DNA of 64,000 nucleotides from Lamellibrachia satsuma (lineage: Eukaryota > Annelida > Polychaeta > Sabellida > Siboglinidae). Shown here one piece after another: positions 1-64,000 of this stretch (within the stretch, counting starts at the first letter, position 1; each line of letters begins with the position of its first letter). A program made the translations under genes and the position numbers. Under the pieces are notes generated by a model that had not been told where the DNA came from, made no database searches, and worked only from the letters and a program-made list of their open reading frames with translations. The stretch covers positions 8,603,501 through 8,667,500 of the forward strand of contig BSQZ01000025.1 in the NCBI GenBank assembly GCA_033239005.1. The letters run 5' to 3'.

Positions 1-296
1 TTCTTTAATGGACAAGACACAGCGTCCTCATCTTTCTTTAATGGACAAGACACAGGGTCCTCATCTTTCTTTAATGGACAAGACACAGGGTCCTCATCTT
101 TCTTTAATGGACAAGACACAGGGTCCTCATCTTTCTTTAATGGACAAGACACAGCGTCCTCATCTTTCTTTAATGGACAAGACACATGGTCGTAATCTTT
201 TTTTAATGGGCATGACACAGGGTCCTCATCTTTCTTTAATGGGCAAGACACAGGGTCCTCATCTTTCTTTAATGGGAAAAAACAGGATCCTCATTT
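1..296. repeat. 33-bp minisatellite, about 9 copies
   Basis: The unit is about 33 bp (ctttaatggacaagacacag core). It starts before the window. It lies in the intron 3' of exon 23 and does not include that exon's donor. Because 33 is a multiple of three, the array is open in one frame, giving a spurious plus-strand frame. Confidence 0.9.
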
Positions 297-353
297 TTCT
301 TCAGCATTTGGGCAACTGTTGTTATAAACACACAAAATTATACCAATATCCAC

Positions 354-626
354 CTGTGTTGATGTCCAGTGGTTCACTGCTCTGTACAATGGTTGGTTGG
401 TCAGAGCCAGTGTTGTAGCGGAGCTGGAGCTGACCATGGTGGAGCGACACAGAGAGGAAGTCACTGGTTCTAGAGCTCAAGTGTTCAGCCAGATAGAGGA
501 TTAGGCCTGACACAACGGTCGGCTTTACCTCAATAGCTATGGTAACGCTGTAGTGAATATTGCGTGGCGGCTCCAGCCCCATGTACGACGACTCTCCTTG
601 GAAAGAAGCATCGCTGATTGTAATAT
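354..626 (-). CDS. EYS: Exon 23: LamG4, first part (3' neighbour outside window)
   Basis: Acceptor CTACATTTGCAG, donor AACACAG|GTGGAT. It encodes [18 protein letters not shown], a strand [38 protein letters not shown] and [10 protein letters not shown]. The block is strongly LamG-like and closely resembles, from memory, the fourth or fifth LamG of vertebrate EYS. The rest of the domain and the stop codon are beyond position 1. Confidence 0.87.
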
Positions 627-3600
627 CTGCAAATGTAGACAGCAATATTCAGCAGTTTGGAGTATGGATTGAGCAGATAACAATCAAGATGAAATGGCAC
701 TCACTACATGCCTTTATAGGACACAGTTTAGTATATCTGTCAACTGTATACATTACATGACAAGATGGAGACACCCTGGTCACAGTTGATGCCAGCCTTA
801 CTGAGTGGACACTAGAGACACTTACCCTGGTCACAGTTGATGCCAGCCTTACTGAGTGGACACTAGAGACACTTACCCTGGTCACAGTTGATGCCAGCCT
901 TACTGAGTGGACACTAGAGACACTAACCCTGGTCACAGTTGATGCCAGCCTTGCCAAGTGCACACTGACACTTGTAGCCACCCTCTAACTGGGGTGAACA
1001 CCGGGAACCAGGGGCGCACAGGTTGGTCAATGGGCTGTCACAAGGGGTGGTTCTGTCAGCACAGAGCTGTCCCATCCACCCCACCTGACAGTCACATCTG
1101 TCAACAGAACCAAAGTCGTCATTCAGTTGAAGTCATGAGGGCAACACATCTACTCGCTGTCCAACACATCTACTTGCTGTCCAACACATCTACTCACTGT
1201 CCAACACATTTACTCACTATCCAACACATCTACTCGCTGTCCAACACATCTGCTCACTGTCCAAAACATCTACTCACTGTCCAACACATCTATTCGCTGT
1301 CCAACACATCTACTCACTGTCCAACACATCGTCTCGCTGTCCAACACATCTACTCACTGTCCAACACATCTTCTCGCTGTCCAACACATCTATCCGCTGT
1401 CCAACACCTTTACCCGCTGTCCAACACATCTACTCGCTGTCCAATCAGCAATGACCGAGAAGAATATGTGACAACCACTAATCATCATCATTGTGCGTAA
1501 GTTTTACTGACACGCTCTCTCATTGTTGTTGGTGCTTCAGATGTCATACACGGCTGTTACTTGAGATGTCATACACGGCTGTTACTTGAGATCTCATACA
1601 CGGCTGTTACTTGAGATCTCATACACGGCTGTTACTTTCAACACCATCGCTGGTTGTAGGGTGTTTTTACACAGCCACTATTACAGCTGTCCATAAAGAC
1701 TATGGTCAGTGCGTCCATGACAGGTTACACATTTACCCCCTGTGTGGGATCTTTTATTTTACCTGGCATAAACACCAGGGACTAACAGCTTTCGGTCTCA
1801 TCCGAAAGACACAGGCAAAATGGGGTGAATGAAAAAGTTTCCAAACGGCCGTATGTTGACTTGACCCCCATCCTCTGGACTGAGAGTCCAGCACTCTAAC
1901 TGCAGAGCCAACACGCCCCATGAACAAACTCAAATAAACCACCCACCTGTACGATGCACCCATATCAACACAGGTGGCGCCATTGTAGCAGCTGTGAACT
2001 TCACACTCTGACCTTTGACACTGTTGAATGTTGCGCCCTGACTGCACTTTGCCCAGAGGTGACCAGCGGCTGTAGCGCCCCGCTCGCACTTTCACGTCAA
2101 ATATACACCCTGACAAAAGGGTGTAAATGCAGACAATAGAATGGGGATACATCAGGCAGACACACACACAAGTGGAATGGCAGACCATTATAAAATGTGA
2201 TGGAGTTGCTCTGTCTGACACATTTCATACCTACCTGTGAAACCAGAGGTGAAGTCGAGATCATTAGGAAGTAAGTCAAGGTCAAATGTGTCATGGCCGC
2301 CGATGTAGAATTCTGAGAAGACATTCAGGCCAAACAGTTGACCAGGCGACTGGTCAGACACATTACGTTGCCTGTCCACTTGGAGCCAGCCATGTTGTCG
2401 ATAGCGACCAAGGTGTACAGAGTGGACAGTGGTCTGTGCATCTACTGGATGGTCACTTTGTATCATTGTCATCCCTGAGTAAGCAGCAAATAGTTAACTG
2501 TCATCAGAATAGTGCAAGATTCTTCAGAGGAGTTTCAATGAACATCTGAAGCCATGGCTTATATATAGGTGTTTGTCACAGAGGTCAACTGTTTGTCACC
2601 AAGGTCAAATGTTTGTCACAGCTAGAGATCATTTATTTATCACCTAGGGAAAATATTTGTTCAAATATATGCTATCAAGACATATTCGGGCTAGATTAAT
2701 TAAGACAGAATTTTAGTTGTGTCTATGAAAAGTGATTAATTTTATTAACATCAGAAACAGGAATACAGGATAAGACAAACATAAGTACTGAATTAAAAGA
2801 AAATGTATGCATTAAGTTCTACTTAGTTTCATATCCATTTACAAGAAACCCACAATTATATGTTATAATTATAAAAATGTAATCATTCATAATCCACATC
2901 ATACAGCATCTCAACAGCAAAGAAAGGTGAAAGATAGCACAACAGCCTTTCACAAATAATAATAAATAATGTTTACATAAAAGCGGAAGTGAGTTGATAG
3001 CTTTAAAGAACAGACTACCTGATCCAAGGTCATACTGGAAGGTCAGATGGCCCTCTGTCAGCCCAACAGCGATGTAGTCTGCTCCGTCACTTGGTTGACC
3101 TACAAAAAGATCTAACAACGGTTAACAAGATAAATACCCAGATGGCAACTAAGTGGACAGGGAAGCCATATTGGCTCATACAGAGTCCAACAATTCTTCA
3201 TATGTATGCAACCTGCCTATGTTAGGGGTAGCCCCTCCCTGTGAGGGGTAGACTCTCTGTTAGGGCTAGCCCCTCCCTGTGATGGGTAGCCCCTCCCTGT
3301 GAGGGGTAGACTCCCTGTGAGGGCTAGCCCCTTCCTGTGAGGGGTAGACTCTCTGTGAGGGCTAGCCCCTCCCTGTGAGGGGTAGACTCTCTGTGAGGGC
3401 TAGCCCCTCCCTGTGAGGGGTAGACTCTCTGTGAGGGCTAGCCCCTCCCTGTAAGGGGTAGACTCTCTGTGAGGGCTAGCCCCTCCCTGTGAGGGGTAGA
3501 CTCTCTGTGAGGGCTAGCCCCTTCCTGTGAGGGGTAGACTCTCTGTTAGGGCTAGCCCCTTCCTGTGAGGGGTAGACTCTCTGTTAGGGCTAGCCCCTTC

Positions 3601-6225
3601 CTGTGAGGGGTAGACTCTCTGTGAGGGCTAGCCCCTTCCTGTGAGGGGTAGACTCTCTGTTAGGGCTAGCCCCTTCCTGTGAGGGGTAGACTTTCTGTGA
3701 GGGTTAGCCCGTCCCTGTGATAGGTAGCCCCTCCCTGTGAGGGGTAGTGCCTCTCTGTGAGGGCTAGCCCCTCCCTGTGAGGGGTAGACTCTCTGTGAGG
3801 GCTAGCCCCTCCCTGTGATGGGTAGCCCCTCCCTGTGAGGGGTAGTGCCTCTCTGTGAGGGCTAGCCCCTCCCTGTGAGGGGTAGACTCTCTGTGAGGGC
3901 TAGCCCGTCCCTGTGATGGGTAGCCCCTCCCTGTGAGGGGTAGTGCCTCTCTGTGAGGGCTAGCCCCTCTCTGTGAGGGGTAGACTCTCTGTGAGGGCTA
4001 GCCCGTCCCTGTGATGGGTAGCCCCTCCCTGTGAGGGGTAGTGCCTCTCTGTGAGGGCTAGCCCCTCTCTGTGAGGGGTAGACTTCCTGTGAGGGCTAGC
4101 CCCTCCCTGTGAGGGGTAGACTCTCTGTGAGGGCTAGCCCCTCCCTGTGAGGGGTAGACTCTCTGTGAGGGCTAGCCCGTCCCTGTGATAGGTAGCCCCT
4201 CCCTGTGAGGGGTAGTGCCTCTCTGTGAGGGCTAGCCCCTCTCTGTGAGGGGTAGACTCTCTGTGAGGGCTAGCCCGTCCCTGTGATGGGTAGCCCCTCC
4301 CTGTGAGGGGTAGTGCCTCTCTGTGAGGGCTAGCCCCTCTCTGTGAGGGGTAGACTTCCTGTGAGGGCTAGCCCCTCCCTGTGAGGGGTAGACTCCCTGT
4401 GAGGGCTAGCCACTCCCTGTCAGGGATAGACACCCTGTGAGGGCTAGCCCCTCCATGTGAGGGATAGACTCCCTGTGAGGGCTAGCTCCTCCCTGTCAGG
4501 GATAGACTCCCTGTGAGGGCTAGCCCCTCCCTGTCAGGGGTAGACTCCCTGTGAGGGCTAGCCCCTCCCTTTCAGGGATAGACTCCCTGTGAGGGCTAGC
4601 CCCTCCCTTTCAGGGATAGACTCCCTGTGAGGGCTAGCCCCTCCCTTTCAGGGATAGACTCCCTGTGAGGGCTAGCCCCTCCCTGTGAGGGGTAGACTCC
4701 CTGTGAGGGCTAGCCCCTCCCTTTCAGGGATAGACTCCCTGTGAGGGCTAGCCCCTCCCTTTCAGGGATAGACTCCCTGTGAGGGCTAGCCCCTCCCTGT
4801 CAGGGGTAGACTCCCTGTGAGGGCTAGCCCCTCCCTGTCAGGGATAGACTCCCTGTGAGGGCTAGCCCCTCCCTGTCAGGGATAGACTGCCTGTGAGGGC
4901 TAGCCCCTCCCTGTCAGGGATATACATTATTGCAAGTGAAATACCATATAATGTAAAAAAAATGTTTAATATGAACATACAAATTGTAATTAGAATTGTA
5001 TGAACAAATACTACACTAATAACCTAACTAATTATTGCACATGAATACATTACAATGTGAACATGAACACATTAAGTAATGCAGGAACCATGACTACATT
5101 AAATACTACACGAACATCAATTCATGGTTTTCCCTGCCATGTTAAAATAAAGGTAGATGTAGAGTATATGTTATACAAATTGAGTCTATAAAATGTTGCT
5201 TAAATATCAACATATAAGTTGTACTTTGAATTATATGAACAAATAATACACTAACTAAACATTTATTCATTAAATGTGAGCATGAATACATTAAGTAATA
5301 CATGATCCTGACTACATTAAATATTATAAAAGCATGAAAGTTTCTTATTTGCAGTGTTTACTGTAAAGTAATTGATATTTAGAGAGTTACAGTTCTTTCA
5401 GTTCATTTTTAAATTGGTTAATGGACACAAGCTGTTTTAATTTACTAGGTAATGCATTCCAGAATACTGGTCCTGAATAATGTATTGTACATTTCCTGCT
5501 GTTTATTCTTATGTTGTGGATGTAATAGCTATTTTGGTTTCTTAGATTATGTTTGTGGATATTTTGTATTCTCGTAAGCATTGATGACATAAAATCTGGG
5601 AGTTTGCTATTTGCTGCTTTATACATAAAAATACCTAGTTAATGTTTATATAGATCATCCAATTTTAATAGTTTTAACTTTGAGAATAGAGGATCAGTGT
5701 GTGCGATGCAATGAGAATTTGTGATTATCCTAATAGCTTTCTTCTGTAGTATTCTTAGCTTGTTTAAGTTTGTACAATATGAATTTTCTCATAATAGAGT
5801 GCAATATTGTAAATGTGATAAGATCAATGAACAATAAATAGTTCTCATTATATACATAGGGAGAACATGTTTTAATTTGTTAAGCATTCCCACATTCCGT
5901 GCTACTTGTTTTGATAGGTTATCAGTATGTGTTGTCCAGCTTAAGTGCTCATCTATAAATATCCCAAGGAATTTGGTGAATTTGACATGCTTTATATAGT
6001 TTCCATCTACTTGTATTAAGGCACTGTTGATATTGTATTGTTTTCCTTTTGGTGTGAATATAATAAAATTTGACTTTTTGGTGTTTAGGGAAAGTTTGTT
6101 GAGATTTTTTGTATTTCTATGTTTACCTCTTCGATGAGAGTGTTGAAGCATGTATGAGCATGAAAGAGACTTGTGTCATCTGCAAACAGTATAGGATTTA
6201 GGATCTCTAATACATTTTCAATATC

Positions 6226-6266
<41 letters not shown>

Positions 6267-8710
6267 GGCCCTAATATAGATCCTTGTGGAACTCCACATG
6301 TAATTGTCATATATTTTGAGTCTACTTTGTTATACGACATTTACTGTCTTCTGTTATTAAGATAGCTTTTAAACCAGTTGCACGCGTTACCTCTTATACC
6401 GTAGCATTGAAATTTATTCATTAAAATGTTATGGTCTATTGTATCGAAAGCCTTGGAGAGATCAAGAAAAAAACCTATATTATATTTTTTATGGTCCATG
6501 TTACTTGATATTTTATCAACCAAATCAATCAGTGCCATATACATAGAATAGTTTTTCCTAAATCCGTATTTATTTTTGATATTGTGTTGTGTTCTGTTAA
6601 AAAATTGTAAAGCCTATTGTACATTAGGCGTTCCAGTATTTTTGAGAGGCATGGAAGGATAGAAATAGGTCTATAATTTGAGATTAGTTCAGGGTTTTCA
6701 CTTTTGTACAAGGGGATAACCTTTGCTAGTTTTAGTTTGCTGGGCACAATGCCAGTCATAAGTGGATTATTGAATATGTTGGCAAGTTGATTTGCAATTT
6801 GTGGTATAACTTGTTTTATAAGTAGAACCAGAGGACACAACGCAGCATTAGTTAAGGAACAGTGTAGGTTGGACATGAGAAAGTACTCTTTCTCATAGAG
6901 GGTGATAAATGAATGGAACGAACTGCCAAATGATTGTGTTAATGCTAGTAGTGTGAATATGTTTAAAAATAGAATTGACAGATATTTGATAAGGGCGGGC
7001 TACACATAGATGAGAAAATTGTTGGACTCTCGATAAGCCAATGATTTCCTTGTCCACTTGCCATCTGGAACTTGTTGTTTGGGGTGGCAATCTTGTTAAA
7101 TAATGTATGGATCAACATTGTCGAAACCACTTGATTTCTTGGAATTTGCTTTTTTTACTATGTGAATTATTTCCTAAGGATATGTAGGTGTACAGAAAAA
7201 ACGTGATGCATTTTAAAAATTTAATTGTGTTGGGTCATTTCCTGTTTGTGTTAAGTTTACATTAAGGCGATGACCTATGTTGATAAAATAATTATTGAAA
7301 TTGTCCACTATTTCCCTTCTGTCTGTACAGTGGGTACCGTCTAATGTAATAAATTTATCATTTATTACAGATTTATTGCCTTTGGACTTTATAATTTTAT
7401 TTATGGTGCTCCATGTTTTCCTGCAATAATTTTTATATAAATCAAATTTGTCTTTAAAATATGTTTTTTTTGACTGTCTGATTACATGAGTCAGTTTGTT
7501 TTTGTAATTTTTGTAGATAATCTCACTTTCGGTAGAAGGGTTGCACTTAAATATTTTTAACAGGTGATTTTTTGCCTACAGGATATTAATATGCCTTTTG
7601 TGATCCATTTGCTTTTGCAGGTTTTCACCTAAAAAAATTTCTGTTTTCCATGGTAAGCATTCATTCATTTGTGAGTGTAGTATTTCCAGAAAGGTATCAT
7701 ATGAAGTGCACTCGCCTCCACTCTGGCCCAAGTAGATCACCATACCACTGACACTCACTCCCACTCAGGTCTGAATAGATCACCATACCACTGACACTCA
7801 CCTCCACTCTGGCCCAAGTAGATCACCATACCACTGATACTCACTCCCACTCTGGCCTGAATAGATCACCATACCATTGACACTCACCTCCACTCTGGCC
7901 CGAGTAGATCACCATACCATTGACACTCACCTCCACTCTGGCCCGAGTAGATCACCATACCACTGACACTCACCTCCACTCTGGCCCGAGTAGATCACCA
8001 TACCACTGACACTCACCTCCACTCTGGCCCGAGTAGATCACCATACCACTGACACTCACTTCCACTCTGGCCCGAGTAGATCACCATACCACTGACACTC
8101 ACCTCCACTCTGGCCCGAGTAGATCACCATACCACTGACGCTCACCTCCACTCTGGCCCGAGAGCATCACCATACCACTGACAATCACCTCCACTCTGGC
8201 CTGAGTAGATCACCATACCATTGACACTCGCCTCCATTCAGGCCCGAGTAGATCACCATACCACGGACACTCATCTCCACTCTGGCTCGAGTAGATCACC
8301 ATACCACTGACACTCACCTCCCCTCTGGCCCGAGTAGATCATCATGCCACTGGGGGTGCGGTCATTCCCAGATATGATGAAGCTGAATCGTAATTCAAGA
8401 TGAAAGTCCAAGTTCTTCACTCTTGGATACGCCATGTACGAAGAGTAGCCATACTGGTTGCCATAGAAACTAGGACGGGTGACGTTCAGTTCTGTACAGC
8501 AGACAGCTTATGTCATCTTAATGGGCAATTAAAAATTGTGTGGTCATATTTATTCATATTAATTTAAAACAAATATTCATAACAATTTCAACATCCAAAC
8601 CTTGGGGCCTTCCTCACTAGTATAAGTATACACATTTTAGAAAATGCAATTACAATTGTCATTATTTTTTATTATTAAAAAAATTATTTGCTAAGGGCAT
8701 CAGATATACC

Positions 8711-8746
<36 letters not shown>

Positions 8747-8772
8747 TGTATGTATGTATGTATGTATGTATG

Positions 8773-8804
<32 letters not shown>

Positions 8805-8820
8805 ACCGATAGAGAACAAA

Positions 8821-8854
<34 letters not shown>

Positions 8855-11800
8855 ATTTGTAGGATATAGTCATATAAACTATTTACAAGAACATAAATAT
8901 CCTGCAAATAAGTTGCTAAATTGAAGATTTAAATTAGACTTTTGCACTGAGCAGAGTGTCTAGAACCTGTGATATCATACCAGGAACTCTGTGTTCCATT
9001 TACTGTCTGTACATAAACATTTAGTACTCATTGAAATACATCAAAATGTATTGTAGGTAAGTACAAGTAAGTACAAGTACAAGTAAGTACAAGTACAAGT
9101 AAGTACAAGTCCCCCACCTTGACTGCAGTCAGCGCCGTGTCGGCCGTACGGACACACACAGACGTATGTGCCCTGTGTCAACAGGTGGATGCAGGTGCCG
9201 CCGTGTTGACACGGGTTCAGGTGACACAGGGACTTCTCACACAGACTTCCAGTGAAGCCAGCCGGACAGACACAGAACCACGAGACACCATCTCTGGAAA
9301 AACATACAGACTGCCAGTGAAGCCAGCCGGACAGACACAGAAACATGAGACACCATCTCTGGAACAACATAGAGACTGCCAGTGATGCCAGCCTGACAGA
9401 AACAGAATCACGAGACACCATCTCTGGAAAAACATACAGACTGCCAGTGAAGCCAGCCTGACAGACACAGAAACATGAGACACCATCTCTGGAACAACAT
9501 AGAGACTGCCAGTGATGCCAGCCGGACAGACACAGAAACATGAGACACCATCTCTGGAACAACATACAGACTGCCAGTGATGCCAGCCTGACAGACACAG
9601 AAACATGAGACACCATCTCTGGAACAACATACAGACTGCCAGTGATGCCAGCCTGACAGACACAGAAACATGAGACACCGTCTCTGGAACAACATACAGA
9701 CTGCCAGTGATGCCAGCCTGACAGACACAGAAACATGAGACACCATCTCTGGAACAACATACAGACTGCCAGAGAAGCCAGCCGGACAGACACAGAACCA
9801 GGAGCCAGCATCTCTGGAACAAGACATAGACCAGTCATCACAAAATGTATGTAGCATTGACGGACCAGTTAATGCACAGACTTCATGTGATGTTTGGAAG
9901 AGTAAAATATATTTGTTATTTATATATAATGTATCATAGACTCAGAGTGTAGGTCATTTTTTTAATTGTTAATGAACAGTGATGCATTGATGGGGCGTTG
10001 TTATTGATCTGGATGCTGACGTCACAGTGTTGAGGTGCTGTGTGTGTGGGCAGACCGAAACAGTTTAAAACCAATTACCGTGTTGTTCCCAACAGATGCA
10101 CAGTGCGCGAGTGCGAAGGCATGGGTGCGAGTGCGAAGGCTTGGGTGCAAGTGCGAAGGCTGGGGTGTGCGTCTATTAGTTCTAAAACATGGCCCGAATC
10201 ATGATCTGCAGCTATGGGTGAAATCAGCCTCAAAGTCAGACTGGTAGCTAATCTGCAGTGTGGCACCACTGTGAACTATATGAAAAATGTGGGGCGCTTC
10301 TAGGGAATAACTCTGGAACCATGTCATTGGTCACTGATCTATTTCATAAGTAGCGCTTGTTTTGTGTGATGTATTTTGTCCATTCTACATGTGCTTCGAA
10401 TTGTTTTGATGGTGCTAAATAAACTTAATGTAAGCCTACAATGAGGTGTTGTGTTGTTTGTTTAGCACTTAGCAAAGATGCACTTTCAGCGCATATACCA
10501 AAGCAAATGACGCTTGATCGACACACTACAAAAACGCACGAGACAGACACTGAAAACGCACATTCATTCGAGGTTTGTAATTCCAGATAAACGTCAGCCG
10601 GCCACCACTCGATTCCTTGAGCATCATTAAATAGAAAAATCAAACTTGCACACTTTGCTGATGACGAGTATGCGATAAAATAAACAAAAGCTAGTCCTAG
10701 TACTTCCAAAGACGTCTGGCGAAAGCTGCCAGTAGTGATAACAATGTGGTGCAATGTGATAACAATGTAGTGCAATGTGATAACAATGTGGTGCAATGTG
10801 ATAACAATGTGGTGCAATGTGATAACAATGTGGTGCAATGTTGCAGCTAAAAACACATAGTATGAATTATTTCTAAAAAGTCCGCAAGGTGGCGCCAGCT
10901 GAAGCACTACTGTACTGCTATCATTTGTGTTTAGTGTGCCTTCACTCCTGAAAATGTTTTTGTGTATGGTTTCACTTCTCAAAAAGGGCGTGTGCGTCTA
11001 TTAGGTTGTGCGCGTCTATAGGGGACAACAAGGTAAGTTACTGTTGGCTAAGTACAGCCATTGGAAAAGTTACTCTGGCTAAGTACGGCCATCAGAAAAA
11101 AGTTACTGCTGGCTAAGTACGGCCATTGGAAAAGTTACTGTTTGCTAAGTGCGGCGATTGGAAAAGTTACTGCTGGCTAGGTACGGCCATTGGAAAAGTT
11201 ACTCTGGCAAAGTATGGCCATTGGAAAAGTTACTCTGGCAAAGTATGGCCATTGGAAAAGTTACTCTGGCAAAGTATGGCCATTGGAAAAGGTGGCCTAA
11301 ACATTAGGCCAAATTAACAGTCTGGTATTTGCACGAAAACATTAAGCAAAGCTGTAACATCTGAATACCACAAATAACAAGCACTGACAATTAAAACAGT
11401 AAACAAAGCTGTAACATCTGAATCGCACAAATAACAAGCACTGACAATTAAAACATTAAGCAAAGCTGTAACATCTGAATCCCACAAATAACAAGCACTG
11501 ACAATTAAAACAGTAAACAAAGCTGTAACATCTGAATACCACAAGTAACAAGCATTGATAATTAAAATCATTTATAATTTAACCAACATTAAAATAAATA
11601 TAATATTGATAAAATAATTTTTTTAATTAACAAGTTAACGTGTGTAGACATAAAAAGCCAATCAAAAGGGCCTTAGAACCGACCGTTGACAAGTTCCGTT
11701 GTTGAGACACGGATGGAAGCTGCACACAGGAATGTCACAGTCGTCAATGTTCTGCCCCCTGGTGGCATCTTGGAACACCAGTCGTTCATCATCATTCACC

Positions 11801-14800
11801 TGTAGGTGGCGTACACATCCAACGAGACCATGGACGTGTTCCGATCGCATCGCTGCGGCCAACGGGACATACTGGGGTGGGAGACCCCCCACATAGAGGG
11901 TGCTCAGTGTAGGTGCTGCCACCTGGTGGGAGGTGTACAGTGATGCGTTGATGGGGACGTTGTCATTGATCTGGATGCTGACATCACAGTGCTGAGGTGC
12001 AGTGTGTGTGGACAGACTGAAACAGTTTAAAACCAATTACGTTACTGTTGGCTAAGTACGGTCATTGCAAAAGTTACTCTGGGTAAGTACGCCCATTACA
12101 AAAGTTACTCTGGCTAAGTACGGCCATTGCAAAAGTTACTCTGGCTAAGTATGGCCATTGCAAAAGTTACTCTGGCTAAGTACAGCCATTGAAAAATTAC
12201 AGTTGGCTTCATACAGCCATTGGAAAAGTTAATGTTGGCTAAGTACAGCCATTGGAAAAGTTACTGCTGGCTAAGTGCGGCCATTGGAAAAGTTACTGCT
12301 GGCTAAGTGCGGCCATTGGAAAAGTTATTGTTGAAAAAGTTACTGCTGGCTGAATACAGCCATTGGAAAAGTTACTGCTGGCTAAATACAGTCATTGGAA
12401 AAGTTACTCTGGCTAAATATGGCCATTGGAAAAGTTACTCTGGCTAAGTATGGCCATTGGAAAAGTTACTCTGGCTAAGTGCAGCATTTGAAATGTTAAA
12501 GGGAATAACAAGGCTAAACTAAAATGCTTTTTCACCATGTACACAAAGTTTAATATTATCTGTCCTATATGCCAAAATAAAAAAAATATTTATAGGCAAA
12601 ATGAAGTATTAAATGCATCTAACCTGCAAAGCGTGCATAAAATTTGAAGTTAATGAGATAAGCGATCACGTGGTTTTGTGATGTCACTGATAACATAGGC
12701 CAATGATTTTTATGCAATGCCTCAGTAGTTTCATTCACGTTACTATGGTGATTGATGGTGATGCCAATTTTTCAGAATTAAAGGTATAATGTAATGATTC
12801 TGAACCGCTAGCAGCAAGTGATACTGCAGAATCATCTTCGAATTTGGCTCTTTTGGAGTAGTTTAGCAATGCCAGTAGCCTTTGGCTTCAATCTTAATTT
12901 ACTTTCTGACCGAACCATGAAAACGACCACATACAGGTGCCAAACTCCTATGCCCAGCTTCGCGGACCTAGGTGTAGATGATATAGCTAGCTTTTGTTTT
13001 TGTAATTTGTTATATGGAAGTAAGAGTAATGTTTGACCATGTGACAAGTAATGTTTGACCATGTGACAAGTGTATATGTATGGTAAATATATGAGAAGCT
13101 TGGTGGCTCTAGGTGGTCGTTTTCATGGTTAGGTCAGAAAGTAAGCATCGCAATAGCAGGAGTAGCGCTGATGGCAGGTGGTGATTTCAGCCTTCAGTGA
13201 ATTCGGCCCAGCTGTGAAGTGCATGAATCCGGTCACTTTATAATGGCGTGAATGGGAGGTGAATTCGGCCAATGTTATTTCTGTACTTGTCATCTAAGGG
13301 ATGCTAAGTTTAACTAGATACTGTTGAAGTACAATGTCTGTTTCATACAGTGAGCAGGTGTGAATAAAAGACCGTGCTTCACATTCAAAATGGTGGCTCC
13401 GTTGTATTCACAATACAATAATCACTTATCTCTGTCATTGCTCTGTATTTGATTTCATTGAGCACATTTCTGGGGAGAATTTTCCGTGATGAGGGGCAAG
13501 ACATAACAATTTGAAATACAGAAACAAGATATTATTATAATTGTCATTTAATTTACTCAACTGTATATAATATTCTAGTTTTTGCTGTAATATATTATAT
13601 ATTATGAACTTTAAGGATACAACGAATTGCATAAGTTCTAATGATCGTCTTGCTGACTGCGTGTTAAAACGGTAAAATATAGCTCCGTGTTTTATGCGAA
13701 AGAAAGTGAAAGCTATAAAAGCTGCTACAAAAGTAACAATTTTGGGTTAATGTGAACTAAATCAATTAACAAATGAGATATGCCTTATTCACAGTAAGGG
13801 ACACATCAAGCTTCACGTGCTTGGTACACAAGTAAGTCACCAGAGTTGCTGGCTGAAGTCTCCAAAGAATTCTGTCCAAACTTAACAGGCCGAATTCACC
13901 ATGCGCCAACATCACCTGTATTCGCGCTGACAGCTTCGATCCAGATTTATGGCATCAACATGGCTTCCACTACTGGGAATAATGTTGGCACATGGCATCA
14001 ACATGGCTTCCACTACTGGGAATAATGTTGGCACATGGCATCAACATGGCTTCCACTACTGGGAATAATGTTGGCACATGGCATCAACATGGCTTCCACT
14101 ACTGGGAATAATGTTGGCACATGGCATCAACATGGCTTCCACTACTGGGAATAATGTTGGCACATGGCATCAACATGGCTTCCACTACTGGGAATAATGT
14201 TTGCACATGGCATCAACATGGCTTCCACTACTGGGAATAATGTTGGCACATGGCATCAACATGGCTTCCACTACTGGGAATAATGTTGGCACATGGCATC
14301 AACGTGGCTTCCACTACTGGGAATAATGTTGGCACAACAACCTGTTTCAAAGAGATTTTAGCACCAAGATAACCCAGGGCTGCCATCTTCTCTGGTCCGG
14401 ATTGCAGTTGAAACAACTTTTCTTGAAGCGAACAAAGCCGACTGTGCTTCGTCAGCTTGAAGGTTGCTTTTATTAAAACAAAGTTGGCTCCGTAGGGAAC
14501 TTAAGCCAGACTCATTACTCCTATTATTACTACCGTTTGCATTACAATCGAATGCCGCACAATAAACCATTCTGATGCTCGTTTCTAAACAACCGCTATC
14601 GGAAAGTCCCAGTCTCGTAGAACTTGCTTGTCATCAGTAACATCGTATACGTCGAAGCTTGCCAATAATCATGGGGAAAATATGCATAATCAGGGCAGGC
14701 CGACAGAACAGAGTATTAGTTGGAATTATTAATTAACTGAATTATAATAAATATTTTTCAGTGTTGTAGAAATATACTACAATATGTAGTATAATATGAT

Positions 14801-17800
14801 TTCAAGCAATCATCATTGCTATTCCCTTTAATGTTGGCTGAGTATGGCCATTGGAAAAGTTACTGCTGGCTAATTGGAAAAAAACAGACTCTTAAGAGAT
14901 AGAAGGAAAATGGGTTGGATTGACAACATACTATCAAGATGTAGTTCGAAAGTTGCTATAGTACAAATAAAAAACAATACTTGTATAGCACCAGTTGTCT
15001 AGACAAAGTGTATTCAGTTGTCTAGACAAAGTGTATTCAGTTGTCTAGACAAAGTGTATTCAGTTGTCTAGACAGAGCGTATTCAGTTGTCTCGACAGAG
15101 GGCATTAAGTTATCTAGACAGTGTATTCAGTTGTCTAGACAGAGTGTATTCAGTTGTCTAGACAGAGTGTATTCAATTGTCTAGACAGAGTGTATTCTGT
15201 TGTCTAGACAGAGGGTATTCACAACTAACATTGGCTCTATTTGGTATTGTTTTCCACAAGTGAAGCATTGTGCTGTGCAGTGAAACTACAGCATGTCAAT
15301 ATGTGAATTAATTTTAAGACAACTTACTGAATGTTGACGGTGGTCAGGACACCGCTGTTGATGGATGTCTGGGTGTCAATAAATAAAATGTTAACTTGGC
15401 TGCAGGATAACTGAAACTGCATCATTCCATCTTTGATGAACAAATAAAGGAACCCAGAATATTCACTGTCTGAGAACAACAATGTTCCATTGTTGGAGGT
15501 CGTCTTGAAGGACATATAGAGGTCAATGGTCGCTGCTGTGTCAAGGTCATGCAGGTCATGTTCCAAGTACGAGTTTCCATGGAAACGTGGGAAATAAACA
15601 GAAATTTCTGAAAATAAAAATGATTAATTAACCTTACATTGGAAATTATATGAATACATCAATTTATATGTAAAAAAAAATTAACTTAGTCAACACTAAG
15701 GCTGCATGGTAACAATAACTGATCCTCTATAAAAAAATATCCGATAACATGTTTTATTAAGATTATTCAAAAACCTTCCATACTTTACCTTCCTGACACC
15801 GCTCGCCGTGGAAGTGAAGAGGACAGTCACAGCGATACATTGCTGCACCACCAGATGGCGCCTCCATCATCCTGCAGGTGGCGCCGTTGTCACATGAAAG
15901 ATCGTTGCAGGTGAGGGGTGCCATGGTGGGGGTGGTGGAGGGGAGGGTAGTGAGGGTAGTGAGGGGGGTGGAGCCACACTCCCCTATGTTCACCTACACG
16001 ACAACAACAACAGTGTCATCTCCCTCAGATTACATCATTTGTGTACTTATTATGTATATTTTATATGTACAGAATGGCAGACAGTAGTAATATCAGAACA
16101 ACACCAGTTGTTGCAAAATAAAAACACATCTGAACATAGTTTAGTTAATTATGGTCAATAAATGCCTAACGTTGATTGTAACATTAAAACCTAGCTGTTT
16201 CAAACTGTGCAGAATCATCATCATGTTAAAGTCAACCAATACTCACTGTGTAGCTACATTGGCTGTGTATTCCAAGACAACCAACACTCACCCAACTAGT
16301 GGCACCATGTAGCTGCAGTGGCTGTGTATTCCCAGACAACCAACACTCATCCAACTAGTGACACTGTGTAGCTGCAGTGGCTGTGTATTCCAAGACAACC
16401 AACACTCACCCAACTAGTGACACTGTGTAGCTGCAGTGGCTGTGTATTCCAAGACAACCAACACTCACCCAACTAGTGGCATTGTGTAGCTGCAGTGGCT
16501 GTGTATTCCAAGACCACCAACACTCACCCAACTAGTGGCACCACGTAGCTGCAGTGGCTGTGTATTCCAAGACAACTAACACTCACCCAACTAGTGGCAC
16601 AGTGTAGCTGCAGTGGCTGTGTATTCCAAGACAACCAACACTCACCCAACTAGTGGCACTATGTAGCTGCAGTGGCTGTGTATTCCAAGACAACCAACAC
16701 TCACCCAACTAGTGGCACTATGTAGCTGCAGTGGCTGTGTATTCCAAGACAACCAACACTCACCCAACTAGTGACACTGTGTAGCTGCAGTGGCTGTGTA
16801 TTCCCAGACAACCAACACTCACCCAACTACTGACACTGTGTAGCTGCAGTGGCTGTGTATTCCAAGACAACCAACACTCACCCAACTAGTGGCACCATGT
16901 AGCTGCAGTAGCTGTGTATTCCAAGACAAACAACACTCACCCAACTAGTGGCATTGTGTAGCTGCAGTGGCTGTGTATTCCAAGACAACCAACACTCACC
17001 CAACTAGTGGCACCATGTAGCTGCAGTAGCTGTGTATTCCAAGACAAACAACACTCACCCAACTAGTGGCATTGTGTAGCTGCAGTGGCAGTGTATTCCA
17101 AGACAACCAACACTCACCCAACTAGTGGCATTGTGTAGCTGCAGTGGCAGTGTATTCCAAGACAACCAACACTCACCCAACTAGTGGCATTGTGTAGCTG
17201 CAGTGGCTATGTATTCCAAGACAACCAACACTCACCCAACTAGTGGCATTGTGTAGCTGCAGTGGCTGTGTATTCCAAGACAACCAACACTCACCCAACT
17301 AGTGACATTGTGTAGCTGCAGTGGCTGTGTATTCCAAGACAACCAACACTCACCCAACTAGTGGCATTGTGTAGCTGCAGTGGCTGTGTATTCCAAGACA
17401 ACTAACACTCACACAACTAGTGACACTGTGTAGCTGCAGTGGCTGTGTATTTCAAGACAACCAACACTCACCCAACTAGTGACACTGTGTAGCTGCAGTG
17501 GCTGTGTATTTCAAGACAACCAACACTCACCCAACTAGTGACACTGTGTAGCTGCAGTGGCTGTGTATTCCAAGACAACCAACACTCACCCAACTAGTGA
17601 CACTGTGTAGCTGCAGTGGCTGTGTATTCCAAGACAACCAACACTCACCCAACTAGTGACACTGTGTAGCTGCAGTGGCTGTGTATTCCAAGACAACCAA
17701 CACTCACCCAACTAGTGGCACTGTGTAGCTGCAGTGGCTGTGTATTCCAAGACAACCAACACTCACCCAACTAGTGACACTGTGTAGCTGCAGTGGCTGT

Positions 17801-20800
17801 GTATTCCAAGACAACCAACACTCACCCAACTAGTGACACTGTGTAGCTGCAGTGGCTGTGTATTCCAAGACAACCAACACTCACACAACTAGTGGCATTG
17901 TGTAGCTGCAGTGGCTGTGTATTCCAAGGCAACCAACACTCACCCAACTAGTGGCACTGTGTAGCTGCAGTGGCTGTGTATTCCAAGACAACCAACACTC
18001 ACACAACTAGTGGCATTGTGTAGCTGCAGTGGCTGTGTATTCCAAGGCAACCAACACTCACCCAACTAGTGACACTGTGTAGCTGCAGTGGCTGTGTATT
18101 CCAAGACAACCAACACTCACACAACTAGTGGCATTGTGTAGCTGCAGTGGCTGTGTATTCCAAGGCAACCAACACTCACCCAACTAGTGGCACTGTGTAG
18201 CTGCAGTGGCTGTGTATTCCAAGACAACCATCACTCACCCAACTAGTGGCACTGTGTAGCTGCAGTGGCTGTGTATTCCCAGACAACCAACACTCACCCA
18301 ACTAGTGGCACTGTGTAGCTGCAGTGGCTGTGTATTCCAAGGCAACCAACACTCACCCAACTAGTGGCATTGTGTAGCTGCAGTGGCTGTGTATTCCAAG
18401 ACAACCGTCCGATGCAGCCCGTGAAGTTGTTCCCTCTCCCAGGGATGTAAGGTGTGTCGCTGGGAACACCTCCGATGTAGATGTAAGACAGAAGAGTCAG
18501 ACGGAACGTTGGGAAGACGTACAACATCCCCATTTGCGTGCGGCTGCTTGTGTTGTTTGGACCCACCACCAGGAGGGTTGCTTGGCAACCAGCAGTCTGA
18601 CTGAAATCATGAATAAATGAGAACGTTTTACTAAACTGAATTAGCGTATCTAATTTAGTCCTATATGGTTCAGTGTATAAAACAGCTATGATGTGAAAGT
18701 GACAAAGTATGTAAAATTTACATTACTCAATTAAATGCTAAGCAGTTTTATCCAATCTGGTGCAACCTAATTCAACAACAAAATAAAATTACTTTTGCAC
18801 CTGACAAATGTCAGCATTAAGTTACTAATAAAGCCTGTACAGCAGTGTGTGTCTGCCAGCTGACAGTGTCACTTTGCTGTATTCGACCTAATAAGTTACT
18901 AATAAAGCCTGTGTAGCAGTGTGTGTCTGCCAGCTGACAGTGTCACTTTGCTGTATCCGACCTAATAAGTTACTAATAAAGCCTGTGTAGCAGTGTGTGT
19001 CTGCCAGCTGACAGTGTCACTTTGCTGTATTCGACCTAATAAGTTACTAATAAAGCCTGTGTAGCAGTGTGTGTCTGCCAGCTGACAGTGTCACTTTGCT
19101 GTATTCGACCTAATAAGTTACTAATAAAGCCTGTGTAGCAGTGTGTGTCTGCCAGCTGACAGTGTCACTTTGCTGTATTCGACCTAATAAGTTACCAATA
19201 AAGCCTGTGTAGCAGTGTGTGTCTGCCAGCTGACAGTGTCACTTTGCTGTATTCGACCTAATAAGTTACCAATAAAGCCTGTGTAGCAGTGTGTGTCTGC
19301 CAGCTGACAGTGTCACTTTGCTGTATTCGACCTAATAAGTTACCAATAAAGCCTGTGTAGCAGTGTGTGTCTGCCAGCTGACAGTGTCACTTTGCTGTAT
19401 TCGACCTAATAAGTTACCAATAAAGCCTGTGTAACAGTGTGTGTCTGCCAGCTGACAGTGTCACTTTGCTGTATTCGACCTAATAAGTTACCAATAAAGC
19501 CTGTGTAACAGTGTGTGTCTGCCAGCTGACAGTGTCACTTTGCTGTATTCGACCTAATAAGTTACCAATAAAGCCTGTGTAACAGTGTGTGTCTGCCAGC
19601 TGACAGTGTCACTTTGCTGTATTCGACCTAATAAGTTACCAATAAAGCCTGTGTAACAGTGTGTGTCTGCCAGCTGACAGTGTCACTTTGCTGTATTCGA
19701 CCTAATAAGTTACCAATAAAGCCTGTGTAACAGTGTGTCTGCCAGCTGACAGTGTCACTTTGCTGTATTCGACCTAATAAGTTACCAATAAAGCCTGTGT
19801 AACAGTGTGTGTCTGCCAGCTGACAGAGTCACTTTGCTGTATTCGACCTAATAAGTTACCAATAAAGCCTGTGTAACAGTGTGGGTCTGCCAGCTGACAG
19901 TGTCACTTTGCTGTATTCGACCTAATAAGTTACCAATAAAGCCTGTGTAACAGTGTGTGTCTGCCAGCTGACAGTGTCACTTTGCTGTATTCGACCTAAT
20001 AAGTTACCAATAAAGCCTGTGTAACAGTGTGGGTCTGCCAGCTGACAGTGTCACTTTGCTGTATTCGACCTAATAAGTTACCAATAAAGCCTGTGTAACA
20101 GTGTGGGTCTGCCAGCTGACAGTGTCACTTTGCTGTATTCGACCTAATAAGTTACCAATAAAGCGTGTGTAACAGTGTGTGTCTGCCAGCTGACAGTGTC
20201 ACTTTGCTGTATTCGACCTAATAAGTTACTAATGAAGCGTGTATAGCAGTGTGTGTCTGCCAGCTGACAGTGTGTGTCTGCCAGCTGACAGTGTGTGTCT
20301 GTCAGCTGACAGTGTGTGTCTGTCAGCTGACAGTGTGTGTCTGTCAGCTGACAGTGTGTGTCTGTCGGCTGACAGTGTGTGTCTGTCAGCTGACTTTGCT
20401 GTATTCGACCTAAGCAAACAGAAAAAAAATTGGGCAATGGAAAAATAATGTTCTTATAAGTGTAAACCAAAATCTGTTTCTCTAGACAATAAGGTAACTG
20501 TTTAACAGTAGTGGTGTCATCTGTTTAACAGTAGTGGTGTCATCTGCTTAACAGTAGTGGTGTCATCTGCTTAACAGTAGTGGTGTCATCTGTTTAACAG
20601 TAGTGGTGTCATCTGCTTAACAGTAGTGGTGTCATCTGCTTAACAGTAGTGGTGTCATCTGCTTAACAGTAGTGGTGCCATCTGCTTAACAGTAGTGGTG
20701 TCATCTGCTTAACAGTAGTGGTGTCATCTGTTTAACAGTAGTGGTGTCATCTGCTTAACAGTAGTGGTGTCATCTGCTTAACAGTAGTGGTGTCATCTGT

Positions 20801-23800
20801 TTAACAGTAGTGGTGTCATCTGTTTAACAGTAGTGGTGTCATCTGCTTAACAGTAGTGGTGTCATCTGCTTAACAGTAGTGGTGTCATCTGCTTAACAGT
20901 AGTGGTGTCATCTGCTTAACAGTAGTGGTGTCATCTGGTAACTAATGTAGAACAATTGAACAGTGGGGCCAACCGTCAGATGCCGACACTTTTCAGTTGT
21001 TCCACATCAAATTACAATAATTAGGGATCCTGTTGATAAAAAAGGGGTGTACACTAAGTAGGGCCTGTACCCTTAATAGTGCGAATACGGTAAATAGGAG
21101 AAGGCACAATATATATATATTGCTTAGAGGACTGACACAACGGTGATGTTGAAGACATCTCCTGTGTCCACTTTCAGGGCGCTATTCAGACTGAAGCTCT
21201 GGATGATGCAGGAGAACTCATACTGAAACATGGACAGACCCTGCATCAATAACAATGTACAAATAACATGATGACATTATAATAACATGATGACATTATA
21301 ATAACATGATGACATTATAATAACAATAACATGATGACATTATAATAACATGATGACATTATATTAACATGATGACATCATAATACACATGAACAATTCA
21401 TTGTTTACTGCAATTAACAACAGAACAACAGACCTTCACATCACATGCAATTAACGACAGACCAACAGACCTTCACATTACATGCAATTAACGACAGACC
21501 AACAGACCTTCACATCACATGCAATTAACGACAGACCAACAGACCTTCACATCACATGCAATTAACAGACCAACATACCTTCACATCACATGCAATTAAC
21601 GACAGACCAACAGACCTTCACATCACATGCAAATAACGACAGACCAACATACCTTCACATCACGTACAATTAACATCAGACCAACAGACCTTCATATCAC
21701 AGGCAATTAACAACAGACCAAAAGACCTTCACGTCACATACAATTAACAACAGACCTTCACATCACATACAATTAACAACAGACCAACAGACCAGCAGAC
21801 CTTCACATCACATGATACATAAAGTTTTTCACCAGGTGATTTATTGATCTGTCATACTCCAATTTTAAACAACTTCAAACAAATATATTACTACATTAAT
21901 ACCCAGGGCAATACCCAAGGAGACTTTGTTATGGTGCAAATAGACATGGAGTCCTGTAAAAGGTTTGCCTAAAAAAATCATATATGTATATATATATCTA
22001 GAATGACAACCTGGGTGGACAACTTTGTAAACAACCTAGGTGGACAACCTTGTAAACAACCTGGGTGGACAACTTTGTAAACAACCTAGGTGGACAACCT
22101 TGTAAACAACCTGGGTGGACAACTTTGTAAACCACCTGGGTGGACAACCTCGTAAACAACCTGGGTGGACAACTTTGTAAACAACCTGGGTGGACAACCT
22201 TGTAAACCACCTGGGTGGACAATTTTGTAAACAACCTGGGTGGACAACTTTGTAAACAACCTGGGTGGACAACTTTGTAAACAACCTGGGTGGACAACCT
22301 TGTAAACCACCTGGGTGGACAACCTTGTAAACCACCTGGGTGGACAACTTTGTAAACAACCTGGGTGGACAACCTTGTAAACCACCTGGGTGGACAACTT
22401 TGTAAACAACCTGGGTGGACAACTTTGTAAACAACCTGGGTGGACAACTTTGTAAACAACCTGGGTGGACAACTCTGTAAACAACCTGGGTGGACAACCT
22501 TGTAAACAACCTGAGTGGACAACCTTGTAAACAACCTGGGTGGACAACCTGTGTGGACAACCTTGAAAACAACTTGGGTGGACAACCTTGTGAACAACCT
22601 GGATGGACTACCTTGTAAACAACCTGTGTGGACAACCTTGAAAACAACCTGGTTGGACAACCTTGTAAACAACCTGGGTGGACAACCTGTGTGGACAACC
22701 TTGAAAACAACCTGGTTGGACAACCTTGTAAACAACCTGGGTGGACAACCTGTGAGGACAACCTTGAAAACAACCTGGGTGGCCAACCTTGTAAACAACC
22801 TGAGTGGACAACCTAGTAAACAACCTGGGTGGACTACCTTCTAAACCTGCGTGGACAATCTGTGTGGACAACCTTGGTGGACAACCTTGTAAACAACCTG
22901 AGTAGACAACCTTGCAAACAACCTGTGTGGACAACCTTGGTGGACAACCTTGTAAACAACCTGAGTAGACAACCTTGTAAACAAGCTACTGGAGATATGT
23001 AAACAGCTCTTAAGCTTTCAAAGCCATCACAAACTATGGCATTTATACTTCCCATGAAGACCTAGGTTAGTTCCACAGGTGTCCTACTCTGTTACCACAG
23101 GTGCTGTTACATTGAGTCACAGGTGTCACACTGCCGTTACATTGAGCCACAGGTGTCCCACTGCCGTTACATTGAGCCACATGTGTCCCACTGCTGTTAC
23201 ATTGAGTCACAGGTGTCCCACTGCTGTTACATTGAGTCACAGGTGTCCCACTGCTGTTACATTGAGTCACAGGTGTCCCACTGCTGTTACATTGAGTCAC
23301 AGGTGTCACACTGCCGTTACATTGAGTCACAGGTGTCACACTGCCGTTACATTGAGCCACAGGTGTCCCACTGCTGTTACATTGAGCCACATGTGTCCCA
23401 CTGCCGTTACATTGAGCCACATGTGTCCCACTGCTGTTACATTGAGCCACATGTGTCCCACTGCCGTTACATTGAGCCACATGTGTCCCACTACTGTTAC
23501 ATTGAGCCACATGTGTCCCACTGCCGTTACATTGAGCCACATGTGTCCCACAACTGTTACATTGAGCCACAGGTGTCCCACTGCTGTTACATTGAGTCAC
23601 AGGTGTCCCACTGATGTTACATTGAGCCACATGTGTCCCACTTCTGTTACATTGAGCCACATGTGTCCCACTGCCGCTACATTGAGTCACAGGTGTCCCA
23701 CTGCTGTTACATTGAGCCACATGTGTCCCACTACTGTTACATTGAGCCACATGTGTCCCACTGCCGTTACATTGAGCCACATGTGTCCCACAACTGTTAC

Positions 23801-26800
23801 ATTGAGCCACAGGTGTCCCACTGCTGTTACATTGAGTCACAGGTGTCCCACTGATGTTACCTTGAGTCACAGGTGTCCAACTGATGTTACATTGAGTCAC
23901 AGGTGTCCCACTGATGTTACATTGAGTCACAGGTGTCCCACTGCTGTTACATTGCGCCACAGGTGTCCCACTGATGTTACATTGAGTCACAGGTGTCCCA
24001 CTGCTGTTACATTGAGTCACAGGTGTCCCATTGTTGTTACATTGAGTCACAGGTGTCCCACTGCTGTTACATTGAGTCACAGGTGTCCCACTGCTGTTAC
24101 ATTGAGTCACAGGTGTCCCACTGCTGTTACATTGCGCCACAGGTGTCCCACTGCTGTTACATTGAGTCACAGGTGTCCCACTGTTGTTACATTGAGTCAC
24201 AGGTGTCCCACTGCTGTTACATTGCGCCACAGGTGTCCCACTGATGTTACATTGAGTCACAGGTGTCCCACTGCTGTACGCTGAATCTACCTCACAGTGA
24301 GACAAAAGTATTGGAATGTACAACTCTTAAACAAACATATAGGTGGTTTCTCTACTCCCAGAACACAAAAGTCAACCAAAATATACAAAATTTATCAAGT
24401 TCAAATTTGACTATGTTTCCATTTTATTTTAGCATGTTTGTATGTTATGGAATAACATTGATTCACATAGCCCTTCTTTATTACATATTTATTACATATT
24501 TTAGCATGTTTGTATGTTATGGAATAACACTGATTCACAAAGCGTTACTTTATTACATATTTATTACATATATTAGCATGTTTGTATGTTATGGAATAAC
24601 ATTGATTCACATAGCCCTCCTTTATTACATATTTATTACATATTTTAGGATGTTTGTATGTTATGGAATAACACTGATTCACACAGCCCTCCTTTATTAC
24701 ATATTGATTACATATTTTAGCATGTTTGTATGTTATGGAATAAATTTTGATTCACACAGCCCTCCTTTATTACATATTTTAGATTTAGATTTAACAAGAT
24801 TTGCCATCCAAGCCAAAGGCCCAGATGGCAAGTGGACAAGGAAGCCATTGGCTTATCGAGAGTCCAACAATGTTCATCTACTTATAACCCGCCCTCCTGA
24901 GATATGTGTCAACCTTATTTTTAAACATATTCACGCTGCTAGCAGTTACACAATCTGTAGACAATTTGTTCCATTCATGTATTTTCCTCTGTGAGAACGA
25001 GTGCTTCCTGATGTCCAATCTACATTGATCCTTTACTAATTTTACCTCATGTCCTCTAGTTCTGCTATCCTTCTTGAGTGAGAAAAACATATTCCTATCA
25101 ATATTTTCATACCCATTCAATATCTTAAAAACTTCAATCTGATCTCCTCTTAACCTCCTTGTCTCTAGAGTTGTTAAACCACATTCTTTCAGGCGTTCTT
25201 CATAACTAAGGTCTCTAAGTTCTGGAATCATTTTAGTTGCTCTCCTTTGTATGCGTTCAAGCGTATCTATATCCTTCTTACGATATGGTCTCCATGCTTG
25301 TATACAGTATTCTAAATGAGGTCTAACTATTGCTTTATAAAGAGGTATAATTAACATTTTTCCCTTGTATGTTATGTTTCTTCTAATCAATCCAAGAATT
25401 TGATTACCCTTTGAAGCTGCAATACCACACTGCTCTGAAACTTTCATATCAGCGCTTATTGTAACTCCTAAGTCCTTTTCTTTTACAGTAGTACCCAGAA
25501 CAGTATCTCCCATTTTATAGTTTACATTCCAGTTCCCATGTCCTGTATGTAGGCATTTACATTTCCCAAAATTGAACAGCATCTGCCATTTCTCAGACCA
25601 TTTCACTAATCTGTCTAGATCGTTTTGTAAATGTTGTTTATCACCATCAGTATTAACCTTTCTAAACAGTTTTGTGTCATCCGCAAATTTCAGTACGTTA
25701 CTTGTTATACTGTCGTCCAAGTCATTGATATAAATTAAGAATAATATAGGTCCTAATACTGATCCTTGAGGTACCCCACTCAAAACTGATTTCCAATTTG
25801 AAACTTCTCCATCTACTACAACTCGTTGTCTTCTGTCAGTCAGCCATTGTTCTATCCAGTCAGTTATGCTATCCCCGATACCATGGGCTTTTAATTTAAG
25901 TAGTAATCTTTGATGTGGCACTTTGTCAAAAGCTTTCTGAAAATCTAAGTAGATAATAACTACTGGCGATTCCACGTCTATCCACTTCTAAAAAACATAA
26001 CATATTTGTTAAGAATGACCTCGCTTTAAGGAATCCATGTTGAGATGAATTTAATAATTTATGCTTAACGAGGAAGTCCACCATATGGTCTTTAATTAAC
26101 CTTTCTAATAATTTACAAATCACTGACGTTAAACTCACTGGTCTGTAATTCTCTGACTTATTTCTCGAACCCTTTTTAAATAATGGTATGATGTTTGCTT
26201 CTTTCCATTCAAACGGAACAACTCCCTCTTTTAATGACAAGTTGAATACTCTTGCAAGTGGCATACTTATTTGTTGTACTGTTTCCATTAGTAATTTTGG
26301 AGGAATCCCATCCACTCCCGGTGATTTGTTATCCTTCATTGCCTTTATTTTCTTAGCTACCAATTCTGGAGTTACAACTAACGGACCTAAATAGTCAGAT
26401 TTAGCCCCCTGAAATTTAGCATCAGCAACTGGTAATGAACTAATATCTTCTTTGGTAAACACTGAACTGAAGTAACCATTTATGTCTTCCGCCATTAAAA
26501 ACCCGTGATATTATATTTCCAGCACTGTCTTCTAGAGGTCCAACCTTGTCTTGTACGTTTTGTTTACTCCTGACATATGCATAAAAACTCTTGCTGTCAT
26601 TTTTTATGTTACATGCTAGTTTTTGCTCATAGCTTCTTTTAGATTGTCTGATTTCAGTTGTAGCTGCATTAAGTGCCTCTTTGTATTTTGCATAGTCTTC
26701 TTCTTTTCTGGTATGCCTATAAACCCTCCACATAGTTTGTTTTAGCATTATTTTTCTAATTGCCTCTTTTGAAAAGTGTTTCTTTCTACACCGTTTTCCT

Positions 26801-29800
26801 TGTTTTTGGAAGGGAACAAATTTATCGATGATACTCTCAATTTCATATTTTAGAATATTCCAACATTCAATTGCGGTCTTATTCATCAGCATGTTATTCC
26901 AATCTAGCTTTGCTAAGTATTTTCTCATATCTTTGTAGTTACCTTTGTGGAAGTTTCTCTTGTACGTTTTCTTATTTTTACTTTCTGATTTTACATTGAT
27001 GTCAAAATGTATTTGATTATGGTCACTATTACCCAATGGTTCAAATATTTTTACATTGTCCACTAATTCTTTTTGTGATGACAAAACTATATCCAATACA
27101 TTTTCTCCCCTGGTTGGTTCTAGTACGTGCTGAGTAAGAAAGCTATCCTGGATTAAACATAGAAATTGTTGATCCTCAATCCCTGTGCTCTCTAGAGAAT
27201 TCCATTGTATGTGTCCATGGTTAAAATCTTCCATTATGATACATTCCCCTTTACTAACTTCCTTTATAGCGTTTTTTATTTTTGTGTTGTCCTCTTCATT
27301 TATGTTTGGACTTCGGTAAACTAATCCAACAGTTAATTTTGAATTTACTGAAACAATTTTGCACCAAACAGCTTCATCGCAATATGCTTCCCTTTCTAGT
27401 TTTATTTCATAAGCCTGAATAGATTCTTTAACATATAAAATAACTCCCCCGCCCCTTCTTCCTATTCGATCTTTCCTAAACATTACGTATCCTGTCAGTC
27501 CTAATTCAGCATCTGTTATATCTATGTTGGCCCATGATTCAGTTATACCAATTATGTGAGGGTCAATATCTTCTACCATAATGTTTAATTCGTTTTTCTT
27601 ATTTACTATGCTCCTTGCATTTAAACATACGCATCTATAACCTTTTTCAGAGATGTTTTTCGGATGATTTGATATTGGTTTATCTGTGCTAGTGGCCTCT
27701 TGTTCTGCTTGAGACACCTCTAGGTAACCCCCCGCACTTCTAGTTTAAAGAATGTTTACTTGCAAAAATATTTGTCATTGTACCCAAGTCACTATCTACT
27801 GCTGCTGAAAGTTTGTCCGCGAATACTGCCGCCCCCTTTCCACTTAAATGAAGCCCATCCTTCATGTACATATCAGCCCTCCCAACAAAACTTCCCCATA
27901 AATCCACAAATCCAACTTCCTCTTCCCTACATAGCTTCTGGACTAACATCTTAATTGCCATCCCCTGACAATTTCGATATTTGTGACCCTTCCTGCCCAT
28001 TACAGGTAAAATCCCTGAAAGTATTACCTGCTCAACCCGCGTCTGTTTTAGTGTTCTGACCAACTGCCTATCTTTCCTAACTATGGCAGTTGTACCCTCC
28101 CTCTCTACGTTATTTGTCCCTACGTGTACTAAAACAGATCCACCCTTACCCGAGCCTACGATGTTTTTACCCTCTCAGTTATCGCCTCTATTTTGGCTCC
28201 AGGCAAGCAGACCACCACATCATCTCCCTTGTTTAAGACTCTGTCGGTCTTCCTAACTATCGAATCCCCCACAAACACCCTCGCTCTCTTCCTCACCCCC
28301 TCTATCACTGCTGCAGAATAACTCTTCCTTTCGATCCCCTCCTTCACATTCTGTCCTGACCCCTTCCCTCCTGTCTCCCCCACTTCCCACTCCTTTGCTC
28401 TTGTCTCTCCCACTCCCCTCTCCTTCACTCCGGTTGTTTTCCCTCTCGTCTCCCCCACTCCCTTCTCCTTCCCTCCTGTCTCCCCTACTCCCCTCTCCTT
28501 CACTCTGGTTGTTTTCCCTCCCGTCTCCCCCACTCCCTTCTCCTTCCCTCTTGTCTCCATTACTCCCCTCTCCTTCACTCCGGTTGTCTTCCCTCCCGTC
28601 TCCCCCACTCCCTTCTCCTTCCCTCCTGTCTCCCCTATTCCCCTCTCCTTCACTCCGGTTGTCTTCCCTCCCATTCCTTTCCTTCCCGTCTCCTTACGTC
28701 CTGTCTCCCTACGACATGTCACCTTCCCTCCCCTCAGCTTCCTCCCAGGCTGAGGTGAGCTTTCTCTAGCATCTCTTGTGTCTTTCCCCACTTTATCGTC
28801 TACTGTTCCCCCACTGGAACTACTGGCACAACCCCCCTGTTCCCTTCCCACCATTGCCACAACGAGCAGCCTCAGCTCTTCCAACTCCACCTCTAGTTCC
28901 TTCATCTTCGTACATCCCCTACACTCAAAACTAAAACTATCTGCATGGCCTCAGCCCAGGACTTCTCGCACCCAGACTTGACGAAGTCCACCCTGTTACT
29001 GTAACTGCCACAAATTAAGTGCCTTGTGGCCTTTAACTGCCGTTTGCACGGCGCCATCATACAATTTAGTTTTAATTAGTTTGCTATGCTAGCCTTGAAT
29101 AAGGCTGTTTTTGTGATCAAAAGAACACTTTAGGCCAATATACTTGCTAACTGTGTCTTCTATTAACCCTGCCACCTAGCGAATACGGAGAACACTGTGT
29201 AACAAAACAACGAAGTCAGTGTGTACTAATTTACGCTAAAATCCTGCTGTTAATTCCTTTTTACCGAAAACGTTTACTACCACTATGTCAGATATTACCT
29301 TATGTATGTAATTTAAGTAAATAAATCACTTTATCTTATATATATATTAGCCAATGTAAACGATAGCTCGATGCACAGGTTGAATTCACGACCTGTAAAC
29401 AAACTCCCTTTGATCACTCGTTGAGTTTGAATCTGGGAAAAAATACTACCTCTGTTAACAAAAACGGTTTCTTAATATATGTCTACAAGAAGTTGGTGAA
29501 CAATATATGTATAATACTAATACTTATTCTAACCAATATTCAATGTTACTGACTATTCACTATGCTATCTCAATTTTTGAATTGTAAACAACCCTATTAA
29601 CGCTCGCTGAATTCCCCCGACAGAATCCGAAACTAACTTACTCTAAAATACTCCCTCTTAGCGTGTTTGCATGTTATGGAATAACATTAATCCACACAGC
29701 CCTCCTTTATTACATATTTATTACATATTTTAGCATGTTTGTATGTTATGGAATAACATTGATCCACACAGCCCTCCTTTATTACATATTTATTACATAT

Positions 29801-32800
29801 TTTAGCATGTTTGTATGTTATGGAATAACATTGATCCACACAGCCCTCCTTTATTACATATTTATTACATATTTTAGCATGTTTGTATGTTATGGAATAA
29901 CATTGATCCACACAGCCCTCCTTTATTACATATTTATTACATATTTTAGCATGTTTGTATGTTATGGAATAACATTGATTCACACAGCCCTCCTTTATTA
30001 CATATTTATTACAAATTTTAGCATGTTTGTATGTTATGGAATAACACTGATTCACACAGCCTTCCTTTATTACATATTTATTACATATTTTAGCATGTTT
30101 GTATGTTATGGAATAACATTTATGCGGGACAAAGCTACCTACAAAAGAGTTAATGACATGGAAACCGTGGCTCGTTTGCTGAAGACAACAAAGTCAAATG
30201 TATATTTGTATACTAGCTTTATAACAAGCCAAATAGAAAAATGCAATACAATAATATGTATACATCATAAATACATTATTTTTATACAATGAAAACAGTT
30301 GTGACCTAGTTTATATACTCTGACAAAATATCAGCAAAGGTGGGGGAACCAACCACCAAAGGTGGGGGAACCCACCACCGAACATATATCACACAAAGTT
30401 AGTAAACCGACCCAACTAGAAATCAAACAAACACTGGTGTAGATGGGGTAGGAGGGTGGGTAAAAACATTAAAAAATATCGAGAGCAACAAATATTTTAC
30501 CTTCGTAAATTTTGGCCAATATCGAAAGAGAGGCTAATTATTATGCGTGCATTTTGATTGTAAGAAATTGTCACATGGTGAGGTCCGCTTACCGTACAAT
30601 CAAACTATAAGCTGCAGCCTTGCCCACATAAATATCATTTGAGTTTTCAATTCAAATGATGGTTTTATGCGGGACAAAGCTACCTACAAAAGAGTTAATG
30701 ACATGGAAACCGTGGCTCGTTTGCTGAAGACAACAAAGTCAAATATATGTTTGTATACGAGCTTTATAATAAGCCAAATAGAAAAATGCAATACACTAAT
30801 ATGTATACATCATAAATACATTATTTTTATACAATGAACCTAGTTTATGTACTCTGACAAAATATCAGCAAAGGTGGGGGAACCAACCACACAGCCCTCC
30901 TTTATTACATATTTATTACATATTTTAGCATGTTTGTATGTTATGGAATAACATTGAACCACACAGCCCTCCTTTATTACATATTTATTACATATTTTAG
31001 CATGTTTGTATGTTATGGAATAACATTGATCCACACAGCCCTCCTTTATTACATATTTATTACATATTTTAGCATGTTTGTATGTTATGGAATAACATTG
31101 ATTCACACAGCCCTCCTTTATTACATATTTATTACATATTTTAGCATGTTTGTATGTTATGGAATAACATTGATTCACACAGCCCTCCTTTATTACATAT
31201 TTATTACATATTTTAGCATGTTTGTATGTTATGGAATAACACTGATCCACACAGCCCTCCTTTATTACATATTTATTACATATTTTAGCATGTTTGTATG
31301 TTATGGAATAACACTGATCCACACAGCCCTCCTTTATTACATATTTATTACATATTTTAGCATGTTTGTATGTTATGGAATAACACTGATCCACACAGCC
31401 CTCCTTTATTACATATTTATTACATATTTTAGCATGTTTGTATGTTATGGAATAACATTGATTCACACAGCCCTCCTTTATTACATATTTTAGCATGTTT
31501 GTATGTTATGGAATAACATTGATTCACACAGCCCTCCTTTATTACATATTTATTACATATTTTAGCATGTTTGTATGTTATGGAATAACATTGATTCACA
31601 CAGCCCTCCTTTATTACATATTTATTACATATTTTAGCATGTTTGTATGTTATGGAATAACATTGATTCACACAGTCCTCCTTTATTACATATTTATTAC
31701 ATATTTTAGCATGTCTGTATGTTATGGAATAACACTGATTCACACAGCCCTCCTTTATTACATATTTATTACATATTTTAGCATGTTTGTATGTTATGGA
31801 ATAACACTGATTCACACAGCCCTCCTTTATTACATATTTATTACATATTTTAGCATGTTTGTATGTTATGGAATAACACTGATTCACACAGCCCTCCTTT
31901 ATTACATATTTATTACATATTTGAGCATGGTTGTATGTTATGGAATAACATTGATTCACACAGCCCTCCTTTATTACATATTTATTACATATTTTAGCAT
32001 GTTTGTATGTCATGGAATAACATTGATTCACACAGCCATCCTTTATTACATATTTATTACATATTTTAGCATGTTTGTATATTATGGAATAACATTGATT
32101 CACACAGCCCTCCTTTATTATATATTTGACTTGAAGCAAATTAACAAGACACAGAGAATGTCTTCACTAGGTCAGTAGGTCACAAAGAACAATCTCTCAC
32201 CCGTGACCATAGCAAGGATCAAACTTAAGGTTTTCTTCCATGAAGCTACTACTGTAATGATTGCTGAGCAAACTTAAGGTTTTCTTCCATGAGCAAACTA
32301 AATAATAAATATCAAAATAGTTGTATGGTTGAAGCTATGTACAATTTGTCTATTGTGCAGTATTACTATCATGTTGACAGTTGACACACTTCAACAAAGT
32401 GCTGTCAGTTTCAGTTGTCATTGTTTTATTCACTGCTATAACCGTTTGCAGTGTACATCACATGGCTGCATTGTTTCACCGATCCCTAGCAGCCTTTGCA
32501 TTGTTTCACCGATCCCTAGCAGCCTTTGTATTGTTTCACCGATCCCTAGCAGCCTTTGCATTGTTTCACCGATCCCTAGCAGCCTTTGCATTGTTTCACC
32601 GATCCCTAGCAGCCTTTGTATTGTTTCACCGATCCCTAGCAGCCTTTGCATTGTTTCACCGATCTCTAGCAGCCTTTGCATTGTTTCACCGATCTCTAGC
32701 AGCCTTTGTAACATGCAATGTTATTCTTGACACACAAACAGTTCCTGTTGCATCCTTTGGTACATCCACAGAATATGGTCTTGGTAATCTGTTGTGGGCC

Positions 32801-35800
32801 AGCAGGTCATCTGTTGTGGGCCAGCAGGTCATCTGTTGTGGGCCAGCAGGTCATCTGTTGTGGGCCAGCAGGTCATCTGTTGTGGGCCAGCAGGTAATCT
32901 GTTGTGGGCCAGCAGGTCATCTGTTGTGGGCCAGCAGGTCATCTGTTGTGGGTCAGCAGGTAATCTGTTGTGGGCCAGCAGGTAATCTGTTGTGGGTCAG
33001 CAGGTCATCTGTTGTGGGCCAGCAGGTAATCTGTTGTAGGCCAGCAGGTAATCTGTTGTAGGCCAGCAGGTAATCTGTTGTAGGCCAGCAGGTCATCTGT
33101 TGTGGGTCAGCAGGTAATCTGTTGTGGTTCAGCAGGTAATCTGTTGTGGGCCAGCAGGTCATCTGTTGTAGGCCAGCAGGTAATCTGTTGTAGGCCAGCA
33201 GGTAATCTGTTGTAGGCCAGCAGGTCATCTGTTGTGGGTCAGCAGGTCATCTGTTGTGGGCCAGCAGGTAATCTGTTGTGGGCCAGCAGGTAATCTGTTG
33301 TGGGCCAGCAGGTCATCTGTTGTGGGTCAGCAGGTAATATGTTGTGGGTCAGCAGGTAATCTGTTGTGGGCCAGCAGGTCAATGCCACTGGGACCAGCTT
33401 GTCATTACATGTATCTAGATTTCAGAACCCACCCATACAGTGTGATGTTGGGCAGAGATGTCCGTTGTCTTGCTGTGATTCAGCCACACCTTCTTACCAG
33501 AGAAGTATGGATAGCTGGTTGTATCTCGTCCACTAAGGTCATTCATGTTCAGTTTCAGAAATGCAAATTCAGGAGGTTTATGCGTAAATTGGAGGGTCTC
33601 AGAGGATTGTGCGTAAACTGGAGTATTTCACATCCTCGCCATGCATAAAAATTACACTAGAATAAATAAATAAAAATGTCTTGCCTGACTGGCAGTAGCC
33701 TACATATTTTATTACACATGCTGTTTAGTGGCAGGGCTAAGACTGTAGCATTTTCTTTTCTTCAAAGTTTGTGATCCTGGCTGATAAAGGTATTTGAGAC
33801 CCTGGGTGACGGAGGCATTTTTTATTTGTGAAACCTACATTTGTGAAATACATGTTTTCGTGCATAATGTGCTCCGATTGTGACAGTGAACATACATGAA
33901 TTAAATAGAACTCGTATAAAGTGGAGATGTATTGATGGGCATTATTTTAATGAATATTTACACAGATTAGCGATATTGTGTGTTTAACAAACATTATAGA
34001 CAATGCAACATGTAAGGCACAAGGATGCTGTTTAACCAAGCCTCCATTGTCCAGTCTGCACAAATCTTAATTGATAAAAACCCCTGCTGTTGTTGTGGGC
34101 ATGAGTAAAAGGAGGGATTGATGATCTTTTGTTAAATGAGGCCTCACAAAACTTTTCTTTGTTTCATTAGAAATCGAGGAGATTTGGGAAATTTGATAGA
34201 ATTCTTGGAGTGTCCCGGCGATTCCTGGAGACTTAACATGTATGCTAAGGCTGTGAAGGAAGGGAAGTGAACTGTCACAGATCGGAGATCATGTGATGTT
34301 GTATATAATTAGCTTATTTACTTTAGTCACCTAGCGAATGAAATTTTGTTAAGGGTCATGTTAGTGGTGCAGAATAGCGACCGATGGCTAATCTAGAGAT
34401 CGGAAATTTATTTGTTTCCAAATGATTAACAGATCAATGAAATATTATCACGTTTGCATGGTATTGTTGGAAAACTAGTAGTCTACTGATATTGTTTGTC
34501 ATTGTTTTAGAACCTAATTATGGCGAAGAATGAATAATTTCAGTTATAGTCGAGGATGTAATGCCAGGTAAACATCTTTACTTTCACACCTTCGAATAAT
34601 AGACGGAGCTAAAGGAATGTTTAAAGTGACTTTGTGTTATAAATCTGGTAGCAGTTGCATTTTTATATATGCCATCGTAATGAGTGTATTGTAGAGATTC
34701 CTATCACATAATTTTTTTGTAGAATATCATGTGATTTGAATGGTTGATTCTGGGGTGTTTTAGGACAAACATTGCATAACTATTCACAAGTTAACTTGTA
34801 ATTTGTACAGGCGACCAAGCCTTTCTGTGGTCTATGGCCTCTTGTATGCACCAATATGATTGGTTAATCCATTGTGAGACGACAGCTGCGATTGGTGATA
34901 GTGGAAGTATGAAATAGTTACGGGTGTTGAAACAGCAGAGGAACTCCAGCCCTGTGACAGTCAGATTGCAAATAACATCTAAGAATGTACATGGTTCCTC
35001 TTGGAATAACGCTACTCGTCATACAGTTCGCAGACGTTGGAGGATGCGACGCACTGGTGACAAAGAGTTGAGCCATAGACGTTAACTACCGGTGCCATCC
35101 ACCCTCGATATCCTCTTCCGATTTGCCAATGACAGCCGCACTGCCAGCTGCTATGCTCGCCGAGCACGCCGTATGCAAGACAAGACTGAGCACATGGCAT
35201 GCCAGACAGGACTCACTGAGCACACCGCATGCAAGACAGCACTCGCTGAGCACATGGCATGCCAGACAGGACTCACTGACCACACCACATGCAAGACAGC
35301 ACTCGCTGAGCACATGGCATGCAAGACAGGACTCTCTGAGTACGCTGTACGCAAGATAGGACTCGCCTAGCATGCCGTACGCAAGACAGGACTCACTGAG
35401 CACATGGCATGCAAAACAGGACTCACTGAGCACACCGCATGCAAGACAGCGCTCCCTGAGTACGCTGTATGCAAGACAGGACTCACTGAGCACATGGCAT
35501 GCAAGACAGGACTCGCCGAGCACACCGCATGCAAGACAGCACTCCCTGAGTTCGCTGTACACAAGACAGCACTCCCTGAGTACGCTGTATGCAAGACAGG
35601 ACTCGCCGAGCACACCGCATGCAAGACAGCATTCCCTGAGTTCGCTGTACACAAGACAGCACTCGCTGAGTACGCTGTACACAAGACAGCACTCGCTGAG
35701 AACGCTGTACACAAGACAGCACTCGCTGAGTACGTTGTACACAAGACAGCACTCGTTGAGTATGCTGTACATAAGACAGGACTCACTGAGTATGCTGTAC

Positions 35801-38800
35801 ACAAGACAGCACTCGCTGAGTACGCTGTACACAAGACAGCACTCGCTGAGTACGCTGTACACAAGACAGCACTCGCTGAGTACGCTGTACACAAGACAGG
35901 ACTCACTGAGTACGCTGTACGCAAGACAGCACTCGCTGAGTTCGCTGTACACAAGACAGGACTCATTGAGTACGCTGTACACAACAAGACAGCACTGACT
36001 GAGTATGCTGTACACAAGACAGCACTCACTGAGTATGCTGTACACAAGACAGCACTCCCTGAGTACGCTGTACACAAGACAGGACTCACTGAGTACACTG
36101 TACACAAGACAGGACTCGCAGAGCATGCCGTACACAAGACAGGACTCACTGAGTATGCTGTACACAAGACAGGACTCGCAGAGCATGCCGTACACAAGAC
36201 AGGACTCACTGAGTACGCTGTACACAAGACAGGACTCGCAGAGCATGCCGTACTCAAGACAGGACTCACTGAGTACGCTGTACACAAGACAGGACTCGCA
36301 GAGCATGCTGTACACAAGACAGTACTCACTGAGTACGCTGTACACAAGACAGGACTCACAGAGCATGCCGTATGCAAGACAGGACTCACTGAGTACGCTG
36401 TACACAAGATAGGACTCACAGAGCATGCCGTATGCAAGACAGGACTCACTGAGTACGCTGTACACAAGACAGCACTCGCCGAGCATGCCGTACGCAAGAC
36501 AGCATTTGCTGAACACGCCATATGCAAGACAGCATTTGCCAAGCATGCCGTATGCAAGACAGCAATCGCCGAGCATGCCTTATGCAAGACAGCACTTACC
36601 GAGTACGCTGTACACAAGACAGCATTCGATGAACATTCCATACGCAAGACAGCATTTGCCTAGCATGCCTTACGCAAGACGGCATTCATGGGAAATATTT
36701 ACTGAATTATCGTAGTTGCACAAATACCCACACTGAGCCTAACGAGTACACGTCCATTGGCTCACCGCATATTATCCAGCCAAACTTAAAACTGTGACAT
36801 GAACGTCATTGTGCAGGTCTCAGTGGAGCACACTTCTCAGCTTGAAAGTCATGGCAAGTTGGATGATTTTACTTACAATAATTTTACTAGAACCTTCTAC
36901 CAGGCAATGTTTCATGTAAGGGTAAAGACAGGGTTGGCATGTAACAAAGTAAAACTACTTTGTTACAATACTTGAATAGTTATTTCAAGTAACTGGCATG
37001 TAACGAAGTAGAATTTTGACTAAATACTTTTACTTGTAACGAAGTAGTTTTATTTAAAATATCGTTATTTTTATTTACTTCGCAATATATTTTCGTTACA
37101 TTTTTTAGCGAAACCGCTGCTGCCAGTGGCGATCCACCGTCAATGACATTTCAATAGCCAAAAGCTATTAATATCATCCAATCGCACGTCAGTTCGTGAT
37201 CATATTTGTATACAAACCTCTCTTTGGGAAATCTACGCAACCATTGTTTTATATATACATCAGTGAATGAAGTCTGCCAAATATTGGCAAGGCCGTTGAC
37301 ATGAAATGTCACTTCAAGCACACAATGCCATCTCAATCCATGATGCAAATGCCTCCGTTGCACCATATAAACTATTAATCAATAAGTTTCCAATACGTGT
37401 TATAAATATAAAAAATTGCAATTTCAACAATGTATTGACAATCCCCATACACTGACACAATTCTGTTATTCGTGAACGAATGCGCATCTCCTTCGATTTT
37501 TGCCCATCGTCAGCAATGGCCTTACTGGCTTGCATCAGCATTAAATAGTATTTTTCTTTCATGAATAAAATTCATATTGAGATGTCTAATAAATTCATAG
37601 TAATGATTACTCTACAGAACTAAAGAGTAAAGAATTGATACTCTTCCATTTGGCAGCATCTTTTCCCAGCAATGGCTTATTCAAGCTGACCCATAATATC
37701 AGGGACAGGGACAGGGCCGGGACAGGGACAGGGGCCATGACAGGGACAGGGGCCCTCACAGGGCACACTTTTAATTGCAATTAGCAACAGCATTCCTCTG
37801 TTGCCCAGGTCTACCTTCTGATCAATTCTAGCCCCAGCTGGTACCAGGTAACCAACACAGCTAGCTGCTAAAGTGTGTTGTTTCAATGTTTGTGTGAGCT
37901 GATAAGACATGTCTGGGAAGACATGAGAAGGTGGGGGTTCACAAGCCAGATGGCTTCATCAGCTAGGCATCAAATGTCTTTGTTCATTTTTGTATGGACA
38001 GTGCTAGGTTGTATTACGTCTGAACAGTTTCCCTGAGAGGCTACTACTAGTACTGGACTGACCCTCTTCCTACTCAGATACAATCACACCATCTAGTAGT
38101 GTGAATATGTTTATAAATAGAATTGACAGATATATGATAAGAGCAGGCTACACATAGATGATAAAATTGTTGGACTCTCGATAAGCCAATGGCTTCCTTA
38201 TCCACTTGCCATCTGGAACTTGTTGTTTGGGATGGCAATCTTGTTAAATCTTGTTAAACCTGCATAAACATATCCTGTTTTACAATCTAGTTCCTCCCAT
38301 ACCCCAGTGGAACAGGTCGATAAAAAGACAGATTGTGCCTCATCATTAATTAAGTTATGTATTTAACTGAAATTATTTAATGTTGTGAGCTCTCATTAAT
38401 AATAATAATGTAATTTTCCAAGCATCCAAGTTAGCACCGTGTTCAATGGTGGCAGACCCACTGACCAGCTAAGGCTGTCTGGGAGCACATTGTTATAGGC
38501 AGAGCGGTTGCAAAACAGTTGTCATATGCAAGTTGTGTAATTTATATGATATTACTTATGATTTTGTTGTTATTTCTTAGTGTTGTACTTTTACTTCTAC
38601 TTTTACTTCAAGTACTTTTGAAAAGTACTTCTACTTTTACTCAAGTACAAAATTAAAGTAATTCAGTCAACCATGGGTAAAGATTAGTTTTTGAGAAAGC
38701 CATGTAATCGAATACAATAAGAATAGGCCTAACAACAGACTGTAGGTACATCAATAACAAGTATTTATATTTGATAACATAAGTAATATCCATGTGTTTT

Positions 38801-41800
38801 TATAATCATAAAGTCAATATCTATCAGTATTTGTTGCAACTTTTTAAATTGTTGCAACTTTACTTGAAAATGTTGTGTAACTGAAATAAGAAACATACCT
38901 TGAGGACACCACCTTCCACCAGAAGGCGGACATAATGAGTCAAATCAGATGTGCTATAATCCTTGGCTGAGTAAAACACCACTCCGTCCTCCTGAAGAAC
39001 ACAATAATTTGTTTATGCATTTATATCTCCATGCCATTAGCCAGAAATAACATTTTGCCAGTCTTGAACATTCAACCACAGTTAATGTGCGAATGGCTGT
39101 TCACATCCATGACAACCATAATTGACCCAAATGATTTTAATTTCGCGGAGAAGCCGATGCTGGTTGACATAATGACAGTCACTACTGGCCCATTTGGTTT
39201 TTGCACTGGTAAGCCAATGCAAGTCAAATGTCAAATGACAGCCATTATTGGCCGAATTAGGTTCTGAAAGAAAGCAGGCCAAGTCCGATTTAGCCATTAT
39301 TGGCCCAATCAAGTCTTACGAGCTGTGCAGCGAGGTTAGCGTGATCACCTGCACAGTAATAATAATAGAAGAAGAACCAACACATGAAGGTTCGTGAAAA
39401 AGTAACTTGAAACTTTATTTTAAATATATAACTTATAATGTTTGAAGCATCTTAGTACTTAATACTTTGTCTATTATGAACAAATATGATTGCAGTCACA
39501 CTCAAAATCAAATGCATGAAACTAAAAGTAAAGGTGGTGAAGTCATCCCCCAGGCATTACGCCTTAAGAAGCCATGAAGTCATCCCCCAGGCATTATGCC
39601 TTAAGAAGCCATGAAGTCATCCCCCAGGCATTACGCCTTAAGAAGCCATGAAGTCACGCCCCAGGCATTACGCCTTAAGAAGTCATGAAGTCACGCCCCA
39701 GGCATTATGCCTTAAGAAGCCATGAAGTCACGCTCCAGGCATTACGCCTTAAGAAGCCATGAAGTCACGCCCCAGGCATTACGCCTTAAGAAGCCATGAA
39801 GTCACGCCCCAGGCATTACGCCTTAAGAAGTCATGAAGTCATCCCCCAGGCATTACGCCTTAAGAAGCCATGAAGTCATCCCCCAGGCATTACGCCTTAA
39901 GAAGCCATGAAGTCACGCCCCAGGCATTACGCCTTAAGAAGCCATGAAGTCACGCCCCAGGCATTACGCCTTAAGAAGCCATGAAGTCATCCCCCAGGCA
40001 TTACGCCTTAAGAAGCCATGAAGTCACGCCCCAGGCATTACGCCTTAAGAAGCCATGAAGTCATCCCCCAGGCATTACGCCTTAAGAAGCCATGAAGTCA
40101 CGCCCCAGGCATTACGCCTTAAGAAGCCATGAAGGCTTATATGGCCAGTGCTTAAACCTGGTTTCTATAGTGCGAAGCAACTTAGAGTGCAGTTATTCGG
40201 ACTCTCCTGGATTTGTAGCTGAGTAGACTGAGGCAAATTAGGGTAAACGAAATTGCCTAATCTTCGAAAACGAACCGTGACCAGTGTGGGTCTTGAACTC
40301 ACAACCCTCGAATTTAGTGTCCAACACCTTAACCACTAGGCCACGGTTGCCCCCTTATAAAAGTAAAGCAATACAATAAATAAAAATAGAAGATATAGCA
40401 TGCAGTAATACAATTGGTTTTGAAAGTAATACATTGAAACATTACCGGTACTTTTTTGATTAAACAGCAATCATCCAGATTCAGTATTGCATATTAGACA
40501 AAAAACAATATGAATTTACTAGACTGAGCATAGTCTAATGGTTCGTGGTTTGCCTGCCATTTGAGTTTTCTTTCAGCAACCGTGAAACTGCTGCCTATCA
40601 TAGGGCCTACACGCCAATTATGTATGTGAATTGGAGCCTGAATCAGATTCAATTTCGAAGTCTACCGTGATCATGCTTGGCCACTGCAGAGTGCCAGCAG
40701 TGGGCGACAATACAGTAGCATCTCGGTTACAAGCGGCAGGCACATCAACATTATGGATCTCCACCAACGTAACAAAGGATGCTGATTCAGACTGTTCAGG
40801 TACAATCTCAGGAATGTTTATGAAAGGCATCGATTGTCGTAAACTTTGATGTTGACATATCGCATCTTTTCACTGACTCTCGCTTGGCAGGTGCCATTTT
40901 GAACTCGCCCCACAACACCCGGGTCACCGGAATGTTTCTTCAACTGAGCACCAATGGACAGACACTGAGAAAGGCCATAGAAACGATTTTCCCAACCAAT
41001 GATGGACACGATTACAATAAATAGAAATCAGCTGCAGAATCATTATTTTTCAACAATGTCAAGGTTAAAAATATAAGTTTTATAGATCAGCAGTATTCGC
41101 TATTCTACCGACGACAACATTCGTCGAATCACAACAGCGTGCAATTAAAGTCAATAAGACAGTTAAAACAATTTTATTATGAAAAAATCTCATCTTGTAA
41201 AAAGAAAAACCCTCATTTTGTTAATATTTTACCCATTATTGTCAGACATTTACCCGTCTTCAAAACGGGCAGATGGGTCCCAGGCTACGGGCCTGGATAG
41301 ATAGCTTTAGTGTGCACGATATATTACTACTTGATATCTCCATGTAGAAAGATAGCTTGAGTGTGCATGATATATTACTACTTGATGTCTACATGCAGAA
41401 AGATAGCTTGAGTGTGCATGATATATTACTAATTGATGTCTCCATGTAGATAGATAGCTTGAGTGTGCACGATATATTACTAACTGGTGTCTCCATGTAG
41501 TTAGATAGATTGAGTGTGCATGATATATTACTAATTGATATCTCCGAGTAGATAGATAGCTTGAGTGTGCATGATATATTACTAATTTATATCTCCATGT
41601 AGAAAGATAGTTTGAGTGTGCATGACATATTACTAATTGATGTCTACAAGTAGAAAGATAGCTTGAGTGTGCATGATATATTACTAATTGGTGTCTCCAT
41701 GTAGTTAGATAGATTGAGTGTGCATGATATATTACTAATTAATATCTCCGAGTAGATAGATAGCTTGAGTGTGCATGATATATTACTAATTTATATCTCC

Positions 41801-44800
41801 ATGTAGAAAGATAGCTTGAGTGTGCATGATATATTACTAATTGATGTCTCCATGTAGAAAGATAGCTTGAGTGTGCATGATATATTACTAATTGATGTCT
41901 ACATGTAGAAAGATAGTTTGAGTGTGCATGATATATTACTAATTGATGTCTACAAGTAGAAAGATAGCTTGAGTGTGCATGATATATTACTAATTGATGT
42001 CTCCGAGTAGATAGATAGCTTGAGTGTGCACGATATATTACTAATTGATATCTCCGAGTAGATAGATAGCTTGAGTGTGCATGATATATTACTAATTGAT
42101 ATCTCCGAGTAGATAGATAGCTGGAGAGTGCATGATATATTAATAATTGATGTCTCCATGTAGAAAGATAGCTTGAGTGTGCATGATATATTACTAATTG
42201 ATGTCTACAAGTAGAACGATAGCTTGAGTGTGCATGATATATTACTAATTGATGTCTCTAAGTAGATAGATAGCTTGAGTGTGCATGATATATTACTACT
42301 TGATGTCTACAAGTAGAAAGATAGCTTGAGTGTGCATGATATATTACTACTTGATGTCTACATGTAGAAAGATAGCTTGAGTGTGCATGATATATTACTA
42401 ATTGATGTCTACAAGTAGAAAGATAGCTTGAGTGTGCACAATATATTACTACAGTAGTGCCTCATTATTGTGCGTCCCGTTATCACGCAGTTTCGGATAT
42501 AAGGCGGTCGGTCGTGAAACCCGATTTTATGCCGCCGGGGGAAATGCCTGTCTTTCAGGGGCGTTCGTGTGCGATCACCGCATCAATCTAATTTATAACT
42601 AGCTCTTGGTTTGCCTGTTGTATTCCTCATGTTTGTCAAACCTACATACAATTGTTTTGACAATTCTCAATAAATATTAAGTGAACTATGTCACTCAACA
42701 AGTGGCGACGTGTTGCTTGTTTTGCACTACAAATGCCTAACCCAATGCACTACTGGTGCGCAAAAATACAAATTTGTCATCTGCATATGAAACGGTGAAT
42801 TGGTGTTAAGTGGTGCATCATGAATTTATGCTTCGGTCGCGATTGGTTGACAGACAAATACAATTATTACTTCTACCTATTGTTGTTTTCTATGCTTAAC
42901 CTGCTTTGTTCATGTGTCATATACAGATATACAGAAGAGCAACATGCAAGCATTTTATTCAGTTTAACATTCAACAGGGTGTGGCATTTAAACTAATACA
43001 CGGTGATGTGAGTAGACTCGCTTAATAAGCTCTATGAACTGCGTATTGCCGTATAGACTGCCAGCACACAGTGCCAGCGACTACAACAGTGTTCATGGAC
43101 TTGGTGCAGTGGGCGGCAACCGCTGTTGTTTAGTAGCTCCCTGGTGGCAGATATGGAAACACCTAGCATGCCTCGTTTACGATGCGGTCTGAAATCATGG
43201 GCCCCAACCACCGCGTTATAATGAGGCTTGACTGCACTTTATATCTCCATGTAGTTAGATAGCTTGAGTGTGCACGGTATATTACTACATGATGTCTACA
43301 TGTAGCCAGATAGCTTGAGTGTGCACGATATATTACTACTTGCAAGAGACCCTACCCCTAGTGGCAACTGGAGGAGGCAGAGTCTTCAGGTGCACATCCA
43401 AAGTGATCCTACCAAACAATATATTATTGGAAGAAAAGTAGCAAAAAACACACACTATCAGTTAATAAGTCCTATGAATAATGTTTCTTTTATTTCCTTA
43501 ATGTTTAGTCAAATAATAGATTTATGCATATATAGTTTCATATCCACACCTGTGTTGTCTTCAGGGAGAGTTCTAAGACATTTCTCTCCGCCATTAGAGG
43601 AGCTGGGAAGGTCAGGAAGGAATCATCCGTGAATTGTATCATCTCAAACTCCACAGCTAGAACAAAACATTCAGCTCAATGTTACATTACATCTCAAACT
43701 CCACAGCTAGAACAAAACATTCAGCTCCATATTACATTATTAACACAATATAACATTTACTTGACACTTTTTTGTATTTAAAAATAAATATTAAAATGTT
43801 TATGGTTAAAATAAAAACATAAAAAATTAATGGAATTAGTTAACAGAAGTTGTAAATGTTGGATTCGTACGTGACATAATGAAATAACAATTAAAACATC
43901 ACAATAAATGTCTGTGCTAACCTGTCTCGCAGAGTTCTCCCTCATAGTTGAATGTGCAAACGCAGTGGAACGCTGCATGTTCACTCTGTGTGGCATTCAC
44001 ACACGAGCCACCATGTGCACACGGCTCATCAATGCAGCTCAGTGGCTCAGTGACAGTTGTTACAGTTACATGTGTAGTCATGGCAACGGTTGTTGTATAA
44101 CCCAGGGTAGTGGTTGTTGCCTCAATGTGTTCTGTGGAAATTTTACAACACAATTAATTCATGAATGTTTAATGATAACACATTATATGGAGCTTGAGAC
44201 TGTTCACACAAAGGCAGCTTCTTAATTAATGTTGTAGTTGGCTGAACTTAACAGGATGACAAGGATCAGTAGTGATTTTGCTGTACTTAACAGGATGACA
44301 GGGATCAATACTGATTTGGCTGTACTTAACAGGATGCAGGGATCACTACTGATTTGGCTGTACTTAACAGGATGACAGGGATCAATACTGATTTGGCTGT
44401 ACTTAACAGGATGACAAGGATCAGTACTGATTTGGTTGTACTTAACAGGATGACAGGGATCACTACTGATTTGGCTGTACTTAACAGGATGACAATGACC
44501 AGTACTGATTTGGCTGTACTTAACAGGATGACAGGGATCAATACTGATTTGGCTGTACTTAACAGGATGACAGGGATCAATACTGATTTGGCTGTACTTA
44601 ACAGGATGCCGGGATCAGTACTGATTTGGCTGTACTTAACAGGATGACAATGACCAGTACTGATTTGGCTGTACTTAATAGGATGACAAAGATCAGTACT
44701 GATTTGGCTGTACTTAACAGGATGACAGGGATCAGTACTGATTTGGCTGTACTTAACATGATGACAGGTATCAGTACTGATATGGCTGTACTTAACAGGA

Positions 44801-47800
44801 TGACAAGTATCAGTACTGATTAGGCTGTACTTAACAGGATGACAAGGATCAGTACTGATTTGGCTGTACTTAACAGGATGACAGGGATCAGTACTGATTT
44901 GGCTGTACTTAACAGGATGACAGGGATCAGTACTGATTTGGCTGTACTTAATAGGATGATAGGGATCTGTACTGATTTATATGATGGAAAAGGTTTATAT
45001 AAATATTTATATAAATATCTGGCCAAAAGTAGTCCGGTTGTATATACTATAGCTGTATATACTTTAGCATATGGCTATGCATACTTTTTTAAGTTACGCG
45101 ACCTAACAATTAAATTCTTTTGATGATTTTAACAAAGGTACACGCTATTTATTAAACTGACTGTGCATATTACTTAAACTATTTACATATTACATAAACT
45201 ATTCACATATTACATAAACCATTCACAGTACTTAAATTATTGACATAATACCTAAACTATTCACATACTACTTAAACTATTCACATACTACTTAAACTAT
45301 TCACAAATTATTTAAACTATTCACATAGTATTTAAATTAATCACACACTACAGATTTGAACATCAATAAACTTGATATGCCACGGGCTGAACTTGAAGAG
45401 GGAATATTAACAGGCATGGGCTGAACGAACTTGAAGAGGGAATATTAACAGGCATGGGCTGACTGAACTGGAAGAGGGAGTTTTAACAGGCATGGGCTGA
45501 ATGAACTTGAAGAGGGAGTTTTAACAGGCATGGGCTGAACGAACTTGAAGTGGGAGTTTTGACAGGCATGGGCTGAATGAACTTGAAGAGGGAGTTTTAA
45601 CAGGCATGGGCTGAACGAACTTGAAGAGGGAGTTTTAACAGGCATGGGCTGAATAAACTTGAAGAGGGAGTTTTAACAGGCATGGGCTGAACGAACTTGA
45701 AGAGGGAGTTTTAACAGGAATAGGCTGAATGAACTTGAAGTGATACACACCTGTGATACACACCTGTGATACACACCAGTGATACTCACCAGTGATACAC
45801 ACCAGTGATACACTCCAGTGATACACAGTGCCAAAGAGAAATGACATGTAACAATACCACATCATGCAATCAAAGAAATCAAAAAGCAGTTAAACTTAAA
45901 CAACAGACACAAATTAATGAGAATAAAATAAAGTTCCAAACCTGAAGACCACACCGCCAAAGTGTTTGCTTCTGTTACTGATGCGAAATGCACTGAAGAT
46001 GAAGCCAGTGTGATGAACATTTCTGTTGCTATTGACAACATAGGTGTTGCTAAGGGCAACTGCACTGTCCAACTATCTGTCTGTGATTGTAATACTGGCA
46101 TGCTACTGGTTGGCATTGCTATGGATGATAGCACGCTTGGTATGCTGCTAGTTGGCGTTGCAGTTTCCATGGCAACACTTTGTGCTGTCAAGGATGACTG
46201 TGACTTTGGCCAGTTGACCATCCAGGATGACATGAGCTGAGATGACTGACTGGACATATCCAGTGTTAGGACCGATTCTCCTGTTGACGCAGTCATATGT
46301 GGCATCCACTCAGACGTGTTGTACCGTGGTGTTGCCGTAGGTAACAGAGAGATTGTCATGCTGTGCAGCGTGGTTGCCATGAGTGACAGTGAGGTTGTCA
46401 TGCTGTGCAGTATGGTTGCCATGGGTGACAGTGAGGTTGTCATGCTGTGCAGTATGGTTGGAGTGCCATCAACTGACAGACCTGTAGTCAGAATGTCTGC
46501 AGCACTGCTCCGGCGCAGGGAACTTGTGATCTCAGGAACACCTGAGGAGCCAACCACCGGAGTCTCTATGGCTGAAGTCCCAAGCACCGCAGGGGCAGAG
46601 GGCAAAACAGGGGGGTGGGACAACAATGTCAAAGTAGAACCTGTTGTTGTTATGGTTACTGCTGCCATGGTTTCTGTTGTCATGGTTGCTGCTGCCACGG
46701 TTGCTGCTGCCGTGGATGCTGTTGCAATGGTTGCTGTTGCCACGGTTGTAGTTGCCATGGTTGCTGTTGTCATGGATGCTGTTGCCATGGTTGCTGTTGT
46801 CATGGATGCCGACTGGACAGCTGATTCTGTGGAATCATATATGGTTGCTGAAAAACTTGAAAACAGAACTGACGTAGGTAGGACTGAGTTAGTTGGCAAT
46901 GTTGTCTGAGTTGCCACGACTGGGGTGCTCACTGTGACTGAAGGATGTGACGATGACACTATCACTTCTGTCACCTGGGTGTTCACTGTTTGTGATGGGG
47001 AGATGACATCCCTGACAACTGAACTGACATCTAGGCTTGTTGACACTGCTGCAGTGACTGTGGGCAGTTGCACTGATGTTGATGGAGAGACCGTAACTTC
47101 CATTCCTGTCGATATCACATTTGTTCTTGTGCTTGGTGCTGTAGATAGCACTATTGAAGACATCTCTGTAGATGTTACCATGGTAACACGAGAAACAGCT
47201 ACCATTGTTTCAGCAGAGATCATAGCCGTTGCGATGATGGTGGGTTGTTGCCACGACAACACTGTTGATAAGTGTCCACTGGTGGGAGACGATGTAGGCG
47301 TGTGTAGCATTGTTTCACAGTTGCGTCCAGTTGTCCAAATGGGGCAGTTACAGGTGTAGTTGTCCACCCCGTCCAGACACTGACCACTGTGGAGACACTT
47401 TGGAGCTGGCAGACAGTCATCATAGTTTACCTCACAAACCACACCCCCGTAACCCGAGCGACAGAGACACCTGGTGAAAGACAAACTTATTAATCTCCCA
47501 TGTGAGTGACAAGTTAGATTTTTAAAAGTGCAATAAAAGTAAGAGTTATCTGGAGGCAGATTATAGCTATAAGTCAGCACAACTAGACTTTATTATCCAC
47601 AAAGAACCATACTTGTTCTTCTTTTACAGGTTTCCATTAATGTCCTATATATATATGTACATTAATGTACTATGTGTACATTAATGTACTATGTGTACAT
47701 TAATGTACTGTGTACATTAATGTACTATGTGTATAGCTTAACTACGTCATCTCAAAATAATATTAACATAACATCTGTTGAGAAAGTTGTTATTTTAATT

Positions 47801-50800
47801 CTTGCTACAACATATTTCCACATACTCAAAGCCTGGAGGTCGTTCTTGGAGACAGTGTCCAGCGTGTTGACAGGGACGAGACTGGCACTCATCGATGTCT
47901 GTCTCACACAGCAAACCAGTGACACCTACAGGGACATATTAAGTGCTCATTGACTTGGGTGAATTTATCTTCCATCATCTGTAATGAATAGAAACAAATG
48001 AATTGCAAGTACTGGAGGATTCATTGATGACAGCTCAAGTGTGAAGAGACGCTTGGTAGAGTTAATATTATGACATATATAATTATTGGATGTCCTTTTT
48101 AGAAATAACCTGGTTGTTTTGTCAACAGTCTATGCTCAAAATAATGTATAGCACATAAAATTGTAAATTTCATCCAACTACTAATGCGGCACATAAGTAT
48201 TACATTTAAAATATAGCTTTCTTCAAATTGGATTCAGACTATTTATTAGGAAATATTTAGTAATGATTTAATCTCGGGACCAAAGCAGCAATGACTTCCT
48301 TCGAAGTGAAAATAAGAGCCACCTGATGGGCACGTGCAGTTGAAGCCATTCGGTTGGTCGTTGCAGGTCACATGACCATGTTGATTCAAGCAAGGGTGTG
48401 AGGAGCATTCATCAATATTTATCTCGCACAGAGGTCCAGTGTATCCCTGCAGGCAACTGGTAAAAAGATTATTATTACTGAGCAGAGAGGCCTGTAGTCA
48501 ACCAGTCATACAGAGACATATCTCCCCCTCGTCCTAGAAAGGCCTGTACTCAACCATGCATACAGAGACACATCTCCCCCTCCACCCAGAGAGGCCTGTA
48601 CTCAACCATGCATACAGAGACATATCTCCCCCTCCTCCCAGAGAGGCCTGTACTCAACCATGCATACAGAGACACATCTCCCCCTCCACCCAGAGAGGCC
48701 TGTACTCAACCATGCATAGAGAGACACATCTCCCCCTCCTCCCATAGAGGCTTGTACTCAATCATGCATACAGATACACATCTCCTCCTTCTCCAGATAG
48801 GCCTGTACTCAACCATGCATACAGAGACACATCTCCCCCTCCTCCCATAGAGGCCTGTACTCAACCATGCATACAGAGACATATCTCCCCCTCCTCCCAG
48901 AGAAGCTTGTACTCAACCATGCATACAGAGACACATCTCCCCCTACCCCCAGAGAGGCTTGTATTCAACCATGCATACAGAGACACATCTCCCCCTACCC
49001 CCAGAGAGGCCTGTACTCAACCAGGCATAACAGAGACACATCTCCCCCTCCTCCCAGACAGGCCTGTACTCAACCAAGCATACAGATACATATCTCTCCC
49101 TCCTCCCAGAGAGGCATGTACTCAACCATGCATACAGAGACATATTCCCCCCTCCTCACAGGGAGGCCTGTACTCAACCATGCATACAGAGACACATCTC
49201 CCCCTCCTCCCAGAATGGCCTGTACTCAACAAGGCATACATAGTGTTAATAACCTGAGTGTTAAAAACAAGAAGAGTTTACAGAAGATTGTATGTGTCAG
49301 CTCCAAAATAATCAGAGAGACTCAGAGAGACATCACTCAGTTTTGTGAACAACAGACACTTAGGAAGGCACGTTCTAACTTAGCTAATGACAGTCATGCT
49401 CTTTATCCCATGTTTGACACTCTGCTGTCGGGCCGCCGTTTTAGGTGCCTCTCGTGCAAAATAAACTGTAAGAAGTTATCCTTTACTCCTGCCATCAGTC
49501 TTCTCAACAATGTGAAATGAATGTAGTGTGTGTGCATGTTCTAGATATATTTAGTGGTTACTGTGTGAAATGCACTCCATGCGTTCATGTGATAAATTAT
49601 TGTTCTTCTGACTACGATGACGTGAGCCAGTAATATGCGGTTACCCATGTTATATTTTACAATTTTATATACTGTGCCCGTCCAAACAACGATGTAATTG
49701 CCCTGAATGGGATTAATAAAGGTATATTGTATTGTATTGTATTGTATATAGACACATTTCAACCTCCTCCCAGGGAGGCTTGTACTCAACCAGGCATACA
49801 GAGACACATCTCCCCCTCCCTCCTCCCAGAGAGGCCTGTACTCAACCAGGCATACAGAGACACATCTCCCCCTCCCTCCTCCCAGAGAGGTCTGTACTCA
49901 ACCAGGCATACAGAGACATATCTCCCCCTCCCTCCTCCCTCCTCAACCAGGCATACAGAGACATATCTCCCCCTCCCTCCTCCCAGAGAGGCCTGTACTC
50001 AACCAGGCATACAGATACACATCTCACCCTCCCTCCTCCCAGAGACGTCTGCACTCAACCAGGCATACAGAGACACATCTTCCCCTCCCTCCTCCCAGAG
50101 AGGCCTGTACTCAACCAGGCATACAGAGATATATCTCCCCCTCCCTCCTCCCAGAGAGGCCTGTACTCAACCAGACATACAGAGACACATCTCCCCCTCC
50201 CTCCTCCCAAAGAGGCCTGTACTCAACCAGGCATACAGATACATATCTCCCCTGCCTCCTCCCAGAGAGGCCTGTACTCAACCAGGCATACAGATACACA
50301 TCTCCCCCTCCCTCCTCCCAAAGAGGCCTGTACTCAACCAGGCATACAGATACATATCTCCCCCTGCCTCCTCCCAGAGAGGCCTGTACTCAACCAGGCA
50401 TACAGATACACATCTCCCCCTCCCTCCTCCCAGAGAGGTCTGTACTCAACCAGGCATACAGAGACATATCTCCCCCTCCCTCCTCCCTCCTCAACCAGAC
50501 ATACAGAGACACATATCCCCCTCCCTCCTCCCAAAGAGGCCTGTACTCAACCAGGCATACAGATACACATCTCCCCCTCCCTCCTCCCAAAGAGGCCTGT
50601 ACTCAACCAGGCATACAGATACACATCTCCCCTCCCTCCTCCCAGAGAGGCCTGTACTCAACCAGCCATACATATACACATCTCCCCCTCCTCCCAAAGA
50701 GGCCTGTAATCAACCAGGCATACAGAGACACATCTCCCCCTCCTCCCAGAGAGGCTTGTACTCAACCAAGCATACAGAGACACATCTCCCCCTTCCTCCT

Positions 50801-53800
50801 CTCAGAGAGGCCTGTACTCAACCAGGTGTACAGAGACACATCTCCCCCTCCTCCCAAAGAGGTCTGTACTCAAACCATGCATACAGAGACACATCTCCCT
50901 CTCCTCCCCTTCAAATGACCGATGGTGCAGGTGGCCAAATAGCAACAGTTTCTAATGTAAAAGAATTACTGGCAACCCATTATATGAATCACCATTGTGT
51001 GTGTGTGCGTGTGTGCAAAAAACGCTTTGTAAGATGTAAACATCTGCGAAGGTGCAACCTCCCCATCTGGTTGCTATCCTTTAACACACCCAGACTGTTA
51101 AGACTGGACGTCCCCTGTATTGTGGATCATGAACACACCCAGACTGTTAAGACTGGATGTCCCCTGTATTGTGGATCATGATCACACCCAGACTGTTAAG
51201 ACTGGATGTCCCCTGTATTGTGGATCATGATCACATCCAGACTGTTAAGACTGGATGTCCCCTGTATTGTGGATCATGAACACACCCAGATTGTTAAGAC
51301 TGGATGTCCCTTGTATTGTGGATCATGAACACACCCAGACTGTCAATACTGGATGTCCCCTGTATTGTGGATCATGAACACACCCAGACTGTCAAGATTG
51401 GATGTCCCCTGTATTGTGGAACATGATCACATCCAGACTGTTAAGACTGGATGTCCCCTGTATTGTGGATCATGAACACACCCAGATTGTTAAGACTGGA
51501 TGTCCCCTGTATTGTGGATCATGAACACACCCAGACTGTCAAGACTGGATGTTCCCTGTATTGTGGATCATGAACACACCCAGATTGTTAAGACTGGATG
51601 TCCCCTGTATCATGGATCATGACTAGGTTTTGATGTGTTTCAAGTTCAACAGGGAGTAGGCATTATGACGTTCAGTCAGGGAACATTCATTACCTGCAGG
51701 TGAAATTCAATCCAAGACCATTGTGGCATGTTCCTCCATTGAGACAGAGTCTAGGGTTGCCTCCTTGGCAGATGTCGATGTCACTTTCACAATGTGCTCC
51801 TGTGGAACAGTCATGTTTACAACATCCACTCCCCAAAATGAATTCTATTCACTTACACTATTAATAACATATGTTCGATATAAACTGTGTCTGCTTACAA
51901 GTGTATGTCATTGAGTGTTATAATATTATACCAGATGAATTTACAATATCCAATAAAAAAAAACTATCTCAATATTGTTTATTTTCAAATTCTGTTCTTT
52001 ATAAAAAAAATCACTTTAAATTAACCCACCAACTTCCAAAATAGCACTTGAATAGAAATAAAACATATTTATAAAGCAACATTATAGGTATCGTTAGTGG
52101 AACACATTGACAATTTTGCATAGTATTCTTGTCTGTACCATCAACTGGTTTCCCCAGAGTTTGCTTCAGATTCCATGAATTAACCTTATATGAGGATTGG
52201 TTCAATAGCAGTCATCAGTCAAGTAATGGCCACATATTACAATAAGTTATAGAAACATTCACTTTAAAAAATTGTATAATATGTTTTGTCAAGCAAGAGA
52301 ACGCATTATATGAGGCAGCTGTGCTGAATTTTTGAAGATGCTGGCTAAATATGACAGGCTAAGGTTGCCATTTAGTTATTCTACTGAGTCTTGGACCATT
52401 ACATCGAGCAACTAGCCAAGTTACCCAGCATTGCAAGGGACAAAAAGGCAACCACTGCAACAGCTAATGGCTCCTTGGACTACCCAGTCTAGCTTTGGTA
52501 GCCCAATGCCAATGGTAATGGCTCCTTGGACTACCCAGTCTAGCTTTGGTAGCCCAATGCCAATGGTAATGGCTCCTTGGACTACCCAGTCTAGCTTTGG
52601 TAGCCCAATGCCAATGGTAATGGCTCCTTGCACTACCCAGTCTAGCTTTGGTAGCCCAACACCAATGGTAATCACTCTTTGCACTACTCAGTCTAGCTTT
52701 GGTAGCCCAACGCCAATGGTAATGACTCCTTGCACTACCCAGTCTAGCTTTGGTAGCCCAACGCCAATGGTAATGACTCTTTGCACTACCCAGTCTAGCT
52801 TTGGTAGCCCAACGCCAATGGTAATGACTCCTTGCACTACCCAGTCTAGCTTTGGTAGCCCAACGCCAATGGTAATGACTCTTTGCACTACTCAGTCTAG
52901 CTTTGGTAGCCCAACGCCAATGGTAATGACTCCTTGCACTACCCAGTCTAGCTTTGGTAGCCCAACGCCAATGGTAATGACTCCTTGCACTACCCAGTCT
53001 AGCTTTGGTAGCCCAACGCCAATGGTAATGACTCCTTGCACTACTCAGTCTAGCTTTGGTTGCCCAACACTAATGGTAATGACACCTTCATGCCATAAAA
53101 AAACTGGCTGTTTCACAAAGGCTTCAGTGGACGTTTGACATAAATCATGCAACAATGGCAGAAACACGCATAGCGATGCTAATAATTATAAGTAACAGTT
53201 GTTCTGAGTTACATATTTTATGTCTACCGTCATTGGTTCTATGGATGTAATACCCCACTCCCGGGAAAATTTCTAATATTTTTTAATGCATGAACTATCA
53301 TGGACCCCCCGGGCAAGCAAATTTCAGCCCCATACAGGCAGAACTGAGAGATAGGAGGAAACAGACAGAGAGACAGACTACAATATGCAGAGTCACAAAC
53401 TACTTTATGTTAAAAAAGTGAAACTAAGAAAACAGCATAATGCGGTGGTCGGGGTCCACAATTTTGGACCGCGCTGTACGCGAGACGCGTTAGGTGTTCC
53501 CATATCTGCCACCAGGGAGCTACTAAGCAACAGCGATCGCCACTCACTGCACCAAGTCTAAGACTGCTGACTTGCTGTCAAAGCCACTGATTGCAGCAGT
53601 CTTTTATGCAGTTTATAGAGCTTATTAAACTAGTCAACAACATGCATTCTTATATAATGTCACACACTGTTGAATCTTGAACCGAATAAAATACATGTAT
53701 GTATACCATTATGAAATAGATCTGCTATGATGATGATGTACTGGAACAATAAGCCTACGAATCGAAAATAATAACTTTGATCTGAGCAGCCGAAAATGTA

Positions 53801-56800
53801 TATGATTTGACACATTTAGTATATAACATGGTTAAACAAAGAAAATGACAATAAGTAGAATTAATAATTGTTTCACTTCGTCTTTCAACCGATTTCGACT
53901 GAAGCATAAATTTATGATGAACCACCTAACATTGATTCATCGTTTCATAAGCTGAATTCGTATTTTCATGCACCGGTAGTGCCCTGGGTTAGGCATTTGG
54001 CATATTGGTTTCACATCGTGAAAACGATTAGATTTACGATGCAATGGAAGCATGCCATTTCACCCCAGTGTTAAATTGGTATTGCATACTAAATTGCATT
54101 TAAGACTGTTTATCTGATTCTTACGCAAAATGTATCTGAGAATCTTGATTGCAATTTACAAACCACTGAAAGAAGCGAAGGCAGCGACAGCGACCGATGT
54201 CGGTGGCAAACAACACATTGACACTTGTTCAACTAATGTTTCTTGAGAATTGTCAAAGCAATTCTAAGTAGGTTTAAGCAGGCTAATTTGGCATTTTCCC
54301 CTAGCGGCAGAAAATCAGTGTCCACAACCGACTGTCTAATATCTGAATCTGTGTAATAACGGGGCACGCAATAACAAGGTGCAACTGTTGGCAGTTTGAA
54401 ACATAACATGTGTCAAAGGCTTTAAACACTGGCTGGCATAGGTCTCAAGACAAAAAGATATGACGACACTTTACAGACGACTTGCAAAAAATTAACAATT
54501 TGTTTCTAAAAGAAATGACGGCACCTGTGAAGCCTTCTGGACACTGGCACAGGTAGCCATCGACGACATCCTCACAGGCGACACCTAGTGGGCAGGGTGA
54601 CGACTGACATTCATTGATGTTGATGGAGCAATGGACCCCAGTCCATCCCGGGTGGCAGCTACAGGTGTAGGAGTTGACATCCTGGGAACAACTGTGGGAG
54701 AGACACGTCATCAAGGTGCACTGTGGGAGAGACACGTCATCAAGGTGCACTGTGGGAGAGACACGTCATCAAGGTGCACTGTGGGAGAGACACGTCATCA
54801 AGGTGCACTGTGGGAGAGACACGTCATCAAGGTGCACTGTGGGAGAGACACGTCATCAAGGTGCACTGTGGGAGAGACACGTCATCAAGGTGCACTGTGA
54901 GAGAGACATGTCATCAAGGTGCACTGTGTAGAACAGTGTAAACAGTAGCTGTGAGAGAGACATGTCATCAAGGTGCACTGTGCAGAACAGTGTAAACAAT
55001 AGCTGTGGGAGAGACATGTCATCAAGGTGCACAGTGTAGAACAGTGTAAACAATAGCTGTGGGAGAGACATGTCATCAAGGTGCACAGTGTAGAACAGTG
55101 TAAACAATAGCTGTGGGAGAGACATGTCATCAAGGTGCACTGTGCAGAACAGTGTAAACAATAGCTGTGAGAGAGACATGTCATCAAGGTGCACAGTGTA
55201 GAACAGTGTAAACAATAGCTGTGAGAGAGACATGTCATCAAGGTGCACAGTGTAGAACAGTGTAAACAATAGCTGTGAGAGAGACATGTCATCAAGGTGC
55301 ACAGTGTAGAACAGTGTAAACAATAGCTGTGAGAGAGACATGTCATCAAGGTGCACTGTGTAGGACAGCGTAGGCAGTAGCTGTGGGAGAGACATGTCAT
55401 CAAGGTGCACAGTGTAGAACAGTGTAAACAATAGCTGTGAGAGAGACATGTCATCAAGGTGCACAGTGTAGAACAGTGTAAACAATAGCTGTGAGAGAGA
55501 CATGTCATCAAGGTGCACCGTGTAGAACAGTGTAAACAATAGCTGTGAGAGAGACATGTCATCAAGGTGCACTGTGGGAGAGACATGTCATCAAGGTGCA
55601 CTGTGTAGAACAGTGTAAACAATAGCTGTGGGAGAGACATGTCATCAAGGTGCACCGTGTAGGACAGCGTAGGCAGTAGCTGTGGGAGAGACACATCATC
55701 AAGGTGCACTGTGGGAGAGACACGTCATCAAGGTGCACTGTGTAGAACAGTGTAAACAGTAGCTGTGGGAGAGACATGTCATCAAGGTGCACTGTGGGAG
55801 AGACACGTCATCAAGGTGCACTGTGTAGGACAGCGTAGGGAGTAGCTGTGGGAGAGACACATCATCAAGGTTCACTGTGTAGAACAGTGTAAACAGTAGC
55901 TGTGGGAGAGACACATCATCAAGGTGCACTGTGGGAGAGACACGTCATCAAGTTGCACCGTGTAGGACAGCGTAGGCAGTAGCTGTGGGAGAGACACATC
56001 ATCAAGGTGCACTGTGGGAGAGACGTCATCAAGGTGCACTGTGTAGGACAGCGTAGGCAGTAGCTGTGGGAGGGACACGTCATCAATTTGCACCGTGTAG
56101 GACAGCGTAGGCAGTAGCTGTTGGAGAGACACGTCATCAAGGTGCACTGTGGGAGAGACACGTCATCAAAGTGCACTGTGTAGAACAGTGTAAACAGTAG
56201 CTGTGGGAGAGACATGTCATCAAGGTGCACTGTGGGAGAGACACGTCATCAAGGTGCACTGTGGGAGAGACACGTCATCAAGGTGCACTGTGCAGAACAG
56301 TGTAAACAATAGCTGTGAGAGAGACATGTCATCAAGGTGCACAGTGTAGAACAGTGTAAACAATAGCTGTGAGAGAGACATGTCATCAAGGTGCACAGTG
56401 TAGAACAGCGTAGGCAGTAGCTGTGAGAGAGACAAGTCATCAAGGTGCACTGTGGGAGAGACACGTCATCAAGGTGCACTGTGCAGAACAGTGTAAACAA
56501 TAGCTGTGAGAGAGACATGTCATCAAGGTGCACAGTGTAGAACAGTGTAAACAATAGCTGTGAGAGAGACATGTCATCAAGGTGCACTGTGTAGAACAGT
56601 GTAAACAATACCTGTGAGAGAGACAAGTCATAAAGGTGCACAGTGTAGAACAGTGTAAACAATAGCTGTGAGAGAGACATGTCATCAAGGTGCACAGTGT
56701 AGAACAGTGTAAACAATAGCTGTGAGAGAGACATGTCATCAAGGTGCACAGTGTAGAACAGCGTAGGGAGTAGCTGTGAGAGAGACATGTCATCAAGGTG

Positions 56801-59800
56801 CACTGTGGTAGAGACACGTCATCAAGGTGCACTGTGCAGAACAGTGTAAACAATAGTTGTGAGAGAGACATGTCATCAAGGTGCACAGTGTAGAACAGTG
56901 TAAACAATAGCTGTGAGAGAGACATGTCATCAAGGTGCACCGTGTAAGACAGCGTAGGCAGTAGCTGTGAGAGAGACATGTCATCAAGGTGCACTGTGGG
57001 AGAGACACGTCATCAAGGTGCACAGTGTAGAACAGTGTAAACAATAGCTGTGAGAGAGACATGTCATCAAGGTGCACTGTGTAGAACAGTGTAAACAATA
57101 GCTGTGAGAGAGACATGTCATCAAGGTGCACCGTGTAAGACAGCGTAGGCAGTAGCTGTGAGAGAGACATGTCATCAAGGTGCACTGTGGGAGAGACATG
57201 TCATCAAGGTGCACAGTGTAGAACAGCGTAGGCAGTAGCTGTGGGAGAGACATGTCATCAAGGTGCACTGTGTAGAACAGTGTAAACAATAGCTGTGAGA
57301 GAGACATGTCATCAAGGTGCACAGTGTAGGACAGCGTAGGCAGTAGCTGTGGGAGAGACATGTCGTCAAGGTGCACTGTGTAGAACAGTGTAAACAATAG
57401 CTGTGAGAGAGACATGTCATCAAGGTGCACAGTGTAGGACAGCGTAGGCAGTAGCTGTTGGAGAGACATGTCGTCAAGGTGCACTGTGTAGAACAGTGTA
57501 AACAATAGCTGTGGGAGAGACATGTCATCAAGGTGCACTGTGAGAGAGACATGTCATCAAGGTGCACTGTGTAGAACAGTGTAAACAATAGCTGTGAGAG
57601 AGACATGTCATCAAGGTGCACAGTGTAGAACAGTGTAAACAATAGCTGTGAGAGAGACATGTCATCAAGGTGCACAGTGTAGAACAGTGTAAACAATAGC
57701 TGTGGGAGAGACATGTCATGAAGGTGCACAGTGTAGGACAGCGTAGGCAGTAGCTGTGGGAGAGACATGTCATCAAGGTGCACTGTGTAGAACAGTGTAA
57801 ACAATAGCTGTGAGAGAGACATGTCATCAAGGTGCACTGTGTAGAACAGTGTAAACAATAGCTGTGAGAGAGACATGTCATCAAGGTGCACAGTGTAGGA
57901 CAGCGTAGGCAGTAGCTGTGGGAGAGACATGTCATCAAGGTGCACTGTGTAGAACAGTGTAAACAATAGCTGTGAGAGAGACATGTCATCAAGGTGCACA
58001 GTGTAGAACAGCGTAGGCAGTAGCTGTGGGAGAGACATGTCATCAAAGTGCACTGTGAGAGAGACATGTCATCAAGGTGCACTGTGTAGAACAGTGTAAA
58101 CAATAGCTGTGAGAGAGACATGTCATCAAGGTGCACAGTGTAGAACAGCGTAGGAAGTAGCTGTGGGAGAGACACGTCATCAAGGTGCACTGTGTAGAAC
58201 AGTGTAAACAATAGCTGTGAGAGAGACATGTTATCAAGGTGCACAGTGTGGAACAGTGTAAACAATAGCTGTGAGAGAGACATGTTATCAAGGTGCACAG
58301 TGTAGAACAGTGTAAACAATAGCTGTGAGAGAGACATGTCATCAAGGTGCACTGTGTAGAACAGTGTAAACAATAGCTGTGAGAGAGACATGTTATCAAG
58401 GTGCACCGTGTAGGACAGCGTAGGCAGTAGCTGTGGGAGAGACATGTCATCAAGGTGCACTGTGTAGAACAGTGTAAACAATAGCTGTGAGAGAGACATG
58501 TTATCAAGGTGCACTGTGTAGAACAGTGTAAACAATAGCTGTGAGAGAGACATGTCATCAAGGTGCACTGTGTAGAACAGTGTAAACAATAGCTGTGAGA
58601 GAGACATGTCATCAAGGTGCACTGTGTAGAACAGTGTAAACAATAGCTGTGAGAGAGACATGTTATCAAGGTGCACCGTGTAGGACAGCGTAGGCAGTAG
58701 CTGTGGGAGAGACATGTCATCAAGGTGCACTGTGTAGAACAGTGTAAACAATAGCTGTGAGAGAGACATGTCATCAAGGTGCACAATGTAGGACAGCGTA
58801 GGCAGTAGCTGTGGGAGAGACATGTCATCAAGGTGCACTGTGTAGGACAGCGTAGGCAGTAGCTGTGGGAGAGACATGTCATCAAGGTGCACTGTGTAGA
58901 ACAGTGTAAACAATAGCTGTGAGAGAGACATGTCATCAAGGTGCACTGTGTAGGACAGCGTAGGCAGTAGCTGTGGGAGAGACACGTCATCAAGGTGTAG
59001 GACAGCGTAGGCAGTAGCTGTGGGAGAGACACGTCATCAAGGTGTAGGACAGCGTAGGCAGTAGCTGTGGGAGAGACACGTCATCAAGGTGCACTGTGTA
59101 GAACAGTGTAAACAATAGCTGTGAGAGAGACATGTTATCAAGGTGCACCGTGTAGGACAGCGTAGGCAGTAGCTGTGGGAGAGACATGTCATCAAGGTGC
59201 ACTGTGTAGGACAGCGTAGGCAGTAGCTGTGGGAGAGACACGTCATCAAGGTGCACAGTGTAGGACAACGTAGACAGTATCACCTAAACTGTAGGCGTTG
59301 AATGATTCGACAAAGGAATGTGGTATTTCTTATCCAGGGTGAGTGGCCCTAACCCTCCCCCATCTGACCCCCTTCAGTTCCCCCGTCAGTGATCTCAATA
59401 ACCCCTCTGAAGCCTTCATAATATATGAGATGTCACACCCACTCTGGTCTAACTACAAACACAAGTTAATGTTGCTCTACATCAGTCCTTATGTCCTGCT
59501 GACCTTCCGTGTCTATATGTCTTACCTTCCCTGTCTACATGTCTTACCTTCCCTGTCTACATGTCTTACCTTCCCTGTCTACAGGTCTTACCTTCCCTGT
59601 CTACACGTCTTACCTTCCCTGTCTACAGGTCTTACCTTCCCTGTCTACAGGTCTTACCTTCCCTGTCTACAGGTTTTACCTTCCGTGTCTACATGTCTTA
59701 CCTTCCATGTCTACATGTCTTACCTTCCCTGTCTACATGTCTTACCTTCCGTGTCTACAGGTCTTACCTTCCGTGTCTACAGGTTTTACCTTCCGTGTCT

Positions 59801-62800
59801 ACATGTCTTACCTTCCATGTCTACATGTCTTACCTTCCCTGTCTACATGTCTTACCTTCCGTGTCTACAGGTCTTACCTTCCCTGTCTACATGTCTTACC
59901 TTCCCTGTCTACATGTCTTACCTTCCCTGTCTACAGGTCTTACCTTCCCTGTCTACATGTCTTACCTTCCGTGTCTACAGGTCTTACCTTCCCTGTCTAC
60001 ATGTCTTACCTTCCCTGTCTACATGTCTTACCTTCCCTGTCTACAGGTCTTACCTTCCGTGTCTACAAGTCTTACCTTCCCTGTCTACATGTCTTACCTT
60101 CCCTGTCTACATGTCTTACCTTCCCTGTCTACAGGTCTTACCTTCCCTGTCTACATGGACTGGACAGGCACTCATCAATGTCGATGTGGCAGTTCACACC
60201 CGTGTATCCATGGCGACAGTAGCAGATGTAGCTGGCGATGTCATCCCTGCAGATAGCATTGTTCTGACATGGCTGAGACCGACACTCATCTAGCTCTGTC
60301 TCACACAGCACACCTACAAGATTGACAAACCCTAATGAAAAAAACACTTACAAGATTGACCAACACTGAGGACACAGAACACCTACAAGATTGACAAACA
60401 CTGAGGACACAGAACACCTACAAGATTGACAAACACTGAGGACACAGAACACCAACAATACTGACAAACACTGAGGACACAGAACACCTACAAAGTGACA
60501 CACACTGAGGACACAGAACACCAACAATATTGACAAACACTGAGGACACAGAACACCTACAAGATTGACAAACACTGAGGACACAGAACACTTACAAGAT
60601 TGACAAACACTGAGGACACAGAACACCTACAAGATTGACAAACACTGAGGACATAGAACACCTACAAGATTGACAAACACTGTGGACACAGAACACCTAT
60701 AATATTGACAAACACTGAAGACACAGAACACCTACAAGATTGACAAACACTGAGGACACAGAACACCTACAAGATTGACAAACACTGAGGATGCAGAACA
60801 ACTACAAGACTGACAAACACTGAGGACGCGGAACACCTACACGACTGACAAACAGTGAGGACACAGAACACCTGCAAACACCAACACACATGCAAGTTTA
60901 ACCAAGAAATAAATAATAATAAAATGTCATGTTTTAAGAAGCCAACCATGCCATTATAATCCTGGCCAGAATCAATTAAGTACCAACTAAGTTGTCATCC
61001 ACTTAATGCAATAACAAGATGAGTTTCTTCTTGTGGTCATAGTTTGTAATGGCACTGACCAGATTAACAAGATGAGTTTCTTCCTGTGGTAATAGTTTGT
61101 AATGGCACTGACAATATTAACAAGACGAGTTTCTTCCTGTGGTCATAGTTTGTAATGGCACTGACCAGATTAACAAGACGAGTTTCTTCCTGTGGTCATA
61201 GTTTGTAATGGCACTGACCAGATTAACAAGACGAGTTTATTCCTGTGGTCATAGTTTGTAATGGCACTGACCATATTAACAAGATGAGTTTCTTCCTGTG
61301 GTCACAGTTTGTAATGGCACTGACCAGATTAACAAGAAGAGTTTCTTCCTGTGGTCACAGTTTGTAATGGCACTGACAAGATTAACAAGATGAGTTTCTT
61401 CCTGTGGTCACAGTTTGTAATGGCACTGACCAGATTAACAAGATGAGTTTCTTCCTGTGGTCATAGTTTGTAATGGCACTGACCAGATTAACAAGACGAG
61501 TTTCTTCCTGTGGTCATAGTTTGTAATGGCACTGACCAGATTAACAAGACGAGTTTATTCCTGTGGTCATAGTTTGTAATGGCACTGACCAGATTAACAA
61601 GACGAGTTTCTTCCTGTGGTCATAGTTTGTAATGGCACTGACCAGATTAACAAGATGAGTTTCTTCCTGTGGTCACAATTTGTAATGGCACTGACCAGAT
61701 TAACAAGATGAGTTTCTTCCTGTGGTCACATTTTGTAATGGCACTGACCTCACACGAGGATCAGTTCAATAGCAGTCATCAGAGTCCATGAACCTCACAC
61801 AAGGATCAGTTCGATAGCAGTCATCAGAGTCCATGAACCTCACACAAGGATCAGTTCAATAGCAGTCATCAGAGTCCATGAACTTCACACGAGGATCAGT
61901 TCAATAGCAGTCATCAGAGACCATGAATCTCACACAAGGATCAGTTCAATAGCAGTCATCAGAGTACATGAACCTCACACGAGGATCAGTTCAATAGCAG
62001 TCATCAGAGTCCATGAACTTCACACGAGGATCAGTTCAATAGCAGTCATCAGAGTCCATGAACCTCACACGAGGATCAGTTCAATAGCAGTCATCAGTCA
62101 AGTAATAACCACACATTACAATACATGGAAAGCATTGAGACAGTAGGAATCACAGCCACCTGGAGACCACGACGTACCTTTATAGCCAGCGGGACACAAA
62201 CAGCTGAATGAAGACACTCCATTGACACAGGTGGCGCCACTGGGACAGGGGGAGCTGAGACATTCATCAATGTCATCGGAACAATTTACTCCAGCAAAAC
62301 CTGCAGTACAGTTGCACAGATACCTGTGAAGAGCAAGGAACAAGGAAAACTCATGAAATGCTCTTTAACACCACCACTTTTACACAAATCTGAAAGATCT
62401 ACAACTTCCTTGGATTCATTCAATTATTTTTAATAGCATTATGAATTAGACTGTTCTGTTTATTTATACACTGCACACTTTAAAATGAAAAACTCAATGT
62501 ATAAAAGAAAATAATAAATAAGTGCTCAATTAGTTTTGAAAAAACATTTTGTAAAAAAATAACATCAGAGGTAATATTTGAAAGACTGTTTATGAGGACT
62601 CATTGACCTCACTCATTGACAAGGTAATATTTGAAAGACTGTTTATGAGGACTCATTGACCTCACTCATTGACAAGGTAATATTTGAAAGACTGTTTATG
62701 AGGACTCATTGACCTCACCCATTGACAAGGTAATATTTTAAAGACTGTTTATGAGGAGTGTCCTCACCCATTGACAAGGTCAAGGCAGGTGGCATTGTTC

Positions 62801-62975
62801 TGACAGACATCGCCAGCGCAGTTGTCTACATCGACCTCACAGTCAACACCCGCGTAGCCGGGCAGACAGTGACACCTGTAGGCAGCCGCAGGCAAATCTT
62901 TGCACCTCGCTGCATGTTGACAGGGGCTGGAGAGACACTCATCAATGTCTACCTCACAATGGGGGCCTTCATAAC
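354..62975 (-). CDS. EYS: EYS-like (Eyes shut/spacemaker) extracellular EGF-LamG protein, 23 exons, both ends missing
   Basis: Seen: 23 minus-strand exons with GT-AG borders whose phases join without a break into one frame of about 1,800 residues. Module order is ten EGFs, a Ser/Thr-rich linker, EGF, LamG1, EGF, LamG2, two EGFs, LamG3, two EGFs, start of LamG4. Known: EYS has this architecture (N-terminal EGF array, low-complexity mucin-like region, C-terminal LamG modules separated by one or two EGFs) and is a secreted matrix protein needed for photoreceptor structure in flies and vertebrates. LamG4 opens with ISDASF and LamG2 is followed by a GxNIxxC motif and an EGF, as I remember from EYS. 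Alternatives are Crumbs or agrin; the mucin linker placed before all LamG modules and the lack of agrin-type Kazal modules favour EYS. The start codon, signal peptide and 3' end lie outside the window. Exons occupy about 8% of the span. Confidence 0.8.
749..927 (-). repeat. 51-bp array copying the donor junction of exon 22
   Basis: About 3.5 intronic copies. Each repeats the last 28 or so bases of exon 22 (GGCTGGCATCAACTGTGACC) followed by a donor and about 20 intron bases. The exon-attached copy has GTTAGT, while the next three have the stronger GTAAGT. Using a downstream donor would bring in an in-frame TAG. Confidence 0.9.
928..1097 (-). CDS. EYS: Exon 22: end of one EGF and a complete EGF
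   Basis: Acceptor CTGTTGACAG, donor CCAGG|GTTAGT. It encodes [12 protein letters not shown] and then [15 protein letters not shown] to GKAGINCDQ. The second EGF has five residues between cysteines 1 and 2 and a loop SPQLEGGYK. The 3' border is the first unit of a 51-bp junction array. Confidence 0.83.
1139..1445. repeat. 20-bp minisatellite, about 15 copies
   Basis: The unit is ccaacacatctactcactgt with point variants. It lies just upstream of exon 22's acceptor without covering it. Confidence 0.9.
1548..1640. repeat. 25-bp tandem repeat, about 4 copies
   Basis: The unit contains catacacggctgttacttga. It is in the intron between exons 21 and 22. Confidence 0.8.
1720..1922 (-). mobile_element. 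tRNA-derived SINE-like element
   Basis: The minus strand starts GGGGCGTGTTGGCTCTGCAG with an A-box-like region. It has a perfect 5-bp anticodon-type stem around a 7-base loop (CTGGA CTCTCAG TCCAG, anticodon position CTC, Glu-like), then a B-box-like GGGGTCAAGTC near 1862. A non-tRNA body follows with a hairpin (CCTGGTGTTTATGCCAGG). The 5' half looks like a tRNA gene but the acceptor stem is not kept, so a SINE is more likely than a functional tRNA. Confidence 0.6.
1947..2109 (-). CDS. EYS: Exon 21: end of LamG3 and start of an EGF
   Basis: Acceptor TTTTGTCAG, donor TACAG|GTGGGT. It encodes [23 protein letters not shown] (the LamG closing motif) and [12 protein letters not shown], the first cysteines of an EGF finished in exon 22 through a split AG|A Arg codon. 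Confidence 0.85.
2235..2474 (-). CDS. EYS: Exon 20: LamG3, third part
   Basis: Acceptor GCTTACTCAG, donor TTCACAG|GTAGGT. It encodes [19 protein letters not shown], then [10 protein letters not shown] (the 'lyiGG' motif), ending SGFTG so that exon 21 completes the GFTGCI motif. 240 bases, phase 1 on both sides. Confidence 0.86.
2475..3018. other. Intron 19-20, mostly unique AT-rich sequence
   Basis: Apart from two or three loose copies of a tgtttgtcac-type motif near 2568-2620, I see no coding sequence, array or element here. Confidence 0.6.
3019..3099 (-). CDS. EYS: Exon 19: LamG3, second part
   Basis: Acceptor TCTTTTTGTAG, donor GATCAG|GTAGTC, 81 bases, phase 1 on both sides. It encodes [18 protein letters not shown] and TFQYDLGSG, the LamG strand pair 'd.l.v.l.dG.l.f.ydlGsg'. 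It is separated from exon 18 by 5.2 kb containing two arrays and a LINE. Confidence 0.84.
3128..3225 (-). mobile_element. Short 3'-end fragment of the CR1-like LINE
   Basis: The segment matches 24815-24880 of the large LINE in the same orientation (shared blocks ccagatggcaa, ggacagggaagcca, gagtccaacaa). It is diverged and about 90 bp, sitting between exon 19's acceptor and the palindromic array. Confidence 0.6.
3226..4922. repeat. 38-bp minisatellite with palindromic core, about 1.7 kb
   Basis: The basic unit is about 38 bp (ctagcccctccctgtgaggg plus gtagactctctgtgaggg). Units with -gtgcct- or -gatgggtag- inserts recur in register as a higher-order pattern. Each unit holds an inverted repeat (AGCCCCTC-ccctgt-GAGGGGT type) able to form a hairpin. 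Confidence 0.92.
6225..6266. repeat. (TA)n microsatellite inside the RT core of LINE A
   Basis: About 20 TA dinucleotides sit between the PQGSILGPL and FADD motifs. In the RT frame they would read (Tyr-Ile)n before NDIE, so the run expanded from the normal YINDI codons. Confidence 0.85.
6826..7107 (+). mobile_element. 3' fragment of CR1-like LINE nested in LINE A
   Basis: The plus strand encodes [18 protein letters not shown] and [19 protein letters not shown] followed by a stop, the C-terminus of the RT protein at 24878-25975. It ends with a tail caatcttgttaaataatg. It lies antisense to the host LINE and is younger than it. Confidence 0.8.
7714..8317 (-). repeat. 43-bp array copying the donor junction of exon 18, about 14 copies
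   Basis: Each unit is about 30 bases of the end of exon 18 (ATGATCTACTCGGGCCAGAG region) plus the donor GGAG|GTGAGT and a few intron bases. The GTGAGT is kept in almost all copies. LINE A's 5' end abuts the far end. Confidence 0.92.
8318..8491 (-). CDS. EYS: Exon 18: LamG3, first part
   Basis: Acceptor TGCTGTACAG, donor GGGGAG|GTGAGT. It encodes [19 protein letters not shown], a strand [12 protein letters not shown] and [12 protein letters not shown] ('sGllly.g'), classic LamG N-terminal features. The last 30 bases plus the donor form the unit of a 43-bp array downstream. Confidence 0.85.
8500..9117. other. Intron 17-18 with TATG and TA microsatellites
   Basis: It contains (TATG)n at about 8718-8777, (TA)n at 8778-8803 and 8824-8852, and a short gtacaagtaa-type repeat at 9055-9110. 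The rest is unique AT-rich sequence with no coding signal. Confidence 0.8.
9118..9293 (-). CDS. EYS: Exon 17: end of one EGF and a complete EGF
   Basis: Acceptor TTTTTCCAG, donor TCAAG|GTGGGG. It encodes [18 protein letters not shown], closing the EGF from exon 16, then [12 protein letters not shown] to CSQ. Split codons (CG|A, G|AA) restore the frame with both neighbours. Many copies of its acceptor plus first 40 bases stand upstream; this copy is the one continuous with the intact EGF. Confidence 0.84.
9294..9835 (-). repeat. 65-bp array copying the acceptor junction of exon 17, about 8 copies
   Basis: Each unit is a 3' splice site (TGTTGTTCCAG) followed by about 40 bases of the start of exon 17, which encode a broken [17 protein letters not shown]. 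Since 65 is not a multiple of three, the EGF-like peptide reappears in each frame in turn. The copy next to 9293 is the one that continues into an intact EGF. Confidence 0.92.
9977..10076 (-). pseudogene. Degenerate duplicate of the start of exon 16 with its acceptor
   Basis: About 100 bases match 11938-12037 with roughly 10 differences. They include the acceptor and polypyrimidine region (aaacagtttaaaaccaatta on the plus strand) and the first 70 or so coding bases of exon 16. It lacks the rest of LamG2. The flanking array (from 11034) matches the array upstream of the real exon, so exon start plus array were duplicated together. Confidence 0.82.
10078..11033. mobile_element. TA-flanked element with terminal inverted repeats (mariner-like, non-autonomous)
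   Basis: The left end CCGTGTTGTTCCC and the right end (reverse) CCTTGTTGTCCCC are inverted repeats flanked by TA. Removing the element restores ccaatTAagttactgttgg, nearly identical to the uninterrupted sequence at 12030. Inside are subterminal copies of gtgcgtctatta, three copies of gtgcgagtgcgaaggc and five copies of a 19-bp gataacaatgtggtgcaat. No transposase is recognised. Confidence 0.72.
11034..11310. repeat. 31-bp minisatellite (first block)
   Basis: The unit is about 31 bp with the core gtacggccattggaaaagtt. It is the same family as 12038-12495 and 14832-14875. Confidence 0.9.
11335..11575. repeat. 57-bp tandem repeat, about 4 copies
   Basis: The unit contains caaagctgtaacatctgaat and is about 57 bp. 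It is in the intron 3' of exon 16, about 100 bases from the donor. Confidence 0.9.
11684..12016 (-). CDS. EYS: Exon 16: LamG2, last part, and start of an EGF
   Basis: Acceptor CTGTTTCAG, donor CAACG|GTCGGT (weak). It encodes [30 protein letters not shown] (LamG 'lYvGG'), [14 protein letters not shown] ('GCvr.l.v'), the RGQNIDDC closing motif and the first cysteines of an EGF ([12 protein letters not shown]). The GxNIxxC plus EGF arrangement is the one I recall from EYS. Part of this exon is duplicated at 9977-10076. Confidence 0.86.
12038..12495. repeat. 31-bp minisatellite (second block) upstream of exon 16
   Basis: About 15 copies of the same 31-bp family, starting about 20 bases upstream of exon 16's acceptor. 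It is interrupted at 12496 by the TTAA-flanked element and resumes at 14832. Confidence 0.9.
13953..14345. repeat. 43-bp minisatellite inside the TTAA element, about 9 copies
   Basis: The unit contains catcaacatggcttccacta and tgggaataatgttggcacat. The copies are almost identical, which suggests recent spread or homogenisation. Confidence 0.92.
14358..14570 (-). pseudogene. Short frame with THAP-like N-terminus
   Basis: A 70-codon minus-strand frame beginning [15 protein letters not shown]. Met-x-x-Cys-Ala-Ala-x-x-Cys-x-x-Asn is the start pattern of THAP zinc fingers (C2CH), as found in P-element transposases. The rest does not show the conserved Pro/Phe and CxxH parts. It could be the remnant of a captured first exon, or chance. 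It lies within the TTAA element. Confidence 0.35.
14832..14876. repeat. Remainder of the 31-bp array beyond the TTAA insertion
   Basis: It contains gctgagtatggccattggaa and gttactgctggcta, matching the array that stops at 12495. Confidence 0.85.
14987..15225. repeat. 23-bp minisatellite, about 10 copies
   Basis: The unit is about 23 bp with the core cagttgtctagacaaagtgt. It lies in the intron 3' of exon 15, about 100 bases from the donor. Confidence 0.9.
15328..15607 (-). CDS. EYS: Exon 15: LamG2, first part
   Basis: Acceptor TTATTTTCAG, donor ATTCA|GTAAGT. It encodes [17 protein letters not shown], the '[14 protein letters not shown]' LamG strand and a hydrophobic '[17 protein letters not shown]' segment, ending TTVNI. 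The Trp usually found where LamG domains read 'W H.V.V' is absent here. Confidence 0.83.
15789..15993 (-). CDS. EYS: Exon 14: Thr/Pro spacer and EGF between LamG1 and LamG2
   Basis: Acceptor GTCGTGTAG, donor GGAAG|GTAAAG. It encodes VNIGECG (the NIxxC tail that closes LamG1), about 20 Thr/Pro/Ser-rich residues, and an EGF from [12 protein letters not shown] to CQE. The EGF has a long loop between cysteines 3 and 4 ([14 protein letters not shown]). Confidence 0.83.
15994..16231. other. Unique part of intron 13-14
   Basis: AT-rich sequence with an acaac run. Nothing else is recognised. Confidence 0.5.
16232..18356 (-). repeat. 59-bp array copying the donor junction of exon 13, about 36 copies
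   Basis: Each unit holds about 44 bases of the end of exon 13 (TTGGAATACACAGCCACTGC onward to CTAGTTGG), the donor GTGAGT and about 9 intron bases. Most copies keep an intact donor; a few have GTGTGAGT. The intron continues with no acceptor until 15994. Confidence 0.95.
18357..18600 (-). CDS. EYS: Exon 13: LamG1, last part
   Basis: Acceptor TGATTTCAG, donor AGTTGG|GTGAGT. It encodes [15 protein letters not shown], a strand reaching [10 protein letters not shown] (the LamG 'lyiGG.p' motif) and [13 protein letters not shown] (the 'f.GCi..l' motif). It ends LHNATSW, with three potential N-glycosylation sequons in the exon. The last 44 or so bases plus the donor form the unit of a 2.1-kb array immediately downstream, so later copies could act as donors. 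Confidence 0.83.
18601..18834. other. Unique intron sequence upstream of exon 13
   Basis: AT-rich, with no frame or array seen. Confidence 0.5.
18835..20412. repeat. 74-bp minisatellite, about 20 copies, ending in a 22-23-bp subarray
   Basis: The unit contains aataagttaccaataaagcc and gtctgccagctgacagtgtc. Near 20255-20395 only the gacagtgtgtgtctgtcagct part is repeated, giving a smaller unit. Variants change in blocks along the array (gtagca then gtaaca), as expected from directional spread. Confidence 0.93.
20500..20938. repeat. 23-bp minisatellite, about 19 copies
   Basis: The unit is ttaacagtagtggtgtcatc plus three bases. Confidence 0.93.
21137..21222 (-). CDS. EYS: Exon 12: LamG1, third part
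   Basis: Acceptor ATGTTTCAG; the donor is probably GTTGT|GTCAGT, though GTT|GTGTCA one base away is possible. It encodes [13 protein letters not shown] to VFNITV. The phase-0 start joins exon 11 as GGVLK-YEFSC. The frame and hydrophobic pattern fit LamG, but the donor choice is the least certain in the model. A TAA stop lies just after the donor, so the exon must end here. Confidence 0.72.
21262..21382. repeat. 19-bp repeat (acatgatgacattataata), about 6 copies
   Basis: A short array just upstream of exon 12. It does not include its acceptor. Confidence 0.85.
21415..21815. repeat. 37-bp minisatellite, about 10 imperfect copies
   Basis: The unit is built from catgcaattaacgacagacc and aacagaccttcacat, with deletions in several copies. 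Confidence 0.88.
22002..22990. repeat. 25-bp minisatellite, about 39 copies
   Basis: The unit is about aacctgggtggacaactttg plus taaac. All frames on both strands stay open for long stretches; these are not genes. Confidence 0.93.
23083..24285. repeat. 30-bp minisatellite, about 40 copies
   Basis: The unit is about gtgtcccactgctgttacat plus tgagtcacag. Because 30 is a multiple of three it gives stop-free frames of about 400 codons on both strands, encoding only the repeat. There is no signal peptide, domain or splice context. Confidence 0.95.
24421..24777. repeat. 72-bp minisatellite, block 1 (left of the LINE)
   Basis: The unit is about 72 bp (agcatgtttgtatgttatgg, aataacattgattcacacag, ccctcctttattacatattt, then attacatatttt). 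It is cut at ttacatatttta by the LINE tail and continues at 29656. Confidence 0.92.
24878..26495 (-). pseudogene. LINE B ORF2 C-terminal part: reverse transcriptase
   Basis: Two overlapping frames joined by a frameshift near 25950. Blocks: [64 protein letters not shown] (the catalytic FADD) and [14 protein letters not shown], followed by a C-terminal region ending [15 protein letters not shown]. Endonuclease-RT order is standard for non-LTR elements. One frameshift inside the palm region makes it non-functional as it stands. Confidence 0.9.
26440..27717 (-). pseudogene. LINE B ORF2 N-terminal part: AP-type endonuclease
   Basis: 425 codons. Seen: [16 protein letters not shown] (the Asn motif), IIGITESW (the Glu motif), [34 protein letters not shown] and a C-terminal [10 protein letters not shown] (the SDH motif). 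These are the EEP endonuclease blocks. The usual GDFN reads EDFN here. The frame is lost near 26440-26495 by a frameshift before the RT. Confidence 0.88.
27740..28905 (-). pseudogene. LINE B ORF1: coiled-coil, Gly/Lys repeat and GDSL/SGNH-type hydrolase domain
   Basis: The N-terminus ([18 protein letters not shown]) looks like a short coiled coil. About six 24-residue repeats of [10 protein letters not shown] / [11 protein letters not shown] type follow. Then come [12 protein letters not shown] (GDS block), HVGTNN near 28105 (a block III-like GTNN) and DGLHLSGKG (Asp-x-x-His block) near the C-terminus. These are the SGNH hydrolase blocks known from CR1-clade ORF1 esterases. A stop or frameshift between 28156 and 28063 separates the GDS block from the rest. 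Confidence 0.8.
29656..30119. repeat. 72-bp minisatellite, block 2
   Basis: It continues the array cut by LINE B and stops at the direct repeat beginning tatgcgggacaaagctacct. Confidence 0.92.
30120..30888. repeat. About 225-bp direct repeat (A-B-A) inside the 72-bp array
   Basis: 30120-30357 and 30667-30888 are nearly the same: start atgcgggacaaagctaccta, end gtgggggaaccaaccac, with a 12-base deletion in the second. They enclose about 310 unique bases. The 72-bp array resumes directly after the second copy. No LTR-type TG...CA ends are seen, so a tandem duplication of an inserted block is the simplest reading. Confidence 0.85.
30889..32132. repeat. 72-bp minisatellite, block 3, about 17 copies
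   Basis: Same family as blocks 1 and 2. Since 72 is a multiple of three, both strands show stop-free frames of about 220 codons. One copy at 31470-31495 lacks a ttattacatattt segment. Confidence 0.93.
32133..32457. other. Unique intron stretch
   Basis: It contains a 20-bp direct repeat (aaacttaaggttttcttcca twice). No gene is seen. Confidence 0.5.
32458..32712. repeat. 30-bp minisatellite, about 8 copies
   Basis: The unit is ttgtttcaccgatccctagc plus agcctttgca. Confidence 0.93.
32785..33385. repeat. 22-bp minisatellite, about 27 copies
   Basis: The unit is ggtcatctgttgtgggccag plus ca, with tc/ta and ggg/agg variants. Confidence 0.93.
33386..35140. other. 1.7 kb of intron without recognised features
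   Basis: Unique, AT-rich, with only short frames, none resembling a known domain. Confidence 0.5.
35141..36700. repeat. 30-bp minisatellite, about 52 copies
   Basis: The unit is about gtacacaagacaggactcac plus tgagtacgct, with alternating -gcatgc- and -gtacac- variants forming higher-order pairs of 60 bp. It yields stop-free frames of 400-500 codons in several frames on both strands. The amino-acid repeats are frame artefacts. Confidence 0.95.
36929..38675. mobile_element. hAT-like DNA transposon, non-autonomous, 1.75 kb
   Basis: Flanked by a perfect 8-bp duplication ggtaaaga (36921-36928 and 38676-38683). The ends are CAGGGTTGGC and, inverted, CATGGTTGAC. An 8-bp target duplication and CAGGG-type ends are typical of hAT. 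Terminal regions are rich in tacttttacttgtaacgaag-type motifs. A 0.6-kb interior block is shared, inverted, with the element at 63213. A LINE B tail (38092-38263) is nested inside. No transposase is recognised. Confidence 0.85.
38092..38263 (+). mobile_element. LINE B 3'-end fragment nested in the hAT element
   Basis: It reads [20 protein letters not shown] then a stop, with tail cttgttaaatcttgttaaa. The other copy of the interior block (63700 region) lacks it, giving the empty site. Confidence 0.82.
38899..38991 (-). CDS. EYS: Exon 11: LamG1, second part
   Basis: Acceptor GTTCTTCAG, donor CTCAAG|GTATGT, 93 bases, phase 0 on both sides. It encodes [11 protein letters not shown] to VEGGVLK, the canonical LamG stretch in which 'dGllfY' is followed by a strand ending 'l.dG.l.'. 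The flanking introns are 4.6 kb and 17.7 kb. Confidence 0.82.
39001..39530. other. Unique intron sequence upstream of exon 11
   Basis: It includes three loosely similar blocks with attattggcc / actactggcc motifs, perhaps an old repeat. No gene is seen. Confidence 0.45.
39537..40135. repeat. 37-bp minisatellite, about 16 copies
   Basis: The unit is gaagtcatcccccaggcatt plus acgccttaagaagccat. Two variants (cacgcccc / catccccc) are intermixed. Confidence 0.94.
40150..40355 (-). mobile_element. tRNA-derived SINE-like sequence
   Basis: On the minus strand GGGGGCAACCGTGGCCTAGT is followed by GGTTAAGG (A-box-like) and GAGTTCAAGACC (B-box-like) about 45 bases on, then CACTGGTCACGGTT. The anticodon stem is poorly paired, so this is a tRNA-derived element or pseudogene rather than a working tRNA. 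Confidence 0.55.
40356..41288. other. Unique intron sequence
   Basis: Short frames only (minus-strand 63-codon frame at 40818-41009). I recognise no domain. Confidence 0.45.
41289..42460. repeat. 51-bp minisatellite, block 1, about 23 copies
   Basis: The unit is about 51 bp: gatagcttgagtgtgcatga, tatattactaattgatgtct, ccatgtagaaa. Blocks of variants repeat in order (gttagatagattgag), suggesting segmental spread. It resumes at 43239. Confidence 0.93.
42461..43238. mobile_element. pogo/Tigger-like non-autonomous DNA element, copy 1
   Basis: The left end CAGTAGTGCCTCATTATTGT and the right end, inverted, CAGTCAAGCCTCATTATAAC resemble pogo/Tigger termini (CAGT..ACCTCGTTATAAC type). It is inserted in the 51-bp array after a TA. 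The base pair after the right end is CA, so the TA duplication is imperfect. No transposase is seen. Confidence 0.75.
43239..43345. repeat. 51-bp minisatellite, block 2
   Basis: About two copies continuing the array beyond the pogo-like insertion. Confidence 0.9.
43550..43656 (-). CDS. EYS: Exon 10: LamG1, first part
   Basis: Acceptor TTGTTCTAG, donor ACACAG|GTGTGG. It encodes [16 protein letters not shown] and so on to LSLKTTQ, matching the first beta-strands of a LamG fold (hydrophobic strand, 'F..SFL.F', then a 'LSLKTT' strand). The acceptor and the first 16 or so exon bases are duplicated once in the intron. Confidence 0.8.
43641..43740 (-). repeat. Two-copy 50-bp duplication of the acceptor junction of exon 10
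   Basis: 43641-43690 and 43691-43740 are nearly identical. Each holds the acceptor (TTTTGTTCTAG) and the first 16 or so bases of exon 10 (CTGTGGAGTTTGAGAT). The copy at 43656 is continuous with the exon; the other is a potential upstream decoy acceptor. Confidence 0.9.
43922..44131 (-). CDS. EYS: Exon 9: Thr-rich spacer and EGF before LamG1
   Basis: Acceptor TTTTCCACAG, donor GACAG|GTTAGC. The first 30 or so residues continue the mucin-like composition (runs of Thr and Val), then an EGF runs [12 protein letters not shown] to CETG. The six cysteines fit the EGF spacing. The phase-1 junction with exon 8 gives WSSEHIEATT. Confidence 0.83.
44240..44975. repeat. 39-bp minisatellite, about 18 copies
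   Basis: The unit is ctgtacttaacaggatgaca plus gggatcagtactgatttgg. It lies in the intron between exons 8 and 9. Confidence 0.94.
44976..45390. other. AT-rich intron with loose ttaaactattcacata repeats
   Basis: A degenerate 18-19-bp repeat spans about 45170-45350. Nothing else is seen. Confidence 0.6.
45391..45835. repeat. 38-bp array (about 9 copies) followed by a 13-bp array
   Basis: 38-bp unit: gaacttgaagagggagtttt plus aacaggcatgggctgaac. From 45740 a short gtgatacacacca repeat follows. Confidence 0.92.
45942..47470 (-). CDS. EYS: Exon 8: EGF10 and Ser/Thr-rich mucin-like linker
   Basis: Acceptor TTTCACCAG, donor TCTTCAG|GTTTGG (a weak +3 T). The first 50 or so residues finish one EGF and encode EGF10 (DDCLPAPKC to GRNC). 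About 430 residues follow that are dominated by Ser, Thr, Ala, Val, Met and Pro with almost no cysteine, typical of a densely O-glycosylated stalk. Two coding minisatellites are visible: about three copies of a 14-residue unit ([14 protein letters not shown]) at 46335-46465, and degenerate short units rich in Ala-Thr-Met near 46640-46815. EYS proteins carry a comparable low-complexity region between the EGF array and the LamG part. Confidence 0.85.
47645..47738. repeat. 19-bp repeat (tgtacattaatgtactatg)
   Basis: About 5 copies next to a (TA)5 tract. The unit is itself palindromic (tacattaatgta). Confidence 0.88.
47826..47925 (-). CDS. EYS: Exon 7: EGF (DIDEC type), short exon
   Basis: Acceptor GTCCCTGTAG, donor TTTGA|GTATGT. 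It encodes [18 protein letters not shown] followed by QHAGHC and a Pro-rich tip (QERPPGFE). Joined to exon 8 it gives C-x4-C-x5-C-x9-C-x-C-x8-C, a complete EGF. The 100-base exon was recognised from cysteine spacing and phase. Confidence 0.82.
47926..48322. other. Unique intron 6-7
   Basis: AT-rich, no array or frame recognised. Confidence 0.5.
48323..48456 (-). CDS. EYS: Exon 6: EGF end and another EGF (NIDEC type)
   Basis: Acceptor TTTTTACCAG, donor CATCAG|GTGGCT. It encodes [10 protein letters not shown], the end of the module from exon 5, then a module opening [10 protein letters not shown] with an extended third-cysteine loop (LNQHGHVT) and ending CTCPSG. Phases are 2 in and 1 out. The 56-bp array starts about 20 bases upstream but does not contain this acceptor. 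Confidence 0.82.
48480..49245. repeat. 56-bp minisatellite, block 1, about 13 copies
   Basis: The unit is about 56 bp: catacagagacacatctccc, cctcctcccagagaggcctg, tactcaaccatg. It is interrupted by LINE C and resumes at 49745. Confidence 0.92.
49246..49744 (+). mobile_element. 3' fragment of a third LINE (retrotransposon C) in the 56-bp array
   Basis: The plus-strand frame encodes [49 protein letters not shown] and AISLLNNVK then a stop. This is the typical C-terminal region of L2/RTE-type LINE RT proteins (xxHPLxxxFxxLPSGRRFR pattern). It ends with aataaaggtata and a (ttgta)n tail. 5'-truncated. Confidence 0.8.
49745..50925. repeat. 56-59-bp minisatellite, block 2, about 20 copies
   Basis: Same family as 48480-49245, but most copies carry an extra cctc triplet and -aggcatac- in place of -atgcatac-, so the blocks on the two sides of LINE C have diverged. 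Confidence 0.92.
51060..51625. repeat. 49-bp minisatellite, about 11 copies
   Basis: The unit is gactggatgtcccctgtatt, gtggatcatgaacacaccca, gactgttaa. It ends about 70 bases from exon 5's donor and does not include it. Confidence 0.93.
51694..51799 (-). CDS. EYS: Exon 5: EGF, first four cysteines
   Basis: Acceptor TGTTCCACAG, donor CTGCAG|GTAATG. Translation runs [10 protein letters not shown] through GLNFTC, closing the previous EGF and opening a DIDIC-type module with an insertion between the first two cysteines (QGGNPRL). It joins exon 6 through a split AG|T serine codon. No long open frame marks this exon; it was found from cysteine spacing and splice signals. Confidence 0.82.
51800..52435. 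other. Intron 4-5 upstream of exon 5, with a segment shared with 62075-62125
   Basis: 52160-52250 (tccatgaat, gaggattggttcaatagcag, tcatcagtcaagtaatg) matches the last unit of the 45-bp array next to exon 2. The rest is unique AT-rich sequence. Confidence 0.75.
52440..53088. repeat. 51-bp minisatellite (tctagctttggtagcccaac), about 12 copies
   Basis: It gives a stop-free 17-residue repeat frame of 235 codons on the plus strand. No other coding evidence. Confidence 0.94.
53089..53425. other. Unique intron stretch
   Basis: Nothing recognised. Confidence 0.45.
53426..54390. mobile_element. pogo/Tigger-like element, copy 2, inverted relative to copy 1
   Basis: The right end (inverted) CAGTTGCACCTTGTTATTGC and following bases match the left end of copy 1. 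The interior block with atatctgccaccagggagct is shared in reverse. The left terminus is eroded. It shares the -gttaggcattt- and -gtgaaac- regions with copy 1. Confidence 0.75.
54525..54691 (-). CDS. EYS: Exon 4: end of EGF5 and a NINEC-type EGF
   Basis: The acceptor TCTCCCACAG at 54692 gives phase 2 and joins exon 3 as [15 protein letters not shown]. This completes an EGF with spacing C-x4-C-x4-C-x8-C-x-C-x8-C. The second possible acceptor, TTCCCAG at 54682, breaks the frame and removes a cysteine, so I reject it. The chosen acceptor is itself the first unit of the 4.6-kb array. The donor is ACAG|GTGCCG, phase 1. Known EGF folds need all six cysteines, which supports this junction. Confidence 0.82.
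54692..59278 (-). repeat. 4.6-kb array copying the acceptor junction of exon 4 (54- and 29-bp units)
   Basis: Long units (54 bp) and short units (29 bp, lacking a 25-bp tagaacagtgtaaacaatag segment) are intermixed, very roughly 90 in all. Each minus-strand unit carries GACATGTCTCTCCCACAG or CTCTCTCACAG, a polypyrimidine tract plus AG like the acceptor used by exon 4. Single-base variants (cgt/tgt, ggg/gag) occur in blocks. The frames of up to 485 codons on the minus strand are a by-product. Confidence 0.95.
59279..59500. other. Unique spacer between the donor and acceptor arrays of intron 3
   Basis: About 220 bases without repeats, the only unique sequence left inside this 5.4-kb intron. Confidence 0.8.
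59501..60141 (-). repeat. 22-bp array copying the donor junction of exon 3, about 29 copies
   Basis: The minus-strand unit is CATGTAGACAGGGAAG|GTAA followed by GA: the last 16 or so bases of exon 3 plus a full consensus donor. Nearly every copy keeps AAGGTAAG; variants are C/A and G/C in the exonic half. Stop codons TAG and TAA occur in the minus-strand unit. Confidence 0.95.
60142..60313 (-). CDS. EYS: Exon 3: one full EGF and start of the next
   Basis: Acceptor AATCTTGTAG, donor GGGAAG|GTAAGA. It encodes the last cysteine of one EGF ([10 protein letters not shown]), a complete EGF and the first two cysteines of EGF5 ([10 protein letters not shown]). The last codon is split AG|T (Ser). The exon is bounded by a 35-bp array copying its acceptor on one side and a 22-bp array copying its donor on the other, so the exact copy used in vivo should be confirmed by cDNA. 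Confidence 0.83.
60314..60870 (-). repeat. 35-bp array copying the acceptor junction of exon 3, about 15 copies
   Basis: The minus-strand unit holds TTTGTCAATCTTGTAG|GTGT and TCTGTGTCCTCAG. The exon proper begins GTGTGCTGTG and the copies read GTGTTCTGTG. The acceptor AG is kept in most copies. Confidence 0.93.
61015..61748. repeat. 53-bp minisatellite, about 14 copies
   Basis: The unit is gatgagtttcttcctgtggt, catagtttgtaatggcactg, accagattaacaa. Confidence 0.94.
61749..62100. repeat. 45-bp minisatellite, about 8 copies
   Basis: The unit is cctcacacgaggatcagttc, aatagcagtcatcagagtcc, atgaa. It abuts the previous array directly; its last copy runs into unique sequence shared with 52160-52250. 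Confidence 0.93.
62178..62323 (-). CDS. EYS: Exon 2: EGF modules (DIDEC type)
   Basis: Acceptor CTTCACAG, donor AAAG|GTACGT. It finishes the EGF begun in exon 1 ([14 protein letters not shown]) and encodes [16 protein letters not shown] through CLCPAGYKG. Phase 2 in and phase 1 out match the neighbours. Neither junction is covered by a repeat. The 45-bp array begins about 80 bases downstream. Confidence 0.85.
62324..62560. other. Unique AT-rich part of intron 1-2
   Basis: No features recognised. Confidence 0.5.
62561..62767 (-). repeat. 53-bp array copying the donor junction of exon 1, about 4 copies
   Basis: The minus-strand unit contains ACCTTGTCAATGGGTGAGG (or -GAGTGAGG), i.e. the last 14 or so bases of exon 1 plus its donor, followed by intron bases CTCATAAACAGTCTTT. 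Confidence 0.9.
62768..62975 (-). CDS. EYS: Exon 1 in window: two Ca-binding-type EGF modules
   Basis: Starts after acceptor TTTGTAG (phase 1) and ends AATGG|GTGAGG (phase 2). It encodes the end of an upstream EGF (YEGPHC), a complete EGF opening [10 protein letters not shown], and most of another opening [10 protein letters not shown]. DxDEC is the calcium-binding EGF signature. Both borders are bounded by tandem arrays that copy the border itself. At least one more EGF exon must lie upstream, beyond the window. Confidence 0.85.
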
Positions 62976-63212
62976 CTACAAACAGAGGAGAGACAGTCAT
63001 CTATGTCTACCTCACAATGGAGACTTATATAACCTACAAACAGGGAAGAGACATTCATCTATATCTACCACACAATGGAGGCTTTCATAACTTACAAACA
63101 GTGGAAAGACATTAATTTGTGTCTATCTCACAAAAGGGGCCTTCATAACGTACAAACAGAGGAGATATTCATCTGTGTCTACCTCACAATGGGAGCCTTC
63201 ATAACCTACAAA
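62976..63212 (-). repeat. 58-bp array copying the acceptor junction of exon 1, about 4 copies
   Basis: The minus-strand unit holds TCTGTTTGTAG and then about 45 bases of the start of exon 1 (CATTGTGAGGTAGACAT and ATGA.TGTCTCTCC), diverged by about 10-15%. The hAT element begins exactly where the fifth copy would read on. Confidence 0.9.
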
Positions 63213-64000
63213 CAGGGTTGGCATGTAACGAAGTAAAAGTACATGTGAGTCGTTATTTCAAGTAATTGGCATGTAACGAAGTAAAAGTACATGTGAGTAG
63301 TTATTTCAAGTAATTGGCATGTAACGAAGTAGAATTTTGACTAAATACTTTTACTTGTAACGAAGTAGTTTTATTTAAAATATCGTTATTTTTATTTACT
63401 TCGCAATATATTTTCTTGTAATGAACTTTAGTTTTTTTAAGTAACGCGACTTTTTACTCTGTTACTTTTATTTACTTCGCACTATATTTTCAATAAAATT
63501 TTTGCCGAAACCGCTGCTGCCGTGTTTGTCCATTTTACTATGGGCAGTGCTAGGTGGGTTCACACACACACCACCACCGCCGCCGCCACCACCACCACCA
63601 CCACCAGCACCACCACCACCACCTGTTCCACTGGGGTATGGGAGGAACTAGATTGTACAAGAAGATATGTATAGGCAGGTGTGATTGTATCTGAGAAGGT
63701 AGAGGGTCAGTCCAGTACTAGTAGTAGACTCTCAGGGAAAATGGTCAGAGGTAATACAACCTAGCACTGCCCATGGTAAAATTTGATGCCTAGCTGATGA
63801 AGCCATCTGGTTTGTGAACCCCCACCTTCTCATGTCTTCCCAGACATGTCTTATCAGCTCACACAAACATTGAAACAACACGCTTTAGCAGCTAGCTGTG
63901 TTGGTTACCTGGTACCAGCTGGGGCTAGAACTGATCAGAAGACAGACCAGTGCAACAGAGGAATGCTGTTGCTAATTGCAATTAAAAGTTACCTATCCAG
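63213..64000. mobile_element. hAT-like element, copy 2, running off the window edge
   Basis: It starts CAGGGTTGGC after cctacaaa. The left 300 bases match 36929-37125, with one terminal segment duplicated (catgtaacgaagtaaaagta twice). From about 63520 it carries the interior block found in reverse at 37680-38330. A (CAC)n/(CCG)n microsatellite lies at 63560-63622. Confidence 0.82.

Follow-up and report, generated by a model that had tools for sequence, protein, structure and literature searches.

At nine of the 46 exon-intron junctions of an EYS (eyes-shut) gene, the adjoining intron contains tandem repeats in which the exon edge and its GT or AG are copied, spaced at approximately multiples of the period of the array. 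The gene lies on the minus strand of the window, i.e., the whole 64 kb stretch of DNA that was analysed, in which 62 merged tandem arrays fill 31.8 kb. These junction-spanning minisatellites are probably of a known kind, the mirages, here in what would be another phylum and at an unusual density. Both types of boundary are affected in the window, with arrays at five donors (exons 1, 3, 13, 18, and 22) and at four acceptors (exons 1, 3, 10, and 17).

The gene model comprises 23 exons, numbered within the window, which were placed on the basis of EGF and laminin-G patterns, splice signals, and phase. The window sits on contig C25 of the genome assembly used (735 Mb, 279 contigs). Once joined, the exons encode 1798 aa with zero stops, and their re-derivation from the minus strand gave GT/AG at all ends and consistent phases throughout. 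The exons are the following:

62768..62975 (-), EYS exon 1
62178..62323 (-), EYS exon 2, without junction array
60142..60313 (-), EYS exon 3
54525..54691 (-), EYS exon 4
51694..51799 (-), EYS exon 5
48323..48456 (-), EYS exon 6
47826..47925 (-), EYS exon 7
45942..47470 (-), EYS exon 8, EGF and Ser/Thr-rich mucin-like stretch, with two coding arrays
43922..44131 (-), EYS exon 9
43550..43656 (-), EYS exon 10
38899..38991 (-), EYS exon 11
21133..21222 (-), EYS exon 12
18357..18596 (-), EYS exon 13
15789..15993 (-), EYS exon 14
15328..15607 (-), EYS exon 15
11684..12016 (-), EYS exon 16
9118..9293 (-), EYS exon 17
8318..8491 (-), EYS exon 18
3019..3099 (-), EYS exon 19
2235..2474 (-), EYS exon 20
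1947..2109 (-), EYS exon 21
928..1097 (-), EYS exon 22
354..626 (-), EYS exon 23

The product has the hallmarks of the EYS proteins, i.e., EGF repeats, a Ser/Thr-rich stretch, alternating laminin-G/EGF domains, and collinearity with other EYS proteins. A Pfam scan of eight exon pieces detected laminin-G or EGF domains above the cut-off in five of them and just below it in one. Residues 880-1798 served as query in a protein search with length-limited candidates and, among the best 120 of 515 matches, the closest named EYS relative was the protein of the siboglinid annelid Ridgeia piscesae (74% identity over 82% of the query), followed by a Lingula 'eyes shut-like' protein (46%) and then by numerous 'eyes shut homolog' proteins. 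Within the same set, amphioxus EYS shares 38-39% identity over 99% of the query, and a further amphioxus protein 45% over 39%. The Ridgeia alignment starts inside exon 13 and extends to exon 23, with 75% identity and 5 gap columns in 757, and the junctions farther upstream are backed by alignments with the EYS proteins of Lingula, Tubulanus, amphioxus, and piranha. Since the exon edges fit the EYS proteins of other animals, it is presumably the exons that gave rise to the arrays, not vice versa. From this one gene, the DNA would be that of an annelid, probably a siboglinid or close kin, and an amphioxus source is rejected on account of the low EYS identity.

Copies of its own edge were sought in the adjoining intron at each of the 46 junctions. 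The arrays at these junctions, including one that abuts an acceptor without spanning it, are given below (a slash marks the junction):

62929..63215 (-), 58-bp array at the exon 1 acceptor; 4 further copies, AG in 2
62569..62767 (-), 53-bp array at the exon 1 donor; 13 exon nt plus GTGAGG, 3 copies, GT in all
60303..60877 (-), 35-bp array at the exon 3 acceptor; 11 exon nt shared, 16 copies, AG in 12
59502..60157 (-), 22-bp array at the exon 3 donor (GGGAAG/GTAAGA); 16 exon nt shared, 29 copies, GT in all
54721..59279 (-), array abutting the exon 4 acceptor; unit of intron end plus AG and 1 exon nt, excluded as junction-spanning
43640..43739 (-), 50-bp two-copy array at the exon 10 acceptor; 17 exon nt plus 33 intron nt
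16244..18406 (-), 59-bp array at the exon 13 donor (TTGG/GTGAGT); 50 exon nt shared, 35 copies, GT in 34
9241..9822 (-), 65-bp array at the exon 17 acceptor (TTCCAG/AGATGGTGTC); 53 exon nt shared, 8 copies, AG in all
7709..8352 (-), 43-bp array at the exon 18 donor (GGGGAG/GTGAGT); 35 exon nt shared, 14 copies, GT in 11
773..966 (-), 51-bp array at the exon 22 donor; 39 exon nt shared, three copies

An earlier note on this DNA had counted ten junctions with arrays built from the exon edge. Nine of them are upheld by the copy search, but the array at the exon 4 acceptor ends at the AG and has a single base in common with the exon, and therefore it was dropped from the count and is treated as merely adjoining the junction. 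The periods of the junction arrays (22 to 65 bp) agree with the unit lengths given in that note. The exon-side share, as measured by script, is 11 to 53 nt at seven junctions; at exon 1, the 13 nt of the donor come from the copy listing, and on the acceptor side the array extends 47 nt into the exon. The exon 1 donor array has a TRF range of 62569-62757, and the alignment extends to the exon. At the exon 22 donor, the exon-attached site is GTTAGT, and two of the three copies read GTAAGT, outscoring the authentic site. When the donor half of the array criterion, to which this control was confined, was applied to unrelated windows, it gave 0 of 308 matches.

Pairwise comparison of the junction units of the window revealed no match of one with another, and the only match among the 19 junction units of all the loci studied was a stretch of 16 nt shared by the exon 3 acceptor and a donor of the EYS flank. 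Because the unit sequences are unrelated, these arrays reflect a recurring process, as had been proposed, and a single spreading element is rejected for the window.

The nine junctions of the window are accompanied by 113 copies, and GT or AG is kept in 103 of them. The 18 donors and 18 acceptors of the window that lack arrays provided the scoring matrices, by which 81 of the 113 copies have a value equal to or higher than that of the authentic site, and just two could be used without breaking the frame or meeting a stop. The gene would then hold about 100 spare splice sites, presumably to be ignored by splicing. It had been suggested that the splice consensus enjoys a special survival within the copies, an idea that finds no support in the pooled data, where the splice dinucleotide is retained in 91.2% and the neighbouring dinucleotides in 91.2% of the 113 copies. 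Therefore, the pooled window copies give no clear sign of selection removing or preserving strong decoys. Single arrays depart from this equality in both directions, with a retention below that of the neighbours at the exon 1 acceptor (0.50 vs. 0.84), the exon 3 acceptor (0.75 vs. 0.86), and the exon 18 donor (0.79 vs. 0.89), and above it at the exon 3 donor (1.00 vs. 0.88), and given this spread, weak selection may act at single arrays.

Other loci of the same genome were analyzed with the criterion fixed. Spanning arrays were found in 5 of the 36 junction rows of the EYS flanks (one mis-set row was counted as a miss), in 2 of the 58 rows of Notch, and, for the myosin loci, in 0/16 at C26, 0/8 at C2, and 2/10 at C18. 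The further myosin exons yielded 1/56 junctions after correction from 2/56, since a boundary of myosin C36 sat on a decoy and its authentic donor fails the criterion. Counting by eye gave 21 of 174 junctions versus 18 of 174 with the fixed criterion, and the latter figure was used. Segments judged to be spurious or displaced copies were removed before counting, 8 of the 37 from Notch and 5 of the 23 from the EYS flanks, and manual adjustment of the boundaries was applied to three exons of the flanks and to one acceptor of Notch. The boundaries of Notch, flank, and myosin exons were set automatically, and some of them are doubtful; the donor of the flank exon starting at 95394 was scored as a miss, though by eye there is an array there. 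Junctions with a shorter exon overlap were left uncounted, namely the Notch donor at 10781 (6 nt), myosin C106 (7 nt), myosin C67 (5 nt), and the EYS-flank acceptor at 86068. The myosin sample covers 45 of 77 matches (17 + 28) that were picked for compactness, and it is non-random.

The clearest independent case of junction-spanning arrays is a myosin gene on C18, which we take to be class-V-like from its motor sequence, with such arrays at three of 14 junctions. Its exon ends are fixed by the conservation of the motor-domain sequence, with which the edges of the myosin exons agree. The exon starting with AIGNAKTTRNDNSSRFGKY has a 45-bp array in front, whose units end with GTTGCAG/GCCATTGGCAATG or nearly so and keep the AG in six of the seven copies listed. 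In front of the exon starting with HVFKLEQEEY there is a 101-bp array in which CTCTCACAG/CATGTCTT occurs nine times as an exact match, the exon-attached one included, and the exon ending with AEEAYKNMT is followed by a 20-bp array that is more degenerate.

Two further observations were made at these loci. The Notch locus, on the minus strand, contains two similar exons of the LNR region (L038, 781-1345 and 3663-4038), as if the LNR part had been duplicated. In L042, two neighbouring and very similar myosin exons (C26:5861678-5861774 and 5862167-5862258) encode the same motor-domain stretch, an arrangement that resembles that of mutually exclusive exons.

The mirages of amphioxus, cited in the earlier note, are indeed on record. 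PMC3087553 and PMC3902484 describe them in Adh3, the globins BflGb6 and BflGb9, troponin C, and PGBD5, at either side of exons, with units of 10-72 bp in Adh3 and of about 150-160 bp in the globins. The arrays at acceptors had been regarded as a possible extension of the phenomenon, but the globin BflGb6 already has one, and a legend in PMC3087553 states that both 5' and 3' boundaries duplicate. The amphioxus mirages and the arrays of the window have in common the boundary-spanning units, their occurrence at donors and acceptors, and the presence of GT or AG in many but not all the copies. They differ in phylum, in the many junctions affected here within one gene, in exons 1 and 3 being arrayed on both sides, and in the number of copies, up to 35 per junction. 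In these two papers the name refers to arrays of cephalochordate genomes, a matter of taxon and not of mechanism, and for the EYS protein of the window, the annelid Ridgeia is the closest named relative among the matches listed, versus 38-39% identity for amphioxus. In amphioxus, splicing and length polymorphism were examined, and the Adh3 data and globin RT-PCR are said in PMC3087553, and likewise in PMC3902484, to suggest that regular splicing is undisturbed, whereas the window arrays are known from the sequence of one assembly.

Other systems share part of these features. In human segmental duplications, minisatellite units of ~30 bp lie at exon-intron boundaries, as they do here, and 27 intron modifications are reported (PMC2812944); there the internal tandem repeats are accompanied by altered splicing and novel introns, whereas in the window the frame fits almost only the exon-attached copy. 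The minisatellite of human IFI6 (6-16) also has units bearing a donor site, and two downstream units are used as donors (PMC4526556), but here the use of the units would break the frame in nearly all the copies. Intron gain by tandem duplication (PMC4974935) likewise involves a duplicated stretch with splice signals, whereas the arrays of the window seem to have expanded within introns that were already present. In the part of the literature that was covered, no gene with arrays at a comparable number of its junctions came to light, nor did an annelid report of such arrays, and the places examined in the Ridgeia genome paper (PMC9921365) contain nothing on junction arrays.

The frequency of spanning units was compared with that expected from chance by dropping the founding unit of each array at random on the window sequence with its arrays collapsed. 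Uniform placement gave 2.3 to 2.6 expected spanning units versus 9 observed (P(>=9) 3.5e-4 to 8e-4), whereas restricting the placement to 500 bp around junctions raised the expectation to 4.6 to 5.7 (P 0.035 to 0.11), and restricting it to 300 bp, to 5.7 to 7.2 (P 0.10 to 0.28). Considering all loci (230 junctions), 19 spanning units were observed versus 7.2 expected from uniform placement (2.6-fold, P 1.8e-4) and versus 11.8 with placement limited to 500 bp around junctions (P 0.033), and for the first 174 junctions, 18 versus 12.8 when placement was confined within 300 bp (P 0.10); the P values for these totals, and those for the loci outside the window, are Poisson tails and thus approximations. 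Outside the window only, there were 10 versus 4.9 expected (P 0.027), and 10 versus 7.2 within 500 bp (P 0.19). Most cases come from array-dense regions (17 of 96 junctions there versus 2 of 134), in a grouping made after seeing the data. The arrays at the window junctions therefore exceed chance, but part of this excess may come from a general crowding of arrays near exons, and once such crowding is allowed for, the evidence for a junction hotspot is no more than suggestive.

These arrays are probably mirage-type minisatellites of an annelid-like genome, generated by ordinary minisatellite growth across junctions and tolerated as splicing keeps to the exon-attached copy. In a genome that would form minisatellites freely, any short tandem duplication whose extent includes an exon-intron boundary by chance would copy the exon edge and the splice signal, and the subsequent growth of the array, presumably by slippage or unequal exchange, would multiply both alike. 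The real junction would be only the copy on the exon body, the remaining copies being intronic, and they would evolve without a clear sign of selection because splicing stays with the exon-attached copy, exon definition being a natural rule for this choice. That splicing ignores the copies is suggested by the intact EYS frame and by the published amphioxus cases; tolerance is also consistent with the intactness of the 1798-aa frame despite the decoys and with its 75% identity to Ridgeia over the aligned stretch (exons 13 to 23). Against plain positional indifference stands the 2.6-fold excess over uniform placement, unless arrays crowd near exons otherwise. It is possible, though doubtful, that junctions are favoured birthplaces of minisatellites and that, in addition, the spliceosome regularly picks the right site among up to 35 duplicates, many of them no weaker than the real one, by an exon-based rule (body, far end) and not by strength.

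The same excess could be read as a sign that junctions are true hotspots of minisatellite birth, owing for example to the splice-signal sequence, R-loops, or transcription-coupled breaks. The totals over the 230 junctions favour this reading, both against uniform placement and within 500 bp; however, the excess is largely gone within 300 bp and is weak outside the window, and the contrast between old DNA near exons and young deep-intron DNA filled with transposons could give the false impression of a hotspot. We consider this reading unlikely. A role of the extra sites as alternative donors or acceptors that create isoforms, as in the IFI6 minisatellite, would fit the many copies that score as high as the real site, but it appears quite improbable when almost all of them disrupt the reading frame and the pooled retention of GT/AG does not rise above background.

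The arrays might also be traces of intron birth via tandem duplication of an exonic AGGT segment, a route documented in fission yeast, potato, and vertebrate ATP2A1 (PMC4974935) and proposed from mirages in PMC3087553. Introns 2, 3, and 13, which consist of arrays in 89, 95, and 89% of their length, respectively, would agree with such an origin. Intron 3, however, the sole window intron with arrays at both junctions, has a donor array and an abutting acceptor array of unrelated units, and this origin is very unlikely. As for an artefact, i.e., misplaced exons or assembly stutter, tandem arrays are difficult to assemble and a single assembly was available; yet the exon edges match the EYS proteins of other animals, those of myosin match the conserved motor-domain sequence, many copies differ through substitutions, and the same pattern appears in other genes, all of which makes it extremely improbable.

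Provided that the placement among annelids is correct, mirages extend beyond amphioxus; they may be an ordinary by-product wherever minisatellites are abundant, and new introns and exons could arise from them. Duplicated splice sites are usually made by hand, to probe how cells choose between sites. The natural duplications described here would make the choice by position or by exon definition testable on a natural series. Gene predictors and short-read aligners may err at such junctions.

Some additional features accompany the gene. Intron 16 contains, at window positions 9937-10074 (minus strand), a displaced 107-nt copy of the exon 16 start plus 24 nt of the preceding intron, with 91.6% identity and the AG turned into GG. 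The start of exon 1 also recurs in a second group of copies, which lies some 2 kb farther upstream than the exon 1 array:

85169-85673 (window coordinate + 20000), second exon 1-start cluster, in the upstream EYS flank

Intron 11 carries retrotransposon reading frames with a reverse transcriptase domain (window 24881-27744), which we take to be of the non-LTR type; at least 120 relatives occur in ENA contigs, with 95-98% identity among the matches listed, which suggests a young and abundant family. One 72-bp unit forms three separate arrays in a single intron (24425-24779, 29658-30120, and 30888-32127). Finally, the two coding arrays of exon 8 (window 46344-46460, 42 bp, and 46652-46809, 15 bp) have periods that are both multiples of three, and thus, array formation occurs inside exons too, where the frame permits.
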